DNA from: Corynebacterium ulcerans
Lineage (GTDB): Bacteria > Actinomycetota > Actinomycetes > Mycobacteriales > Mycobacteriaceae
Assembly (NCBI RefSeq): GCF_900187135.1
Contig: NZ_LT906443.1
Location: 1,922,001 to 1,986,000, forward strand
Length of the DNA: 64,000 nucleotides
Direction of reading: 5' to 3'
Below the pieces are notes generated by a model. The model saw only the letters and a list, made by a program, of their open reading frames with translations, was not told where the DNA came from and ran no database searches. A program made the position numbers and the translations under genes. Shown in pieces: positions 1 to 64,000 of the stretch. The number at the start of each line of letters is the position of its first letter. Positions within the stretch are counted from its first letter, which is position 1.

Positions 1-8
1 AACAAATT

Positions 9-260
9 ATGGTAGATCCAAAAAAATTTGACTCTGGAGATCAGGGGAGTTTCTCTAACTGGAATTGGCGTTTCAAATTAGCAACTCTAATGAGCGTGCT
101 TTGTTCAGTAGCTGGAGCGGTTCTTCTTATATTGGGTTCCACGGTTTTCAGTGGGTTTGCCATTAAGGTCGTTGCATATTTCCTGATGGCCGGGGGTGGA
201 TTGGGCGCACTTGTCACTCCAATTTTCGCGGCACGGTATCGAGAGAAATCCTCAAGATAA
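9..260 (+). CDS. small membrane protein, unknown function
   Basis: An 83-residue ORF with a polar N-terminal stretch of about 22 residues followed by two hydrophobic segments (about residues 25-50 and 52-75) and a short basic tail (ARYREKSSR). This is the pattern of a two-pass inner-membrane protein. No family was recognised. The start ATG lies only 8 bases from the window edge, so its ribosome binding site cannot be judged and the gene could begin further upstream. It is followed by degraded mobile-element sequence, which suggests an accessory region. Function unknown. Confidence 0.5.
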   Translation: MVDPKKFDSGDQGSFSNWNWRFKLATLMSVLCSVAGAVLLILGSTVFSGFAIKVVAYFLMAGGGLGALVTPIFAARYREKSSR

Positions 261-411
261 TGCATTCGAATTTTAGGGTCCTGAACTGGGCTTAAAACCC
301 TGTAGTGAGCTGTCACTGCGCTTTGTATGCGTGGCTGAAGACGTCGGCACTAGCAAATGTGTCTGCATCAAACAATTGGTGTAACAAGCCTAGGAAATCT
401 CTGAGGCATAG

Positions 412-510
412 CACAGACGAGAGCTGGAAAAAGAAGTTGGGAAACTCTGCGAAGAGCGAGAGATCTTGCAAATGGTCATGAAATATTTCGCGGCAGAGAC
501 CAACTGGTGA
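412..510 (+). pseudogene. remnant of IS3-family transposase OrfA (C-terminal end only)
   Basis: One frame encodes a leucine-zipper-like stretch beginning HRRELEKEVGKL and ending KYFAAETNW before a TGA. This is the usual C-terminus of IS3-family OrfA proteins, which finish in a coiled coil and a FFAAE-type motif. Stops in the same frame just upstream (for example at 409-411) and the lack of a readable OrfB downstream show it is a decayed fragment. The 30 kb to the right carry no other transposase. Confidence 0.55.
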
Positions 511-1001
511 TCCGCTCCCGCTTGTGATGCTATTGCATCGGCGTGGACAGGCTATAAACAGCGGCGATCGTCGTAACGGAACGACCAGTGATGTTTTCGC
601 CGAATACTGCAGTGCTCAGGAAAGCACCACCGCACAGAGCACCGCTTTAAAAAAGAAAACGAGATGTATTTCATAATGAATTTTTTATCGTGGAAGGGTG
701 TGGGTAGGCGTTAGGAAAATTTCCTTAAGGGGACAGGGTAGTCAGAATAAAGATGCAGGATGGGCGTTTCTTATCGGGGTAGTAAAGAAAAAGAACGTGT
801 TTTCCAGGGGCTTTCTTGTTTCTGATTGATTGCGTCTGTTAAGGGCCTAACTCTCGGGAACTCTGCTTACACGATTCATATCTTGGTATAAGTGAAAATA
901 ACGTTGAGCACTTGGAATGGTAGCGACATGGTGATTCGCACATCTCAGAGACTCGGCGCTGAAAATATGCAAGGCTGCGGCTGACCTATTAAGGAGAAAC
1001 C
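511..1001. other. intergenic region, probably degraded mobile-element DNA plus promoter
   Basis: About 490 bases without a convincing gene. The first part follows the OrfA scrap and may be decayed OrfB, but no frame stays open or shows a DDE motif. An extended -10 (TGGTATAAG, with TATAAG at 887-892) lies about 110 bases before the phosphatase gene and is its best promoter candidate; a matching -35 is not clear. Confidence 0.4.
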
Positions 1002-2234
1002 TTGTCCAAGATGAATCGCCGACTACTGAGTTCGTTATGTACCACGGCTTGTATCTTTGCCTTAACCGCACCAGTAAGCGCACAATCTTCCCTTCCTATA
1101 CCCCCAGAAGCACAAGCAGGTTCATCCCTGATTGCTCCGCCCGTTCTGCATCCTGGTGCTCCAACTCCACAACCGTTTGGCCCGGCAGATTACGTGGGGT
1201 ACATATCAGATATCAGCTCTTATAGCGGCGGAACTTATTACGATGTGGTGTCTAACTTTGAAGACCTGCGCAGGAATCATCCGAAAGCGATAGAAGAAAA
1301 CTCGGCGACGTCGATACGCATTAATAATGAGGCCACTCCAGAGACCGTGGCACGGGCGCAACACGACGCTCTCACTGAGCGTGATGGCGTACTCATGGCA
1401 TTTTCGGATGCTTTAGGCCCCACACTTGGAGCTCATCTGCGTACTGCGCTCGCAGAGAATCGGCTTCCTAAACTACAGATGCTTCTTGGCGGCTGGACAG
1501 CACGCGCCGGGGGACCAGCAAGCTCCACATTCATAGAAAAGAACATTTTCCGTAATCCACGCCCATATATTGCACATCCCGATGCGATTCGCCAGTACCG
1601 AGTTGATCATCATGACCTGTATCCAACATCGGGTTCTTTCCCCTCGGGGCACACGAACCAGGCGGCATGGACGACTGCTCTATGGGCCTATATGCTGCCT
1701 GAATTCTCAGCTCAGCTATTGAATAGGGGATCGGAAGCAGGATTTAATCGCGTAGTACTTGGGGTTCACTACCCGTTGGACGTGATTGGTGGACGAATGA
1801 CGGGGAATGCGGCTGCAGCAGACCGTCTTAATGATCCAAAGATGCGAGCGGCATTAGATGCTGCCGGAGCAGAACTACGTGCGGAGTTGGAATGGCGCTG
1901 TGGGAAGAGCCTGTCCGAGTGCGCTGCAGACGTAGGGGCGCAGCAACAGGCGGTGCAACAATACACAGAGCGCATGACCTACGGGATGCAAACTCGCGTA
2001 TATTCTCCAGAAGCGCCGATGGTGGTGCCACAGGCCGCTCCCGTGCTATTGGCATCTGCTTTCCCACATCTGACATGGGAACAACGTGCTGAAGTGCTGC
2101 GTCAAACAGCTTCAGAGGCTGGCTACCCGTTAGATGATCAGAGTCCGCGAGGGTCCTGGCAACGGATTAACTTGGCACGTGCTATGGCCGCAACTGTAAC
2201 GGTGGATGAGCACGGTGCGGTGCGCGTCGATTAG
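1002..2234 (+). CDS. secreted PAP2-superfamily (class A-like) acid phosphatase
   Basis: This 410-residue protein has a signal peptide (basic start MSKMNRR, hydrophobic core, Ala-X-Ala-type site near residue 28, VSA before QS), so it should be exported. It carries the three PAP2 phosphatase motifs: a KX6RP-like segment around residue 184 (RNPRPYI), PSGH at residues 214-217 with the catalytic histidine, and the RxxxGxHxxxD segment ending at His256 and Asp260. The family removes phosphate from phosphomonoesters outside the membrane. The TTG start is preferred because AAGGAG lies at 991-996, five bases upstream; an in-frame ATG at 1011 is the alternative. It is monocistronic and sits between an IS remnant and the rpsH operon, consistent with an accessory gene. 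The substrate is not predictable. Confidence 0.85.
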   Translation: MSKMNRRLLSSLCTTACIFALTAPVSAQSSLPIPPEAQAGSSLIAPPVLHPGAPTPQPFGPADYVGYISDISSYSGGTYYDVVSNFEDLRRNHPKAIEENSATSIRINNEATPETVARAQHDALTERDGVLMAFSDALGPTLGAHLRTALAENRLPKLQMLLGGWTARAGGPASSTFIEKNIFRNPRPYIAHPDAIRQYRVDHHDLYPTSGSFPSGHTNQAAWTTALWAYMLPEFSAQLLNRGSEAGFNRVVLGVHYPLDVIGGRMTGNAAAADRLNDPKMRAALDAAGAELRAELEWRCGKSLSECAADVGAQQQAVQQYTERMTYGMQTRVYSPEAPMVVPQAAPVLLASAFPHLTWEQRAEVLRQTASEAGYPLDDQSPRGSWQRINLARAMAATVTVDEHGAVRVD

Positions 2235-2525
2235 CTAGGAAAACAGGCGTCGAAAAAAGTTTGTAAAAAAAGTTGGCAAGAAGAACAACGTAGAGTACGC
2301 TGGCCACTTGGACTCGTGCGCCCTTATCAAGGTACAGCCGAGACCATGTACAAATTTTCATACCTACTTTGTTGTAGGCCCCTCGCCTTATGCGACCGTG
2401 TGGACATGTGGCAGCGAGCGCCCCAAGCTACTGAGTTTGGGGAGCGTAAGTGGCCCGAGAGCACGCGGTAACGCACGTTTAAAGGTGGGTAGGAACCGCA
2501 ACGAGAAAGGCGCCAGGTCACTTTT
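2235..2525 (+). promoter_or_regulatory. leader and promoter region of the rpsH operon
   Basis: This gap holds a TAGAGT hexamer at 2291-2296 that fits a corynebacterial -10, giving a leader of roughly 220 bases. The leader contains a hairpin at about 2419-2446 (CCCCAA paired with TTGGGG). Long structured leaders are typical of ribosomal-protein operons and can carry autoregulatory protein sites, but no specific S8 target was identified. A GGCGTCGAAAA stretch at 2246-2256 resembles the dispersed motif found elsewhere in the window. Confidence 0.4.
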
Positions 2526-2924
2526 ATGACCATGACAGATCCTATCGCCGACATGCTGTCGCGCGTGCGCAACGCAAACCACGCGCACCACGACGTAGTG
2601 TCGATGCCTTCTTCCAAGCTCAAGGCAAACATTGCTGAGATCCTGAAGCAAGAAGGCTACATTGCTGACTACAAGGTTGAGGAAGTAAAGGTCGGTAAGA
2701 CCCTGACTCTGAACCTGAAGTACGGCCCGAACCGTCAGCGTTCCATCGAGGGCGTTCGTCGCGTTTCCAAGCCAGGTCTGCGCGTGTACGCAAAGTCCAC
2801 CAACTTGCCGAAGGTCCTGGGCGGCCTGGGCGTGGCTATCATCTCCACGTCTCAGGGTCTGCTGACCGATCGTCAGGCTACCGAGAAGGGTGTAGGCGGA
2901 GAAGTTCTCGCCTACGTCTGGTAA
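2526..2924 (+). CDS. rpsH: 30S ribosomal protein S8
   Basis: A full-length S8 of 132 residues, beginning [17 protein letters not shown] and ending GEVLAYVW, both diagnostic of the family. S8 binds the central domain of 16S rRNA early in 30S assembly and represses the spc operon in other bacteria. It is the first gene of this transcription unit, with rplF 15 bases downstream. The genes that precede rpsH in a standard spc operon (rplN, rplX, rplE) are absent immediately upstream, so the operon is split here by accessory genes. Confidence 0.97.
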
Positions 2925-2939
2925 AGGAGGAGACGAAAT

Positions 2940-3476
2940 ATGTCACGTGTAGGTAAGGCACCTATCGCTATTCCGTCCGGCGTTGAGACCAAGATCGACG
3001 GCCAGCTCGTTGAGGTTAAAGGTCCTAAGGGAACCCTGAGCTTCGAGCTCCCAGAGCCAATCCGTGCTTCTCTTGAAGACGGACAGATCTCCGTGGTCCG
3101 CCCGGATGATCACCGCAAGAACCGTTCGCTGCACGGTTTGTCTCGTTCGCTCGTTAACAACATGGTTGTTGGCGTGACCGAGGGCTACACCATCAAGATG
3201 GAAATCTTCGGTGTTGGCTACCGTGTTGCTCTTAAGGGCCAGAACCTTGAGTTCTCCCTTGGTTACTCCCACCCGGTCCTGATCGAGGCTCCGGAAGGCA
3301 TCACGTTCGCTGTTGACGGCAACACCAAGTTGTCTGTCTCCGGTATCGACAAGCAAAAGGTCGGACAGATCGCCGCCATCATCCGCCGCCTCCGTAAGGA
3401 TGATCCTTACAAGGGCAAGGGTATTCGTTATGAGGGCGAGCAGATCCGTCGCAAGGTCGGAAAGACGGGTAAGTAA
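2940..3476 (+). CDS. rplF: 50S ribosomal protein L6
   Basis: A 178-residue L6 with the conserved opening [16 protein letters not shown] and C-terminal [25 protein letters not shown] signature. L6 binds near the sarcin-ricin loop of 23S rRNA, close to the factor-binding site. The AGGAGG site ends a few bases before the ATG. It lies between rpsH and rplR with very short gaps, in normal spc-operon order. Confidence 0.97.
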
Positions 3477-3479
3477 GCA

Positions 3480-3887
3480 ATGAGCAACAACGAGAACAAC
3501 AACGGCAAGCGTCTGCCTGTGGGCAAGGACATTTCCACCCGCCGTCGCATCGCTCGCGCACGCCGTCACAACCGCATCCGCAAGAACCTGCGTGGTACCG
3601 CCGAGACCCCACGTCTCGTCGTCCATCGCACCTCTCGCCACATGCACGTTCAGGTCATCGACGACTTCGCTGGCCACACCTTGGCTGCTGCATCCACCTT
3701 GGAAGCAGAAGTTCGTGCAATCGAGGGTGACAAGAAGGCTAAGGGCGCTAAGGTTGGTCAGTTGATCGCCGAGCGCGCTAAGGCTGCTGGCATCGAGTCG
3801 ATCGTTTTCGACCGCGCTGGCTACAAGTACCATGGCCGTGTTGCTGCACTGGCCGACGCAGCTCGTGAAGGTGGTCTGAAGTTCTAA
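3480..3887 (+). CDS. rplR: 50S ribosomal protein L18
   Basis: A 135-residue L18, with the basic N-terminal segment and the family core ([18 protein letters not shown], then [17 protein letters not shown] at the end). L18 binds 5S rRNA and joins it to the 50S subunit. It starts three bases after the rplF stop, indicating translational coupling. A 296-residue open frame on the opposite strand across rplF and rplR is a codon-bias shadow. Confidence 0.97.
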
Positions 3888-3927
3888 TGACCGCTATCTC
3901 CATGAACATCAACGGAAGGATTGCGTA

Positions 3928-4554
3928 ATGCCGGGACGTGAACGGCGTGACGGCGGACGCTCCGCCGACGACAACCAGAAGAAGAACGATCGCCGTGGCG
4001 GACGCCGCGATGATCGTCGTAACCAGCAGCAGGACGAGCGCTCTCAGTACATCGAGCGCGTCGTTACCATCAACCGCGTCTCCAAGGTCGTGAAGGGTGG
4101 TCGTCGCTTCAGCTTCACCGCTCTCGTGATCGTCGGCGACGGCAAGGGAATGGTCGGCGTTGGCTACGGCAAGGCCAAGGAAGTTCCAGCTGCAATCCAA
4201 AAGGGTGCTGAGGAAGCTCGCAAGAACTTCTTCCGCGTTCCAATGGTTGCCGGCACCATTACTCACCCAGTTCAGGGTGAAGCAGCAGCAGGCATCGTTA
4301 TGATGCGTCCGGCTGCACCTGGTACCGGTGTTATCGCCGGTGGCGCAGCTCGTCCAGTGCTTGAGTGCGCTGGCGTTCAGGACATCCTCTGCAAGTCTCT
4401 TGGCACCGACAACGCTATCAACGTAGTTCACGCTACCGTTGCTGGCCTGAAGCAGCTCAACCGTCCTGAAGAGGTCGCTGCTCGTCGTGGCAAGACCTTG
4501 GAAGAAGTTGCTCCGGCTCGTATGCTGCGCGCACGCGCAGGACAGGAGGCGTAA
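3928..4554 (+). CDS. rpsE: 30S ribosomal protein S5
   Basis: A 208-residue S5. The double-stranded RNA-binding-like domain begins near residue 45 ([20 protein letters not shown]), followed by the C-terminal ribosomal fold. The first 40 or so residues are a highly charged Arg/Asp/Gln-rich extension (for example [16 protein letters not shown]) not present in E. coli S5 but usual in actinobacteria. S5 contributes to decoding accuracy and mRNA entry. AGGA precedes the ATG, and rpmD follows two bases after the stop. Confidence 0.97.
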
Positions 4555-4556
4555 CC

Positions 4557-4742
4557 ATGGCCCTGAAGATTACTCAGCATAAGGGTCTGGTTGGTGCAAA
4601 CCCGAAGCAGCGCAAGAACATGGCTGCTCTTGGTCTCAAGCGCATCAACCACTCCGTCGTACACGAGGACACCCCCGCAGTGCGCGGCATGATCAATGTG
4701 GTCCGCCACATGGTGTCTGTCGAAGAAGTGGCAGGGGAGTAA
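4557..4742 (+). CDS. rpmD: 50S ribosomal protein L30
   Basis: A 61-residue L30, normal length, with the family pattern [30 protein letters not shown]. It is a small peripheral protein of the large subunit. The start ATG lies directly after rpsE, with an AGGAGG site within the rpsE end, and the stop is five bases before rplO, so the three are translationally linked. Confidence 0.97.
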
Positions 4743-4746
4743 AAAC

Positions 4747-5193
4747 ATGAGCGAACCAATTAAGCTCCACGATCTGCGTCCTGCAAAGGGCGCAAACAAG
4801 CCAAAGACCCGCGTTGGCCGCGGTGAGGCTTCTAAGGGTAAGACCGCTGGTCGCGGTACTAAGGGCACCAAGGCTCGTAAGCAAGTTTCTGCTGCTTTCG
4901 AGGGTGGCCAGATGCCGATCCACATGCGTCTGCCAAAGCTGAAGGGCTTCAAGAACCCTTCCAAGGTTTACTACCAGGTTGTCAACGTTGCTGACCTGGA
5001 GAAGGCCTTCCCGAATGGCGGCGAGATCGCAGCTGCAGACATCGCAGCTGCCGGCCTCGTTCGTGCAAAGCAGCCTGTTAAGGTTCTTGGCGAGGGCGAG
5101 ATCAGCGTTAAGCTGACCGTTTCCGGCGTCAAGTTCTCTAAGTCTGCTAAGGAAAAGATCGAAGCCGCTGGCGGCTCGATCGCCGAGGCTTAA
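4747..5193 (+). CDS. rplO: 50S ribosomal protein L15
   Basis: A 148-residue L15, starting [18 protein letters not shown] and carrying the glycine- and lysine-rich N-terminal half ([18 protein letters not shown]). The ATG at 4747 is chosen over an earlier in-frame start because it follows an AGGGGAG site at the rpmD end and matches the family N-terminus. L15 is needed late in 50S assembly. In many bacteria secY follows directly; here a terminator follows and secY is about 10 kb away. Confidence 0.96.
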
Positions 5194-5221
5194 TTCTTAG
5201 CTAACTGAGAATTTTCTCACT

Positions 5222-5269
5222 AAAAAGCCGTACCTACTCCGCATTTGCGGTGGTGGGTACGGCTTTTTC
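5222..5269 (+). terminator. Rho-independent terminator of the rpsH-rplO operon
   Basis: The inverted repeat AAAAAGCCGTACC / GGTACGGCTTTTT brackets a 20-base interior and ends in a T run. It lies 29 bases past the rplO stop and marks the operon end. The symmetry of A and T tails would allow function in both directions. Confidence 0.93.
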
Positions 5270-5295
5270 TTATCTAGATTCCACTTTTCTGTGTT

Positions 5296-5352
5296 TTAGG
5301 TTATTGAAAATTGACCAAAACCTTATTTAAGGTTAACATGAAAATAACCTAA
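5296..5352. promoter_or_regulatory. nested inverted repeats with DtxR-like half-sites
   Basis: The outer arms TTAGGTTATT (5296-5305) and AATAACCTAA (5343-5352) are perfect reverse complements and contain TTAGGTTA / TAACCTAA, the half-site of the iron repressor DtxR/IdeR. Between them AACCTTA-TT-TAAGGTT (5319-5334) forms a second palindrome. The outer half-sites are about 37 bases apart, much wider than a standard 19-bp DtxR box, so a single canonical operator is not present. Position about 70 bases before the next gene fits a control region. Confidence 0.4.
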
Positions 5353-5419
5353 CGCGCTGGGGATTTTTATAGGTAGTCCCTATAGTGCGTCTTTTTCAAC
5401 TCTCAAAAGGGGATCCCTC

Positions 5420-5878
5420 ATGCAAAAAATCAAAGTTTCAATTATTGCCGGTGCGGTATGCTGCCTAGCTCTGGGTGGTTCCGTGGCGGGGGCTTCTCAG
5501 GTTTTGCGTACGGACAATGGCTCGCAAGAAACTAATGTTCGCGAGACTGTGGAGAAACAGGGCGGTATCTGGACCTGTACTCGAGAATCTGTCGTTGTAA
5601 GTGGTGGCGAGTCGTACACGTTGGTTTCTCAAGGGCCTTGTACGATTTCGGAACTTGGTCGAGCTTATGAGAAGTTGCTACCTAAAGAAGGGCAGGACCC
5701 TCGAATCCTTGAGGGGGACTTGATTCGTACGACTGAAGAATTGGGTCACTACAAGCGCTTAAGTAAAGAACAATCTGAATTGCTTGAGAAGTTGGTTGAG
5801 GGTAGTGATTCTGAAACCAAGGAGAAGGTTGAAAAACTGAAGACTCGTCTTTCCGGTCCAAGCAAGACTGGCCGTTAA
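5420..5878 (+). CDS. secreted protein of unknown function
   Basis: A 152-residue protein with a clear signal peptide (MQKIKVS, hydrophobic core to about residue 24, cleavage probably after VAGA). The mature part has two cysteines (about residues 54 and 73) that could form a disulfide and a charged helical C-terminal half rich in Glu, Lys and Leu. No family was recognised. AAAGGGGA lies nine bases before the ATG. It stands alone between two terminators, behind the nested inverted repeat at 5296-5352, which hints at regulated expression, possibly by iron. Confidence 0.7.
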   Translation: MQKIKVSIIAGAVCCLALGGSVAGASQVLRTDNGSQETNVRETVEKQGGIWTCTRESVVVSGGESYTLVSQGPCTISELGRAYEKLLPKEGQDPRILEGDLIRTTEELGHYKRLSKEQSELLEKLVEGSDSETKEKVEKLKTRLSGPSKTGR

Positions 5879-5883
5879 TTTGT

Positions 5884-5914
5884 ACCCCTGGATGTGGATA
5901 AGCATCTAGGGGTT
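5884..5914 (+). terminator. terminator after the secreted protein gene
   Basis: ACCCCTGGATG pairs with CATCTAGGGGT (one G-T wobble) around an eight-base loop and is followed by TTTCTTCT. It begins six bases after the stop codon. Confidence 0.8.
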
Positions 5915-6427
5915 TCTTCTGTTCTAGGTGTGTCTCTGAATGTAAGCGGTGATCGATTGGCTGACTTAATGCTCTTCATGGATTCCGGTTAAACGGGTCA
6001 GTTTCGTATATTTGCGCAGTTATTGGATATCGTGTGCAAGATCTCACTCTGTCCGATGTTGGTTATTACCTGTTCCGTTTGGGGTGGTCTTTTCGGGGGT
6101 CTTCTTTGTTGCGTGAGAAGGTAGGTTGTCTGACCTATTGCCAGCTAGAAGCTGCTTTATTGATACTTTTTCTCTTATTGGTTTTTCCTCGAAAAGGGGG
6201 AAAGTTGGTTGGTTAATGCAGGTGGGGGTTGCAAAAAGGGTGAGTGGACTGCGAGTATGGGGTTCTGTGAGTTAGTGCATAAACTTTCGGGTTACTCGAA
6301 AGTGTCACAGGCAGTTAAGCTAAGTGTTTGACAGGTGATTACCACTTCAAAAATGCCTTATCCGGGCATGAAGAAAAGGTAGTCGTCCCCCAACTTATCC
6401 CCCTAATCTCTAAAGGCGGTGAAGTGG
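5915..6427. other. intergenic region upstream of musE
   Basis: About 510 bases without a supported gene; a 60-residue open frame at 6034-6216 has no ribosome binding site or family features. The last 160 bases hold the control region of the maltose importer: a GlxR-like site at 6266-6281 and a small inverted repeat CTTTCG / CGAAAG around 6284-6302. A precise promoter was not assigned. Confidence 0.5.
6266..6281 (+). promoter_or_regulatory. candidate GlxR (CRP-family) operator
   Basis: TGTGAGTTAGTGCATA matches the corynebacterial GlxR consensus TGTGA-N2-TA-N2-TCACA at 10 of 12 defined positions, with a perfect left half. It lies about 150 bases upstream of musE. GlxR controls many carbon-uptake genes in C. 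glutamicum, so cAMP-linked control of maltose uptake is a reasonable inference. Confidence 0.4.
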
Positions 6428-7675
6428 ATGAAGATCCACGCAAAGAAGGCCCTCAGCGTATTAGCCATTTCAACCCTCGTTTTGGCCGGCTGTTCCAGCG
6501 ACAAGGACTCCAAGGGGTCGAGTGCTTCGGGTGACTCTAAGGGCGGCAAGATCACTCTGAGCGTGTGGAGCTCTCAGGAAGATCAGGATGGTGCAGACGG
6601 ATGGTTGCAGTCCGTTGAAAAGAAGTTTGAAGAGGCACATCCGGACTATGACATCACATGGAAGAACTCGGTCGTTGGTGCAGATCAGGCTGCTACGACT
6701 GTAAACCAGGATCCTTCGGCAGCAGCTGATGTCTATGTCTACGCTAATGACCGCCTAGGCTCGCTGTTGGATTCGGGTGCTGTTGGCGAGCTTTCCGACG
6801 CTGGCATGAAACAGCTCGGTGAGCAGGCAGAAGACACCATCGCCGCCAGTGTGAAGGGACAAGACGGCAAGGCTTATGGCCTTCCGATTGAGCCGAACAC
6901 TTGGTTCATGTACTACAACAAGGCAAAGCTAAACCAGGAAGACATTAAGTCCTTTGACACCATGCTGTCTAAGGCTAAGGTCTCTTTCCCTATGTCTAAC
7001 TCCTGGTACTATCCAGCGTTCTACGCAGGTGCGGGTGCTTCCTTCTTTGGCAAGGACGGCTTGGATGAAAACGCTGGCATCAAGCTTGGCGACAAGGCTG
7101 GCGAAGTAACCAAGTACCTGACAAGCGTTGTGAAGAACCCCAACTTTGTCAATGACGCCGAGGGCTCCGGCATCGGTGGGCTAGCTAATGGCTCCGTAGA
7201 TGTTGTGTTCTCCGGTTCGTGGGATGCAAAGAACATCAAGAAGGCTCTGGGCGATAACTATGGCGTTGCCAGCCTGCCGACCTTCAAGCTCGAAGGCCAG
7301 GATGTTCAGATGAAGGCCTTCTCCGGTTCCAAGGCAATTGCTTACAACCCCAACACCAAGAACCCGAAGGTTGCTTCTGAGTTTGCAGCTTTCCTCGCTT
7401 CCACTGAGTCTCAGAAGTCTCACTTTGACAAGAACGGTGTTATCCCAGCAGATAAGACGCTGGCAAAGGATGCTGCTATCGCAGCTGACCCTGTGGCAGT
7501 CGCACTGTTTGAGACCGTTGCCAATGCTTCGATCTTGCAGCCAACCCTGAAGCCAATGTCTGACTTCTGGGATCCTGCAACCACCTTTGGCAAGGCCCTG
7601 GTCAACGGCGAGATCAACGCTGAGAATGCGGTGGCTAAGACCGACGCTTGGACCTCTAGCTTTAACAAAAAGTAA
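6428..7675 (+). CDS. musE: maltose ABC transporter substrate-binding lipoprotein
   Basis: A 415-residue extracytoplasmic solute-binding protein. The N-terminus MKIHAKKALSVLAIST is followed by a lipobox LAGC near residue 22, so the mature protein should be lipid-anchored. The rest is a MalE-type periplasmic-binding fold (ITLSVWSSQED opening, GLPIEPNTWFMYYNKAKL hinge region). ATG 6428 is chosen because AAAGG at 6412-6416 is suitably spaced; the in-frame GTG at 6419 is too close. Its neighbours musF, musG and musI, with musK on the other strand, reproduce the MusEFGKI maltose/maltodextrin system of C. glutamicum. A stable hairpin follows the gene. Confidence 0.88.
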   Translation: MKIHAKKALSVLAISTLVLAGCSSDKDSKGSSASGDSKGGKITLSVWSSQEDQDGADGWLQSVEKKFEEAHPDYDITWKNSVVGADQAATTVNQDPSAAADVYVYANDRLGSLLDSGAVGELSDAGMKQLGEQAEDTIAASVKGQDGKAYGLPIEPNTWFMYYNKAKLNQEDIKSFDTMLSKAKVSFPMSNSWYYPAFYAGAGASFFGKDGLDENAGIKLGDKAGEVTKYLTSVVKNPNFVNDAEGSGIGGLANGSVDVVFSGSWDAKNIKKALGDNYGVASLPTFKLEGQDVQMKAFSGSKAIAYNPNTKNPKVASEFAAFLASTESQKSHFDKNGVIPADKTLAKDAAIAADPVAVALFETVANASILQPTLKPMSDFWDPATTFGKALVNGEINAENAVAKTDAWTSSFNKK

Positions 7676-7692
7676 TCCCTGAGTATGCGTAT

Positions 7693-7722
7693 GTTGAGCC
7701 CAGTCTGCGTGCTGGGCTCAAC
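7693..7722 (+). promoter_or_regulatory. musE-musF intercistronic hairpin
   Basis: GTTGAGCCCAG (7693-7703) pairs perfectly with CTGGGCTCAAC (7712-7722) around an eight-base loop, 17 bases after musE. No T run follows, so it is more likely to stabilise the musE message or act as a partial attenuator than to stop transcription. Such hairpins commonly keep binding-protein levels above those of the permease. Confidence 0.7.
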
Positions 7723-7785
7723 GTGTGCGTAGCAGTTTTCAAAAGAACACACTTTTAAAAGCCACAGGAAGGGGAGTGCGGGCTC

Positions 7786-9192
7786 ATGAAAGCTGGAGTC
7801 CACCGCGGTGGCCTGCTAACCAAACCGAAGCCAAAGACGCAAAAACGCAACGACGAACCGAGTCTCTATTCGCTGTCTAACGCGTGGGCTAACGGAGACG
7901 CTATGACAAAGGCATCGCTTATTGTCTTTGGTCTTGGCAATTTACTGCGTAAACAGTTTCTCAAGGGAGCGGTGTTCCTTGGCATAGAGATAGTCGCTAT
8001 TGCGCTGTTTATAAGCAAAGGTATTAAGGCACTGCAAGAATTGCCAGGGCTTGGTACTGGGGAACAAGGTCGCGTCAAAGTAGACGGATTCTGGGTTTAT
8101 AAAAACAGTGAGCCGTCGGTTGTTTTGTTGCTCGAAGGCGTGGCCACGATCTTTCTTCTTATCGTCTTCCTGTGGCTAGCTACGATCGCGTTGCGCAGTG
8201 CGTACAAGGCACAGACGTTCGTCGAGAAGCAAGGACGCGCGCGTACGCTGAAAGAAGACTTACATGCGTTAACTGATGAAGACGCACCGATTATGCTGAT
8301 GTCGCTTCCTACGGCTGGCATTTTGATCTTCACGGTTTTGCCGCTGATTTTTATGATCAGCATGGCGTTTACTAGCTATGATTCTCGGAATGTTCAGAAG
8401 TTTGACTGGGTGGGGCTAGAGAACTTTGGCAAGGTGTTCTCTAACACCGGTGGTGAAGTTAACCTGCAGATCTTTGTCGGTGTGCTCACCTGGACTCTGG
8501 TGTGGGCGTTCTTTGCCACATTCCTTAATTACTTCCTGGGCATGTTCTTGGCCATGATTATTCAGCGCAAAACCACCCGCGGAAAAGCGTTCTGGCGCGC
8601 GATTTTCTCCCTGTCTGTGGCTGTTCCGCAGTTTGTGACGCTCCTCGTGCTGCGCAGCATGCTGCAGCCAGAGGGCATTGTGAACCGCCTGCTGCTGGAT
8701 TGGGGCTGGATTGATAGCAGCTTGCCGTTCTTCACGGATGCAACGTGGGCGCGTGTGACGGTGATCGTTGTCAACCTATGGATTGGTATCCCGTACACGA
8801 TCATGCAGGTCACGGGTATTCTTCAGAACATTCCAGGCGAGCTCTATGAGGCCGCGCGTCTCGACGGCGCCAGCTGGTGGCAAACCTACCGCAACGTGAC
8901 GTTGCCCTACATGTTCTTTGTGATGACGCCGTATCTGATCACCACATTTACCGCGAACGTGAATAACTTCAATGTGATCTACATGCTTTCCAAAGGCGAC
9001 CCAACACCGATTGGCGCCTCGGCTGGTAAAACAGATCTCCTGATTACGTGGCTGTACAAACTCACGGTTGATCGTGGTGACTATAACGTGGGTGCGGTGA
9101 TCGGTATCTTGACCTTCATTGTTCTCTCCACAGTGGCACTGATTACGTATCGACGAAGCGGCTCTTATCGCAACGAGGAAGGATTCCAGTGA
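7786..9192 (+). CDS. musF: maltose ABC transporter permease MusF
   Basis: A 468-residue MalF-type membrane permease. After a basic cytoplasmic N-terminus come several transmembrane segments and the permease core, with the EAA loop near residues 355-375 (EAARLDGASWWQTYRNVTLP) that contacts the ATPase. An AAGGGGAG site lies about ten bases before the ATG. Together with MusG it forms the channel for substrate delivered by MusE. The stop overlaps the musG start by one base, showing translational coupling. Confidence 0.88.
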   Translation: MKAGVHRGGLLTKPKPKTQKRNDEPSLYSLSNAWANGDAMTKASLIVFGLGNLLRKQFLKGAVFLGIEIVAIALFISKGIKALQELPGLGTGEQGRVKVDGFWVYKNSEPSVVLLLEGVATIFLLIVFLWLATIALRSAYKAQTFVEKQGRARTLKEDLHALTDEDAPIMLMSLPTAGILIFTVLPLIFMISMAFTSYDSRNVQKFDWVGLENFGKVFSNTGGEVNLQIFVGVLTWTLVWAFFATFLNYFLGMFLAMIIQRKTTRGKAFWRAIFSLSVAVPQFVTLLVLRSMLQPEGIVNRLLLDWGWIDSSLPFFTDATWARVTVIVVNLWIGIPYTIMQVTGILQNIPGELYEAARLDGASWWQTYRNVTLPYMFFVMTPYLITTFTANVNNFNVIYMLSKGDPTPIGASAGKTDLLITWLYKLTVDRGDYNVGAVIGILTFIVLSTVALITYRRSGSYRNEEGFQ

Positions 9193-10070
9193 TGAGCACC
9201 AAACAAGTAGGGATCCGTGGAAGCCAGCGTCGCACACGACAGTTTGTCGACTTCCTCGTTCATCTCTTTCTCACCATCCTCGCAATCATTTGGGTGGTTC
9301 CCATCGTCTGGGTTGTAGCAGAAAGCTTTAACAAGAACACTGCTCCGTACACCAGTACCTTTTTCCCCACGGAATACAGCGTGGACAACTATGTTCAGCT
9401 CTTTACTGATCACTCAGTGCTGAACTTCCCCAAGATGTTCTTAAACACCCTGATCATTGCCTGCTTTACCTGCGCGATCAGCGTTGTCTTCGTGCTTTTT
9501 GTCTCTTATTCCCTGAGCCGTCTGCGTTTCCGATTCCGCAAGGTCTATATGAACACCGCGCTGATTTTGGGAATGTTCCCCGGCATCATGTCGGTGGTAG
9601 CTATCTACTTCATCCTTAAAGCGATTGGCCTCACCCAAGGCTGGACCACCACGTTGGCATTGATCATCGTGTATTCCGCTGGCACTGGTATGGGCTTTTA
9701 CGTGATGAAGGGATTCATGGATACGATCCCGATTTCGTTGGATGAGGCAGCGCTTCTCGACGGCTGCACCAGGTGGCAGGTCTTTACCAAGATTATTCTT
9801 CCGATTTCTAAACCGATGATCGTGTATCAAGCGATTGTGGGATTCTTGACCCCCTGGTTGGACTTTGTGCTTGCAAAAGCCATCGCTCGGACACAGGAAA
9901 ACTACACGGTTTCTCTCGGCCTTTGGAAGATGCTGGAGAAAGAATATATCTACGATTGGTTTGCACGCTTTGCCGCAGGTGCTGTGTGCATCTCTATTCC
10001 CATCACGATTTTGTTCATCGTGATGCAGCGTTACTATCAGGAGTCAATGGCTGGTTCCGTTAAGGGATAG
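9192..10070 (+). CDS. musG: maltose ABC transporter permease MusG
   Basis: A 292-residue MalG-type permease with six predicted transmembrane segments and the EAA loop (DEAALLDGCTRWQVFTKIILP). The ATG overlaps the musF TGA (TGATG); the GTG one codon earlier is an alternative. It is the second half of the heterodimeric maltose channel. The C-terminus ends RYYQESMAGSVKG, matching MalG proteins whose tail lies near the ATPase. Confidence 0.88.
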   Translation: MSTKQVGIRGSQRRTRQFVDFLVHLFLTILAIIWVVPIVWVVAESFNKNTAPYTSTFFPTEYSVDNYVQLFTDHSVLNFPKMFLNTLIIACFTCAISVVFVLFVSYSLSRLRFRFRKVYMNTALILGMFPGIMSVVAIYFILKAIGLTQGWTTTLALIIVYSAGTGMGFYVMKGFMDTIPISLDEAALLDGCTRWQVFTKIILPISKPMIVYQAIVGFLTPWLDFVLAKAIARTQENYTVSLGLWKMLEKEYIYDWFARFAAGAVCISIPITILFIVMQRYYQESMAGSVKG

Positions 10071-10096
10071 TAAAGCTCGTTGTCTGTACAACAAGT

Positions 10097-10133
10097 GCCC
10101 TCGTGTTGGTCATAGATCAAGTAACACGAGGGC
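10097..10133 (+). terminator. hairpin after musG (attenuator or terminator)
   Basis: GCCCTCGTGTT (10097-10107) pairs perfectly with AACACGAGGGC (10123-10133). There is no T run after it, so termination is uncertain; it may lower transcription into musI. Confidence 0.6.
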
Positions 10134-10237
10134 ATCCCGCTGCAATGGACACAATCTATAAAAGCCACCGGAGAGCCGCGGAGCGCAGCACAGGAAAACC
10201 TGAGGTGCGATGCGTGTAAGCAGAAGTGAGGAAATGA

Positions 10238-10981
10238 ATGAATGCTCAGCAACGTCAGAGAGGCTTTAGTGCTCATAAATTAGCTGGCTTAGCAGGGTTT
10301 TTCATCATTACATCCGCGCTGGGCTCTCTCCTGTTGTGGCCCATAGACGGGGGGTACGCAGATACTGGCCTGTGGTTATTGACCGTGGGAATCGTGATGG
10401 AGGTCATCTCTTGGTGCGCAATCCCACTCGTCGCTTGGCTCTATACGCTGGCAATCAAACGTGGAGTAAACCGATGGCGCCTTGCCGGGTGGACGCTCAT
10501 TATCGCCGTGGTGAGCGAGGTGCCCTACGATTTGGCGTCGGAGCGTCGAGTGTGGAGCGTTGAGTCGCAGAATCCTGTGTGGGTACTGCTGATAGCTCTC
10601 GTGGTACTGGCAGCTATCGACATCACGGCGCAGTTGTCTACTGCGGTGAGGTGGTCAGCAATGTTGGGTGTCACTCTTGCCGCGATATTTTGGATAGTGG
10701 CGCTTTCCTTGGGAACACGTTTGGGAATCATCCCGATGGGGGTCGCCTTACTCGGATTCATCATGATCTTTTATCTCTTCTGGGGAGCTGAGAATCGCAT
10801 GATGTATTCAGCTGGTGCTTTTGGTGCGGCGATGTTTATTTCGCCGGCGCTGGGAACAGTATTTTTGCATTACCGCCAGCCGTTACTCGACGAGGAAGGC
10901 GATGTGCCGGCAGCCTGGATTCCATGGGCATACCCTGCGGTTCTTCTGTGTACGGGGCTTATCGCCACGGTGCTGATGTAA
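10238..10981 (+). CDS. musI: polytopic membrane protein, MusI-like maltose-uptake component
   Basis: A 247-residue membrane protein with seven or so hydrophobic segments spread over its length and no ATPase or EAA motif. Its position just after musG matches C. glutamicum, where the unusual fourth membrane protein MusI is needed for full maltose uptake by MusEFGK2. The name is therefore inferred from synteny and topology. GTGAGGA precedes the ATG at 10238. No clear terminator follows. Confidence 0.65.
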   Translation: MNAQQRQRGFSAHKLAGLAGFFIITSALGSLLLWPIDGGYADTGLWLLTVGIVMEVISWCAIPLVAWLYTLAIKRGVNRWRLAGWTLIIAVVSEVPYDLASERRVWSVESQNPVWVLLIALVVLAAIDITAQLSTAVRWSAMLGVTLAAIFWIVALSLGTRLGIIPMGVALLGFIMIFYLFWGAENRMMYSAGAFGAAMFISPALGTVFLHYRQPLLDEEGDVPAAWIPWAYPAVLLCTGLIATVLM

Positions 10982-11175
10982 AAAGGCAGTAAAGCCGCCG
11001 TGCTAGGAAGCCCAGGCGGAGTTGAGGGCTGGATTGAGAATGTGAATAGTTTCTCACTCTCCTCAAATAAAGAAGAGATGCTCTAACATCGATCTGTTAC
11101 GTTCGCGCGAACTGAGACCACCCCTTCGCGGGGGCGCAGCGCGGACTCATCTCGATTTAGGAAAGGTCGTGCACG

Positions 11176-11973
11176 TTGACCGCGCCCGCATCTCTCAACG
11201 ATAAAGTCTCCTCAGCAGTAGCAAAGAAAGTCGCCCTCTTTGACACCGACTTTTGGCGGTACTCTGTCCGCTGCATTTTCGCTGGCGTTTATCTCACCCT
11301 TGGAACAGCTTTCGCCGTGACGCTCGGCCAAAAGCTCGATCATATCGTTCCAGGCGTGGGCTACCCAGTCTTTGGGTTGATGTTCTTTGTCGGCCTCTAC
11401 ACCATAGTGTTGCTCAACGCCGAGCTTGCCACCAGCAACATGATGTACCTCGGGTTTGGAGTGGTCAATAAAAAGGTGTCTTTGTCCAAGGCAACCCTCG
11501 TGCTTCTTGTCTGCACCTTTTTTAACCTTGTTGGTTCTGCACTCGTGGCTTTTTTGCTGAGCAGAGCAGTCGTGTTTTCCCATGTGGACGCAGAGAACCT
11601 GGTCTCCACTATCACGGAAACTAAATTGGCCAAGGCGTCTTTGGGACTCCTCATCGAGGGAATTCTGGCTAACGTCGTGGTCAACATGGGCATCATTGGC
11701 GTGGCCACGATGAAAGAATTCTCCGGCAAGCTTCTTACTCTGGCGGTTATCATCAGCATGTTTACCGTGATGGGGCTTGAGCACGTTATCGCAAACTTTG
11801 GTCTTGTCTCTTTGGTCGGGTTCAGCGCCGAGACGCTCCCAGCCCATTTTGATGCTGCGCATATCGCTCACAACTGGGCGGTTGTCTTTATCGGTAACCT
11901 GCTAGGCGGAGGCGTGTGTATGGGCGCCGTGTACGCCTGGCTGAACCGGGGAAACGACAAGTACCGCGACTAA
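11176..11973 (+). CDS. formate/nitrite transporter (FNT) family channel
   Basis: A 265-residue protein with the six-helix FNT topology. Diagnostic segments are LNAELATSNMMYL, GILANVVVNMGI and GLEHVIANFGL; the last carries the pore histidine of FocA/NirC channels. The family moves small monovalent anions such as formate, nitrite or hydrosulfide across the inner membrane; which one is used here cannot be told. A TTG start is chosen because AAAGG lies nine bases upstream and no in-frame ATG fits the N-terminus. It is convergent with the DUF4032 gene, 27 bases away, with the GCTTATCGACGCC motif between them. Confidence 0.85.
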   Translation: MTAPASLNDKVSSAVAKKVALFDTDFWRYSVRCIFAGVYLTLGTAFAVTLGQKLDHIVPGVGYPVFGLMFFVGLYTIVLLNAELATSNMMYLGFGVVNKKVSLSKATLVLLVCTFFNLVGSALVAFLLSRAVVFSHVDAENLVSTITETKLAKASLGLLIEGILANVVVNMGIIGVATMKEFSGKLLTLAVIISMFTVMGLEHVIANFGLVSLVGFSAETLPAHFDAAHIAHNWAVVFIGNLLGGGVCMGAVYAWLNRGNDKYRD

Positions 11974-11975
11974 AA

Positions 11976-11992
11976 AGCTTATCGACGCCCCC
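11976..11992 (+). repeat. dispersed motif GCTTATCGACGCC, between convergent genes
   Basis: AGCTTATCGACGCCCCC fills the 27-base gap between the FNT gene and the DUF4032 gene. Other intergenic copies: 21397-21417 and 25312-25328 (reverse orientation), 46337-46349, 56922-56934 (reverse), 58881-58896. Copies within genes: 30109-30127 in eccD (reverse), 39841-39853, 52981-52996 and 57857-57869. Confidence 0.6.
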
Positions 11993-12000
11993 ACACTTGC

Positions 12001-13248
12001 TTAATCCTCCGATAGCTCGTCGTGGGGGTCTTGGTCCAACATCCGCTCCTCGTCTGGCCGATGAGGCAGGATGGTTTTTGCATAGTCCGCTGCCGCAGTC
12101 TCCAGCGGCACCTCATGCCCGGCGTGCTCTGAGAGATACCACTGATGTTCGAGAACCTCATGGAATATCTGCGCGGGCTGCAGCCGCGCCGAATACTCCT
12201 GGGGGATAGCCGCAAGCGTGGGCTCAAAAATATGAGTCAACCACTCATGCGCAATTGTGCTCATCGGCCGGTGACTATCTGAATGTATTGCTCGGTAGGT
12301 CTCAATGGCGTTGAGTATGCGCCGGGCCTGGTTTTCTTGCACGTCTAGGCCTGTGAGCCGCATGAGCGCTCGGTGATGATGTCCTGCGTCGACTACCCGA
12401 GGCCTAATATGCACGGACTGTCCTTCATCGGAACTTGTGAGTTTGAGTTCTCCTACGTCAAAGCCCAGTGCGTTGAGCTTGTCGATCCGCTGCTGCACTT
12501 TCCAGTGCTCGTCTGGCCCAATGGTTTGCTCGGCGGTCAGTTCCTCCCATAACAGGGTGTACTTTTCCACGATGCGATTGCCTATTTCTATAGCGTCCAC
12601 GTCAGGGGAGAGGAGTTTGCCGCTTTGCAGATCCATAAGCTCGCCGATGATGTTCACCCGTGCGATGTCGACGTCGTAAAGCCTGCGTTGATCGCTGAGT
12701 TTAGGCTGTAGCTCGCCAGTTTCTGCGTCGACAAGATACCCAGAAAAAGAGTCTGCGTCTCGACGAAACAGCGTATTGGAGAGGCTGACGTCACCCCAGA
12801 AGAAATTCAGTAGGTGCAGGCGGACTAAGAGGACTGCAAGTGAGTCGATAAGTCGGGTGGCGGTTTCTGAGCGCATGGACTGAGAAAAAACCGCGCGGTA
12901 GGGGAGAGAAAACTCCAGATGCTCCGTGACCAGTGCCGCTGTGAGGGGTTCCCCGGTGGCGTCGACACGCCCGGTAATGACTGCAAGAGGGCGTACCGAC
13001 GGCGCCCCTAAGCGATTGAGGTCCCGCAGCGTTTTGTACTCATGGTAGGCAACTTTTTGCCCGATCTCTTTGATCGCAAAGACCCTGCCGTCGATCCCCA
13101 CAAAGCGCACCACATGGCGCGAAATTCCGCGGGGGAGCGATGCTAAGTATTCTTCCGGCCAGTCTTCTAACGGAAGTGACCAGGGCAGCTGTAGCAATGC
13201 TGGGGCGATCGTACCGTTAGTTATCTGCATAGAGGGGGTAGCAGGCAT
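12001..13248 (-). CDS. DUF4032 protein with lipopolysaccharide-kinase-like core
   Basis: A 415-residue cytoplasmic protein. The first half resembles a small protein kinase / RfaP-type fold: FAIKEIG with a candidate ATP lysine, then LNFFWGDVSLSNTLFRR (catalytic-loop-like, D and N conserved) and YLVDAETGE (metal-binding D). The C-terminal half is the DUF4032 region. ATG 13248 is chosen because GAAAGAG precedes it; a GTG 60 bases upstream is possible. In C. glutamicum a homologue also sits between the maltose importer and musK. Substrate and role unknown. Confidence 0.7.
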   Translation of the reverse strand: MPATPSMQITNGTIAPALLQLPWSLPLEDWPEEYLASLPRGISRHVVRFVGIDGRVFAIKEIGQKVAYHEYKTLRDLNRLGAPSVRPLAVITGRVDATGEPLTAALVTEHLEFSLPYRAVFSQSMRSETATRLIDSLAVLLVRLHLLNFFWGDVSLSNTLFRRDADSFSGYLVDAETGELQPKLSDQRRLYDVDIARVNIIGELMDLQSGKLLSPDVDAIEIGNRIVEKYTLLWEELTAEQTIGPDEHWKVQQRIDKLNALGFDVGELKLTSSDEGQSVHIRPRVVDAGHHHRALMRLTGLDVQENQARRILNAIETYRAIHSDSHRPMSTIAHEWLTHIFEPTLAAIPQEYSARLQPAQIFHEVLEHQWYLSEHAGHEVPLETAAADYAKTILPHRPDEERMLDQDPHDELSED

Positions 13249-13364
13249 GAGGACTCTTTCACGAAGACTTCGAGGAGATGAGGGGACAGGGCCGAAGGCT
13301 AATTGCACGAAAGCCCACGCGGGGAAGATCCCGTGTGGGCAGCGGCGGTAAGAGCTAAACGTGC

Positions 13365-14501
13365 TTATTCTGGAAGTCGCACGCCCGTGGACTTGGAGAA
13401 GTTATGCTGAGCGCCCTCACGGATACGGACATGGACGATGGAACCAATAGGAGGCGCTGCATGCGGAGCGGTGCGAATGATGATCTCATCAGTGGACTCG
13501 TCATCGGGGTTAGCGTCCGTGCCAGAGCCTAGTGATCCGCCACCCTCAAGCTTGCCGTACATGTAGGCATCGGAGCCGAGCTCCTCGACCAAGTGCAGCT
13601 TTACCGGAATGGTATTCGGATCGTTTTCAGAAACAACCTCAAGTGCCTCTGGTCGGAAACCGATAATGATCTTGCCGTTATCAGACGGAGTAATGGCTGC
13701 GCGTGTTGCTGGGCTTAGCGGAACTCGTGCCTTGCCCAGGACCGCATGATCGCCTTCAACTGTGAACGTTCCCAAGTTCATGGCTGGGGAACCGATAAAG
13801 CCAGCCACAAACTCGTTTGCTGGGAAATCGTAGAGCTCACGAGGCGTTCCTACCTGCTGCAGCACGCCGAACTTAAGCACCGCGATGCGGTCACCCATGG
13901 TTAGGGCCTCGGTCTGATCGTGGGTCACATACAAGGTGGTGACACCAAGTTCGCGCTGAAGAGCAGCGATCTGGGTACGAGTCTGCACGCGAAGCTTTGC
14001 ATCCAGGTTGGAGAGAGGCTCATCCATGAGGAAGACCTCAGGCTTGCGGACGATGGCGCGTCCCATAGCCACACGCTGGCGCTGACCGCCGGAAAGTGCC
14101 TTTGGCTTGCGGTCGAGATACTCGGTGAGATCAAGGGTGCGAGCAGCCTCTTCAACGCGACGGTTGATTTCTTCCTTGGGCTTCTTATCAATCTTCAGCG
14201 CAAAGCCCATGTTCTCGCGGACAGTCATGTGGGGATACAGCGCATAGTTCTGGAAAACCATGGCGATGTCACGATCGCGAGGAGGCATGTCTGTTACATC
14301 ACGGTCACCGATCGAAATACGGCCAGAGTTGACGTCTTCAAGACCTGCCAACATGCGCAAGGTAGTAGATTTACCGCAGCCTGACGGTCCCACGAGGACC
14401 AGGAACTCGCCGTCCTCAATATGGAGGTCAAATTCATCGACAGCTGGCTTATTCGCGCCGGGATAAACGCGAGATGCTTTTTCAAAGGTCACTGATGCCA
14501 T
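13365..14501 (-). CDS. musK: sugar ABC transporter ATPase (MsiK/UgpC family)
   Basis: A 378-residue ATPase. Walker A is GPSGCGKST at residues 38-46, followed by the Q loop, the signature [15 protein letters not shown], Walker [17 protein letters not shown] and the switch HDQTEA. A C-terminal TOBE-type domain completes the MalK/UgpC architecture. It should energise the MusFG channel and, as MsiK-type ATPases often serve several importers, perhaps others. ATG 14501 fits the family N-terminus [11 protein letters not shown] and has GGAG upstream; an earlier in-frame ATG at 14525 is less likely. It is encoded divergently from secY. Confidence 0.9.
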
Positions 14502-15106
14502 AGTGAGGCAACTCCATTTCTTCATCGGCAGGTACGTGCCGAACGGTCCGTAGTAAAGAATCGCGTGGAAGCGTGCGTGAGGACAAAGTCCTCGGTATGA
14601 GCTATACGCAGTAATTGGGCATAGACATCGTTATTGTACGGGGAAAGTGCGTGACACGGGCGCACAATGAAAAAACTTGAGACGTATGACTCATCTTTAG
14701 GGGGAGAAGTATCGGGTGAGTTACGGCATGACCGCTTAGGGGATCCTAAAGCTAAAAATAACCTTAACTGTGTAGTTGGTGGGGTGCGGTGGTAGAGTAA
14801 AGCGGTCAATCATGTCCAACCTCAACTTTTGATGGAATGCGAGCTTTTTGTAAGCGGGACTGGCAGGAGAAAGGGAGAATGGTCTGTAACAGGGATTCTT
14901 CCAAAACAGCAGTTGAAGCTAGCTTTTTCTGTGATTGAGATTTCTCTGGTCGCCTGCGGCAAAAAAGATTGCATTATTCAACGGTTAGAGCGAACGAGTT
15001 TTATTTAAACCTTCCATCCTTTGCGATGAAGCCGGAAGCATGATCAGCGTTGCGTTGATTCATTGCTGTGGTCTCATCACGGGGGTATGCGAAGCCAGGA
15101 GGCTAA
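14502..15106. other. divergent intergenic region between musK and secY
   Basis: About 600 bases that must hold promoters for musK (minus) and secY (plus). Sequence is AT-rich near 14690-14790 and 14985-15020. No open frame, RNA fold or known riboswitch was recognised. AGGAGG lies at about 15097-15102, just before the secY GTG. Confidence 0.4.
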
Positions 15107-16429
15107 GTGTCCGCCATTTTTCAGGCATTCCGGGACGCGGATCTGCGCAAGAAGATTTTGATCACCCTTGCGCTGATCATCCTTTACCGGATTGGTGCAC
15201 AAATTCCGTCACCCGGAGTAGATTACGCGTCTATCAGTGGGCGTCTTCGTGAGCTGACCTCAGACTCCTCGAGTGTCTACTCGCTCATCAACCTGTTCTC
15301 GGGTGGGGCGCTACTGCAGCTGTCGATTTTTGCCATCGGCGTGATGCCGTATATTACGGCTTCGATTATCGTGCAGCTGCTGACTGTGGTGATCCCTAAG
15401 TTTGAAGAACTGAAGAAAGAGGGGCAGTCTGGTCAAGCAAAGATGGACCAGTACACCCGCTACCTCACTTTGGGCTTAGCTCTGTTGCAGTCTTCCGGCA
15501 TCGTTGCTTTGGCAGACCGTAAGCAGCTTTTGGGCTCTGGCGTCCAGGTGCTGATGCCCAATGCGGGCCTGTGGACTCTCATCATGCTGGTACTTGTTAT
15601 GTCTGCTGGTGCAATGCTCGTTATGTGGCTAGGTGAGATCATTACTGAGCGCGGCGTGGGCAACGGTATGTCTTTGCTCATCTTTGCAGGTATCGCTACT
15701 CGACTTCCCTCCGATGGCGCAAACATTTTGAATTCTTCCGGCGGCGTGGTCTTTGCCGTTGTATTGGTAGCCGTGATCATTCTCGTGGTCGGCGTTGTGT
15801 TTGTGGAGCAAGGTCAGCGCCGTATTCCGGTGCAGTACGCAAAGCGTATGGTGGGACGTCGTCAGTACGGCGGCTCCTCTACGTACCTGCCTTTGAAGGT
15901 TAATCAGGCCGGTGTTATCCCCGTGATTTTCGCGTCCTCGCTCATCTACATGCCTGTGCTGATCACGCAGATCATCAATTCTGGCTCCCACGAGGTCTCT
16001 GATAACTGGTGGCAGCGCAACGTTATTCAGTACTTGCAGACCCCGTCTTCATGGCAGTACATCGTGCTGTACTTTGTCCTGATTATTTTCTTCTCTTACT
16101 TCTACGTTTCGGTTCAGTATGATCCGAACGAGCAGGCAGAAAACATGAAGAAATACGGTGGATTCATTCCAGGCATTCGCCCTGGTCGTCCCACCGCTGA
16201 GTACCTTGGTTTTGTTATGAACCGTCTGCTGTTCGTGGGCGCTCTCTACCTTGGTATCATTGCTGTTCTTCCTAACATCGCCCTCGATCTGGGGGTAGGG
16301 GCAAGCTCTGCAGGCTCCACACCGTTTGGTGGCACGGCTATTCTGATTATGGTCTCGGTCGCGCTGACTACGGTTAAGCAGATCGAATCTCAGCTTCTAC
16401 AAAGTAACTACGAAGGACTCCTCAAATAA
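15107..16429 (+). CDS. secY: preprotein translocase subunit SecY
   Basis: A 440-residue SecY with ten predicted transmembrane segments. Conserved stretches include IPSPGVD near the plug, [26 protein letters not shown] and the long cytoplasmic loop ending [19 protein letters not shown]. It forms the Sec channel with SecE and SecG. The GTG start has AGGAGG five bases upstream. It shares one base with adk (TAATG), as usual for secY-adk. Its separation from rplO by about 10 kb is a corynebacterial rearrangement of the spc operon. Confidence 0.96.
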
Positions 16430-16974
16430 TGCGTCTTGTACTCCTTGGACCTCCCGGTGCCGGCAAGGGCACTCAGGCTGCGATTCTCTCCGAAAAGCTT
16501 GGTATCCCGCATATCTCGACGGGCGACTTGTTCCGGGCCAATATTGGTGAGGGCACCCCGCTGGGTATCGAAGCCAAGCAGTACATTGATAACGGCAAGC
16601 TGGTTCCTACCGACGTCACCGCTCGCATGGTGAAGTCTCGCTTGGAGGAAGAAGACGCTAAAGGTGGTTTCCTTCTTGACGGCTTCCCTCGTACCGTGGA
16701 GCAGGCAGAAATCCTCGAAGGTTTCTTGGAAGAATTTGGTACCAAGCTTGACGGCGTGATCAACTACCAGGTCTCCGAGGACGTTGTTGTGGAGCGCATG
16801 CTGGCCCGCGGACGTGCAGATGACAACGAGGAGACGATTCGTACTCGTCTGCAGGTGTACCGCGATGAAACCGCACCATTGATTGACCACTACGGCGAGC
16901 GGATTATTGCTATCACCGCTGAGGGTACCGTTGAAGATATTAATTCCCGGACCCTTGAGGCCCTAGGAAAATAA
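16429..16974 (+). CDS. adk: adenylate kinase
   Basis: A 181-residue adenylate kinase, converting ATP + AMP to two ADP. The P-loop [10 protein letters not shown] is at residues 7-16, followed by [10 protein letters not shown] (AMP site) and [11 protein letters not shown]. It is the short form with a reduced LID and no zinc cysteines, usual in actinobacteria. The ATG overlaps the secY stop, so it is translated from the same message. A terminator follows. Confidence 0.96.
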
Positions 16975-16990
16975 AACCTGATTGACTGCG

Positions 16991-17050
16991 AACCGAGCCT
17001 GACGTGTGGCTATACATCCGGTGTATAGCGTTTGTCAGTGCTCGGTTTTT
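16991..17050 (+). terminator. terminator of secY-adk
   Basis: Outer arms AACCGAGCCTGAC and GTCAGTGCTCGGTT (one bulge) surround an inner hairpin GCTATAC / GTATAGC; a T run follows. It starts 17 bases after the adk stop. Confidence 0.88.
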
Positions 17051-17132
17051 GCATTTTTAATTCATAAAGTTATTCGTTTGCTGCGGCTAGAACGGAAGAA
17101 TACGTCCTGATAAAGGGCATGAAAGTGATGTG

Positions 17133-17930
17133 ATGATGGGGTTTCGATCCAAACGCAAAGTGATTCCAGCTAAAACGCCCGCGGAACTTGATGCGATGCA
17201 AGCTGCAGGTGAGATTGTGGGTAAGGCGTTGCAGGCCGTTAAAGCCGCCGCAGCTCCAGGGGTAAGTACTCTTGAGCTTGACGCGGTTGCGGAAGAGACC
17301 ATTCGGTCCTACGGTGCTATCCCCACATTTAAGGGTTATGAAGGCTTCCCAGGTTCAATCTGCGCATCGGTGAATGAAGTGATCGTTCACGGAATCCCGA
17401 ACGCGGAGACGATCTTGCGGGAAGGTGACCTGGTGTCTATCGACTGCGGGGCGACCCTTGAAGGATGGGTAGGAGATTCTGCCTGGTCCTTTGGTATAGG
17501 TGAACTCGCCGCGGATGTCCAAGCGCTTAACGATGCCACCGAGTGGGTGCTTGCGGAAGGCATGAAGGCGATGGTGCCGGGGAATAGGCTTACCGACGTG
17601 TCCCATGCCTTGGAAAAAGCAACGCGCCAGGCGGAAAAGCGCTTTGGTGTGAAACTGGGGATCGTGGACGGCTATGGCGGACACGGCATCGGCCAGACGA
17701 TGCACGAGGAGCCTTATCTGGCTAACGAGGGGAAGCCTGGTAGGGGACCGATGATCCAAGAGGGATCGGTTCTGGCGATTGAACCCATGCTGACTCTAGG
17801 GTCTGTGGATTCCCTTGTTCTCGAAGACGAGTGGACTGTGGTCACGGATGACGACTCATGGTCCTCACATTGGGAGCACACTGTGGCGGCGACAAATGAG
17901 GGCCCCCGAATTCTTACCCCCCGGAAGTAG
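17133..17930 (+). CDS. map: methionine aminopeptidase type I
   Basis: A protein of about 265 residues of the pita-bread fold, removing the initiator methionine from nascent proteins. The metal ligands are visible: the two aspartates in [17 protein letters not shown], the histidine in [12 protein letters not shown], and the glutamates in [10 protein letters not shown] and [13 protein letters not shown]. The start is uncertain among GTG 17130, ATG 17133 and ATG 17136, all within two codons. It has its own transcription unit between two terminators, downstream of secY-adk as is common. Confidence 0.94.
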
Positions 17931-17947
17931 TTACACGTTTTCTGCCT

Positions 17948-17994
17948 AAAAGTGGTCTGACGGTCTGTGTCTTTGTTCCGTTAGGCCACTTTTT
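17948..17994 (+). terminator. terminator after map
   Basis: AAAAGTGGTCTGACGG pairs with CCGTTAGGCCACTTTT, with one mismatch region, and ends in TTTTT. It starts 17 bases after the map stop. Confidence 0.9.
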
Positions 17995-18314
17995 GCGTGC
18001 TTTGTGCTGGATATAGCTATTTTTCTTGTTATAAATGCTTTATTATTTTGTGACTTCGACGTAATGTTGTGCACACTACCCCCATTAGTGGAGAAGGACA
18101 CATTTAAAGCAAAGGTTTTTAAGCGCTCCTTTGTGGTTGCTAGTCTCCTTAGTAACGCCATCTGTATGTTCTATCACCAATTGTTTTGAACGTGATGTGT
18201 GTCCCTAATCCATTGTGAACCGTGGGGCACTTGTCGCTATAGGAGGTCGGACGTCTGATGTGTTGGCTGTCTCATTTTTGTGTGTTTCATCCATCTCAAG
18301 GAAGGAAGTTTCCA
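17995..18314. other. intergenic region upstream of the sialidase gene
   Basis: About 320 bases, AT-rich between 18000 and 18080, with no supported gene; a 61-residue open frame at 18004-18189 lacks a ribosome binding site. It presumably holds the sialidase promoter, but no convincing -10/-35 pair or operator was found. Confidence 0.4.
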
Positions 18315-20381
18315 ATGACGGAGTCACGCCGCCGTGGAACTCGCAAAGCGCTGATAACTCTCACAGCAGCGCTTGCTCTCACTGCTCAAGGCCTTGCGGT
18401 CCCTACAGTTTTTGCCGAAGAAGCCCTCAGCCCTGCAACTGCTCCCCTCGATAACAATGGGCTTTTCGACGCCGCTCCGCCCGCACCTGTAGCGCGTGGC
18501 GCAGTAGGGGAGGGACAGCTTCCTGAACCAAATGAGAATCCGGTCTTTGATGTAAAGACGCTGCGGGACGTGGATCCAGCTGGTCAGCGGTGTTTCCGTA
18601 TTCCTGCTATTGCTACGGCTGCTGATGGAACGCTTTTGGTGGCTTTTGATAATCGGTATGGTCCGGGCGAGCAGAGTAAAACCTGGTGTCGAGATGCTCC
18701 TTACACTCCTGGGAATGCAAAATCTCCTAAAGAACAGACAGATATTGAGCTATATCGGTCTGATGATTCCGGTAAGACCTTTAGCGACGGGGGATTTATT
18801 GCACGTGGTACTACAGATGAACGTGGCCTTTCGTATACGGATCCTGCCTTGGTTGTAGACCGAATTAACGGAAAAATATTTGCCTTTTTCGTCCGTGGAT
18901 ATGATCAGCGCTTTTTTCAAGCTGGTGCAGGGGTGAATAAAGGCGATATCGATGCTGTAATACAACGCCGTGACGTTCAGGATACTGTGGTAATTGAATC
19001 TCAGGATAATGGTGAAACCTGGGGGAATATGCGCCTCATCAGTGGCTTGACTGAAAAGATTTTAGTCAAAACGCACGGGAACTCGGCTGTTCCTGGATAT
19101 GGACGATTCGTGACTTCGGGAAGCGGGATTCAACTTACTTATGGGGTACATTCGGGTCGTTTAATTGTTCCTATTTCTGTGAAGACGAAATATGGATCGC
19201 AAGATAGGGTAGTAAATCTTTCGATCTATTCGGATGATGGTGGAGAGACCTGGGAAGCTGGCGAAGGCATCGCAGGCGATGGAATCTTTAACGGTGATGA
19301 GAGCAAGCTCGTTGAGCTGTCGGACGGCCGCATCATGATGAATTCGAAGGACAATGATAAGACCCGTTGGACCGCTTATTCTTCTGATCAGGGGGAAACC
19401 TGGTCTGACCCGGTACGTACTGTTGTTGCTCCGCCGCAGTTTCCTACCAAGCACAATACGGGCATTAATGTTTCCCTGATCAGGGCTTATCCTAATGCTC
19501 CCGAGGGGAGTGCTGCAGCCCGCGTCCTTTTATACTCTGCGCCAATTGACAAACGCACGAACCATGAGCACACGAAGGATGGACGCAATAACGGCTGGGT
19601 CATGGCTTCCTGTGACGATGGTAGGTCATGGACACATGGGCGCCAGATCGAATCAGGTCGTTTCCAATATTCGGTCATGACTCCTATGGCTGACGGAAAT
19701 ATCGGCATGGTTTATGAGACGGGAACATTTGATACCGGCATGATCCTCAAGTTCGCCAAGTTCAACATGGCGTGGCTGGGCGCTGATTGCTTGAGTAATA
19801 AGGCCCTGGGTATCACTGATCTGCCGGATCCCGCTCTGGCCAAGGCCATTGAAGATGCGAAAGCTGCGACGGCTAAGGCTGAGGAGGCTACGGCGAACGT
19901 CGTAAGGCTAACAAAGGAGCTGGAGGATCTTGAGATTGATAGGGAAGAACTGCTAGAAGCTCTGGATAAGGCTAAGGCAGCGGCGCAGAAAGCCATTACT
20001 GCTGCGGAAGAGGCTAATGCCAAGGTTAAGGCCGCTGAGGAGGCTACGGCGAAAGCCGAAGAATCCGCTGCAAAGGCAGAGGATGAGGCTAAAGCCCTTG
20101 CAGAGCAATTGGCCAAGGTTGAGGAGGAATTAGCAAAATCCCAAGATCAGGCAAAGGTTCTCGCTGAGGCTAAAGAGGCTGCCGAGATTGCTCAAAAAGC
20201 AGCAGAAGAGGCGCTTAGGTTGGAGAAAGAGAAGAACAAAACAGGTAAAGACACAGATAACACCGAAAATAAAGGTTTTTGGCAAGGTCTTTTGCAAGTC
20301 TTGCCAGGACTTGCACCCATTTTCAGTTTCTTAGCATCGCTATGGGATGGGATACAGAAATTATTTGGGGTTAAAGCCTAA
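18315..20381 (+). CDS. nanH: secreted sialidase (neuraminidase)
   Basis: A 688-residue exo-alpha-sialidase, releasing terminal sialic acid from host glycans. It has a signal peptide (about residues 1-35, ending VFAEEA), the FRIP motif at residues 94-97 with the first active-site arginine, and repeated Asp boxes S-x-D-x-G-x-T-F/W at about residues 149, 228, 305, 356 and 432. After the propeller comes an Ala/Glu/Lys-rich coiled coil (about 510-650) and a hydrophobic last 30 residues. ATG 18315 follows AAGGAAGGAAG. It is isolated by terminators between map and the infA region, consistent with acquisition as a single-gene cassette. Homologues are virulence-associated in C. diphtheriae-group species. 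Confidence 0.92.
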   Translation: MTESRRRGTRKALITLTAALALTAQGLAVPTVFAEEALSPATAPLDNNGLFDAAPPAPVARGAVGEGQLPEPNENPVFDVKTLRDVDPAGQRCFRIPAIATAADGTLLVAFDNRYGPGEQSKTWCRDAPYTPGNAKSPKEQTDIELYRSDDSGKTFSDGGFIARGTTDERGLSYTDPALVVDRINGKIFAFFVRGYDQRFFQAGAGVNKGDIDAVIQRRDVQDTVVIESQDNGETWGNMRLISGLTEKILVKTHGNSAVPGYGRFVTSGSGIQLTYGVHSGRLIVPISVKTKYGSQDRVVNLSIYSDDGGETWEAGEGIAGDGIFNGDESKLVELSDGRIMMNSKDNDKTRWTAYSSDQGETWSDPVRTVVAPPQFPTKHNTGINVSLIRAYPNAPEGSAAARVLLYSAPIDKRTNHEHTKDGRNNGWVMASCDDGRSWTHGRQIESGRFQYSVMTPMADGNIGMVYETGTFDTGMILKFAKFNMAWLGADCLSNKALGITDLPDPALAKAIEDAKAATAKAEEATANVVRLTKELEDLEIDREELLEALDKAKAAAQKAITAAEEANAKVKAAEEATAKAEESAAKAEDEAKALAEQLAKVEEELAKSQDQAKVLAEAKEAAEIAQKAAEEALRLEKEKNKTGKDTDNTENKGFWQGLLQVLPGLAPIFSFLASLWDGIQKLFGVKA

Positions 20382-20405
20382 AACGGCGAGAACAATGTGA
20401 TCGCT

Positions 20406-20446
20406 AAAAAATGGGCGTGTGGAGCAGAATCCACACGCCCATTTTT
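20406..20446. terminator. bidirectional terminator after nanH
   Basis: AAAAATGGGCGTGTGGA pairs perfectly with TCCACACGCCCATTTTT around a seven-base loop. The A and T tails make it usable in both directions. Confidence 0.93.
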
Positions 20447-20548
20447 GTTTATCTCTTGCTAAAAGTTGCCGAATTGTTACGTGCGACACGCCGAGTCGGG
20501 TGTGCTCAGTTTCCTAAGTTTTTGCTCAGTCGGGATATAGTGGTCAGC

Positions 20549-21289
20549 ATGTCGTATAAGCCCCGTCATGCGAAGCAGTCCATGGCTCGTCGTCGTATTG
20601 CGGCGATGGTTGGAACTGCAGCAACTTCCGCAGCTCTTCTGGTGAGCCAGGCTGCCACTTCTTCCGCACAGGACTTCGGATCGAGCAACCTCAGTAGCTC
20701 TATTGATCAACAGTTGCAGAACCTTGGTCGTCAGACTCGTGACGGAGCTTGGGATCTGCGTAATAACTTGCGCGCGCAGGCCGATGCTGGTTTGCCTGTC
20801 GACGCCGCCACTATGGTGAAGCAATCCATTGATAATGCTGTTAACTTCGCGTTCCCTGGTCTTATCCAAGAGCGGACTGCGCCGCCAGTTGTGCCTGCTC
20901 CTGCTCCGGCGCCTGCTCCTGCCCGCCCAGCTTTTGACACCGGCTCTTGCCCAGCATTTGCCCGTGCGTGCATTGACTTGGCGGGGCAGCGTTCATGGCT
21001 CCAACAGAATGGCCAGGTCTCTTATGGTGCGGTGCCAATCTCCAGCGGACGCGTAGGTCATGAGACCCCCAAGGGTATTTTCCATGTTAATCGCAAGATT
21101 AAAGATGAAATCTCCCGAGAATTCAATAACGCTCCTATGCCATTTTCTGTGTACTTCACCAACAACGGTATTGCGTTCCATGAGGGAAGCCCACAGGTGG
21201 CCTCGCACGGTTGCATTCACCTCAACCACAACGATGCTGTGACCTTCTTTAATCAACTGCAGGTTGGGGACGTCGTCTACGTGTACTAA
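20549..21289 (+). CDS. L,D-transpeptidase (YkuD domain), secreted
   Basis: A 246-residue exported protein. The basic N-terminus (MSYKPRHAKQSMARRR) and hydrophobic segment to about residue 45 form a signal peptide ending in SSAQ. A linker rich in Pro and Ala (about 112-127) leads to a YkuD catalytic domain, with HGCIHL carrying the nucleophile Cys222. The family forms 3-3 cross-links in peptidoglycan. An upstream in-frame extension exists but begins inside the nanH terminator, so ATG 20549 is preferred although its ribosome binding site is weak. Confidence 0.85.
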   Translation: MSYKPRHAKQSMARRRIAAMVGTAATSAALLVSQAATSSAQDFGSSNLSSSIDQQLQNLGRQTRDGAWDLRNNLRAQADAGLPVDAATMVKQSIDNAVNFAFPGLIQERTAPPVVPAPAPAPAPARPAFDTGSCPAFARACIDLAGQRSWLQQNGQVSYGAVPISSGRVGHETPKGIFHVNRKIKDEISREFNNAPMPFSVYFTNNGIAFHEGSPQVASHGCIHLNHNDAVTFFNQLQVGDVVYVY

Positions 21290-21626
21290 TCGCAACGTAG
21301 GTTTATGGCTTATAAGAACTGGCTGCGGCATCGTGAGAAGATGTCCGTGGCCTTTTCTTTATGGGGTAGCACCTGGGGATAGTGGGGTGATGGTGAGGGG
21401 GTGGGCGTCGAGAAGCTAATAAGTCATAACCTGCAGCGAGCGCTGGGGCTGATAAAGAGCCTAGAAAAAACTTGGCTTTTCGGGCGGGGCGCTGTATTGT
21501 TGTTCGTTGGTGTATTGCCAAAAGGTGAAACACCTGTAATAAGCAGTGATTATGCGGCATCGTAATGATGAATCGGTTGGGATATTCAACCAAATTTTCA
21601 GGACCGATGTCAGGAATGTGGAGGCT
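21290..21626. other. intergenic region before infA
   Basis: This 337-base gap holds a copy of the dispersed motif (GTGGGCGTCGAGAAGC, 21401-21416) and presumably the infA promoter. No gene was supported. AT-rich sequence at 21460-21550 is the likely promoter area, not resolved further. Confidence 0.4.
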
Positions 21627-21845
21627 ATGGCTAAGGAAGGCGCAATCGAGGTTGAGGGTCGTATTATCGAGCCTTTGCCCAACGCAATGTTCCGCGTCGA
21701 ACTCGATAACGGACACAAAGTGCTTGCTCATATCAGTGGCAAAATGCGTCAGCACTATATCCGTATCCTCCCTGAGGACCGCGTAGTCGTGGAGCTTTCT
21801 CCTTACGACTTGAACCGTGGTCGCATTGTTTACCGCTACAAATAA
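21627..21845 (+). CDS. infA: translation initiation factor IF-1
   Basis: A 72-residue IF-1, an OB-fold protein that occupies the 30S A site during initiation. It begins [20 protein letters not shown] and ends RGRIVYRYK, matching the family throughout. ATG 21627 follows GGAGG closely and fits the known length; an upstream in-frame extension is not used. It precedes the rpsM operon, as usual. Confidence 0.97.
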
Positions 21846-21889
21846 TTCGACTCAGTCGTTTATTTCTTTTGAAGCCTCCATGCTTCACT

Positions 21890-21932
21890 GATGCCTCGGC
21901 ATCACCCACACCTTTGGCCGCGGTGGCCAAAG
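21890..21932 (+). promoter_or_regulatory. two leader hairpins between infA and rpsM
   Basis: GATGCC-TC-GGCATC (21890-21903) and CTTTGGCC / GGCCAAAG (21912-21932) are perfect small hairpins within the 193-base gap. Neither is followed by a T run, so they are probably leader structure of the rpsM operon. Confidence 0.5.
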
Positions 21933-22038
21933 CCTTGCGCATCTCATCCCATCGTCCGGCATCCGTCCGGGCAAAGTGATGTTTGGTAAGGACGAGCATG
22001 GAGAAAACCACCGTAACAACCGGAAAGGTACTGCCCTT

Positions 22039-22407
22039 ATGGCACGTCTAGCTGGAGTTGACCTTCCGCGCAACAAGCGCATGGAGGTTGCACTCACTTA
22101 CATCTACGGTATCGGCCCTGCCCGTGCCGCCCAGCTGCTCAAGGAGACCGGCATCTCCCCGGACCTGCGCACTGACAACCTCACTGACGAGCAGGTTTCT
22201 GCTCTTCGTGACGTCATTGAAGCAACTTGGAAGGTTGAGGGTGACCTCCGCCGCCAGGTTCAGGCCGACATTCGCCGCAAGATCGAAATCGGCTGCTACC
22301 AGGGTCTGCGCCACCGCCGTGGCCTGCCCGTCCGTGGCCAGCGCACCAAGACCAACGCACGTACGCGTAAGGGTCCGAAGAAGACGATCGCCGGAAAGAA
22401 GAAGTAA
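22039..22407 (+). CDS. rpsM: 30S ribosomal protein S13
   Basis: A 122-residue S13, contacting the P-site tRNA and the 50S subunit. It opens [26 protein letters not shown] and ends with the basic tail [14 protein letters not shown] 22039 has GGAAAGG about 12 bases upstream and matches the family start. It leads the alpha operon rpsM-rpsK-rpsD-rpoA-rplQ. Confidence 0.97.
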
Positions 22408-22410
22408 TTC

Positions 22411-22815
22411 ATGCCTCCTAAGACTCGCAGCACGGCTCGCCGCACTGGTCGTCGTGTAGTTAAAAAGAATGTGGCTCAGGGCCACGCATACATCAAGTCC
22501 ACCTTCAACAACACCATCGTTTCCATCACGGATCCGTCCGGTGCTGTCATCGCATGGGCATCCTCCGGCCACGTCGGATTCAAGGGTTCCCGTAAGTCCA
22601 CCCCGTTCGCAGCTCAGCTTGCTGCTGAGAACGCTGCTCGCAAGGCAATGGACCACGGCATGAAGAAGGTTGACGTATTCGTTAAGGGCCCAGGTTCGGG
22701 CCGCGAAACCGCTATCCGCTCTCTTCAGGCTGCCGGCCTTGAGGTGACCTCCATCTCCGACGTCACCCCTCAGCCGTTCAACGGCTGCCGCCCACCGAAG
22801 CGTCGTCGCGTTTAA
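22411..22815 (+). CDS. rpsK: 30S ribosomal protein S11
   Basis: A 134-residue S11 with [21 protein letters not shown] and the C-terminal signature [18 protein letters not shown]. It forms part of the 30S platform near the E site. It begins three bases after rpsM, so the two are coupled. Confidence 0.97.
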
Positions 22816-22838
22816 TAGGAAAGGAAAGGTAACTTACA

Positions 22839-23444
22839 ATGGCTCGTTATACCGGCCCAGCAACCCGTAAGTCCCGCCGCCTCCGCGTCGACCTCGTCGG
22901 CGGAGACATGGCATTCGAGCGTCGCCCCTACCCTCCGGGACAGGCTGGCCGCGCACGCATCAAAGAGTCTGAGTACCTGCTTCAGCTGCAGGAGAAGCAG
23001 AAGGCTCGCTTCACCTACGGTGTTATGGAGAAGCAGTTCCGTCGCTACTACGCAGAGGCTAACCGTCTCCCGGGCAAGACCGGTGACAACCTGGTCATCC
23101 TGCTTGAGGCTCGTCTCGACAACGTTGTGTACCGCGCAGGTCTCGCACGCACGCGCCGCCAGGCACGTCAGCTCGTTTCCCACGGACACTTCACCGTGAA
23201 CGGCAAGAAGATCAACGTTCCTTCCTACAAGGTTTCTCAGTACGACATCATCGATGTTCGCGAGAAGTCTCGTAAGATGATCTGGTTCGAAGAGGCTCAG
23301 GAGAACCTCCTCGACGCAGTTGTGCCAGCATGGCTGCAGGTCGTTCCGTCCACCCTGCGCATTCTCGTGCACCAGTTGCCAGAGCGCGCTCAGATCGACG
23401 TTCCGCTGCAAGAGCAGCTCATCGTCGAGTTCTACTCGAAGTAA
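22839..23444 (+). CDS. rpsD: 30S ribosomal protein S4 (zinc-free form)
   Basis: A 201-residue S4, a primary 16S rRNA binder. The S4 RNA-binding domain spans about residues 90-155 ([29 protein letters not shown]). The N-terminal region has no cysteine cluster, so it is the zinc-independent form. AGGAAAGG precedes the ATG. It is third in the alpha operon. Confidence 0.97.
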
Positions 23445-23582
23445 TTTTCTGTTCTCCTGCTTTGTGGCTTCCATACTGTGGAGGCCGCGGGGCAGGACGC
23501 GACAGGAATCTTCTTTAAGTCCTTTCATCCTTTCCGCCTATAGACGTCAAATAGCGGTCGTCACTCACAGGAGAGTTCTTAA

Positions 23583-24599
23583 ATGCTCATTTCTCAGCGC
23601 CCCACCCTCACCGAGGAATACGTTGATTCCGCTCGTTCGCGCTTCGTTATCGAACCGCTTGAGCCGGGTTTCGGTTACACCCTTGGTAACTCGCTGCGTC
23701 GTACCCTGCTTTCGTCCATCCCGGGCGCTGCAGTGACCAGCGTGAAGATCGATGGTGTTCTTCATGAGTTCACCACGATCAACGGTGTGAAAGAAGATGT
23801 CTCTGACATCATCCTGAACATCAAGGGTCTGGTTCTGTCTTCCGACTCTGATGAGCCGGTTGTCATGTACCTCCGTAAGGAAGGCGCTGGCGTTGTATCC
23901 GCTGGCGACATTGAGCCGCCTGCCGGTGTGGAGATTCATAATCCGGATCTGCACATTGCGACGCTAAATGAGCAGGGTCGTCTTGATATCGAGATGATCG
24001 TCGAGCGCGGTCGTGGCTACGTCCCGGCTTCTCTCTACGCAGGCACCAACGAGATCGGTCGCATTCCTGTTGACCAGATTTACTCCCCGGTGCTCAAGGT
24101 GAGCTACAAGGTCGAAGCTACTCGTGTTGAGCAGCGCACCGACTTTGACAAGCTCATCATCGATGTTGAGACCAAGAACTCTATCGCTCCGAGTGACGCT
24201 CTTGCGTCTGCTGGCAAGACCCTGGTTGAGCTGTTCGGCCTCGCACGTGAGCTGAACACCGCCGCTGAGGGCATCGAGATCGGTCCTTCTCCGCAAGAGA
24301 CTGAGTACATCGCTGCTTACAGCATGCCAATCGAGGACCTGAACTTCTCCGTTCGCTCCTACAACTGCCTGAAGCGTCAGGAGATCCACACCGTCGGTGA
24401 GCTTGCAGAGTGCACCGAGTCGGATTTGCTGGATATCCGTAACTTTGGTCAGAAGTCGATCAACGAAGTCAAGATCAAGCTCGCTGGCTTGGGTCTGTTC
24501 CTGAAGGACTCTCCTGAGGACTTTGATCCCACCCAACTCGAGGGCTACGACGCCGCTACCGGCGACTACGTGGACACGGATCTGGAAGATTCCGAGTAA
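23583..24599 (+). CDS. rpoA: RNA polymerase alpha subunit
   Basis: A 338-residue alpha subunit. The N-terminal dimerisation domain contains [22 protein letters not shown], the linker lies around residue 235, and the C-terminal DNA- and activator-binding domain follows ([20 protein letters not shown]). It nucleates assembly of the core polymerase. A 138-base gap separates it from rpsD, with AGGAGAG just before the ATG. Confidence 0.97.
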
Positions 24600-24674
24600 G
24601 AAGCCCAGTAGGGGCCTGACCATTGCGGCCAAGGTCCCAAGCGCTCAATAAAACTTGTACACGAGGAGTACACA

Positions 24675-25160
24675 ATGCCTACCCCTAAGAAGGGCGCCCG
24701 TCTCGGCGGTTCCGCAAGCCACCAGAAGCACATTCTGTCGAACCTTGCGGCACAGCTTTTCGAGCACGGCGCTATCAAGACCACCGATGCTAAGGCTAAG
24801 CTTCTGCGTCCTTACGCAGAGAAGCTGATCACCAAGGCTAAGAGCGGCTCTGTTGCGGATCGTCGCAACGTGCTCAAGCTCGTTCCGAACAAGGACGTCG
24901 TTGCACATCTGTTCAACGAGTTGGCTCCGAAGTTCGAGAACCGCGAGGGTGGCTACACCCGCATCATCAAGCTCGAGAACCGCAAGGGTGACAACGCTCC
25001 TATGAGCCAGATCTCCCTCGTTCTTGAGGAGACTGTTTCTGCAGAGGCAAGCCGCGCAACCCGCGCAGCTGCTTCCAAGGAAGCTGAGAAGGTAGAGGAG
25101 CCAGCAGTCGAGGAGACCGCTGCAGAGACCTCCACCGACGAGGCTGCAGAAGAGAAGTAG
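24675..25160 (+). CDS. rplQ: 50S ribosomal protein L17
   Basis: A 161-residue L17. The conserved domain covers about residues 1-120 ([21 protein letters not shown]). The last 40 residues form an acidic Ala/Glu-rich tail ([19 protein letters not shown]) typical of actinobacterial L17 and probably disordered. ACGAGGAG precedes the ATG. Last gene of the alpha operon. Confidence 0.97.
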
Positions 25161-25186
25161 TCTTTAAGGCTTTAACGCCTGGACAT

Positions 25187-25229
25187 AAAACGTCCCTCAT
25201 CGCTGATAAAAGCAGATGAGGGACGTTTT
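25187..25229 (+). terminator. terminator of the alpha operon
   Basis: AAAACGTCCCTCATC pairs perfectly with GATGAGGGACGTTTT around a 12-base loop. It starts 26 bases after the rplQ stop. Confidence 0.93.
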
Positions 25230-25359
25230 GCTATAGGGGCAGCAGTCGCAGGCGTGCCCTTTGTTAGATTAGAATGCGCTCGACCCTGTGCTTGAGAGAA
25301 TGTGGGGTTGAGGTGGGCGTCGAAAAGCAACCAGTGTTGCTTCGTGGAGGAATAACAAT

Positions 25360-26235
25360 ATGGAGACCAACCAGCTAACTGTGCGTATTCGCCTCGATCT
25401 GGCTTATGATGGCACTCATTTTCATGGGTGGGCGCGTCAGGGAACCTCCCAGCTGCGCACGGTGCAACGAGTGCTCGAGGATTCGCTTGAGCTTATTCTT
25501 AGACATCCGATTCAACTGACCGTGGCAGGCCGCACAGATGCCGGAGTTCATGCTGCGGGGCAGGTGGCGCACTTTGATGTTCCGGAGGCTGCGCTGGATA
25601 CTCGCAGTATCGACGGCGACCCGTGCAACCTGGTACGACGCCTGGCTCGCCTGCTGCCCGAGGACGTGCGAGTCCACGCGTGCACGCGAGCCCCGGAAGG
25701 GTTCGACGCGCGGTTTTCTGCTTTACGACGCCACTACGTCTACCGCCTGACCACCCACCCGCGAGGCGCTCTTCCTACTCGTGCAACGGACACAGCGCAC
25801 TGGCCGAAGCAGATCGACATGAATGCGATGCAAGCAGCCGCAGACGTCCTTATCGGTCTGCACGACTTCGCGGCCTTTTGCAAGTATCGAGAAGGCGCAA
25901 CAACGATCCGCGACCTGCAAGAATTCACATGGCACGACGTCTCCACTCCGCTGGAACCACAGCTCTATGAAGCCCACGTCACTGCTGACGCCTTTTGCTG
26001 GTCCATGGTCCGGTCACTCGTCGGCAGCTGTCTAGTCATCGGAGAGGGGAAACGGCCGGAAGGATTCGCCGATTCTTTGCTCACAGAAACCTCTCGTTCC
26101 TCCCGCGTTCCCGTTGCACCAGCCAAAGGGCTAAGCCTGGTGGGCGTCGATTACCCCGTGGACAGCGAGTTGCTGGCTCGCGCAGACGTTACCCGTGCAG
26201 TGCGGACCGCTGGCGATATTTCAGGGAACCACTAA
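25360..26235 (+). CDS. truA: tRNA pseudouridine(38-40) synthase
   Basis: A 291-residue TruA, isomerising uridines 38-40 in the tRNA anticodon arm. The catalytic aspartate is Asp60 in [10 protein letters not shown]; further family motifs are RRHYVYRL and [20 protein letters not shown] lies about ten bases before the ATG. A copy of the dispersed motif (GGTGGGCGTCGAAAAGC, 25312-25328) lies just upstream. It follows the alpha operon, as in many actinobacteria, but behind a terminator. Confidence 0.95.
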
Positions 26236-26315
26236 GGCATTCGCATCCGTCTAACTAGATGGCCCATTCCCAGGGGCTGTCTAGCCAATTCCCTATGCGC
26301 ATGAGGACGGATGCC

Positions 26316-27653
26316 ATGGACACAACAACACAAACTCCCCACGAGAACGCAGTTCAACGCAGAGGCATCGCCCCTGCAACAAAGGCTCAAGTCTCAGGCC
26401 ATAGGTTTCTTGTTCGGCGCATAGAGCTAGGGCTTTTGCTTGGCGACGTCCGCATGATCCATGATCCGCTAGGTAGGCTGCGCCGCGCCCTGGCGTTTGG
26501 GCTCAGCGCGGTTGGGCTTGTGGCATTAGGCGCAGGCGCACTAGCACTTTTTAGCCCGAACCCCGATCCCGGCGACGCACGTATCCTGTCCTCGCAACGA
26601 GGTGACCTCTTTGTGCGCGTCGGAGAACAACTGCACCCGGTGACCAATCTGACGTCCGCACGGCTTGCCGTGGAGGAATCGTCCACGCCGGTCAAAGTTG
26701 GTGATTCAGTACTAAAGACCAAACGCATAGCAGTCCCCATCGGGATCGCAGACGCACCCAGCGTCTTCAACGAAGCCCCCAGGACAGAGCCCCTCTGGCA
26801 AGTCTGTACTTCTACTCCTGCACCAACCGAGTCGAATTCCCCACGGACAACATTCCTCATCAATCACGCCACTGCTTTTGACGAAGCCCCACAACTCGGG
26901 GACGACGAAGCCCTTTTAGCAACGAGCCCGGCAGGCGACGTGGTGGTCACCGCTGCAACTAGGAGGCTTCTTCCACCACCTGAGACTCCCGAGGGCAGGA
27001 GCATTCGGCGAAGACTCGGCATTGACTTTGCGACGCCACGGTGGAACCCTGCGCCAGACGTGTTGGCTATTGTTCCAGAGTCACCCCAGTTCCACCTCCC
27101 CGTGGGGAATCTGGAACTTTTTGTAGCCGACGGCGAATACTGGCTAAAGAATGACTTGGGAGTTGTGCGCATTAGCCCTCTGCAAAAGGATGTTCTCACA
27201 GATGTAGGTTGGGAACTCAAAACCGTCTCGCGAACAGAGATGACAGCGCGACCTGACATAGAACTTCAGATAGCGCTGCCCGAGAAACCGTTGCGTTGGC
27301 AAAATCCTCATAAAACAGATACCTGCATATCGGTGTCGTTTGCCCACACAGATATGGAATCGAGCATCTCTGTGGGACTCACCAGTTCTGCTACGGCGTC
27401 TGCGTCTGCAGTCGAACTTTCGGGAGACTCTGTGGCGACGCACTTTGTGGGCACCGGAGGGACTGTAGCTGTAGAAACAGGCGCGGGAGTACATCTGATT
27501 TCTGAGCATGGTCTGCGCCATCAGCTGGCACATAATGCGGTGTTAGAGCATTTAGGCATTCGCACGATACAGCGTGTGTCATGGTTTCTTCTCCGACTGC
27601 TGCCATCTGGAACTACCTTGAGCAAGGAAGCCGCATTAACACCGCTCTACTAG
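26316..27653 (+). CDS. eccB: type VII secretion core protein EccB
   Basis: A 445-residue EccB. The N-terminal cytoplasmic stretch (ATKAQVSGHRFLVRRIELGLLLGD) is the EccB signature, followed by one transmembrane helix at about residues 55-78 and a large extracytoplasmic domain with repeats typical of the family. EccB is part of the ESX membrane complex with EccC and EccD. ATG 26316 is chosen because AGGACGG lies six bases upstream. It is separated from the other ecc genes by a small membrane protein gene and the convergent mycP-eccD pair. Confidence 0.88.
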   Translation: MDTTTQTPHENAVQRRGIAPATKAQVSGHRFLVRRIELGLLLGDVRMIHDPLGRLRRALAFGLSAVGLVALGAGALALFSPNPDPGDARILSSQRGDLFVRVGEQLHPVTNLTSARLAVEESSTPVKVGDSVLKTKRIAVPIGIADAPSVFNEAPRTEPLWQVCTSTPAPTESNSPRTTFLINHATAFDEAPQLGDDEALLATSPAGDVVVTAATRRLLPPPETPEGRSIRRRLGIDFATPRWNPAPDVLAIVPESPQFHLPVGNLELFVADGEYWLKNDLGVVRISPLQKDVLTDVGWELKTVSRTEMTARPDIELQIALPEKPLRWQNPHKTDTCISVSFAHTDMESSISVGLTSSATASASAVELSGDSVATHFVGTGGTVAVETGAGVHLISEHGLRHQLAHNAVLEHLGIRTIQRVSWFLLRLLPSGTTLSKEAALTPLY

Positions 27654-27740
27654 TGTGTAGACTTTTCCTTCGAGTCTGAAATTTTTCGAAGGACCACATA
27701 TACGTTTTATCACCATGCCCGCAAGAGGAAAGGAACGCGC

Positions 27741-28163
27741 ATGAGCTCGATGCGTGACGCAGTTGCGGACAAGCTTGCTCACATCAATCAGCGTCATGAG
27801 AGTCTTAAACGCCATCGTTTTGGATTCCTTGTACGACCCACCGTTCTCATTCTTGGATGGTTGGTCGTTATCGTGGGGATTATTACCATTCCTTTTCCCG
27901 GGCCTGGATGGCTTACCGTGTTTGTGGGAATCGGAATTTTATCCTTGGAATTGCACTGGGCAAGCGGCCTTTTAGCATGGGGTGTGAGGCTTTACGATCG
28001 CTTCTTTTCCTGGTACCACGTGCAACCCAAAAGGACGCGTTATTCTCTGATAGCCGGCACTTTAGTGGCTGCTTGGATCGCTGGAATCGCGATTGTTCTA
28101 CTGCTATGGAAATTGGGGTTTGTACCGTTTCTAGACCCCATAGTGCGTATGCTGATCGGCTAG
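27741..28163 (+). CDS. PGPGW-type transmembrane protein (TIGR02611-like)
   Basis: A 140-residue membrane protein with the PFPGPGWLTVFVGIGIL segment that names the PGPGW family, plus a second hydrophobic pair near residues 105-130. Function unknown; it is regularly next to type VII genes in corynebacteria. AGGAAAGGAA precedes the ATG. Its TAG overlaps the mycP stop on the opposite strand within the tetranucleotide CTAG at 28160-28163. Confidence 0.75.
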   Translation: MSSMRDAVADKLAHINQRHESLKRHRFGFLVRPTVLILGWLVVIVGIITIPFPGPGWLTVFVGIGILSLELHWASGLLAWGVRLYDRFFSWYHVQPKRTRYSLIAGTLVAAWIAGIAIVLLLWKLGFVPFLDPIVRMLIG

Positions 28164-29356
28164 CTTGCCAGATAGTGATCAGATCGCGGATGCATACGCG
28201 AAAGCAACAGCGCTGTGGACGTAAGCGTTATGAGCAATAACGACGTCACAACAGCAACGATCAGCCGCCCGTGTGCTTCATGTCGGCTCGGTTGAGACAC
28301 TGTCACGAGTGATGGGTGTGGCTGTGGGGAAGTCCGTGGAAAAATCTGAGTAAGAGCTAACTCAGGGTCGACGGCTCCGGTCATAGGATCAACACTGTGA
28401 TACAGCAAAGCCCTGATGTCAGCAGCAACGGCCTGTGGATAGCGCTCCCGGAGTAACGCGGCGGTGCCGGCAACAATGGGGGCAGCAAAGCTAGTTCCCT
28501 CAAAAGGCACAACATCGCGATCTTTGTGGGTTCCCTGGGATAGCGCATCACCCTCGTGCGATAACGCTGCCGCGACGTGGCCCAAGGCGCTGAGCATCGG
28601 ATGTGGAGCAGGTAAGGAATACTGCGTAGGAAATCCATTGCCATGTAACGCGGAAACAGCCAGCACTGTATCTAGGTGAGCTGGGTAGACATGATCGCCT
28701 GGTTCGCATGAACCAGAACCTGCATTTCCTGCGGCGGAAACCACAATGACGTTTGACCTCTCAGCGCGGTCAAGGGCTGTATGTAGCTCGGAAAGCTCTA
28801 CGAGGGTTCCTTGGCGCACACATGACACCACCGAGATGTTGATCACGTGTGCACCATGGTCAATAGCTGTATGTATGCTCTGAGCCAGCGTAGAGAGATT
28901 CCCCGCAGGAGTTGTGCGAGTCGAGTATTCCTGCCGCACACTGGTCTGCTTGATAGAGATGATCGTTGCGGCAGGCGCTACCCCTACCACTCCGTCGGGG
29001 CCATCGCGTGCTGCAATAATTCCGGCGACAATAGTGCCGTGGGCGTCGCAGTCATAAAGGCCGCCGCGACGTGTGCCGTCGTTGACAAAGCTGCCCGCGT
29101 CTTCTACCAGACCAAGACGCGGATGGGGAGCGACACCGGTATCGATTATCGCGACTCGAATGCCAGCGCCGGTGGCGTGACGGTGGGCCCGGCGAAACTT
29201 CTGCGAGACGGCTGCTTGGTTGCGGACATTTTCTGCCGACGCATGAGCTGCTTGAGCGCACGAGTGTTCTTGACCGTAAGCCAGTGGACAGAAACCGAGG
29301 CAAAGAACAATGATCACCAGAGCGAAAGCCAGGCCGGAAAACCGAAAGATGTGCAT
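28160..29356 (-). CDS. mycP: mycosin, type VII secretion subtilisin-like protease
   Basis: A 398-residue membrane-anchored serine protease. It has a signal peptide (MHIFRFSGLAFALVI to about residue 28), the catalytic triad Asp72 (AIIDTG), His106 (DAHGT) and Ser289 (GTSFAAP), the oxyanion Asn211 (AAGN), and a C-terminal transmembrane segment (about 360-385). Mycosins stabilise ESX complexes and process some substrates. ATG 29356 lies two bases after the eccD stop, which indicates co-translation; a longer frame upstream lies inside eccD. Confidence 0.9.
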   Translation of the reverse strand: MHIFRFSGLAFALVIIVLCLGFCPLAYGQEHSCAQAAHASAENVRNQAAVSQKFRRAHRHATGAGIRVAIIDTGVAPHPRLGLVEDAGSFVNDGTRRGGLYDCDAHGTIVAGIIAARDGPDGVVGVAPAATIISIKQTSVRQEYSTRTTPAGNLSTLAQSIHTAIDHGAHVINISVVSCVRQGTLVELSELHTALDRAERSNVIVVSAAGNAGSGSCEPGDHVYPAHLDTVLAVSALHGNGFPTQYSLPAPHPMLSALGHVAAALSHEGDALSQGTHKDRDVVPFEGTSFAAPIVAGTAALLRERYPQAVAADIRALLYHSVDPMTGAVDPELALTQIFPRTSPQPHPSLVTVSQPSRHEAHGRLIVAVVTSLLLITLTSTALLLSRMHPRSDHYLAS

Positions 29357-29358
29357 AG

Positions 29359-30771
29359 TTATCCCAGCCCCCGGATCAGGGAAAATACCCCCATGAGTTG
29401 GCACGATAACGGAAATACCGCGGCCAGGGCCAAGGCTTCGCATCTGCCGATCCATAGCGCAGTAACGGGTGTGAATCGAGGCAAAAGTTTGGCCCAGAAG
29501 GAAGCGGTGAGAGCACACAACGAGACGGATAAGGGGATTATCACTAGCCATTGAACGGAAACATCAGTGGCTAGAGACAATCCGAGAATTCCGCCGAGGG
29601 AGATCAACCACAGCATCCATACCGATACACCGGTTGCATGACGATGCGAATGCGCTGCGGTACAGATAATGACGCATATGCAGAGCACAAAGGCGAATCC
29701 GTTGCCGTTTGCTAGATAACCAATAACTAATAGTGCCGGGGCAGCGCTTGCCGACGCCCCCACCACTATGCCCTCCAACAGCAACAGGGATTTCCTGGCT
29801 TGATGTTTTAGCCATTGAGGTGAAGTCTGCGAGTCCGCGACGCTCAGATCTTCACCCGCGCTGGGAAGACGTGGGACCTCAACACCAGCTAACTTGACTG
29901 CCACAGTTGGGGCCAGGACTATCACAGTAAGTGCGCATGCAACTACTGCGCTAGCCGCGCCTAAAAACCAACCGTGTGGCTGTGATTCTGGAAATTGATA
30001 GAGCCAGCCCGCCGCAGCTACAGGAGAAGTCGATAGCGCAAAAGAGATGATCGCGCTGAGAGTCCGTAAGTGGTCGATCGGCTTTTCATACGAGGCTGTG
30101 ATGGTGCGGGGTAGGCGTCGAGAAGCAAGCACATGCAGCGAGAGCGAACCTGCTATGAGCGCTATATCGGCTGCTAAGACCGCTGCTGCGATGTCAGATG
30201 CTCTCGCCTCTGATACTGAGAAAGGCACAACAAAAGAACCTGCTGCGAAGGCACAAAAACCGGAGAACGCTGTTAACACCAGGGGGTTGCGGGTCCATAC
30301 ATACGCGAGCATTGCTAAACCACACAGGATCAACCAGCGGAATGCGGGTGGCCCGAGCGCGTCTATGCGCATGATGAGAAAAACACAACCCATAATCCCC
30401 AAGGCCTCTGTAGCAGTAGCGATACCACGTGGAGGAAGAGAATCTTTGCTGCTTTGCGCGAGGGTTTCCGCAGAGTCACGCACAACAGGAGCTTTCGACG
30501 CTTGGCGTGGCCGCAGAAGGACAACCGCACCGTCAGGAAGGCTCGTAGCATGAAGGGGAGCGGAGGCATCGATACGCACTCCAGAAGCCGTGATAGATTG
30601 CCACGGCGTAGTCCCCGCTTCTACTCCCGCGAGCGACAAAATATCCGGGATGACCTCTACCAATGCAGATGACCGTGGGACGGAAATATCTACGTTAACG
30701 CAGGAAACAGCTGGCGTGAGATCCCCAGGTGTTTCAATGCGGAAATGAAGCCGAATATCTTGATCTATCAA
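29359..30771 (-). CDS. eccD: type VII secretion membrane channel protein EccD
   Basis: About 470 residues: an N-terminal ubiquitin-like (YukD) domain of about 100 residues (VNVDISVPRSSALVEVIP, VVLLRP), then about eleven transmembrane segments to the end. EccD is the multi-spanning component of the ESX membrane complex. The TTG at 30771 is preferred because a GAGGGGGGA site lies six bases upstream; a TTG at 30807 is possible. It is divergent from eccC and coupled to mycP. Confidence 0.88.
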   Translation of the reverse strand: MIDQDIRLHFRIETPGDLTPAVSCVNVDISVPRSSALVEVIPDILSLAGVEAGTTPWQSITASGVRIDASAPLHATSLPDGAVVLLRPRQASKAPVVRDSAETLAQSSKDSLPPRGIATATEALGIMGCVFLIMRIDALGPPAFRWLILCGLAMLAYVWTRNPLVLTAFSGFCAFAAGSFVVPFSVSEARASDIAAAVLAADIALIAGSLSLHVLASRRLPRTITASYEKPIDHLRTLSAIISFALSTSPVAAAGWLYQFPESQPHGWFLGAASAVVACALTVIVLAPTVAVKLAGVEVPRLPSAGEDLSVADSQTSPQWLKHQARKSLLLLEGIVVGASASAAPALLVIGYLANGNGFAFVLCICVIICTAAHSHRHATGVSVWMLWLISLGGILGLSLATDVSVQWLVIIPLSVSLCALTASFWAKLLPRFTPVTALWIGRCEALALAAVFPLSCQLMGVFSLIRGLG

Positions 30772-30924
30772 AAGAAATCCCCCCTCTTTGTTGGTACCCC
30801 CTACCAAGTACCGTCCATCCTGACTTATGATCGCTTCAGTGTCTAGCCCAAGGGGGAACTTCGGGTGGGGCCGTCAAAGGGGAACCGGGGAAGTGACTTT
30901 TCCACGTGCACACAAGGGGGGAAA

Positions 30925-33900
30925 ATGGTGCGTGCCGCCGTATCGACTATCCAGGAAAACGATGGCGAACACATTGCTGAACAGCAGATCTTGGTAAGGG
31001 AAGAACCCTCTTGCATGCCTACGTCACCGCAGGAAAATACACCCAGTAAGCAGATCGATCACGGGATAATTCCACAGCTCAGCGCAGATGAACGGCTGCC
31101 CGCGCCACCGCTTCCAGTAGGAACTCTGCAACCGGAGCCTGTCCCGGAAGCCGTGCGTGCGCAATCTGTGCCGCTGCTCAAGATGCTCATGCCGCTAGCT
31201 ATGGTGGGCGCGGTCATCGCGATGGTCGGGCTATTGGTGATTTCAGGTGGAACATTAAACCCAATGATGCTCACTCTGCCGCTCATGATGGGGATGTCCT
31301 TGCTTATGATGTTTTCTCCCGCGCCGGGAGAAGACACAGCGGAGATGCGCAGAACATATCTACGACACTTGGTGGCTTTGCGCGAAAAAGCAGCGGACAA
31401 TGCTAATGCACAGCGAACACATGAGTTATACCGGCATCCTTCGTCGCATGAGTTGTGGTCGATGGCAGGAACTGAGCGGATGTGGGAGCGGTTGGGGGAT
31501 GCCTCCGATGCTTTAGAAGTGCGCATTGGCACTGGAAGCACCGCGTTATGCACTCCATTTGAGGTGCCGGATTCGGGTGCAGCAGAAGATTTGGATCCGG
31601 TCTGTGCGGTGTCGCTACGTTCGACGGTTCAGGCTTTGAGCTCTGTCCACGATATGCCACTGACTATGCAGTTACAGGCGTTTCGAGTTATCAATATTTT
31701 AGGAGATGACGCGCATGGTTTAGTCCGTGCTATCGTCGCGCAGCTGTGCTTTCACCATGGTCCGGAAGCCGTGGGTATAGATTTCATCGTAGGGAATACC
31801 GTAGCGAGGGGCGTCCCAGGTTCTGATGATGATTGGTCTTTTGTTAAATGGTTTCCGCATTGTCGAACACCACAAAGCGCACAGCATCGGGTCGCCATTG
31901 TGGATTGCAGGGACAAACAGAGCCAGGAAATAGAGGCATCTGGTGCGAGCCGGTGGGACGTGATTATTGCTATTGACGCACACCCAGACTCAGATCTAGG
32001 CCTGCGGGCTGAGGAAGAAGGGATTGTGCTGCAGGCAGGTTCGAGTCTTGGGGTAATTACAGAAAAAGGTGTCGAGAACATCGGTGTTCCTGAAACCTTG
32101 ACCAGCAGTGGGGCATTGCTCCTTGCAAGAATCCTGACCAGGTATAAACGGGCGGAATCCGAGAGCACGGCCTCCTCTGATCTGCGTGCGCTCTTAGGAA
32201 TTCGTGGCGCCGCCGGGCAGCTTGACGTGGGATCTTTGTGGCGCCGCCGGAAAATCGGAGGGTTAAAGAACAAGCGACTGAGTATTCCTTTTGGGCTCAA
32301 CTCATCGGGGAAGCCTGTGGTGCTCGATATTAAGGAATCGGCGCACGGTGGGATGGGGCCGCATGGTCTGTGCTTGGGATCTACAGGTAGCGGAAAATCG
32401 GAACTCTTGAGGGCGTTGGTCGCGGGCCTTGCTGCAACTCATAGCCCGGAAGATCTCAATTTTGTGCTTGTAGATTTCAAAGGTGGCGCCACCTTTTTAG
32501 GACTAGACCGATTACCCCATACCTCTGCCGTAATCACTAACTTGGCTCAAGAAACTGTGCTTGTGGAGCGCATGCATGATGCGATCTCGGGGGAGATGAA
32601 TCGACGCCAAGAGACTCTGCGCCAGGCCGGAAACTTGAGCAACGTCAGTGAATACACTGCGGCGAGACAGCACCGACCAGAGCTAGCTCCCATGCCGGCG
32701 CTGCTCATCATCGTTGATGAGTTCTCGGAGTTATTGGGACAGCACCCCGACTTTGCCGATCTTTTTGTGGCAGTGGGACGTTTAGGTCGATCTTTGCATA
32801 TACACCTTCTGCTCGCGAGCCAACGACTCGATGAAGGAAGACTGCGCGGACTGGATTCACATCTGAGTTACCGGATTGGTTTAAAGACGTTTTCTGCTGC
32901 AGAATCCCGCCAAATACTGGGAGTGCCTGATGCCTACGAGCTGCCCAATCAACCAGGTGTCGGGTTTCTTTCTACTGGTGCAGGCTCACTGCAACGTTTC
33001 AGGGCGTCCTATGTGTCAGGCCCCATGCAGAACTTTAACGTCGAACACAATAGAGGCCGCTCAGTGAGGCTGTGGACTGGATGGGAAGACTCTGGGCAAC
33101 AATCAGGACAAGCAGAACAGAAAACTGATGCTCGAGGGACCACGCTTGTCGACGCCATCGTCTCTGCCAGTGTGCAAGCTGCAGCGCAAGAACAACTGCG
33201 AGCACATCGTATATGGCTCCCACCGCTCCCAAAGTCCATGAGTCTCAACTCTTTGGACCTCAACCAGACGTCCTTGGTGGCATCGGTCGGCATTATCGAT
33301 CGTCCATATCTGCAGCGTCAGGACCCGTTGATCATGAATTTCCTCGGACAAAGCGGACATGCCGCACTCTGCGGTGGGCCGCAGACCGGGAAAAGTAGCG
33401 CGTTGTGTACGATCATGACATCTTTGGCCATCTCGCATTCGACGCGCACCCTTCGGTTTTATGTATTGGACCTCGCTGGAACAGGCCTTGCCTCGACATC
33501 AGTATTGCCGCATGTAGCTGGGATTGCACACCGCACTGAGGCAGAAAAGGTGCGAAGGATCATAGACGAGGTCGTATCCTTCATCGATTCTCCTGAAGAA
33601 CGCCACACTTTTCTTGTTGTCGATGGTTGGCACGTGGTGGGTCAGGCCTTCGACGATCTGCTTGAACCTCTTGCTCGTATTGCCTCCGACGGGCTAGCCG
33701 CACATGTTCATCTGGTGATCTCAACTCCGCGATGGACTGCGCTGCGTCCCGAGATCCGAGACCTGATACCGCAGAGGATTGAGTTCAAGCTGGCAGAGCC
33801 TTTGGATTCGCTCATTGATAGAAAAGCACAAGGCAAACTTCCGCTTGCTGCTGGCCGAGGTCTGAATACGGATAAGGAGCACATCCTCTTTGCGCTATCC

Positions 33901-34776
33901 ACACCGGCAGACCTGGAACAAGCGGCATCAGCCTGCATAGATAGGGGAGATAGTGCTGTACCCGAGCTCAGGATGCTCCCCTCCTTGGTAGGAGTCTCGG
34001 AGCTGGCGGTGGACGTCGAAAAGCAGGGAATCCCTCTTGGCTTAGGCGGCAAAAAGCTCACTCCACTGACGTGGAATCCTCAACATTCGAGCCATCTGTT
34101 GTGCGTAGGCAATCAAGGCTGTGGAAAAAGCACATTGATGCGCACGATCGTCAAAGGAATTGAAGCTATGGGGAAGGAGCACGCTCGCATCGTGATGATC
34201 GATCACCGGCGGGCTCACCTGGGAGCGGTGCAGGAGGACATGCTCGCGGCGTATTCTGCGACATCCCAGACCACAGAAAGCATGATCAGCGATACGGTTG
34301 TGACTCTTCGTTCACGTTTGCCTAGTTCGGATGTGACTGCGGAGCAACTAAAAAATCGTTCCTGGTGGTGCGGTCCGGACATATTTTTGCTTATCGACGA
34401 TCTCGATATCCTTCCCGACAGTTGCCTGTACCCACTGGTTGAGCTTCTACCGCACTCAAAAGACATTGGTTTGCACGTGGTGGCATGCAGAAAAATTGGA
34501 GGTATGCAGCGTGCTTTGTATCAGCCGTTTCTCACGGAAATTAGGGACCAACAGCCCACGGCTATCATTCTCGATGGTGATAGAGATGACGGACCTCTAT
34601 GGGGGATACGCCCTAGCCAGCAGCCTCCGGGCCGCGGAATTGTAGTGGAACGTGGCAGCAACAAGGGAGTGTTCCAAGTAGCTGTTGCAGATTCGTATTT
34701 AACTACTCAGACCGATGGTTCGCAGGAAGCTGCATGTGTAACGGTGGGGGAGGTTGTGAGGGAACGCCATGAATAA
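30925..34776 (+). CDS. eccC: type VII secretion ATPase EccC (three FtsK/SpoIIIE domains)
   Basis: A 1283-residue motor protein with two transmembrane helices near residues 88-130 and three ATPase modules. Walker A motifs are GSTGSGKSE (lysine about residue 490), GGPQTGKSS (about 822) and GNQGCGKST (about 1067). The first module keeps a full Walker B (LLIIVDEFSELL); the second reads FLVVDGW, lacking the usual acidic partner, as is often seen in the non-leading EccC domains. ATG 30925 has AAGGGGGG upstream; a GTG 60 bases earlier is less likely. It is a single polypeptide, as in ESX-4-type systems. Its end overlaps the next gene by eight bases. Confidence 0.93.
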   Translation: MVRAAVSTIQENDGEHIAEQQILVREEPSCMPTSPQENTPSKQIDHGIIPQLSADERLPAPPLPVGTLQPEPVPEAVRAQSVPLLKMLMPLAMVGAVIAMVGLLVISGGTLNPMMLTLPLMMGMSLLMMFSPAPGEDTAEMRRTYLRHLVALREKAADNANAQRTHELYRHPSSHELWSMAGTERMWERLGDASDALEVRIGTGSTALCTPFEVPDSGAAEDLDPVCAVSLRSTVQALSSVHDMPLTMQLQAFRVINILGDDAHGLVRAIVAQLCFHHGPEAVGIDFIVGNTVARGVPGSDDDWSFVKWFPHCRTPQSAQHRVAIVDCRDKQSQEIEASGASRWDVIIAIDAHPDSDLGLRAEEEGIVLQAGSSLGVITEKGVENIGVPETLTSSGALLLARILTRYKRAESESTASSDLRALLGIRGAAGQLDVGSLWRRRKIGGLKNKRLSIPFGLNSSGKPVVLDIKESAHGGMGPHGLCLGSTGSGKSELLRALVAGLAATHSPEDLNFVLVDFKGGATFLGLDRLPHTSAVITNLAQETVLVERMHDAISGEMNRRQETLRQAGNLSNVSEYTAARQHRPELAPMPALLIIVDEFSELLGQHPDFADLFVAVGRLGRSLHIHLLLASQRLDEGRLRGLDSHLSYRIGLKTFSAAESRQILGVPDAYELPNQPGVGFLSTGAGSLQRFRASYVSGPMQNFNVEHNRGRSVRLWTGWEDSGQQSGQAEQKTDARGTTLVDAIVSASVQAAAQEQLRAHRIWLPPLPKSMSLNSLDLNQTSLVASVGIIDRPYLQRQDPLIMNFLGQSGHAALCGGPQTGKSSALCTIMTSLAISHSTRTLRFYVLDLAGTGLASTSVLPHVAGIAHRTEAEKVRRIIDEVVSFIDSPEERHTFLVVDGWHVVGQAFDDLLEPLARIASDGLAAHVHLVISTPRWTALRPEIRDLIPQRIEFKLAEPLDSLIDRKAQGKLPLAAGRGLNTDKEHILFALSTPADLEQAASACIDRGDSAVPELRMLPSLVGVSELAVDVEKQGIPLGLGGKKLTPLTWNPQHSSHLLCVGNQGCGKSTLMRTIVKGIEAMGKEHARIVMIDHRRAHLGAVQEDMLAAYSATSQTTESMISDTVVTLRSRLPSSDVTAEQLKNRSWWCGPDIFLLIDDLDILPDSCLYPLVELLPHSKDIGLHVVACRKIGGMQRALYQPFLTEIRDQQPTAIILDGDRDDGPLWGIRPSQQPPGRGIVVERGSNKGVFQVAVADSYLTTQTDGSQEAACVTVGEVVRERHE

Positions 34777-35806
34777 ACCATATGACCTGGTGATTACCGT
34801 CCTGGATACCGCAACAGTTTTTGAAGCTACAGAAGATGCCTTTCGTTATGACCTCACGAGTGCCGGGGTTACGGAGGGATGGGCGCTTGACAAAATCGTC
34901 GAACAAGCTAAGCAGTTGTTGCCTCAGTGGCCTGCAGTAACAATCCAGATTATTGCGGAAGCAACAGTAAAAGAGATTCTCGCCGAACAGTTGTCGGAAC
35001 ACGGAGTCTCAGTGGAAGCAGCATCGACTAGGGAGGCTTCTTATACAAAGCGAGAACCTATAAAAAGCGATCACGTTGAGTACACGTGTGAACCTCAACC
35101 GGACGTCGAAGAGCACGATGCGCGGAGAAAAACTATTCGGGCGAAAACTTTATCCTTTAGTCACATATCACTAGCGGAGAAGTTGCATCCTCTTCACGGT
35201 TTACTTGTGGTGCTCGTTATCGCAGTAGCCGTGGTGTCTTGGTGGGCAATGGGAAAAGATCTTACATCTCCCTCTACGGGAGTAACACCGGTGCAAAGCG
35301 TGGGGGACCAAGAGCAGAGGGGCGCACAGGGTACCCACTCTGAGATGAGACCAGTACCAACGACAAGCGGGGCTTCGTCTTCCAGTAATGATGTGGTTTT
35401 GCACCACGCTCGCATACAAGTGCTTTTACCTAGCGATTACCATTTGGCGGAAAAAGAAGGAACGAGCGGAATGGTTATAGCGACCGGCGATGATCCAGAA
35501 CTTCGGATCTTCTTGTCCATAGACCCCGTGGGTTCAACTGACGTAGAGGCTATCTATGCGGAGCTAGATGCAATGATCACCCACGATCCCACGCTGACAC
35601 ATGGACAAACTCTGGGAATAACTAAGCCAACCCGCCTGGTCTCCTATGAAGAGCGTCCTGGGGATGGATCCTATGCGCATTGGTGGTCTTGGGTAGATAA
35701 TGGATACGTGTATTCCGTTGGGTGTCACAGTAAGCGGATGTCCACTATTCCTCAGCGTGCAGTATGCCGTAAGGCGGTAGAAAGCGTGTCCGTGCGTAGC
35801 TCTTGA
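34769..35806 (+). CDS. type VII secretion-associated membrane protein
   Basis: A 345-residue protein with a cytoplasmic N-terminal domain of about 140 residues, one transmembrane helix at about 147-165 (LLVVLVIAVAVVSWWAMG), a low-complexity linker and an extracytoplasmic domain of about 130 residues. This layout fits the actinobacterial family annotated as type VII secretion-associated protein. It overlaps eccC by eight bases and precedes the WXG100 genes, so it probably takes part in secretion of their products. No catalytic motif was seen. Confidence 0.7.
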   Translation: MNKPYDLVITVLDTATVFEATEDAFRYDLTSAGVTEGWALDKIVEQAKQLLPQWPAVTIQIIAEATVKEILAEQLSEHGVSVEAASTREASYTKREPIKSDHVEYTCEPQPDVEEHDARRKTIRAKTLSFSHISLAEKLHPLHGLLVVLVIAVAVVSWWAMGKDLTSPSTGVTPVQSVGDQEQRGAQGTHSEMRPVPTTSGASSSSNDVVLHHARIQVLLPSDYHLAEKEGTSGMVIATGDDPELRIFLSIDPVGSTDVEAIYAELDAMITHDPTLTHGQTLGITKPTRLVSYEERPGDGSYAHWWSWVDNGYVYSVGCHSKRMSTIPQRAVCRKAVESVSVRSS

Positions 35807-35966
35807 CGCTGGGTGGAAGGGGGAGTGGGAGCTGAGACTCAGAAGAAAAAGAGAAAAGCGGGAACCAAAAAGGCGCAACGCTACGTCTAAAGATCAAGGC
35901 TGTCATGGCAGCTGATAGGAATCCCGCGTAGGGGAAGAAAATACACACAATTTATGGGGAGGGATT

Positions 35967-36284
35967 ATGTCCGGTCAGTTGAGAACGGAAGCTGACGTGA
36001 TGATGGCTACCGCCGGTCGCGTGGACAACACTAATGCCGAGGTGCAATCGGAACTTGCTCGACTGCGAGGAATCGTCGATGGAATTCGGGGTTCTTGGGC
36101 GGGTGCTGCTCAGGTAAGTTTTGACAACTTAATGCAGAGGTGGGACGCATCGGCAGGCAAGCTGCGTATGGCGCTGCAATCTATTTCAGACAACATCCGT
36201 AGTAATGCAGCCTCATTCGACCAAACAGAAACCGATAACAAAGCAGCTTTTGCCTCCGTGGGGGCACAGGGGCTTGCTCTATAA
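35967..36284 (+). CDS. WXG100 protein, EsxB/EsxA-like
   Basis: A 105-residue helical hairpin protein with the WXG turn at residues 44-46 (SWAGAA). Such proteins are secreted as antiparallel dimers by type VII systems. GGGAGGG lies close upstream of the ATG. The C-terminal part has FDQTE where other Esx proteins carry the YxxxD/E export signal. It pairs with the next gene, 45 bases downstream. Confidence 0.88.
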   Translation: MSGQLRTEADVMMATAGRVDNTNAEVQSELARLRGIVDGIRGSWAGAAQVSFDNLMQRWDASAGKLRMALQSISDNIRSNAASFDQTETDNKAAFASVGAQGLAL

Positions 36285-36329
36285 AACGCTTAGCTATCTG
36301 CTGAAACCTGAAACAAGGAAACGATATAC

Positions 36330-36611
36330 ATGATTAAGTATGGATTTGCTGCCATTGAAGGAGCAGCGGGGGACATCCAATCTACGTCGGGTCGAATGAG
36401 CTCGTTACTTGAAGACCTCAAGACCAGTATTCGTCCGATGGTAAGCACATGGGAAGGAGATTCCGCTTTGGCATATCAAGAGGCTCAATCCCAATGGGAT
36501 CAGGCAGCGTATGAGCTCAATACAATTTTGTCTACGATTTCCCAGACAGTTCGAGCTGGAAACGAGAGAATGAGCGAGGTAAATAGAGCCGCAGCTGCTT
36601 CGTGGGGATAG
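36330..36611 (+). CDS. WXG100 protein, EsxA-like partner
   Basis: A 93-residue protein with WEG at residues 41-43 and the expected two-helix pattern (long amphipathic stretches on each side). It should form a heterodimer with the preceding WXG100 protein and be exported by the EccBCD-MycP machinery. AAGGAAACG precedes the ATG. Last gene of the plus-strand type VII unit; a terminator follows at 36726. Confidence 0.88.
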   Translation: MIKYGFAAIEGAAGDIQSTSGRMSSLLEDLKTSIRPMVSTWEGDSALAYQEAQSQWDQAAYELNTILSTISQTVRAGNERMSEVNRAAAASWG

Positions 36612-36725
36612 CCCGCGATTGAGTACCGATGGCGGAACCCGTAGCTGGTCACAAAGAAAACCAAGGCAGGCTGTGATGAGTACGGGTTAGAAGAATGGGC
36701 ACTTCTTCCGTCATCGCTGAACTGG

Positions 36726-36767
36726 GGGGCATACGACACTTATTACGACCGTCGTGTGCCCCTTTTT
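36726..36767 (+). terminator. terminator after the WXG100 genes
   Basis: GGGGCATACGAC pairs with GTCGTGTGCCCC (one wobble) around a 13-base loop and is followed by TTTTT. It ends the type VII transcription unit. Confidence 0.88.
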
Positions 36768-36784
36768 CTGTGTTCTCAATAAAG

Positions 36785-36813
36785 TTGTCTAACGTTCACA
36801 GATCGCGTAATGT
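36785..36813 (+). promoter_or_regulatory. promoter of rplM-rpsI
   Basis: TTGTCT (36785-36790) and TAATGT (36808-36813) are separated by exactly 17 bases, a good sigma-A pattern. The leader to the rplM start is about 130 bases. The rest of the gap up to 36936 shows nothing else clear. Confidence 0.6.
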
Positions 36814-36948
36814 TAAACGCCTGTGTGTTCAGAGCTCCGTTGACGCGGTGCAGCAGTCCACGATCGGGTCACCACCGGCCGCCGTTCGTGATTTCCTCTT
36901 GAATAACACCTGGCTGGCAGTTCTAGACAGACTTAAAAGGAGTCATCA

Positions 36949-37392
36949 GTGTCTACTTACCACCCGAAGAGCGGTGACATCACCCGCAAGTGGTACGTCA
37001 TCGACGCCACTGACGTGGTCTTGGGTCGTCTTGCTACACACGCAGCTGATTTGTTGCGTGGCAAGGGCAAGCCTCAGTTCGCACCGAACGTTGACTGCGG
37101 CGATCACGTTATCGTTATCAACGCTGACAAAGTTCACATTTCCTCCAACAAGCGCGAGCGCGAGATGCGCTACCGTCACTCCGGTTACCCGGGTGGTCTG
37201 AAGACCATGACGCTGGGACGCTCCCTTGAGGTTCACCCAGAGCGCGTGATCGAGGAATCCATCCGTGGCATGATGCCGCACAACCGTCTTTCCCGTGCTT
37301 CTGCAAAGAAGCTTCACGTGTTTGCAGGTTCTGAGCACCCATACGCTGCTCAGAAGCCCGAGACCTACGAGATCAAGCAGGTGGCCCAGTGA
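36949..37392 (+). CDS. rplM: 50S ribosomal protein L13
   Basis: A 147-residue L13, an early 23S rRNA binder. It contains [26 protein letters not shown] and MLPHNRL-type C-terminal motif ([19 protein letters not shown]). The GTG start has AAGGAG about seven bases upstream. Its TGA overlaps the rpsI GTG start in GTGA, giving translational coupling. Confidence 0.97.
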
Positions 37393-37922
37393 GTGATCAG
37401 AACGTAACCGAGAACTTCGAGGCAGACGCAGCGGACATCGCCGCAGCAGTTGCAGCTTCTGAAGAGTTCACCAACACCATTGGTGACGTCGTTGCACCTG
37501 AGGCTGAGGTCGAGACCGCAGCTCCAGTTCTGCACGAAGGCCCGATTCAGACTGTTGGTCGCCGTAAGCGTGCCATCGTCCGTGTTCGCATGGTTGAGGG
37601 CTCCGGCCAGTTCACCTGCAACGGCCGCACCTTGGAGGAGTACTTCCCGAACAAGCTGCACCAGCAGCTGATCAAGGCTCCTCTCGTTCTCATTGATCGC
37701 GATGGTCAGTTTGATATCCAGGCTACCCTCACCGGTGGCGGCCCGACCGGCCAGGCGGGTGCATTCCGTTTGGCTATCGCTCGTGCACTCAACGTCTACA
37801 ACCCGGCAGATCGCGCAGCCCTGAAGAAGGCTGGCTTCCTGACCCGTGACGCACGTGCCGTCGAGCGTAAGAAGGCTGGTCTGCACAAGGCACGTCGTGC
37901 CCCGCAGTACTCCAAGCGTTAA
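37389..37922 (+). CDS. rpsI: 30S ribosomal protein S9
   Basis: A 177-residue S9. The conserved domain begins near residue 50 ([20 protein letters not shown]) and ends in the basic tail [17 protein letters not shown] that reaches the P-site tRNA. The first 50 residues are an acidic Ala/Glu-rich extension, typical of actinobacterial S9. The GTG overlaps the rplM stop. Confidence 0.97.
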
Positions 37923-37941
37923 TCTTTTTTCGCTGGTTCAA

Positions 37942-37971
37942 GCCGCTTCACCGTTTGGTGGGGCGGCTTTC
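37942..37971 (+). terminator. terminator after rpsI
   Basis: AAGCCGC and GCGGCTT flank an imperfect inner pairing (TTCACCG / TGGTGG) and are followed by TTCGCCGTTTTC. It starts 20 bases after the stop; moderate strength. Confidence 0.55.
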
Positions 37972-38180
37972 GCCGTTTTCGGTTGGCTGTGCAGGAGCCC
38001 TAGAAGCACAGTCAGCGGGAGATACCTACAACCAGAGCCCTCAAGCATAGCGCCGGGCAACGGGACACAGATGGCGATAGAGCGCGGCGGACAGCGATCA
38101 ACAGGGAGCTATATAAATACTGTGCAGTGCTCAGGGAGCCAACTATAAGAACATAATGCTAGGCGTGCATAATAGAACGC

Positions 38181-39524
38181 ATGACTCGACTCTTTGGAAC
38201 TGATGGTGTCCGCGGCCTTGCCAATAAAAAACTTACGGCTTCTCTAGCGTTGAAATTGGGGGCTGCAGCTGCCGAGGTATTGACCAAAGACAACCGCAGC
38301 ACCAGCCGACGCCCAGTCGCTGTGGTTGGACGCGATCCTCGTGTGTCTGGCGAGATGCTGGCAGCAGCTTTGGCCGCCGGAATGGCAAGCCGGGGGGTGG
38401 ATGTGCTGAGAGTAGGTGTCTTGCCAACTCCGGCGGTTGCGTACCTAACAGATTTTTATGGTGCAGACATGGGCGTTGTTATCTCCGCTAGCCATAATCC
38501 TATGCCGGATAATGGCATAAAGTTCTTTTCCAAAGGTGGACATAAGCTTCCGGATTCGGTGGAAGACGAGATCGAGACGGTCATGGAGACCATCTCAGAT
38601 GGTGGCCCCACGGGGCACGGCATTGGTCGCGTAATAGAAGAGGCCGTAGACGCGCAGGAAAGCTATCTGAAGCATCTGAAAGGTGCAATCCCGCAATCGC
38701 TTGAGGGCATCACGGTGGTAGTGGACTGTGCTAATGGTGCAGCAAGCGAGGTAGCTCCGCTGGCTTACTCCGCAGCAGGTGCCAAGGTCATTGCTATCCA
38801 CAACCATCCCAATGCCTACAACATTAACGATAACTGCGGTTCTACCCATATAGATCAGGTCACAGCAGCGGTGCAGGAACATGGCGCGGATCTGGGGCTT
38901 GCTCACGATGGTGACGCTGACCGGTGCTTAGCCGTTGATGCAGAAGGCAATGTTGTGGATGGCGATCAGATCATGGCGATTCTTGCACTTGCGATGAAAG
39001 AGAATGGCGAGCTGCGCAAATCCACACTCGTGGCTACTGTGATGAGCAACCTGGGACTGCGCCTGGCGATGAAAGACGCTGGCATTACTCTCATGACTAC
39101 TCAAGTCGGCGACCGCTATGTGCTTGAAGAGCTCAATGCTGGCGGCTATAGCCTGGGCGGCGAACAATCAGGCCATATCGTATTGCCAGATCATGGCACG
39201 ACCGGAGATGGCACATTGACCGGCTTATCGCTCATGGCTCGCATGGCAGAGACAGGACTATCACTGAAAGTGCTTGCCGAGGCAATGACAGTTTTGCCAC
39301 AGGTGCTTATTAACGTGCCGGTTTCTGACAAAGCCATAATCCGGGACCATCCAGAAGTTGCGGCGGCGCTAGAGCGTGCTACCGATGAGCTCGGTGAGAC
39401 CGGGCGTGTATTGTTGCGCCCCTCAGGCACGGAAGAGCTTTTCCGCGTCATGGTGGAAGCTGCTGAGGAAGAGACGGCGCGTCGAATAGCTGGTGAATTA
39501 GCAGCATTAGTGTCAAAAATTTAG
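38181..39524 (+). CDS. glmM: phosphoglucosamine mutase
   Basis: A 447-residue enzyme converting glucosamine-6-phosphate to glucosamine-1-phosphate for UDP-GlcNAc and thus peptidoglycan synthesis. The phospho-serine is Ser104 in ISASHNP, the metal loop is DGDADR at 243-248, the sugar-binding GGEQSGH is near 330, and the phosphate-binding [12 protein letters not shown] is near the end. It follows rplM-rpsI, a normal actinobacterial arrangement. Confidence 0.96.
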
Positions 39525-39595
39525 TAGTTGGAACCGCAGGCCCCCTTTCATACGTCTAAGCCTTATAAGCATGATGACGTTTGGAGGGGGATTTT

Positions 39596-39895
39596 GTGTT
39601 TGACGTGCTCATTGAGCCGACTATCGTAGTGGGGATCATTAAAAGGTTTATTAGGGAACTTGATCGCCAAGAGCACAAGCATGGAAAGCCGCCAGAGCTT
39701 GACCCGGAGGCATTAGGAAAGGCATTTGCTCACCACGGAGAAAAGATTTCTGAGGCGTTGCGGCTGATTCATCACAGTAACGGAATGCGGCTGCAGCGGC
39801 TTCAGGTGGGGGTTACCACAGCACTGTCTGATGTGCAGAAGCTTATCGACGCCGACCGCACGCATTCTGCAAGCCTCAAAGCCAGCGGAGCATAG
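39596..39895 (+). CDS. small helical protein of unknown function (cassette gene 1)
   Basis: A 99-residue, mostly helical protein with no signal peptide or recognised domain. It resembles Esx proteins only in size and helicity; no WXG motif is present. The GTG at 39596 has GGAGGGGG seven bases upstream. The 3' end carries GCTTATCGACGCC (39841-39853), read as LIDAD. It is the first of three closely spaced genes, two of them not recognisable, between glmM and a terminator. Confidence 0.65.
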   Translation: MFDVLIEPTIVVGIIKRFIRELDRQEHKHGKPPELDPEALGKAFAHHGEKISEALRLIHHSNGMRLQRLQVGVTTALSDVQKLIDADRTHSASLKASGA

Positions 39896-39929
39896 CAATG
39901 GGATTCTTGTGCGTATTAGGGGAGGACTG

Positions 39930-41081
39930 ATGGCTCAACCCGATCTTAGACAGTATGAACGAGCAATTAACTTGCTGCGGATGGTTTCAGAGGGAACCTA
40001 TTCTGGCCCAGTAGTGAGCAGCTCAGAGATGGAAAAAGTGGCGTCGAGCACAGAGGGACTTAATACTAAGATTCTGCGCGAAGCAGCTGCTGAGTCCGTG
40101 GGGAAAACTAACTTTTCTGCCAAGAACAAATTATGGTCTGTGTTGTTCAACGTGGTGAAACAATGTGCTATGACGCTTATCGCTAGTGGGCTTATGGATC
40201 TTGCCTCGACATGGCTGGGAGGGCTGATCGGTGCTAAGAACCTTGCCAAGGAAGCTAACCACGCTGGGGACGCTATCGACGACGTCGATGCACATGCGAA
40301 TAAGACCATAGCTACCGTGTTATCCCAGTTGACCGTGGCCATCGAGAAGCTGTCTGGGCACATAGCCGCAATAGATAAAAAGGAAGACCCGCACGGTTTT
40401 CTTCACTGCGTTCAAGCCGGAGCCGACTGCATAGACTCTGCCGCCAAAGTAATAGCCATAACCTGCACAGACCGGGACAAAGCTATTGAGTCGTGTTATG
40501 CCCAGCTGGGGGCGTCGTTAAGCAAAGAATGCGGACGACAAGACACACGGGAGACTTCTGGTGTAGCTAAAGGGCAGGCGATAACGGTGATAGCGCAGGC
40601 GGAGTGTGCCCTGGCAGGGGCCACAGCGGCTGCGGAAGAATGCACACAGGAATCAACAACGCCACAGTCTTTTGTACGACAGAAAAACGTGGAAAAGGAA
40701 CAAGCGTTGGAGGCAGTGGCACCAGCGCAGCATCCTGATCGTGGGGAAAATCATGAGGGGATGTGTGGTGTTTTAGGAGCGCTTGGAGTGGGAGTTGCGC
40801 TTATAGGACTGAGCCTGCTGGTTGAGGCAGCTTGTGGGTGGTTGGATAGCATTCCTGACTGCGGGGAGACAGATGGGGAGGGAACTCCAGTGAGGCCCGA
40901 AGAGCCGGTACCAGAACCTACGCCACAACCGCGGCCGGAGGAACCGAAAGTATCGAAGGTGCCTTTGCCTGTTGCGGAAGAACCGAGGGGCGTGGATAAG
41001 CAGCAATTTATAGCCAATCAACAAGAATGCGTGCCGCAGGGAAATAAGGGAGTCGGGATCAAGAAAGCCGGGGCATGGTGA
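39930..41081 (+). CDS. cysteine-containing membrane-associated protein, unknown function (cassette gene 2)
   Basis: A 383-residue protein. Hydrophobic segments lie near residues 65-95 (VVKQCAMTLIASGLMDLASTW) and about 270-295 (GVLGALGVGVALIGLSLLVEAA); between them are helical stretches with about six cysteines spaced roughly 12-20 residues apart. After the second hydrophobic segment comes a Pro/Glu-rich linker (PEEPVPEPTPQPRPEEP) and a short basic tail. No family was recognised. GGGGAGG precedes the ATG at 39930. It overlaps cassette gene 3, so the products probably work together. Confidence 0.65.
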   Translation: MAQPDLRQYERAINLLRMVSEGTYSGPVVSSSEMEKVASSTEGLNTKILREAAAESVGKTNFSAKNKLWSVLFNVVKQCAMTLIASGLMDLASTWLGGLIGAKNLAKEANHAGDAIDDVDAHANKTIATVLSQLTVAIEKLSGHIAAIDKKEDPHGFLHCVQAGADCIDSAAKVIAITCTDRDKAIESCYAQLGASLSKECGRQDTRETSGVAKGQAITVIAQAECALAGATAAAEECTQESTTPQSFVRQKNVEKEQALEAVAPAQHPDRGENHEGMCGVLGALGVGVALIGLSLLVEAACGWLDSIPDCGETDGEGTPVRPEEPVPEPTPQPRPEEPKVSKVPLPVAEEPRGVDKQQFIANQQECVPQGNKGVGIKKAGAW

Positions 41082-41380
41082 ACGCTGAAGAGGAATTTCA
41101 ACGACGCGTTGAGAATGTGGAAAGGCAACGACAGGTTACTGTCAATAATTATGCGGAGTTTGCCAAGGAATTTCGCGCAACCGTGGCAAAGCGAATGGAA
41201 GAATTTGAACGCGAATTGAAAAAGTCGCAGGAGGTTGCGGAGAAAGTCAGACAGCGTGGAGAGACCCGCGCGGCGGAAAAATTCCGGAGTGATCAGAGGA
41301 GCACCGTAAGTTCGCCACGGGAGCAGATGTCTTACCGAAGAAGGCGCGGTCGCGTGAAAAGCGTATTGCGCAGAATATGA
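41075..41380 (+). CDS. charged coiled-coil protein, unknown function (cassette gene 3)
   Basis: A 101-residue protein, almost entirely charged and helical (EEEFQRRVENVERQRQ, KRMEEFERELKKSQ), with an arginine-rich C-terminus (YRRRRGRVKSVLRRI). It probably forms a coiled coil and could bind nucleic acid or membranes through the tail. The ATG lies inside the end of cassette gene 2, seven bases before its stop ends. A bidirectional terminator follows immediately. Confidence 0.6.
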   Translation: MVNAEEEFQRRVENVERQRQVTVNNYAEFAKEFRATVAKRMEEFERELKKSQEVAEKVRQRGETRAAEKFRSDQRSTVSSPREQMSYRRRRGRVKSVLRRI

Positions 41381-41383
41381 AAA

Positions 41384-41408
41384 GAAGCCTCTCGGGTGAG
41401 AGGCTTCT
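41384..41408. terminator. bidirectional terminator between convergent genes
   Basis: GAAGCCTCTC and GAGAGGCTTC form a perfect stem with a four-base loop, with A-rich and T-rich flanks. It separates the three-gene cassette from the convergent hydrolase-like gene. Confidence 0.85.
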
Positions 41409-41428
41409 TGCAAGTAAAGAGTGTGGCT

Positions 41429-42280
41429 TTAGATTGCTTCTGGGTCGGCGGTGACAAGAGCGCGCTTTTCTAATGCATCGCCCCAATACGACGTGATCTT
41501 CTTGGATTCTGCCTCAGGTTCGGAGAACGCCGAGTACTTGTTCTCATGAGTGAGGCGGTGGAGCAAGAAACCGGTGACAAGACCACGGATTTTTTCACGT
41601 GAAGCGGCCTTAGAACGCCCCTGGCCGGTGACGAGCTTGAACAGGGTGTCTTCAGTGATCGTGTTATGGGAGGCGCCGTCGATTTCGCGATAAGCGACGT
41701 CTCCCTTCCAATTCGTCGCGAGTTTGGCAGCGTTACCGTAATCGAAGAGCGCATTGTCTTCCGTCCCCACGACCAGCCCGGGTGCCTCGACGCCACGAGA
41801 CGCCACCTCAGCTGAGGGGGTGGTTTGCGAGGGATAGAGAGCCGCCACTGCGGCTAGCTGTGGGCGGTTGGTTGCCGCCAAAACAGCGGCCCCGGCTCCC
41901 ATACCATGGCCGACAATTCCGAGGCGGCCAGGGGCTACCGTGATGTTGCCACTACCGAGTTTCACCCCGGTGAGGATCTGCAGGCTCGTTTCTATGTCTG
42001 CGGCAAAACCACGGTGGTTTGGAGAGAAACCTTTTTCCGTGTTCGGTGCTGCTACGACAAAACCCCAGCTGGCAAGATGCCTTAGTGTTGCATGGTAAAC
42101 GGATATATCCTTCAACCAATCGTGGGCAAATACAACGGCAGGAAGTCCGTTGCCCTCAGCCGGAGTGTAGATTTTCCCCGGTAAACCTGCGTAATCGAGG
42201 TCGCCAACGAGAACGCGATGCCGGCCGCGCTTGGATAGGGTTGCTAGATGCTTTGAGAATTTATCAGCCACATTGTCCAA
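41429..42280 (-). CDS. alpha/beta-hydrolase fold protein lacking the nucleophile serine
   Basis: A 283-residue protein with the dienelactone-hydrolase/lipase-like fold (AVVFAHDWLKD, FVVAAPNTEKGF). The nucleophile elbow reads GHGMG at residues 124-128, with Gly126 (codon GGT) where the family has serine. Candidate Asp (GTEDN) and His (GASHNT) residues are present. It may therefore be a non-catalytic fold member or use another nucleophile. The start is unsure: TTG 42280 is the longest, GTG 42271 is possible, and no good ribosome binding site is seen. It is divergent from alr. Confidence 0.75.
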   Translation of the reverse strand: MDNVADKFSKHLATLSKRGRHRVLVGDLDYAGLPGKIYTPAEGNGLPAVVFAHDWLKDISVYHATLRHLASWGFVVAAPNTEKGFSPNHRGFAADIETSLQILTGVKLGSGNITVAPGRLGIVGHGMGAGAAVLAATNRPQLAAVAALYPSQTTPSAEVASRGVEAPGLVVGTEDNALFDYGNAAKLATNWKGDVAYREIDGASHNTITEDTLFKLVTGQGRSKAASREKIRGLVTGFLLHRLTHENKYSAFSEPEAESKKITSYWGDALEKRALVTADPEAI

Positions 42281-42425
42281 GGATAGTGGAAATTAGTACG
42301 TGTTATGGGTGAGAAGTATTGTCAGTGGATTGTGATGAGGCATTTTGGGGGAGCTTGCTGAGAAAATCCCTGAAAAGTAGTGGTCGTTATTCGTGGGGAA
42401 AATAACAGTGGCACAATGATTCACC

Positions 42426-43538
42426 ATGAACTTGCTCGAGGCCCGTATCGATCTGGATGCCATCGCACACAACACGCGTCTGATTAAAGACAAAGCTGCG
42501 GCACAAGGTGCGCAGCTGATGTGCGTGGTAAAAGCCGATGGGTATAACCATGGCGCAGTGGAAGTAGCCACCGTTATGGAAGACAATGGTGCGGATCAGT
42601 TTGGCGTAGCGACCATCAGGGAGGCCCTTGCTTTAAGGGAAGGTGGGATAGAATCGTCGATTCTTTCCTGGATTTGGTCGCCGGAGCAAGACCTTGGGGC
42701 GGCGATTGCTGCAGGAATCGATCTGGCTGCCATCTCGCTTGCGCATGTTAAGGCCTTGGTGCGGGCGTCGGAAAGCTATGGCGAGAAACCAGTGCGCGTC
42801 ACCGTAAAAGTGGATACCGGTCTGCACCGCTCTGGAGTGGATAAGCAGGATTGGGAAGAAGCTTTCTGTTCTTTGCGGGATGCGGAGAATATTCAGGTCA
42901 CAGGCGTGTTTAGCCATTTTTCCAGCGCGGATGAATCGGATTCTTCTGAGACAGAACAACAAGTGGAGGCTTTCCTCGCCGCGATTGAACTTGGGCGCTC
43001 GCTAGGGCTGGAGCTGCCCGTCAATCACATTGCCAATTCTCCGGCGACGCTGAATCGACCAGACTTGTATTTTGATATGGTTCGCCCCGGTCTGGCCCTT
43101 TACGGGCACGAGCCAATTCCTGGTGAAAACCATGGCTTACGTGAGGCAATGTCCTGGGTTGGGCGGGTAACGGTAGTAAAACCGATCGCCAAGGGGGAGG
43201 GGACAAGCTATAACCTCACGTGGCGTGCGGAACAGGACGGGTATCTCTGTGTCGTTCCGGTCGGCTATGCCGATGGTTTGCCACGTTCGGCGCAAGGACA
43301 CTTGGAAGTCACGATTGGTGGCCGGCGCTATCCGCAAGTGGGCCGCGTGTGTATGGATCAGATTGTGGTGAACCTAGGAGAGAATCCCTACGGTGTGGCT
43401 CAAGATGATGAGGCAGTTATCCTCGGCCCCACAGGGATGACGGCAACGGAACTGGCCACGGCTATAGGGACAATTAACTATGAACTTGTTTGCCGACCCT
43501 GCGGTCGCACTGTGCGAGTGTTCGAGCACAGGGACTAG
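42426..43538 (+). CDS. alr: alanine racemase
   Basis: A 370-residue PLP enzyme making D-alanine for peptidoglycan. Lys36 in VVKADGYNHG binds PLP and Tyr262 in GTSYNLTW is the second base; RPGLALYG and GRVCMDQIVVNLG are further signatures. The ATG has no strong Shine-Dalgarno site. One copy of the palindromic repeat lies in frame at 42647-42668, read as IESSILS. In corynebacteria alr commonly precedes tsaE, as here. Confidence 0.95.
   Translation: MNLLEARIDLDAIAHNTRLIKDKAAAQGAQLMCVVKADGYNHGAVEVATVMEDNGADQFGVATIREALALREGGIESSILSWIWSPEQDLGAAIAAGIDLAAISLAHVKALVRASESYGEKPVRVTVKVDTGLHRSGVDKQDWEEAFCSLRDAENIQVTGVFSHFSSADESDSSETEQQVEAFLAAIELGRSLGLELPVNHIANSPATLNRPDLYFDMVRPGLALYGHEPIPGENHGLREAMSWVGRVTVVKPIAKGEGTSYNLTWRAEQDGYLCVVPVGYADGLPRSAQGHLEVTIGGRRYPQVGRVCMDQIVVNLGENPYGVAQDDEAVILGPTGMTATELATAIGTINYELVCRPCGRTVRVFEHRD
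42647..42668. repeat. palindromic repeat copy A, inside alr
   Basis: GATAGAATCG-T-CGATTCTTTCC: the right arm is intact, the left arm has one substitution. It is identical over 22 bases to copy E at the guaB3 stop and shares 19 with copy D. Translated in frame without disrupting alr. Confidence 0.7.
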
Positions 43539-43687
43539 CCCAGCGACTAACGCGGCGGAAACAGTGCAATAAAATTGTGATGATAGCGCTGCAGAATTTT
43601 CCAAAAATCACCCTAAAACTGGGATTGTGAGCAATATAGGATGAAAAACACGTCGGCTTTCCTAGTGTCAGAGGAGACACATTAAGT

Positions 43688-44182
43688 ATGAGAGATTCCT
43701 TCCCCTCCAGCGGCGAGCGTCGTCTTGAACTACCTGCTGACACTCAAGCCCTAGCAGAGCAACTGGGCGCGGCTTTGGAAGCCGGAGACGTGCTTATCTT
43801 GGACGGTCCTCTCGGTGCCGGCAAGACCACCTTCACCCAAGGCCTAGCCAAAGGATTGCAGGTCAAGGGGCGTATTACCTCGCCTACTTTTGTTATCGCG
43901 CGCGAGCATAAGTCGCTTGTGGGCGGACCGGCGCTCATCCATGTTGATGCGTACAGGCTTATCGACGAAACCGCCGGGGCCGCCGATCCTATCGGCGCAT
44001 TGGACTCGCTAGATTTGGAAACAGAACTCGAAGATGCAGTGGTTGTGGCAGAGTGGGGAGGCGAGCTTGTGGAACAGATTTCTGATTCCTACCTGCGGAT
44101 ATCCATCGACCGTACCACCGCGCATCGGGAAAATCCTGAGTCCGAGGCTCGTATCATTCGATGGGAAAAAGTAGTTTCCTAA
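43688..44182 (+). CDS. tsaE: tRNA t6A37 biosynthesis ATPase TsaE
   Basis: A 164-residue P-loop ATPase that works with TsaB and TsaD to form threonylcarbamoyl-adenosine at tRNA position 37. Walker A is GPLGAGKTT with Lys46; other family motifs are [10 protein letters not shown] and HVDAYRL. It follows alr. Its partners tsaB and tsaD lie 3 kb downstream, beyond an unrelated transporter gene. Confidence 0.93.
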
Positions 44183-44722
44183 TCGACTCAACTCGTTGGA
44201 GAATCTACGTATCCCCAGTTCACGGTGGTGTTTCTCTAGATTTGTGGACTTTCATGGCGTTCTCGATGCCGTCTCAGCAAGATGCCCGGCCGCTTGTACG
44301 GGCCACGACATGGTCGGAACAGTTGGCCGCAGCTGACAAAATGATGTGACGGAATTGTGTTTTTAGATAACCCATATAAGAATGTTGTCTGTTCACGAGC
44401 AGAAACCATGCACATGGAAGGAATCCGTGGCCTGACAAGGCATGACGGATCCACGTGAATCCCCGCGCACAAGAACACTGACGTTGCAGGTCAACCTTTT
44501 TATGATTGACCTTTCAGGTAACGGACCTCGCTTTGAGCGACCCCTGAATTTTTGGCTTCCCCATGATCCCTTAAATTCTTGTGCTGCCTGAAAATTATGT
44601 CAGTTGTTGTGAGCGCTGGGATGAGCGTCCGTGGGGAAGCGGTGGGCGTCGTTACGCGTCGATTGCATCTGGCTTCTGAGTGAACATGTCCTTGTACTTT
44701 CAGATTGGAGTCTCGAAGCGCC
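44183..44722. other. intergenic region between tsaE and the AspT-like gene
   Basis: About 540 bases with no convincing gene. It holds a TATAAG box (44374-44379), a small hairpin GGTCAA / TTGACC (44489-44511) and a GTGGGCGTCG element (44641-44650) with an adjacent GCGTCG. The first 170 bases are open in frame with tsaE-adjacent sequence but no domain is seen; they may be decayed coding DNA. Confidence 0.4.
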
Positions 44723-46330
44723 GTGCTCGATTATCTTGCGACGCAACCCCTTATCACTCTGGTCCTCATCCTCGCGTTGGGACTAGCTCTGGGGAAGATC
44801 CGCCTATTCGGCATTTCTCTCGGCGCTGCGGCCGTTCTCTTCGTCGCACTCGCCCTTTCTACTATCCATCCAGCTTTGCAACTGCCCCCGCTGATTTTCC
44901 AGCTGGGGCTTGCGATGTTTGTGTATGCCATCGGCCTGAATGCCGGTGCCGCTTTCTTTGCTGAGTTCCGACACCGCGGTTGGAAACTCACGCTGTACGT
45001 GATCGGTCTTTTGATGGTGCTTATGGGTATCTCTTATGCACTTATCACGACGTTTGATCTTGGCTCGCGCGCCGCGGGCGCAGGTATGTTCGCAGGAGCT
45101 ATTTCGTCTACTCCCGGCATGGCCGCGATGGTGGCGATTCTGGAAGGAATCGACGATTCTCTCGTAGCAGAACCGGTGGTGGGATATTCGTTGGCCTATC
45201 CCGGTGCTGTGATTGGTTCCATCTTGGTTGCTGCGATCGGCGCGCGTGTGTTGAAAATTAACCACGCTAAGGACGCGGAAGAAGAAGGTCTGGTGATGGA
45301 TCCTCTGGAGTGGACTGGTGTGCGCATCGGCCCGCGGATCACAGGAACTATCGCTCAGCTTCCGTCGATAGCTGGTGAAGAGATCATCGCTACCCGTGTG
45401 GTGCATTCTGATAGTTTCCACTCGCTTGCAGCCCCCAGCGACCGGCTTTTTGAGGGCATGGTGCTGGTGATTAACGGCACGACTGAGGCATTAGAGCGGG
45501 CGATCGCCAAGCTAGGCGCGCCAGTGGACGTAAAGATTGAAGACACCGACCTTGAGTATTTGCGGGTGACGGTTTCCAGCAAGCACGTCGTAGGGCGGAA
45601 AATCTCTGATCTGGACACTGTGCGCTCTGGGTTTATCATCGCGCGGTTGCGCCGCGGCGACGCTGAAGTGGTTCCAGAAGCCGACGATGTTTTGCACTAT
45701 TCCGATCGTGTACGCGTGATTGCGCCGAAGAATCGAATGAATGAGGTGCGTCGTTTCCTTGGCGATTCGGAGCGACAGCTTGCCGACGTCGATCTGCTTC
45801 CCTTCGCCATCGGCTTGTCTCTAGGCCTGCTCGTCGGCGCCATTCCGATTCCGCTACCTGGCGGAAACACCTTGTCTTTGGGCTTTGGTGGCGGTCCTAT
45901 TGTGGTCGGTTTGATCCTGGGCGCTGTGCATCGCACAGGTCCTATTCACTGGCCGTTGCCGTATCACGCAAACCGCACAATCAGCACTTTTGGTTTAGCG
46001 ATCTTCCTCGCGGGCGTGGGAACGTCGGCAGGCGTTGGCTTCCGCCATGCTCTGACAGACCCCTCTTCGCTGAAACTTATCGCGGCAGGTTTTGTGGTCA
46101 CGTTAGCTTCTGCGCTGATTACCGCAGCGGTGTGCATGCCGTTGCTCAAGCTGAAGTGGGACGAGGCTATGGGGGTAGCTGCTGGTGTAACCACGAACCC
46201 AGCGATTATTTCTTATCTGAATGGGCAGACCGGCACCGAGTTGGCCACGCGTGGCTATGCCACGGTGTATCCCACGGCTATGATCGGGAAGATCGTGGCC
46301 AGCCAGATGCTTTTGCTTCTGTTGCTCTAG
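44723..46330 (+). CDS. AspT/YidE-type membrane transporter
   Basis: A 535-residue protein with the aspartate:alanine exchanger (AspT/YidE) layout: about five transmembrane helices, two TrkA_C-like cytoplasmic domains (about residues 195-365), then about five more helices. Glycine-rich repeats GMFAGAISSTPGMAAM and AAGVTTNPAIISYL are characteristic. The substrate is unknown; the family includes exchangers of amino or dicarboxylic acids. The GTG at 44723 fits homologous starts (LDYLATQPL); a TTG at 44705 is possible. A weak copy of the palindromic repeat lies at 45142-45163. Confidence 0.85.
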   Translation: MLDYLATQPLITLVLILALGLALGKIRLFGISLGAAAVLFVALALSTIHPALQLPPLIFQLGLAMFVYAIGLNAGAAFFAEFRHRGWKLTLYVIGLLMVLMGISYALITTFDLGSRAAGAGMFAGAISSTPGMAAMVAILEGIDDSLVAEPVVGYSLAYPGAVIGSILVAAIGARVLKINHAKDAEEEGLVMDPLEWTGVRIGPRITGTIAQLPSIAGEEIIATRVVHSDSFHSLAAPSDRLFEGMVLVINGTTEALERAIAKLGAPVDVKIEDTDLEYLRVTVSSKHVVGRKISDLDTVRSGFIIARLRRGDAEVVPEADDVLHYSDRVRVIAPKNRMNEVRRFLGDSERQLADVDLLPFAIGLSLGLLVGAIPIPLPGGNTLSLGFGGGPIVVGLILGAVHRTGPIHWPLPYHANRTISTFGLAIFLAGVGTSAGVGFRHALTDPSSLKLIAAGFVVTLASALITAAVCMPLLKLKWDEAMGVAAGVTTNPAIISYLNGQTGTELATRGYATVYPTAMIGKIVASQMLLLLLL

Positions 46331-46336
46331 ACACAG

Positions 46337-46389
46337 GCTTATCGACGCCGCCCCGCATCCCCTCGCACTAATGAAGGGGATGCGGGGCG
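46337..46389 (+). terminator. dispersed motif plus terminator after the AspT-like gene
   Basis: GCTTATCGACGCC (46337-46349) directly abuts a hairpin in which CCCCGCATCCCCT pairs with AGGGGATGCGGGG (about 46351-46387). The stem is strong; the T run is short (TATTGT). Confidence 0.75.
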
Positions 46390-46518
46390 TATTGTGCACT
46401 CAGAGAAAACTCAGTCGGTGCAGCACTCTATGCTCTTGACGTAGTACGGTTTTAGCTCAAGAGGCTTCCATAACGGTTGACCCACCCCTATTGTGCAATC
46501 CAGGAGCATTACGAGCCC

Positions 46519-46995
46519 ATGAACAAACTTGCCCGTGGCCTACTTGCCGCTATTATTGCTGCCTTTCTCGTTGTTATCATCGCGATGATCGCCATGGCAC
46601 ATGGCCGGAGCGGGACCACCAACAAAGAAGGAGCTTTGGAAAGCACCCTGCGTAAAATTAGTAGTTCCGGTGTCCATGCCACTGCGCTATCGCTCAGCGA
46701 CCTCTATGGTCCGGAGTGGGTAGCAGGCGCGATGATCTGCCCCGGTGCCACTGAGCAGAGCATCGCCCAGAACTACGGCATCGATACCACTGATTTGCAT
46801 CTCAACGGCGGCAAAGTCCCCGAAGACGTGAACTACCTTGTGATGGCAAGCGGTGATGGAGACATCCGCTTTGAGCAGCTCAACCGTAACGAGGTCGACG
46901 TATGTTCCGTTGGCCCGCAGGGTGGTTTTGAGACCTCCGCCCTGATCCCCTTTATCAAGCAAGACGGTGTGTGGAAGATCGGAACCAGCCGCTAA
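46519..46995 (+). CDS. membrane-anchored secreted-domain protein, unknown function
   Basis: A 158-residue protein: short basic N-terminus, one transmembrane helix at about 7-29 (LLAAIIAAFLVVIIAMIAMA), then an extracytoplasmic domain with two cysteines (about residues 75 and 131) that may form a disulfide. No family was recognised. AGGAG lies 12 bases before the ATG. It sits just upstream of tsaB, with the large hairpin at 47077-47122 in between. Confidence 0.7.
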   Translation: MNKLARGLLAAIIAAFLVVIIAMIAMAHGRSGTTNKEGALESTLRKISSSGVHATALSLSDLYGPEWVAGAMICPGATEQSIAQNYGIDTTDLHLNGGKVPEDVNYLVMASGDGDIRFEQLNRNEVDVCSVGPQGGFETSALIPFIKQDGVWKIGTSR

Positions 46996-47076
46996 AAGTG
47001 CCCTCATCCACCGGGGGCTGGTGGCTCAGGGCGGTCCTGATGTTCGGTTTATTCCGAGAAAGAATTGGGTCCTTAT

Positions 47077-47122
47077 AACAAGCACGCTTAAGAAGCGACT
47101 ACTCTTCTTAAGCGTGCTTGTT
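47077..47122 (+). promoter_or_regulatory. perfect 19-bp inverted repeat overlapping the tsaB start
   Basis: AACAAGCACGCTTAAGAAG (47077-47095) is the exact reverse complement of 47104-47122, with an eight-base loop. The tsaB GTG (47114-47116) lies inside the right arm. It could terminate the upstream message, hide the tsaB start in mRNA, or bind a regulator. Confidence 0.75.
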
Positions 47123-47788
47123 CTTGCTTTGGATACCGCCACCCCTGATCTCATAGTCGGGCTCGTCCGAGTTCCTGCTGATGCAGCTACCGGAGCTGTT
47201 ATCGCGCAACGGATTTTTACGGACAGCCGACAGCATAATGAGCTGCTGACTCCTACTGTCGTGGAGATTCTAGAAGAATCAGGGCACAAGTTTGCGGATA
47301 TTGACCGCATCGTGGTCGGCTGCGGGCCAGGGCCCTTCACCGGACTTCGGGTAGGGATGGTGACTGCTGCGGCCTTTGGTGATGCCCTCGGTATTCCTGT
47401 GCATGGTGTCTGCACTCATGATGCGATTGCGGCGCAGTTAGATGGCCAGGTTCTCGTGGCCACGGATGCACGTCGCAAAGAGATCTATTGGTCGCTCTAC
47501 TCCGAGGGCGTTCGGACGATGGGACCAAGCATTGTTTCTCCGACAGAATTGTCGATTCCTTCCAGAATCTCCACAGTTTCGATCCCGGAAAAACTCGGGC
47601 AGCTTCTACCTGAGGCCGTGTCGAATGTGCCACAGGTAAATATGCGCCCCCTGCCGGAATACCTTGTCGCTGTAGCCGATTTTTCGGAGACGCCTGAGCC
47701 TTTGGAACCGCTGTATTTGCGTCGTCCTGATGCGAAAGAACCAGCGCCAAAGCCGAGGTCTTCTGCGATCCCGGAAGTAGAGCTCTAG
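47114..47788 (+). CDS. tsaB: tRNA t6A37 biosynthesis protein TsaB
   Basis: A 224-residue ASKHA-fold protein that pairs with TsaD in the threonylcarbamoyl transferase complex. Family motifs are LALDTATPDLIVGL at the start, DSRQHNELLTP, and GCGPGPFTGLRVGM. GTG 47114 matches the family N-terminus; earlier in-frame starts lack homology. There is no obvious Shine-Dalgarno site because the start lies in the 19-bp inverted repeat. A weak palindromic repeat copy lies at 47545-47567. rimI follows without a gap. Confidence 0.9.
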   Translation: MLVLALDTATPDLIVGLVRVPADAATGAVIAQRIFTDSRQHNELLTPTVVEILEESGHKFADIDRIVVGCGPGPFTGLRVGMVTAAAFGDALGIPVHGVCTHDAIAAQLDGQVLVATDARRKEIYWSLYSEGVRTMGPSIVSPTELSIPSRISTVSIPEKLGQLLPEAVSNVPQVNMRPLPEYLVAVADFSETPEPLEPLYLRRPDAKEPAPKPRSSAIPEVEL

Positions 47789-48280
47789 ATGTTTCTCCGA
47801 GAATTAACTGCCGCCGATGCACCACGATGTGCGGAATTAGAGACGCTGCTTTTTGCGGAGGAAAACCCATGGTCGGTAGAGGACTTGCGAGGAGCAATGA
47901 ACCATCCGCACACGCTGTATATTGCGGTCGTGGATTCTCTTGATGATGGCCAGATTCTGGGATATGCGGGATTGGCGATGCTGGGACCAGCTCATGACCC
48001 AGAGTTTGAGATCCATACCATCGGGGTCGATCCTGAGTTTCAGCGTCGGGGTGTGGCTCGTTTGATGATGGACAACATGATGTTTGTGGCGGATCGCACT
48101 GCGGGGCCGGTGTTTCTAGAGGTACGGACAACCAACGAGCCCGCTATACGCTTGTATGAGTCGTATGGTTTTGAGCGCCAAGGGGTCCGGAAAAACTACT
48201 ATCAGCCCTCAGGTGCTGATGCTTATGTGATGGTGCGGATGCCATCGGCTGTGGAAAGTAATGAAGAGAGTGAAAAATAA
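47789..48280 (+). CDS. rimI: ribosomal-protein-alanine N-acetyltransferase (GNAT)
   Basis: A 163-residue GNAT acetyltransferase. The acetyl-CoA loop is visible as [14 protein letters not shown] (Q/RxxGxA) near residue 80, and the C-terminal fold ends [16 protein letters not shown]. The family acetylates the N-terminal alanine of S18 and other targets. It starts directly after the tsaB stop and ends one base before tsaD, giving the compact tsaB-rimI-tsaD operon usual in actinobacteria. Confidence 0.9.
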
Positions 48281-48281
48281 C

Positions 48282-49337
48282 ATGATTGTCCTTGGCATCG
48301 AATCCTCGTGCGACGAGACTGGCGTGGGCATTATTGAGCTTTCGGCTGATGGAAGTATGCGGATCCTCGCTGACGCAGTGGCCTCTTCCATGGAAGAGCA
48401 CGCGCGCTTTGGCGGCGTGGTCCCCGAGATTGCGTCGAGGGCGCACCTTGAGGCGATGGTGCCGGTGATGCGCCGGGCATTGGATGAGGCGGGCGTGGAT
48501 AAGCCTGATGCGGTGGCTGCGACCGTGGGGCCTGGACTTGCCGGTGCTTTGCTGGTGGGAGCTTCCGCAGCCAAAGCCTATGCAGCGGCGTGGGACGTAC
48601 CTTTTTATGGTGTGAATCACCTGGGTGGGCATGTTGCAGTGGCCAACCTGGAGGGGGAAGAGCTACCTCATGCCATCGCACTTTTGGTGTCCGGTGGGCA
48701 TTCGCAATTGTTGGAAGTCCAGGCTGTAGGCAAGCCAATGAAAGAGCTGGGATCTACGCTTGACGACGCCGCCGGCGAAGCCTACGACAAAGTTGCACGG
48801 CTGCTCGGCCTGGGATACCCAGGAGGTCCGGTGATCGATAAGCTTGCCGCGCGAGGAAACCGCAAAGCTATCCGCTTCCCTCGGGGGCTTTCGCGTGCCG
48901 ACGATCTGCGCGGTGAGCATCGCTACAATTTTTCCTTCTCTGGCCTAAAAACATCCGTGGCGCGCTACGTGGAAAAGGCGGAACGCGAGCAGACTGTGAT
49001 CAGCGTTGAAGACGTGTGTGCTTCTTTCCAGGAAGCTGTCTGTGACGTACTGACGCACAAGGCGATTCTTGCCTGCCAAGACACTGGTGCCAAGGTCTTG
49101 CTTCTGGGCGGTGGAGTAGCGGCTAATTCACGGCTTAGGGAGTTAGCGGCGGCACGCTGTCAGACGGCAGGTATCGAGCTTCGTGTCCCGCGCTTCAAGC
49201 TGTGCACGGACAACGGGGTCATGATCGCTGCCGTGGCGGCTCAGCTCATCCACGAGGGCGCACCGCAATCGGGGCTGAACATTGGCACTGATACCTCGTT
49301 GGAAGTGGAAATTCCGCTCGTGTACGCAGATATGTAA
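48282..49337 (+). CDS. tsaD: tRNA N6-threonylcarbamoyltransferase TsaD
   Basis: A 351-residue enzyme that transfers the threonylcarbamoyl group to A37 of tRNAs reading ANN codons. It begins [17 protein letters not shown]; the metal-binding histidines are in NHLGGH near residue 110, and the C-terminal [13 protein letters not shown] is conserved. ATG 48282 is chosen because it matches homologues and GAAGAGAG precedes it. Last gene of the tsaB-rimI-tsaD unit. Confidence 0.95.
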
Positions 49338-49367
49338 AACAGGGGAGTTCGCTAGCAGACAACTTTG

Positions 49368-49401
49368 TTGAGTGCTGGCACTTGCACGGGTAGAGTGCCA
49401 G
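49368..49401 (+). promoter_or_regulatory. groES promoter overlapped by a CIRCE element
   Basis: CTGGCACTT (49375-49383), nine bases, GAGTGCCAG (49393-49401) matches the HrcA-binding CIRCE pattern TTAGCACTC-N9-GAGTGCTAA. It overlaps a promoter with -35 TTGAGT (49368-49373), a 17-base spacer and -10 TAGAGT (49391-49396). Heat-inducible repression by HrcA is the expected control. Confidence 0.8.
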
Positions 49402-49498
49402 TAGGTTGTACTCACACAGTTGTTCACCCGCGACGACGGCTGTGCTGGAATTCCCGCAACCGGCACAAAGAGAAACTTCATTGTACGGAAGGTATATC

Positions 49499-49795
49499 GT
49501 GGCTAACGTCAACATTAAGCCCCTTGAGGACCGCGTCCTCGTCCAGATCAGCGAAGCTGAGACCACCACTGCTTCTGGCCTGGTTATTCCAGACTCCGCT
49601 AAGGAGAAGCCACAAGAGGGCGTGGTTGTTGCAGCAGGTCCTGGCCGTTTCGACGGTGATGACCGCGTTCCTATGGACATCAAAGAGGGGGACACCGTTG
49701 TGTTCTCCAAGTATGGCGGAACCGAGCTGAAGTACAACGGTGAAGAATACCTCCTGCTCAACGCTCGCGACGTTCTCGCGATCATTGAGAAGTAA
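49499..49795 (+). CDS. groES: co-chaperonin GroES
   Basis: A 98-residue GroES, the lid of the chaperonin chamber. It starts [16 protein letters not shown] (GTG start with GGAAGG seven bases upstream) and includes the mobile loop [21 protein letters not shown]. It is co-transcribed with groL1 12 bases downstream, behind the CIRCE element. Confidence 0.97.
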
Positions 49796-51427
<1,632 letters not shown>

Positions 51428-51437
51428 ATAAACGGTG

Positions 51438-51477
51438 TAAAAATCCCGAGCGCTGGTTTCCAACGCTCGGGATTTTT
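51438..51477 (+). terminator. terminator after groL1
   Basis: AAAAATCCCGAGCG pairs perfectly with CGCTCGGGATTTTT around an 11-base loop. It starts about ten bases after the groL1 stop and lies before the convergent whiB-like gene. Confidence 0.95.
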
Positions 51478-51522
51478 CTGTTTAGAACACCCTGGTGCCG
51501 GCGCTTGGGGACACCTGCTCTT

Positions 51523-51804
51523 TTAGTTGGTCCTCTGCCCTAACAGTGCTGCGCGTTCAGATTCGGAGAGACCACCCCAGATTCCATAGGGCTCAGCGTA
51601 TTGAAGTGCGTGTTGTCGGCAATTCCGCATCACCGGACATAAAGCACAAATCTCTTTTGCTTTGCGTTCACGAGATCGCCTGGCCAGGCCACGCTCGCCT
51701 TCGGGATGATAAAAAATTTCCGATTGGGTTCCCCTACATGCTCCATGCAATTGCCAATCCCATAATTGAGCTTGTGGAGCCGGTAATAGGTCGATGTTGT
51801 TCAT
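51523..51804 (-). CDS. whcB: WhiB-family iron-sulfur transcriptional regulator
   Basis: A 93-residue WhiB-like protein. The four cluster cysteines are Cys23, Cys53, Cys56 and Cys62 (C-x29-CxxC-x5-C), followed by the family turn GIWGGLS and a basic C-terminus. These proteins bind a 4Fe-4S cluster and act with sigma factors in redox and stress control. Its place between groL1 and sigD matches whcB of C. glutamicum and whiB3 of M. tuberculosis, which is the basis for the symbol. Confidence 0.85.
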   Translation of the reverse strand: MNNIDLLPAPQAQLWDWQLHGACRGTQSEIFYHPEGERGLARRSRERKAKEICALCPVMRNCRQHALQYAEPYGIWGGLSESERAALLGQRTN

Positions 51805-52142
51805 ATGAAGGGTGATTCCTTATATCAGTGGCATGTCACAGACGTGCCAGTGGGCTGGGGCAAACTCTAAATATGAGGGTGCGTTCTTGATTGTGAAGGC
51901 ACGAAGTAAACAAGGCATGGACGAAGAGGGAAGAGGGAGGAAATTCTGGAAAGAATCGTCGATTCTTTCCAGAATCCTCGCTAAGGCTAAAGTTGATAAC
52001 TGAGGCTATGTCCTAGGTATTATTTATTTTTTGTATCGTTAGATAAACGCGGTGATTCGTACCTGAATTAGAAGCGCCGCCAGTAACCGGGCTTAGAAGG
52101 CTCGGTTTCTGCACATGAGTGATGGAAGAGAAAGGGCTAGCA
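51805..52142. other. intergenic region upstream of sigD, with palindromic repeat
   Basis: This gap between divergent whcB and sigD holds palindromic repeat copy D and presumably both promoters. Reading through the repeat gives the same KESSILS peptide as coding copies, but the frame (51812-52003) has no start or family support. Nothing else was identified. Confidence 0.5.
51943..51975. repeat. palindromic repeat copy D, intergenic
   Basis: Arms ATTCTGGAAAGAATCG (51943-51958) and its exact reverse complement (51960-51975) flank a single T: a perfect 33-bp palindrome. No T run, so not an obvious terminator. Its core matches copies A, E, F and G. Confidence 0.9.
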
Positions 52143-52703
52143 GTGGCCGAAGCAGAGACTGAGCTTTCAAGTCTCGTACCGCGTGCTGCCGGGGGTGATT
52201 CTCGGTCGCTGCAACGGGTTATCTCCATCATTTACCCGAAAGTGTTGAGTTACGCGCGCATTCGCTTGAGCGGCGGGCGACATCCCACCCCAGAAGATGT
52301 GGCGCAGGAGATTTGCTTGGCGGTGGCTACGTCGATAGGCAAGTTCGTCGACCAGGGGAAGCCGTTCATGGCTTTTGTGTACGGTATCGCGTCCAACAAA
52401 GTCGCTGACGCTCACCGGGCGTATTCCCGTGATGTTGCAAATCCTACTGAGGATGTTCCGGAAACTGAGGTGGAACTCGACACACCGGAATCGTTTGCGC
52501 TGGTAGCGGCTGGTAGTAACAGAGTTAAGGAACTTCTCGATTTACTAGGTGATAAGCCCCGCGAGATTATTACTCTTCGAGTTTTTGTGGGGCTCTCGGC
52601 TGAAGAAACAGCGGAGATCGTTGGTAGCACGCCAGGTGCAGTGCGCGTAGCGCAACATCGAGCACTTGCCACATTGCGCAAGGCATTAGAGCAGGAGAAC
52701 TAA
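52143..52703 (+). CDS. sigD: ECF RNA polymerase sigma factor SigD
   Basis: A 186-residue ECF sigma factor. Region 2 includes TPEDVAQEICLAVATS and FVYGIASNKVADAHR; region 4 includes REIITLRVFVGLSAEETAEIVGSTPGAVRVAQHRAL. In C. glutamicum SigD controls mycomembrane and cell-wall genes. The GTG at 52143 is chosen because AAAGGG lies six bases upstream and length matches the C. glutamicum protein; earlier starts at 52119 and 52122 are possible. rsdA follows two bases downstream. Confidence 0.88.
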   Translation: MAEAETELSSLVPRAAGGDSRSLQRVISIIYPKVLSYARIRLSGGRHPTPEDVAQEICLAVATSIGKFVDQGKPFMAFVYGIASNKVADAHRAYSRDVANPTEDVPETEVELDTPESFALVAAGSNRVKELLDLLGDKPREIITLRVFVGLSAEETAEIVGSTPGAVRVAQHRALATLRKALEQEN

Positions 52704-52705
52704 GG

Positions 52706-53587
52706 ATGACAGAACGCCGTTGGGCGGGAGACGAGGTCGAGGCCACGCAATCTGTTGAGCAGTTGCAGGCAGACGACCAGTTTCTGACGCACCTATCTCA
52801 GGGCGTTGACCCTACCGATGGGCAGGACCCGTTGGCTCGGTTGTTCTTGGAAGCCCGCGCTGAGATCCAGACTGATGTTCCGCAGGCTCCTACTCTGGCT
52901 ATGCTAGGGCTTGGCTCGACGGAAGAGTTTCCCACTGGAGAATTCGCTCCGGTAGAGGATGCAGTATCAGAGTCTTCCGCGCTTATCGACGCCCCCGTGG
53001 CCGAAGTTATTGAGCTTCCTCGCCGTAGGTGGGGCAATGCCTTTGCCCATGCCTTGGTCGGCGCGGCGGCGGCAACGCTCATCATCGCTGGTGGTGGCAC
53101 TGCTATCTATAACGCAGGTGAAGGCTCCGCCTTGTATGCGTTGAACCAAAAATTCTTCGGGCAAACCACAAATACTGAGGCTGTAGTAGCTCTTGCCTCA
53201 AAACTGGATCAAGCAAATGATCTTAATGCGAAGGGCGATAAGGAGGGTGCGCGCCAACTGCTTGAGCAAGCTCGAGAATTGGTCAACATACTCAACGCTC
53301 GCGATCGTGCGCAGGCTGAGGAAAGAATCAAACAGGTTGAACGCAGCACTACAGTAACCCCAGTCCCTCCACCAGCTGAGCCAGAAGCTTCTGCTGAACC
53401 AGTAGTTGCTACCGTGACTACCACGGTAACGGAGACCGTGACTGTGGAACCTACCCCGGCACGTTCTACATCGGTGGCCCCAAGTACTGACCGTTCCACA
53501 ACGCCGAGTAGCTCGGCTGCTGTCTCGACGGCTGTGCCGACCCCTGTAGCTGAGCTGCCGCAGCCGGATCAATTCCAGATCCACTAG
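52706..53587 (+). CDS. rsdA: anti-sigma-D factor RsdA
   Basis: A 293-residue membrane-bound anti-sigma factor. The cytoplasmic N-terminal part (ATQSVEQLQADDQFLTHLS, then LARLFLEARAEI) resembles RsdA SigD-binding helices; a transmembrane helix lies at about 113-135 (FAHALVGAAAATLIIAGGGTAIYN), then a helical segment and a Pro/Thr/Val-rich tail outside. It is coupled to sigD and presumably holds it inactive until processed. The motif GCTTATCGACGCCCCC occurs in frame at 52981-52996. Confidence 0.85.
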   Translation: MTERRWAGDEVEATQSVEQLQADDQFLTHLSQGVDPTDGQDPLARLFLEARAEIQTDVPQAPTLAMLGLGSTEEFPTGEFAPVEDAVSESSALIDAPVAEVIELPRRRWGNAFAHALVGAAAATLIIAGGGTAIYNAGEGSALYALNQKFFGQTTNTEAVVALASKLDQANDLNAKGDKEGARQLLEQARELVNILNARDRAQAEERIKQVERSTTVTPVPPPAEPEASAEPVVATVTTTVTETVTVEPTPARSTSVAPSTDRSTTPSSSAAVSTAVPTPVAELPQPDQFQIH

Positions 53588-53618
53588 CCACGGCAGGGGC
53601 TGTGAGGCTCGGCCGCGA

Positions 53619-54011
53619 CTAGAAGAAGCGGGGAGCCTCGAGTCCGTCGAGGTATCCTAGGCAATAATCCCAAGGGACATAGGCTTGGGTGTTGGGGTTG
53701 AGACTTGGCTCGTGGACTGGGCTAAGCTCGCCATTGAGGGTGGCTCGGATGTTTTCAAGCATGATGTCCCAGTCGTAATAGTGTTCCTCGTTGCAGTCTT
53801 CGCAGAGGAAGAAAATTCCGTTGATACCACGGGGCTGTAGGACTTTTTTGAACCGCTGAACCAGCCGTAGGTCTTCTTCGATGTGTTTTTTCTCAGCCTC
53901 GCTGAGTGGTGGCAAGGGCTCGTCTTCATCTAAAAACGATGCGGGGTCATTCGGATCGTCGGCGAAGGGGTCGCGGGGCATTTGCCAGTCAAAGTTCACG
54001 TGCTTAACCAT
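53619..54011 (-). CDS. DUF5319 protein
   Basis: A protein of about 130 residues of the actinobacterial DUF5319 family, recognised by DPFADDPNDPASFLDEDEP, a CEDCNEEHYYDWDIML segment with a CxxC pair, and the ending YVPWDYCLGYLDGL. The CxxC and third Cys suggest metal or redox binding; function unknown. Its position between rsdA and guaB2 is conserved in mycobacteria and corynebacteria. The start is unclear: ATG 54011, ATG 54029 and TTG 54035 are all in frame without a strong binding site. Confidence 0.8.
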   Translation of the reverse strand: MVKHVNFDWQMPRDPFADDPNDPASFLDEDEPLPPLSEAEKKHIEEDLRLVQRFKKVLQPRGINGIFFLCEDCNEEHYYDWDIMLENIRATLNGELSPVHEPSLNPNTQAYVPWDYCLGYLDGLEAPRFF

Positions 54012-54168
54012 ATTGGTCTGTCTAAGCATGGGCAAGCATCTGCAAGTCCACCTGTGGATTCCTGCAAAATGCTGGTAGGGGTTAGTCTAGGTAGAGCGTG
54101 AAAACGCCCTTTTTCCCGAATGCATGCACCCACAGCGGTCACATATTACCTTTGGTAGGAGTACATAG

Positions 54169-55689
<1,521 letters not shown>

Positions 55690-55715
55690 TAAAACCGGGA
55701 AGGTTCCTTTTCATC

Positions 55716-56858
55716 ATGCGTGATTACGTCGAAATCGGAATTGGCCGTGAGGCTCGCCGCACCTACGACCTAGATGACATCGCGGTCGTACCAGCGCGTC
55801 GCACACGGTCCTCCAAAGATGTGGATACTACGTGGCATATCGACGCCTACACCTTCAAAGTGCCATTCATGTCCCATCCCACCGATGCGCTGGCAAGTCC
55901 CGAATTTGTCATCGAGATGGACAAACAAGGTGGACTCGGCGTAATCAACGCGGAAGGTCTGTGGGGCCGTCATGCGGACTTGGATGCGGCAATCACCGAG
56001 ATCGTGGAGGCACATGGCGAAGATGAGCTTGATCTAGCATCGCTTGGTCGAGCCACCAAGAAACTGCAGGAACTGCATGCCGCAGAACTGGATAAAGATC
56101 TGCTCACCGAGCGTATTGCCCAGGTGCGCGATTCGGGAGCCGTTGTGGCAGTACGCGTATCGCCACAACGGTGTCGCGAGCTTGCGCCTTTGCTCATCAA
56201 GGCTGGAGCTGATCTGCTCATCATCCAAGGCACCATCATTTCTGCTGAATACGTAGAGACAAGTGGCGAGCCACTCAACCTCAAAGAATTCATCGGATCG
56301 ATTGATGTGCCAGTAATCGCTGGCGGCGTCAGCGATTACACCACTGCACTTCACCTCATGCGCGCTGGTGCAGTCGGCATTATCGCTGGCGGTGGATCAA
56401 ACACCAACGACCTAGCCTTAGGTATCGACGACTCCTTGGCCACCGCTATCGCAGACGTGGCTGCAGCGCGTCGCGACTACCTTGACGAGACCGGAGGACG
56501 TTATGTCCACGTGATCGCTGATGGAAACATCAATAACTCGGGGCAAGCCGTCAAAGCCATCGCATGTGGCGCAGACGCAGTCATCCTTGGAGAACCCCTC
56601 GCCAGGGCCACCGAAGCTGCAGGAAAAGGCCTCTTCTGGCCATCGGCTGCAGCACATCCGCGCTTCCCACGAGGCATTGTGGGAACCGTTGGGATTATTC
56701 CAACTACGGAGCGCGTCAGCCTCGAGGTCGTTTTGCACGGGCCGTCTGCAAACGTGTTCGGCGAAGAAAACTTTGTTGGCGGACTCAAACGTGCTCTGGC
56801 TAAGTGCGGTTACACGGATCTGAAGAGCTTCCAAAAAGTTGAGCTGACGATCCGATAG
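55716..56858 (+). CDS. guaB3: GuaB3-family IMP dehydrogenase-related protein
   Basis: A 380-residue barrel protein of the GuaB3 family. It lacks the CBS domains, and at the loop where IMPDH has its catalytic cysteine it reads GGGSNTND, so it is not expected to act as a normal IMPDH. The family is found beside guaB2 in actinobacteria; cyanobacterial and streptomycete relatives have been linked to GMP reductase activity. AAGGTTCC precedes the ATG at moderate strength. The stop codon lies inside palindromic repeat copy E. Confidence 0.88.
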   Translation: MRDYVEIGIGREARRTYDLDDIAVVPARRTRSSKDVDTTWHIDAYTFKVPFMSHPTDALASPEFVIEMDKQGGLGVINAEGLWGRHADLDAAITEIVEAHGEDELDLASLGRATKKLQELHAAELDKDLLTERIAQVRDSGAVVAVRVSPQRCRELAPLLIKAGADLLIIQGTIISAEYVETSGEPLNLKEFIGSIDVPVIAGGVSDYTTALHLMRAGAVGIIAGGGSNTNDLALGIDDSLATAIADVAAARRDYLDETGGRYVHVIADGNINNSGQAVKAIACGADAVILGEPLARATEAAGKGLFWPSAAAHPRFPRGIVGTVGIIPTTERVSLEVVLHGPSANVFGEENFVGGLKRALAKCGYTDLKSFQKVELTIR

Positions 56859-56875
56859 AATCGTCGATTCTTTCC
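56854..56875. repeat. palindromic repeat copy E, spanning the guaB3 stop
   Basis: The same 22 bases as copy A (GATAGAATCG-T-CGATTCTTTCC). The guaB3 TAG occupies 56856-56858 within the left arm, so the repeat appears to define the C-terminus of the protein. Confidence 0.75.
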
Positions 56876-56880
56876 CACAC

Positions 56881-56915
56881 AACGCCGGTATCCCTGTCAT
56901 AGGGGCCGGCGTTTT
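56881..56915 (+). terminator. terminator after guaB3
   Basis: AACGCCGG and CCGGCGTT flank an inner pairing (TATCCCT / AGGGG) and are followed by TTTTT. It begins six bases after repeat copy E. Confidence 0.8.
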
Positions 56916-57020
56916 TGTGATGGCGTCGATAAGCAATAAACCTAGAAACCGTAGCGTAGTGATTTATTGCACAGTGAGAGCTATTGGTCTTGGGCCTTCC
57001 TAGGCGTAGAACTGTCTTCC

Positions 57021-58880
57021 ATGACGCATCTGGTCAAGAGGGATCGCCGGTTACAGGAGTCCCCAGCCACCAAGCACCCTTGGTGGAAGGTCATGTGCCT
57101 GACTGGTGTGGACTACTATTCCACGCTCGGTTACCAGCCCGGCATCGCAGTTGTTGCTGCAGGAGCGTTGGCGCCTATCGCCACGCTGGTACTTGTTGCT
57201 GTGACGATGCTGGGCGCAGTGCCTGTCTATCGGCGTATTGCGCGCGAGTCGCCAGACGGGCAGGGGTCCATCGCAGTGCTATCCCACTTTGTACATGGTT
57301 GGAAAGGGAAGTTTCTGATCCTTGTCCTGCTCGGGTTTGCTGCAACGGACTTCACCATCACCATGACGCTGTCGGCTTCAGATGCAACGGCGCACCTACT
57401 GCATACGACGTCCAGCCCATGGACGATTCCGCTGACGATCGCTATGTTGGCGTCACTGGCGTTGGTGTTCTACCGCGGATTCACTGAGGCCATCAGGGTA
57501 TCTGTGGTATTAGTCAGCGTCTATTTGGTTCTGACCGCGATTATCGTGACCACAGGGCTCATCCGAATCGGCCTGCGCCCCTCTATGGTGGGGGACTGGT
57601 GGCATTCTGTGATCGTCGCGCACCCACATCCGCTGGGCATCATCCTCGTGGCGCTGCTGGTTTTCCCCAAACTCGCATTGGGCCTCTCCGGCTTTGAAAC
57701 GGGAGTGGCGGTGATACCTCAGATCGACGGCGGCACGGAAGGCCGCACGGGAAAGGTGCGCGCCGGGCGGAAGCTATTGCTGGTGGCTGCATCTATCATG
57801 AGCGTGTTCCTCATAGCCTCGTCGATCGTGGTCACCCTGCTCGTACCTGCAGATTCGCTTATCGACGGCGGCCCCGCCAACGGACGTGCCCTCGCATACC
57901 TCGCCCACGAGCAGTTTGGTCCGTTCTTTGGTGGAGCTTATGACCTGGTCACTGTGGTGATCCTCTGGTTCGCTGGTGCTTCAGCCATGGCCGGCATGAT
58001 TAACCTGATTCCGCGCTATCTACCGCGTTATGGCATGGCCCCAGCGTGGGTGGCTAAGACGCGCCCGATGGTGAAAGTGGTAGCTGTTATTACTTTTGTC
58101 GTAGCCATAATTTTTAGGGCAAACGTGGATAAGCAATCTGGGGCCTATGCCACGGGTGTGCTGGTTCTTTTGCTCTCCGGGGCGTTGGCAGTCACGCTTT
58201 CAGCCGCTGTGGACGTTCGGCGCAAGCACGGTCGGTATTGGAAGCCGCTCGCTTACGGCCTGGTGACGTTGGTTTTGGGCTACACCGCAATCACCAACAT
58301 GGTCGAGCGACCCGAGGGACTCAAAGTGGCTTTTTGGTTTATCGTGGCGATCATCGTGGTATCCATGGTTTCCCGCGTAGGTAGGGCCTTTGAACTGCGG
58401 AGTCCCATTATTTCTTATGACGAGAAGGCGCTGCGCATCATCGGTTCCACCTGTGGCCCCTTTGCAATCATTGCGCATTCCATAGGCTCCGAAGACCCGG
58501 CTGAGTATGAGCGTAAAGAACATGAAGTTCGGGCCCGCAATCACATTCCAGATTCTCAGCCCGTCATCTTTTTAGAGGTAGGGATACGAGACGCAAGCGA
58601 ATTTAGCTCAGCGCTCGTGGTCACCGGGCACGTGTGTGGCGATCATACGATCCTTCGCACCGAATCCGCGGCCATTCCTAATGCGATTGCGGCGCTCGCA
58701 GTGGATATGCACCACCGCGGGAACGTGGATGTGTACTTTTCTTGGTCACCAGGTTCTCCTGTGCGTGATATGTTGCGCTATCTGGCTATCGGTAAAGGGC
58801 AAAATGCAGTTGTAGTCCACGAGATAATTCGGCGCGCTAATAAGGACGGAAAACCGCATCCGCATGTCCACTTGGGATAA
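57021..58880 (+). CDS. APC-superfamily amino acid permease-like protein
   Basis: A 619-residue membrane protein with about twelve transmembrane segments, then a soluble C-terminal domain of about 150 residues (from about 470: YDEKALRIIGSTCGPFAIIAHSIG). The N-terminal region (GVDYYSTLGYQPGIAV) resembles APC family transporters. The substrate is unknown. The ATG at 57021 fits the start of recognisable sequence but has no clear binding site; a TTG at 56967 is possible. The motif GCTTATCGACGGC occurs in frame at 57857, and another copy follows the stop. Confidence 0.75.
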   Translation: MTHLVKRDRRLQESPATKHPWWKVMCLTGVDYYSTLGYQPGIAVVAAGALAPIATLVLVAVTMLGAVPVYRRIARESPDGQGSIAVLSHFVHGWKGKFLILVLLGFAATDFTITMTLSASDATAHLLHTTSSPWTIPLTIAMLASLALVFYRGFTEAIRVSVVLVSVYLVLTAIIVTTGLIRIGLRPSMVGDWWHSVIVAHPHPLGIILVALLVFPKLALGLSGFETGVAVIPQIDGGTEGRTGKVRAGRKLLLVAASIMSVFLIASSIVVTLLVPADSLIDGGPANGRALAYLAHEQFGPFFGGAYDLVTVVILWFAGASAMAGMINLIPRYLPRYGMAPAWVAKTRPMVKVVAVITFVVAIIFRANVDKQSGAYATGVLVLLLSGALAVTLSAAVDVRRKHGRYWKPLAYGLVTLVLGYTAITNMVERPEGLKVAFWFIVAIIVVSMVSRVGRAFELRSPIISYDEKALRIIGSTCGPFAIIAHSIGSEDPAEYERKEHEVRARNHIPDSQPVIFLEVGIRDASEFSSALVVTGHVCGDHTILRTESAAIPNAIAALAVDMHHRGNVDVYFSWSPGSPVRDMLRYLAIGKGQNAVVVHEIIRRANKDGKPHPHVHLG

Positions 58881-58947
58881 AGCTTCTCGACGCCCCTCGC
58901 TAAGCCCCGGTATCTAGGGGCCTAGCCCATGCGGTAGTGTATGCAGC

Positions 58948-60522
58948 GTGACACAGCAAACTCCGCAAAAACATAATCCGGTACTAGTCGTCGACTTCGG
59001 CGCTCAGTATGCGCAGCTCATTGCCCGGCGCGTCCGTGAAGCAAAGATCTATTCGGAAGTGGTTCCGCATACCGCGACCGTTGAAGAAATTAAAGCCAAA
59101 AATCCTGCGGCGCTAGTCTTGTCGGGTGGCCCCTCGTCTGTGTATGAGACCGGGGCACCGTCTCTTGACCCAGCACTGCTGGAACTAGGAATCCCTGTCT
59201 TCGGTATTTGCTATGGATTCCAGGCGATGACCCATGCACTTGGGGGAACTGTAGCCAACACAGGGAACCGCGAATACGGACGCACCGAACTGGTTGTTGA
59301 GGGCGGCGTACTGCATGAAGGCCTAGAAAAGACCCATAAAGTCTGGATGAGCCACGGCGATGCTGTGTCTCAAGCTCCGGAAGGATTCGTCGTTTCTGCC
59401 CACTCGGAGGGCGCTCCGGTGGCGGCGTTTGAGTGCCTCGAAAAGCGCATGGCAGGCGTGCAGTATCATCCAGAGGTGCTGCACTCACCGCATGGTCAAG
59501 AGGTTCTGGTTCGATTCCTCACAGAGATCGCAGGGTTGGAACAGAATTGGACTGCGGCAAATATCGCTGAAGAGCTTATCCAGGCGGTTCGGGATCAGGT
59601 TGGTCCTGAGGGACGCGCGATTTGTGGTCTTTCCGGTGGCGTCGATTCTGCGGTGGCGGGAGCGTTGGTACAGCGCGCTATTGGCGACCGTCTCACGTGT
59701 GTCTTTGTGGATCACGGTCTGCTGCGCGCTGGCGAGCGTGAGCAGGTACAGAAGGACTTTGTGGCGTCGACAGGCGCTAAGCTCGTGACAGTTGACGAGC
59801 GAGCTGCCTTCCTGAATAAGTTGGCTGGTGTCACTGAGCCAGAGGCAAAGCGCAAAGCCATCGGGGCGGAATTTATCCGTTCTTTTGAGCGCGCTGTCGC
59901 CGACGTGTTGGAAAGTGCTCCGGGAGCGAGCGTAGATTTCCTCGTCCAAGGCACCTTGTACCCGGATGTTGTCGAATCTGGTGGTGGTGCAGGCACCGCG
60001 AATATCAAGAGCCACCACAACGTTGGCGGACTCCCTGATGATGTGGAGTTTAAGCTCGTTGAGCCGCTGCGTCTGCTCTTCAAAGACGAAGTTCGTGCTG
60101 TTGGACGAGAGCTAGGACTGCCCGAGGAGATCGTGAACCGCCAGCCCTTCCCAGGGCCAGGTCTGGGCATCCGCATTATCGGCGAGGTCACTGAGGATCG
60201 TCTAGAGACCTTGCGCGCCGCCGATCTTATCGCCCGCACTGAGCTCACAGCCGCTGGCTTGGACGACCAGATCTGGCAGTGCCCTGTGGTGTTGCTTGCC
60301 GACGTCCGATCCGTGGGCGTTCAAGGCGATGGCCGCACGTACGGTCACCCGATTGTGCTGCGTCCGGTTTCCTCCGAAGACGCGATGACTGCGGACTGGA
60401 CACGCTTGCCTTATGAGGTCTTGGAGAAGATCTCTACGCGCATCACCAACGAGGTACCAGACGTCAACCGCGTGGTTCTCGACTGCACTTCCAAGCCCCC
60501 AGGAACCATCGAGTGGGAGTAA
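58948..60522 (+). CDS. guaA: GMP synthase (glutamine-hydrolysing)
   Basis: A 524-residue enzyme making GMP from XMP, ATP and glutamine. The N-terminal glutaminase domain has the nucleophile Cys88 ([10 protein letters not shown]) and the YHPEV motif with catalytic His and Glu; the ATP-pyrophosphatase domain has [10 protein letters not shown]; the C-terminal dimerisation domain ends [13 protein letters not shown]. The GTG start is near the motif-containing spacer. With guaB2 it completes guanine nucleotide synthesis. Confidence 0.96.
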
Positions 60523-60532
60523 ACGCTGATTA

Positions 60533-60560
60533 AATGGCTACCGAGTTGTCGGTAGCCATT
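60533..60560 (+). terminator. hairpin after guaA
   Basis: AATGGCTACCGA pairs perfectly with TCGGTAGCCATT around a four-base GTTG loop, ten bases after the stop. The downstream T run is weak. Confidence 0.7.
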
Positions 60561-60650
60561 GGCGTTTCATGAGTGTGTTTCGTGAATGCAACTGCGCATA
60601 ATTGGGTCTAGACTGCTGGTTGCAGTAAACGCACGAGGAAGGATACTGCG

Positions 60651-61100
60651 ATGATTATTGATACCTACTGGGGAAGATTTTTCGGCGATTCTGCTGATAG
60701 TCGCACTCTGACGCAGTACCTTGATTCCAAAAGTGAGGTAGTCACGATTGAGGAAATCTTTCAAGATTTCCACCTTGACGAACTTCACGGAAACTATACC
60801 GAGGCTTCCCTCGATGGAGCTGGTTTTCACTTCGATTCAGCATTCCAAGTGGTTCTCGATCTCTCGGTGTTGATCCTAGAATCCAAGAAAGTGGGGCGCT
60901 TTAATCTCGCGCGTATCGGCGGTCCCCACGATCGTATGATGCGCATCGACGCCACCTCCGAGCGCATCCTCCCCCTAGCCATAGCCCTCAAACATTATGC
61001 GCTCAGCCCCGAGGACTATCGCCTTGAGCATATCGACGAAGCCGATTGGTACGAGCTCGGAAACCTCTGCGAAGAGGTCCGAGCCCAACTCGATTCTTAA
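60651..61100 (+). CDS. conserved-looking cytoplasmic protein, unknown function
   Basis: A 149-residue acidic protein with no signal peptide or transmembrane segment and no recognised motif. It begins MIIDTYWGRFFGDSADSRTL and has a mixed alpha/beta pattern. GAGGAAGGA lies about eight bases before the ATG. It is convergent with the PspC-like gene and overlaps it by four bases. Small acidic single-domain proteins of this sort include immunity proteins, but nothing here proves that. Confidence 0.6.
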   Translation: MIIDTYWGRFFGDSADSRTLTQYLDSKSEVVTIEEIFQDFHLDELHGNYTEASLDGAGFHFDSAFQVVLDLSVLILESKKVGRFNLARIGGPHDRMMRIDATSERILPLAIALKHYALSPEDYRLEHIDEADWYELGNLCEEVRAQLDS

Positions 61101-62155
61101 CTTGCCGGTTGCACCGTGACATCGCCAATGCCACTGGTTACCCGCAGCTTCAACGTTTCTCCCTGAGCGTCAGGGTTATGGACACCCTCGGTGCAGTGCT
61201 TGTCACCGATGCGCGTCTCACAGCTGACCTCCACCCGTACCTTTTGCGGCAATCGGACGTGCACGTCTCCGACCTTTGTCTGAACCTGAACTTGACGAGG
61301 CTTATCCAAAGAATCAATACGGCTAAGGTCGAGATTAATATCGCCGGCTCGGAGAGTATAGGAGTCTGCAAGCTGTGTGGCGGTGGCGGGCCGTGCGTCG
61401 ATGTCTCCGAAAGAATCGTCGATTCCTTCCCGAGGACCAAGCAACGCAGCGATGAGGATGCCAACGATGACAATGCCGCTAGCGAACCACATCAGTCCTC
61501 TGATCCACGGGTTACGGCGTTTCTTAGGCTGTGGAGCTGGGCCAGGTTCCGGAAGATCCCAGGCAAAAGGTGCGGTTCCTAGTGGATCCCATGCGGGTGG
61601 CTGTTGTGCGGTAAACGGTGCATCGAATCCATCCACCGGACTATAAGAGCTCAGATCTACGTGCGGACCTGAAGTATCTGTGTGCTGTTGCAACAATCCT
61701 GCTGGGGGCTCAGGGGTGCGTTGGTGCAACAGATACCACGCGAGGAAGAACGCGATGAATGCGCCAAAATGACCTGCCCCAAACAGCGCTGTATCTGAGT
61801 TTCCGGATGAAAAAACTATCACAAAGAGCACCAGGATTAAGACCCATCCGGTGTTTCGTTCGCTACGCAAGATTTTGTTGTCTTTGATGGAGGCGTCTTG
61901 ACGCAACAAATCTACAGGTGCTTTCACAAGCGAATACTTTGGCATGAGCAGCCAAGCGATGAGATATAAGGAAATACCGCCGCCCAAAAAACCGAAGATA
62001 ACAAAAAAGATGCGTACTAAGGTTGGGTCGATTTGGTAACGAACTCCAATGCCCTCGCAGACACCTAAGAGCTTCGCCTCGCTGCCTTGATCGCGAGGTA
62101 AACGTACTGGGCGAGTGTCCCACATCTGATGAAGTGTCTCGTTCATGCTTTCCAT
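61097..62155 (-). CDS. PspC-domain membrane protein with LiaF-like C-terminal domain
   Basis: A 352-residue protein. A PspC domain (about residues 25-80, GVCEGIGVRYQIDPTLVRIFFVIFG) with a hydrophobic helix is followed by further hydrophobic segments, a Pro-rich loop, another transmembrane helix (about 235-255), and a C-terminal DUF2154/LiaF-type domain (GDINLDLSRIDS, KVGDVHVRLP). It probably senses envelope stress together with the divergent kinase. ATG 62155 is kept because a TATAAG box lies only nine bases upstream, consistent with a leaderless start; ATG 62146 is the alternative. Repeat copy F lies inside. Confidence 0.8.
   Translation of the reverse strand: MESMNETLHQMWDTRPVRLPRDQGSEAKLLGVCEGIGVRYQIDPTLVRIFFVIFGFLGGGISLYLIAWLLMPKYSLVKAPVDLLRQDASIKDNKILRSERNTGWVLILVLFVIVFSSGNSDTALFGAGHFGAFIAFFLAWYLLHQRTPEPPAGLLQQHTDTSGPHVDLSSYSPVDGFDAPFTAQQPPAWDPLGTAPFAWDLPEPGPAPQPKKRRNPWIRGLMWFASGIVIVGILIAALLGPREGIDDSFGDIDARPATATQLADSYTLRAGDINLDLSRIDSLDKPRQVQVQTKVGDVHVRLPQKVRVEVSCETRIGDKHCTEGVHNPDAQGETLKLRVTSGIGDVTVQPAS
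61409..61430. repeat. palindromic repeat copy F, inside the PspC-like gene
   Basis: GAAAGAATCG-T-CGATTCCTTCC on the plus strand, with one change in the right arm. On the coding minus strand it is in frame and reads EGIDDSFG, just after a transmembrane helix. Confidence 0.6.
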
Positions 62156-62259
62156 TGTGAACGCTTATACAGAAACGCACATCGGGGAAGACCCTGAATC
62201 ATCAAAAATCAGGGTCTCACCTGATGGAGAATCAGGGACGCTATGGGAAGATAACATGC

Positions 62260-63420
62260 ATGCAACAGGCCTATCCTCCTTTCTATCGAGACCGCGATAA
62301 CAACGTCATCGGAGGCGTCGCTGCAGGGCTAGCCAGGTATTTTGGGGTTAGCGTGGTAAAAGTTCGGATTGGACTTGCCGTATTAGCTTTATGCAATGGG
62401 GTAGGGGTGATGGCTTATACAGCTTTGTGGATCTTCACGACGTCGAAGTCTTTCCGGAAAGAATCGACGATTCTTTCCGGAAAGACTTCTGAAACATCGG
62501 CGTGGACACAATCAACAAACTGGTTTCTAGCGGCTGCAGCATTAGCCGGAGCGTTTGGAATCTCGGGATTTTTTGGGAAAGCGGCAGGTATTTCTTCGGG
62601 GGCTGTGGCGGCTTTTGCGATCATTGGTGTTGGCGTGTTGTTGGCATGGCTCGCTTATGACCGGATTAATTCTGATTATGCGGTGACCATGATTGGGGCG
62701 GGGGCGTCGTTAGTTTTTGTGGGGGTGTTGTTTGCGGCTGTCCAGTGGCAGGATCGTCAGTTTTTTGGCTCTGCTGTGATTACGGTGGTTCTCACTTTGG
62801 CTGGTGTGGCGGCGTTAGTAGTGCCTTTTGTGGTGCGGATGTTGCAGAGGCTGAGCGTAGAGCGGGCGGAAAAGGCTGCGGCTGATGAGCGGGCGGAGAT
62901 TGCGGCGAGAATTCACGATTCGGTGCTGCAGACTTTGGCACTTATCCAGAAGCGTTCGGAGGATCCGGAGGTGCGTCGATTAGCTAGGGGGCAGGAGAGG
63001 GAATTACGGCAGTGGTTGTTTTCCCCACGGGAGGATGCCACGGTTTTTAAGGCGATCGAGCGGGCTTGCGGCGAGGTAGAAGACATGTTTGCCATAACAA
63101 TTTCGCCTGTGATCGTGGGGGAGGATCGGCCATTGGACGCATCGACGAAGTCCGCGGTGTTGGCTGCGCGTGAGGCGATGGTGAATGCGGCGAAGCATTC
63201 GGGGGAGAGCTCTGCGGATGTGTATGCGGAGTGTTTTGAGGAGCTGGCTATTTTTGTGCGGGATCGTGGGCCGGGGTTTGACCTTGAGGCTGTGGATGAG
63301 AGCCGGCATGGCGTTCGCGATTCTATCCTGGGGCGTGTGAAGCGCGCTGGCGGTGACGTGCAGATTCATAATTCGTCGGGAACTGAGGTAGCCATTCGCA
63401 TGCCTTTCAAGAAACAATAG
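62260..63420 (+). CDS. PspC-domain sensor histidine kinase (LiaS/DesK type)
   Basis: A 386-residue kinase. An N-terminal PspC domain (residues about 10-65, GGVAAGLARYFGVSVVKVRIGLAV) is followed by four or so transmembrane helices, a HisKA_3 dimerisation domain with His219 in RIHDSVLQTL, and a HATPase domain (REAMVNAAKHS, DRGPGFD). A perfect 45-bp palindrome at 62445-62489 is translated in frame between the PspC domain and the next helix. ATG 62260 has GGGAAG ten bases upstream; ATG 62224 is also possible. Its regulator follows five bases after the stop. Confidence 0.85.
   Translation: MQQAYPPFYRDRDNNVIGGVAAGLARYFGVSVVKVRIGLAVLALCNGVGVMAYTALWIFTTSKSFRKESTILSGKTSETSAWTQSTNWFLAAAALAGAFGISGFFGKAAGISSGAVAAFAIIGVGVLLAWLAYDRINSDYAVTMIGAGASLVFVGVLFAAVQWQDRQFFGSAVITVVLTLAGVAALVVPFVVRMLQRLSVERAEKAAADERAEIAARIHDSVLQTLALIQKRSEDPEVRRLARGQERELRQWLFSPREDATVFKAIERACGEVEDMFAITISPVIVGEDRPLDASTKSAVLAAREAMVNAAKHSGESSADVYAECFEELAIFVRDRGPGFDLEAVDESRHGVRDSILGRVKRAGGDVQIHNSSGTEVAIRMPFKKQ
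62445..62489. repeat. palindromic repeat copy G, perfect 45-bp palindrome
   Basis: Two 22-base arms (62445-62466 and 62468-62489), exact reverse complements, around a single A at 62467; the inner core is GGAAAGAATCG-A-CGATTCTTTCC. It lies inside the histidine kinase gene and encodes SFRKESTILSGKTS in frame. Confidence 0.95.
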
Positions 63421-63425
63421 GAAGC

Positions 63426-64000
63426 ATGAAGGTTTTTCTCGTTGACGATCATTCTGTGTTCCGTGCGGGCGTTCGCGCTGAGATCGGAGGTGATGTGGAG
63501 ATCGTGGGGGAAGCTGGGACTGTCAGCGAGGCCGTGGCGGGCATTGATGCATCCAACCCTGATGTCGTGCTTCTCGACGTTCACATGCCTGACGGCGGAG
63601 GGGTGGCAGTGTTGCGTGGGGTCGAAACGCCTGCGCGGTTTTTGGCTTTGAGCGTTTCTGATGCTGCTGAAGACGTGATCTCCGTGATTCGCGCGGGGGC
63701 CAGGGGATACGTGACAAAAACGATTTCGGGCACAGAGCTTGTCGACGCCATCACGCGGGTGCACGACGGTGACGCCGTGTTTTCGCCACGACTAGCGGGT
63801 TTTGTCCTCGATGCATTTGCTCGTCCTGATCCTATGGGGGCTGGAGTCGTTGACTCTCCGGAAACCGATAGAGAAGTAGAAGAAGGCAAGCAGATTTCTG
63901 ATCCAGTGGTGGATGCACTGACCCGGAGAGAATTGGAAGTGCTGCGATTGCTGGCCCGTGGGTACACGTATAAAGAAATTGGGGCGCAGCTTTTCATATC
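63426..64000 (+). CDS. NarL/LiaR-family response regulator (truncated by window end)
   Basis: The first 191 codons of a response regulator. The receiver domain has the acidic pair Asp7-Asp8 (VDDHSVFR), phosphorylation site Asp51 (VVLLDVHMP), a conserved Ser/Lys region (SVSDAAE, GYVTKT), then an acidic linker and the start of a LuxR-type helix-turn-helix (LTRREVEVLRLLARGYTYKEIG-like). AGGAAGC precedes the ATG. It pairs with the PspC-containing kinase directly upstream and probably responds to envelope stress. Confidence 0.92.
   Translation, partial: MKVFLVDDHSVFRAGVRAEIGGDVEIVGEAGTVSEAVAGIDASNPDVVLLDVHMPDGGGVAVLRGVETPARFLALSVSDAAEDVISVIRAGARGYVTKTISGTELVDAITRVHDGDAVFSPRLAGFVLDAFARPDPMGAGVVDSPETDREVEEGKQISDPVVDALTRRELEVLRLLARGYTYKEIGAQLFI

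Follow-up and report, generated by a model that had tools for sequence, protein, structure and literature searches.

Scattered palindromes in Corynebacterium ulcerans mostly form a dense field of conserved short sites with an HNH-type gene at its centre

The short palindromes scattered over genes and intergenic DNA of Corynebacterium ulcerans mostly form a dense and conserved field of short sites that is centred on an HNH-type gene, and are mostly not inserted mobile elements. We lean towards the view that this is the recognition-site field of a cis-acting HNH nuclease encoded in the middle of the cluster and one case of a wider Corynebacterium arrangement, in which many HNH genes of this kind would each be surrounded by a private motif field with a density falling over 50–100 kb.

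Within the window, i.e., the whole stretch of 64,000 nucleotides that was analysed, the palindrome family is real. Allowing up to two mismatches, GAATCGNCGATTC matches 14 times, whereas 100 dinucleotide shuffles gave 2.9 matches on average and 7 at most; six cores are perfect (at 42651, 45147, 51953, 56858, 61413 and 62461). The family, here family A, has the 23-mer consensus GGAAAGAATCGWCGATTCTTTCC (Table 1). An earlier note had described palindromes in genes and intergenic DNA that had in some sense spread, and this was borne out: its five good copies were all recovered to within 1–2 bases, and the copies at 42646 and 56853 do share 22 identical bases. Regarding two look-alikes that it had ranked as weaker, this holds for the one at 47545 with one core mismatch, but not for the one at 45142, the core of which is perfect. 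The poor match seen near 26056–26078 is the site at 26058; it has three mismatches to the 23-mer, compared to five and four in the orthologous DNA of G166 and G174, and is thus probably an outlying family member. The proposed peptide KES(T/S)ILS is encoded by some coding copies, but others read as ERIDDS/GIDDS or otherwise, showing that more than one reading frame is used.

Table 1. Family A sites and look-alikes in the window (positions in the window; alr, AspT-like, tsaB-like, guaB3 and guaA were named by eye)
Position	Location	Site	Reading	Comparison with other genomes
26058..26080	inside ORF	outlying degenerate site, 3 mismatches to 23-mer		G166 5, G174 4 mismatches; gap-free vs G214
42646..42668	inside alr	GGATAGAATCGTCGATTCTTTCC	GIESSILS	identical in G166 and G174; gap-free vs G120
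45142..45164	inside AspT-like antiporter gene	perfect 13-bp core	LEGIDDSLV	gap-free vs G120, G205, G214
47541..47563	inside tsaB-like ORF	degenerate, 4 mismatches (core: 1)		ungapped across site, gaps beside, vs outgroups
51943..51975	intergenic	consensus 23-mer, 16-base perfect arms
56853..56875	covering guaB3 stop codon			identical in G166 and G174
59379..59401	inside guaA	weak look-alike, 5 mismatches; may be chance		same sequence in G000, G166, G174, where the gene is conserved anyway
61408..61430	inside PspC-like gene	perfect core
62445..62489	inside PspC/histidine kinase gene	consensus site, 22-base perfect arms	RKESTILS

The distribution over the chromosome is strongly local. The genome of the window (G000) contains 21 perfect cores, of which 19 are located inside 93 kb, and the genome-wide count that the earlier note had proposed as a check gave 31 matches to the 23-mer with up to three mismatches (reversed control: 0), 29 of them within G000:C1:1900001-2100000. 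Among 242 Corynebacterium genomes a family A cluster was found in only four (reversed-pattern control 0), all of which are related and carry it at the same chromosomal place, and none was found in the other 238. At the centre a gene on the minus strand (G000:C1:1999720-2000817), 13.7 kb beyond the right end of the window and between folD and metX, encodes an HNH endonuclease-like protein of 366 aa. In G000, 18 of the 21 exact cores of the whole genome are found within 50 kb of this gene, and in the four cluster genomes the median site offset from the HNH midpoint is -0.8, -1.8, -1.3 and -7.3 kb. The off-centre median by 7–8 kb is that of G077, for which 35 of 43 matches fell in the stretch read, reaching 43 kb from the HNH gene in one direction and about 97 kb in the opposite one.

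The assignment of the protein draws on profile scores close to the cutoff on either side and on CxxC, DH and HH residues that were seen by eye in the HNH proteins. With the Pfam profile HNH (PF01844, cutoff 21.4) the protein of the folD locus in G000 scores 19.0 bits, the protein at 793 kb in G000 23.9 and the clpP-tig protein of G165 21.0 bits. The group shares HNH matches with the 13E12/DUF222 HNH proteins of Actinobacteria. For DUF222/13E12 (PF02720, cutoff 24.4) P0003, which is close to the G120 protein, reaches 21.8 and the G000 793-kb protein 14.1 bits, whereas the profile search gave no match in the G000 folD-locus protein; no motif field accompanies 13E12/DUF222 proteins among the matches listed. 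The AlphaFold model of P0001 (mean pLDDT 54) is too poor for use.

Moreover, the arrangement recurs with other motifs. Independent clusters of an unrelated palindrome, CCTAACTTT-N5-AAAGTTAGG, are found in three other species (G095, G007 and G165), and a different HNH gene lies close to their centre, with median offsets of -0.4, +8.5 and -0.8 kb, respectively; like that of G077 for family A, the G007 median is off-centre. In exact whole-genome counts, the fraction of copies within 50 kb of an HNH gene is 23/41 (G000), 26/38 (G166), 23/35 (G077) and 14/18 (G053) for CCGTGGGGAAA, 22/22 (G007), 15/18 (G165) and 11/14 (G095) for GCTCGCATTGA, 26/31 for CCCTCCTAGA in G077 and 20/33 for CTGTGCAGAAA in G066. 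A uniform distribution would place 0.6 to 2.7 copies there in the first eight sets (family A in G000, four sets of CCGTGGGGAAA, three of GCTCGCATTGA; G007 computed on its contig alone). Averaged over nine whole-genome sets, the motif reaches 5.2 copies per 10 kb at distances of up to 10 kb from the HNH gene and drops to 0.26 at 50–100 kb. Separate fields with different motifs occur in the same genome, three in G077 and two plus a weak third in G000, and HNH is the sole gene family common to all 11 centres compared, two groups of it being linked by weak matches.

The search for motifs beyond families A and C used windows with an HNH gene at the centre, which biases towards finding them there. 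In a dyad scan, from which a genome-wide 11-mer was masked, 18 of 32 HNH windows passed. Two of these are doubtful. The motif of G136 (CATCGGCAAGC) may be a variant form of the genome-wide 11-mer, and in G095 at 1713 kb the top dyad is a CRISPR-like array, the field being based on a separate analysis. The other 14 windows scored 10 or less (G000 1131 kb, G077 1755 kb, G214 C1, G078, G053 1593 kb, G066 1236 kb, G147, G250, G120, G007 420 kb and G095 304 kb, as well as G214 C6, G205 folD and G214 folD, for which other scans suggested a motif). Of the 13 controls two are field flanks (G205 550 kb, score 15.4; G007 616 kb, 7.8). In some fields the enriched unit is the half-site word and not the full palindrome; a 9/11-mer scan found such fields, missed by the palindromic-word scan, in G095 (1713 kb), G007 (675 kb), G077 (868 kb) and G066 (1463 kb), its controls scoring up to 22.6, from a genome-wide 11-mer and in G205. 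The longest perfect palindromes in G120, G205 and G214 revealed no common family, and a permissive neighbour count on near-palindromes was swamped by sequence bias and was dropped. No motif field was seen at the HNH gene of G120, which occupies the same folD locus, nor at that of G250.

Furthermore, the motif appears to follow the protein. The motifs CTCCTAG, CTTCTAG and CTCCTAACTTT fall on one supported HNH clade (96/93), and the three loci have no common gene above 45% identity in 40-kb windows; similar motifs were thus shown, as judged from sequence, to accompany related HNH proteins at non-syntenic loci. The fit to the tree is imperfect, since CC(G/A)TGGGGAA accompanies proteins whose grouping in one clade is not demonstrated, and support for the GAATCG group is only 90/76. 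A prediction for G174 that was fixed in advance proved right for the field position and failed for the decay: the CCGTGGGGAAA field there has an apparently broken HNH gene, yet the genome contains 46 copies, i.e., no decay on loss is seen. The HNH genes might alternatively be passengers that settle where motif fields pre-exist for another reason, which is compatible with co-location alone. This is quite improbable, as one and the same folD locus pairs GAATCG sites with one HNH sequence and CGATGGT sites with another of 47% identity to it, and as related proteins with similar motifs recur at loci that have no other gene above 45% identity in common.

These observations suggest that the central HNH protein itself very likely binds the motif, palindromes being occupied by a dimer with a half-site of about 11 bp. 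It might nick or cut at the sites and thereby favour recombination or gene conversion in the DNA around its own gene, a step that we propose only tentatively. If new sites were favoured only when linked to the HNH gene, site density would decay with distance, and the benefit of the sites would probably be self-promoting recombination. It is conceivable, if less than likely, that the HNH genes of this kind are cis-acting and probably selfish elements of a new class. Each would seed and maintain a private 50–100 kb site field through point substitutions in ordinary genes, and its own region would thereby preferentially be recombined or copied into other cells, while several specificities share one genome. 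Free-standing HNH homing endonucleases of phages are thought to promote the inheritance of their own region by cutting nearby DNA, at one or few sites in DNA without the endonuclease gene; here, in contrast, the gene-carrying DNA itself is full of sites. DNA uptake sequences of Neisseria and Pasteurellaceae are likewise short motifs in coding and intergenic DNA, but occur genome-wide, whereas the HNH motif fields are local to one gene. Inverted pairs of uptake sequences between genes form terminator-like hairpins, according to PMC2267715.

Alternatively, the HNH-like protein might effectively be a structural DNA-binding protein whose sites mark a chromosomal domain, as matS does with MatP (a 13-bp motif, GTGACRNYGTCAC, in the ter region) and parS with ParB (a conserved motif near oriC, with parB often near parS). 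Palindromic, conserved sites that are tolerated in coding and intergenic positions and peak in a domain of about 100 kb would suit such an organiser, and the likeness extends to the concentration of short sites in one chromosomal domain. However, the family A motif differs from both matS and parS, the protein is nuclease-like with HNH residues, and several private motifs per genome together with the lack of a family A cluster in most genomes are more in line with a private module than with a general chromosome function, making this explanation unlikely. Also improbable is a mutational footprint without benefit, left by a nuclease acting mostly near its own gene, with repair at near-cognate half-sites copying or completing palindromes. 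Several intergenic copies have perfect arms well past the 23-mer, with outer sequences varying between copies and species, and the kinase-gene copy at 62445-62489 keeps its 22-base arms in G166 through paired changes in both arms, as expected from hairpin-templated repair. Against this, half-site words are enriched in some fields in place of full palindromes, and conservation of the sites between species exceeds that of their flanks (94.5% versus 83.5% identity), most G000 sites having a counterpart in the same place in G166 and in G174.

The earlier note had interpreted the palindromes as a mobile insertion of the RPE, REP or MITE type, for which in-frame copies in unrelated genes speak, and had suggested orthologue alignments as a check. 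Six coding copies, in alr, the AspT-like antiporter gene, pyruvate carboxylase and three further genes (all named by eye), align ungapped to at least one species without sites, which indicates that residues were replaced and not added; as G077 has its own sites at some coding copies and offers no site-free comparator there, the gap-free total is six. By these alignments the six copies were shown to be born by substitution, and insertion is rejected for them. Another seven coding copies, including 62445-62489, fall in linkers that align poorly or with gaps, where insertion may still have occurred. RPE, REP and MITE copies are insertions that leave gaps in orthologues and are dispersed over the genome, whereas the copies here are concentrated in about 110 kb around an HNH-like gene and no shared flanking sequence was seen by eye outside the palindrome, so that the mobile element is a very remote explanation. 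The probable C. diphtheriae counterpart of family A, matched by description and not by sequence, is the 32-bp repeat Cod-2, which in the available excerpt of PMC2267715 has 43(39) tabulated copies, is classed as genic, is described as giving different peptides depending on the frame and is likened to Rickettsia elements; that excerpt mentions no clustering at one locus, HNH gene or other motifs. A plain regulon is rejected because the sites are local and inside unrelated genes. RNA hairpins such as terminators, for which long arms in some intergenic copies might speak, can practically be dismissed and are rejected as a general explanation, as 20 of 33 copies lie wholly within ORFs, inspection by eye showed no T run following the copies, and terminators would not account for the clustering on one locus.

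If the fields have a structural role, they would act as markers of chromosome domains, several private codes being used in one genome; we know of no other example. To our knowledge, this widespread HNH protein group has no settled function. If its members recognise the motifs, the group would gain a testable target that can be read from sequence alone, and a new form of local host-gene change around a resident nuclease gene would become visible, in which amino acids in alr, pyruvate carboxylase and other proteins would differ because of the chromosomal location of their genes. The motif–protein pairs are a natural set for learning DNA specificity.

The GAATCG-type palindromes (family A) form a repeat family well above chance. 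The window (G000:C1:1922001-1986000) contains six perfect copies of the core GAATCGNCGATTC, and allowing up to two mismatches raises the count to 14, compared to 2.9 copies expected; 19 of the 21 perfect cores in the C. ulcerans genome (G000; 2,453,761 bp, one contig) lie within 1,964,651-2,057,638. From 200 kb read around this cluster the 23-mer consensus GGAAAGAATCGWCGATTCTTTCC was obtained, which with up to four mismatches yields 33 copies in that stretch (1,948,058-2,074,139) and with up to three mismatches 31 copies in the whole of G000, compared to none for the reversed control, so that the palindrome family proposed in the earlier note is borne out genome-wide. In the survey by Cozzuto et al., 2008 (PMC2267715), a repeat termed Cod-2 is listed for C. 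diphtheriae; it is probably the same family. Gene names in and around the window were assigned by eye.

Among 242 Corynebacterium genomes searched with up to three mismatches, the 23-mer is clustered only in G000 (31), in G077, presumably C. diphtheriae (43), in G166 (25) and in C. silvaticum, G174 (29); single matches occur in G118 and G211, and 236 genomes yield none. The stretches read around the cluster hold 29, 35, 24 and 26 of these matches, respectively, and the four clusters are syntenic. G166 is probably C. pseudotuberculosis, judged from the close resemblance of its HNH protein to P0001, a protein named for that species. Family A sites are conserved beyond their flanks: with one genome per species, site identity to G000 is 94.5% in G166 (83.5% in flanks; three of 33 sites unaligned) and 95.1% in G174 (88.3% in flanks; one of 33 unaligned), and as sites were chosen by their match in G000, the bias acts against this result.

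The earlier note had also read the palindromes as insertions of a mobile element. Twenty of the 33 copies lie wholly within open reading frames, in more than one frame. Six of these align without gaps to at least one of G120, G205 and G214, which lack family A sites, and for these the insertion claim fails; it is left untouched at seven others situated in gapped or poorly aligned linkers. One further site is itself gap-free against the same genomes with gaps adjoining, two are gap-free against G077 alone and are uninformative on origin because G077 carries sites there itself, and four have no usable alignment. Taken together, these alignments suggest that the copies are mostly not insertions. 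Arms reach 13-16 bases or more in some intergenic copies, with outer parts that vary among copies and species; the coding copy in the histidine kinase gene has 22-base arms, and in G166, where both arms have changed, this length is retained. In C. silvaticum this PspC/histidine kinase gene is in pieces, and its copy of the palindrome is mostly absent.

Near the middle of the cluster, outside the window, an HNH-like gene lies between folD and metX. It is kept in all four cluster species, with 89, 90 and 52-53% identity to the G000 protein, and the median site distance from it is 0.8 kb in G000, 1.8 kb in G166 and 1.3 kb in G174; the 7.3 kb measured in G077 comes from a stretch that extends unequally to the two sides of the gene. 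Homologues are present in 222 of the 242 genomes, and thus presence alone does not account for the palindromes. These proteins may belong to the DUF222/13E12 group, to which they have weak profile matches. In the accessible parts of the open-licence literature on HNH/13E12/DUF222 proteins, homing and palindromes, including PMC10589994, no description of HNH-centred motif fields was found.

At the same folD locus, G214 carries a gene 47% identical, with a different palindromic family, CGATGGT-N9-ACCATCG, nearby (five exact copies compared to 0.0005 expected; 77 with up to three mismatches in 120 kb, the expectation applying to exact copies only). The unrelated palindrome CCTAACTTT-N5-AAAGTTAGG (apparently family C) was met in G095, G007 and then G165 while other HNH genes were inspected; its centre lay away from those first inspected, and the central gene, in the clpP-tig interval, is another HNH gene. 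All motifs except families A and C were looked for around HNH genes. In 40-kb windows, the dyad score exceeded 10 in 18 of 32 HNH windows (two doubtful), which were hand-picked from homologue match lists and included seven known or suspected positives, compared to one of 13 controls, a window on the flank of a probable HNH field in G205; palindromic words with at least three copies were absent from all 14 control windows. The 11-mer CGTCG(A/G)NAAGC is strongly over-represented in HNH windows as well as controls of several species (G095, G007, G205, G147, G250 and several control windows); it looks genome-wide and unconnected with HNH fields.

Motif fields and related features (fields are named by the position of their HNH locus)
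Feature	Genome and position	Remark
folD-locus HNH-like gene	G000:C1:1999720-2000817, minus strand	366 aa; 13.7 kb right of the window
Coding copies, gap-free	G000: 1948058, 1964646, 1967142, 2007683, 2027115, 2031704	against G120, G205 or G214
Coding copy, gaps adjoining	G000: 1969541	against G120, G205 or G214
Coding copies, gap-free	G000: 1995157, 1996963	against G077 alone
Coding copies in linkers	G000: 1983408, 1984456, 1987626, 1990397, 2003916, 2020199, 2022101	gapped or poorly aligned
Coding copies, no usable alignment	G000: 2001131, 2014663, 2035256, 2074139	
Kinase copy	window 62445-62489	
Kinase gene fragments	G174:C6:644063-644948	
Stray 23-mer	G000:C1:873805	perfect core at 873,810; inside 793-kb CCGTGGGGAAA field; matches copy at G174:C1:128441, other strand
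Stray 23-mer	G000:C1:1473245	perfect core at 1,473,250; far from main cluster, like 873805
CTTCTAGATATATATCTAGAAG	G095 111 kb, G165 108 kb	
CC(G/A)TGGGGAAA	G000 793 kb, G077 787 kb, G053 1249 kb, G214 C6	weaker in G214 C6
CCCTCCTAGAG	G077 868 kb	
CTCTCCTAG-like words	G000 2366 kb	weaker; 40-kb window scan
CCCTTGAAGAG	G214 C26	
CCTGTGCAGAAA	G066 1463 kb	
GCTCGCATTGA	G095 1713 kb, G007 675 kb	
HNH fragment, CCGTGGGGAAA field	G174:C1:209603-210109	gene looks broken; field persists
CTATACGTA, CTAGTGGTA, CGTCATTAC	G205:C1:551882-669901	partly overlapping, as in CTATACGTAATGACG; around HNH gene at 610 kb; probable further field
CRISPR-like array	G095:C1:1724307-~1725840	61-bp period, repeat TCCCCGC-N4-GCGGGGA; ~10 kb from HNH gene

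The field motifs are local, as exact searches of whole genomes gave 41, 35, 38 and 18 copies of CCGTGGGGAAA in G000, G077, G166 and G053 and three in G066, which has no such field; 22, 18 and 14 of GCTCGCATTGA in G007, G165 and G095 and two in G000; 31 of CCCTCCTAGA in G077, one in G000, two in G066 and none in G214; and 33 of CTGTGCAGAAA in G066, three in G000 and one in G214. Over nine sets, density per 10 kb is 3.0-6.5 (mean 5.2) up to 10 kb from the HNH midpoint, 0.3-2.7 (1.3) at 10-25 kb, 0.4-1.6 (1.1) at 25-50 kb and 0-0.6 (0.26) at 50-100 kb. Orientation is unbiased, with 103 motifs towards the HNH gene and 88 away in eight sets, a count that excludes one match at 75 kb and those farther away than about 100 kb. 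G000 has two clear fields (~793 and ~2000 kb) and the weaker one at 2366 kb. For G174, it was predicted before the search that a CCGTGGGGAAA field would be centred on the HNH fragment and possibly decayed; the position was as predicted (of the 46 copies, 12 lie within 10 kb and 31 within 100 kb), while the decay was not seen, the field being rich.

HNH is the only gene family that all 11 centres compared have in common within 6 kb, in the form of two groups connected by weak matches; other recurrent neighbours are ABC ATPases at some centres and the folD neighbours where the locus is identical. Among 32 HNH proteins placed in a maximum-likelihood tree, the motifs CTCCTAG, CTTCTAG and CTCCTAACTTT belong to one supported clade (96/93), on the other branch GCTCGCATTGA sits on a supported pair (100/99) and GAATCG on a group with 90/76, and CC(G/A)TGGGGAA is scattered over unresolved rows. 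No gene above 45% identity is common to the 40-kb windows of the three CTxCTA-clade loci, nor to those of three CC(G/A)TGGGGAA loci (G000 793 kb, G053 1249 kb, G214 C6), and hence similarity of motif goes with relatedness of the protein and not with the place.

In the fields, half-sites are 11 bp, the palindromes of families A and C have one central base, strand preference is lacking, any gene is tolerated, sites are conserved and density decays with distance from the gene. This anatomy fits a protein that recognizes the sites as a dimer and acts in cis. The HNH protein is the putative dimeric binder of the local motif, and its HNH residues suggest nicking or cutting. A benefit confined to linked DNA, e.g., by promoting recombination of the neighbourhood, would account for sites building up nearby only; alternatively or in addition, a scarce protein might act preferentially near its own gene.
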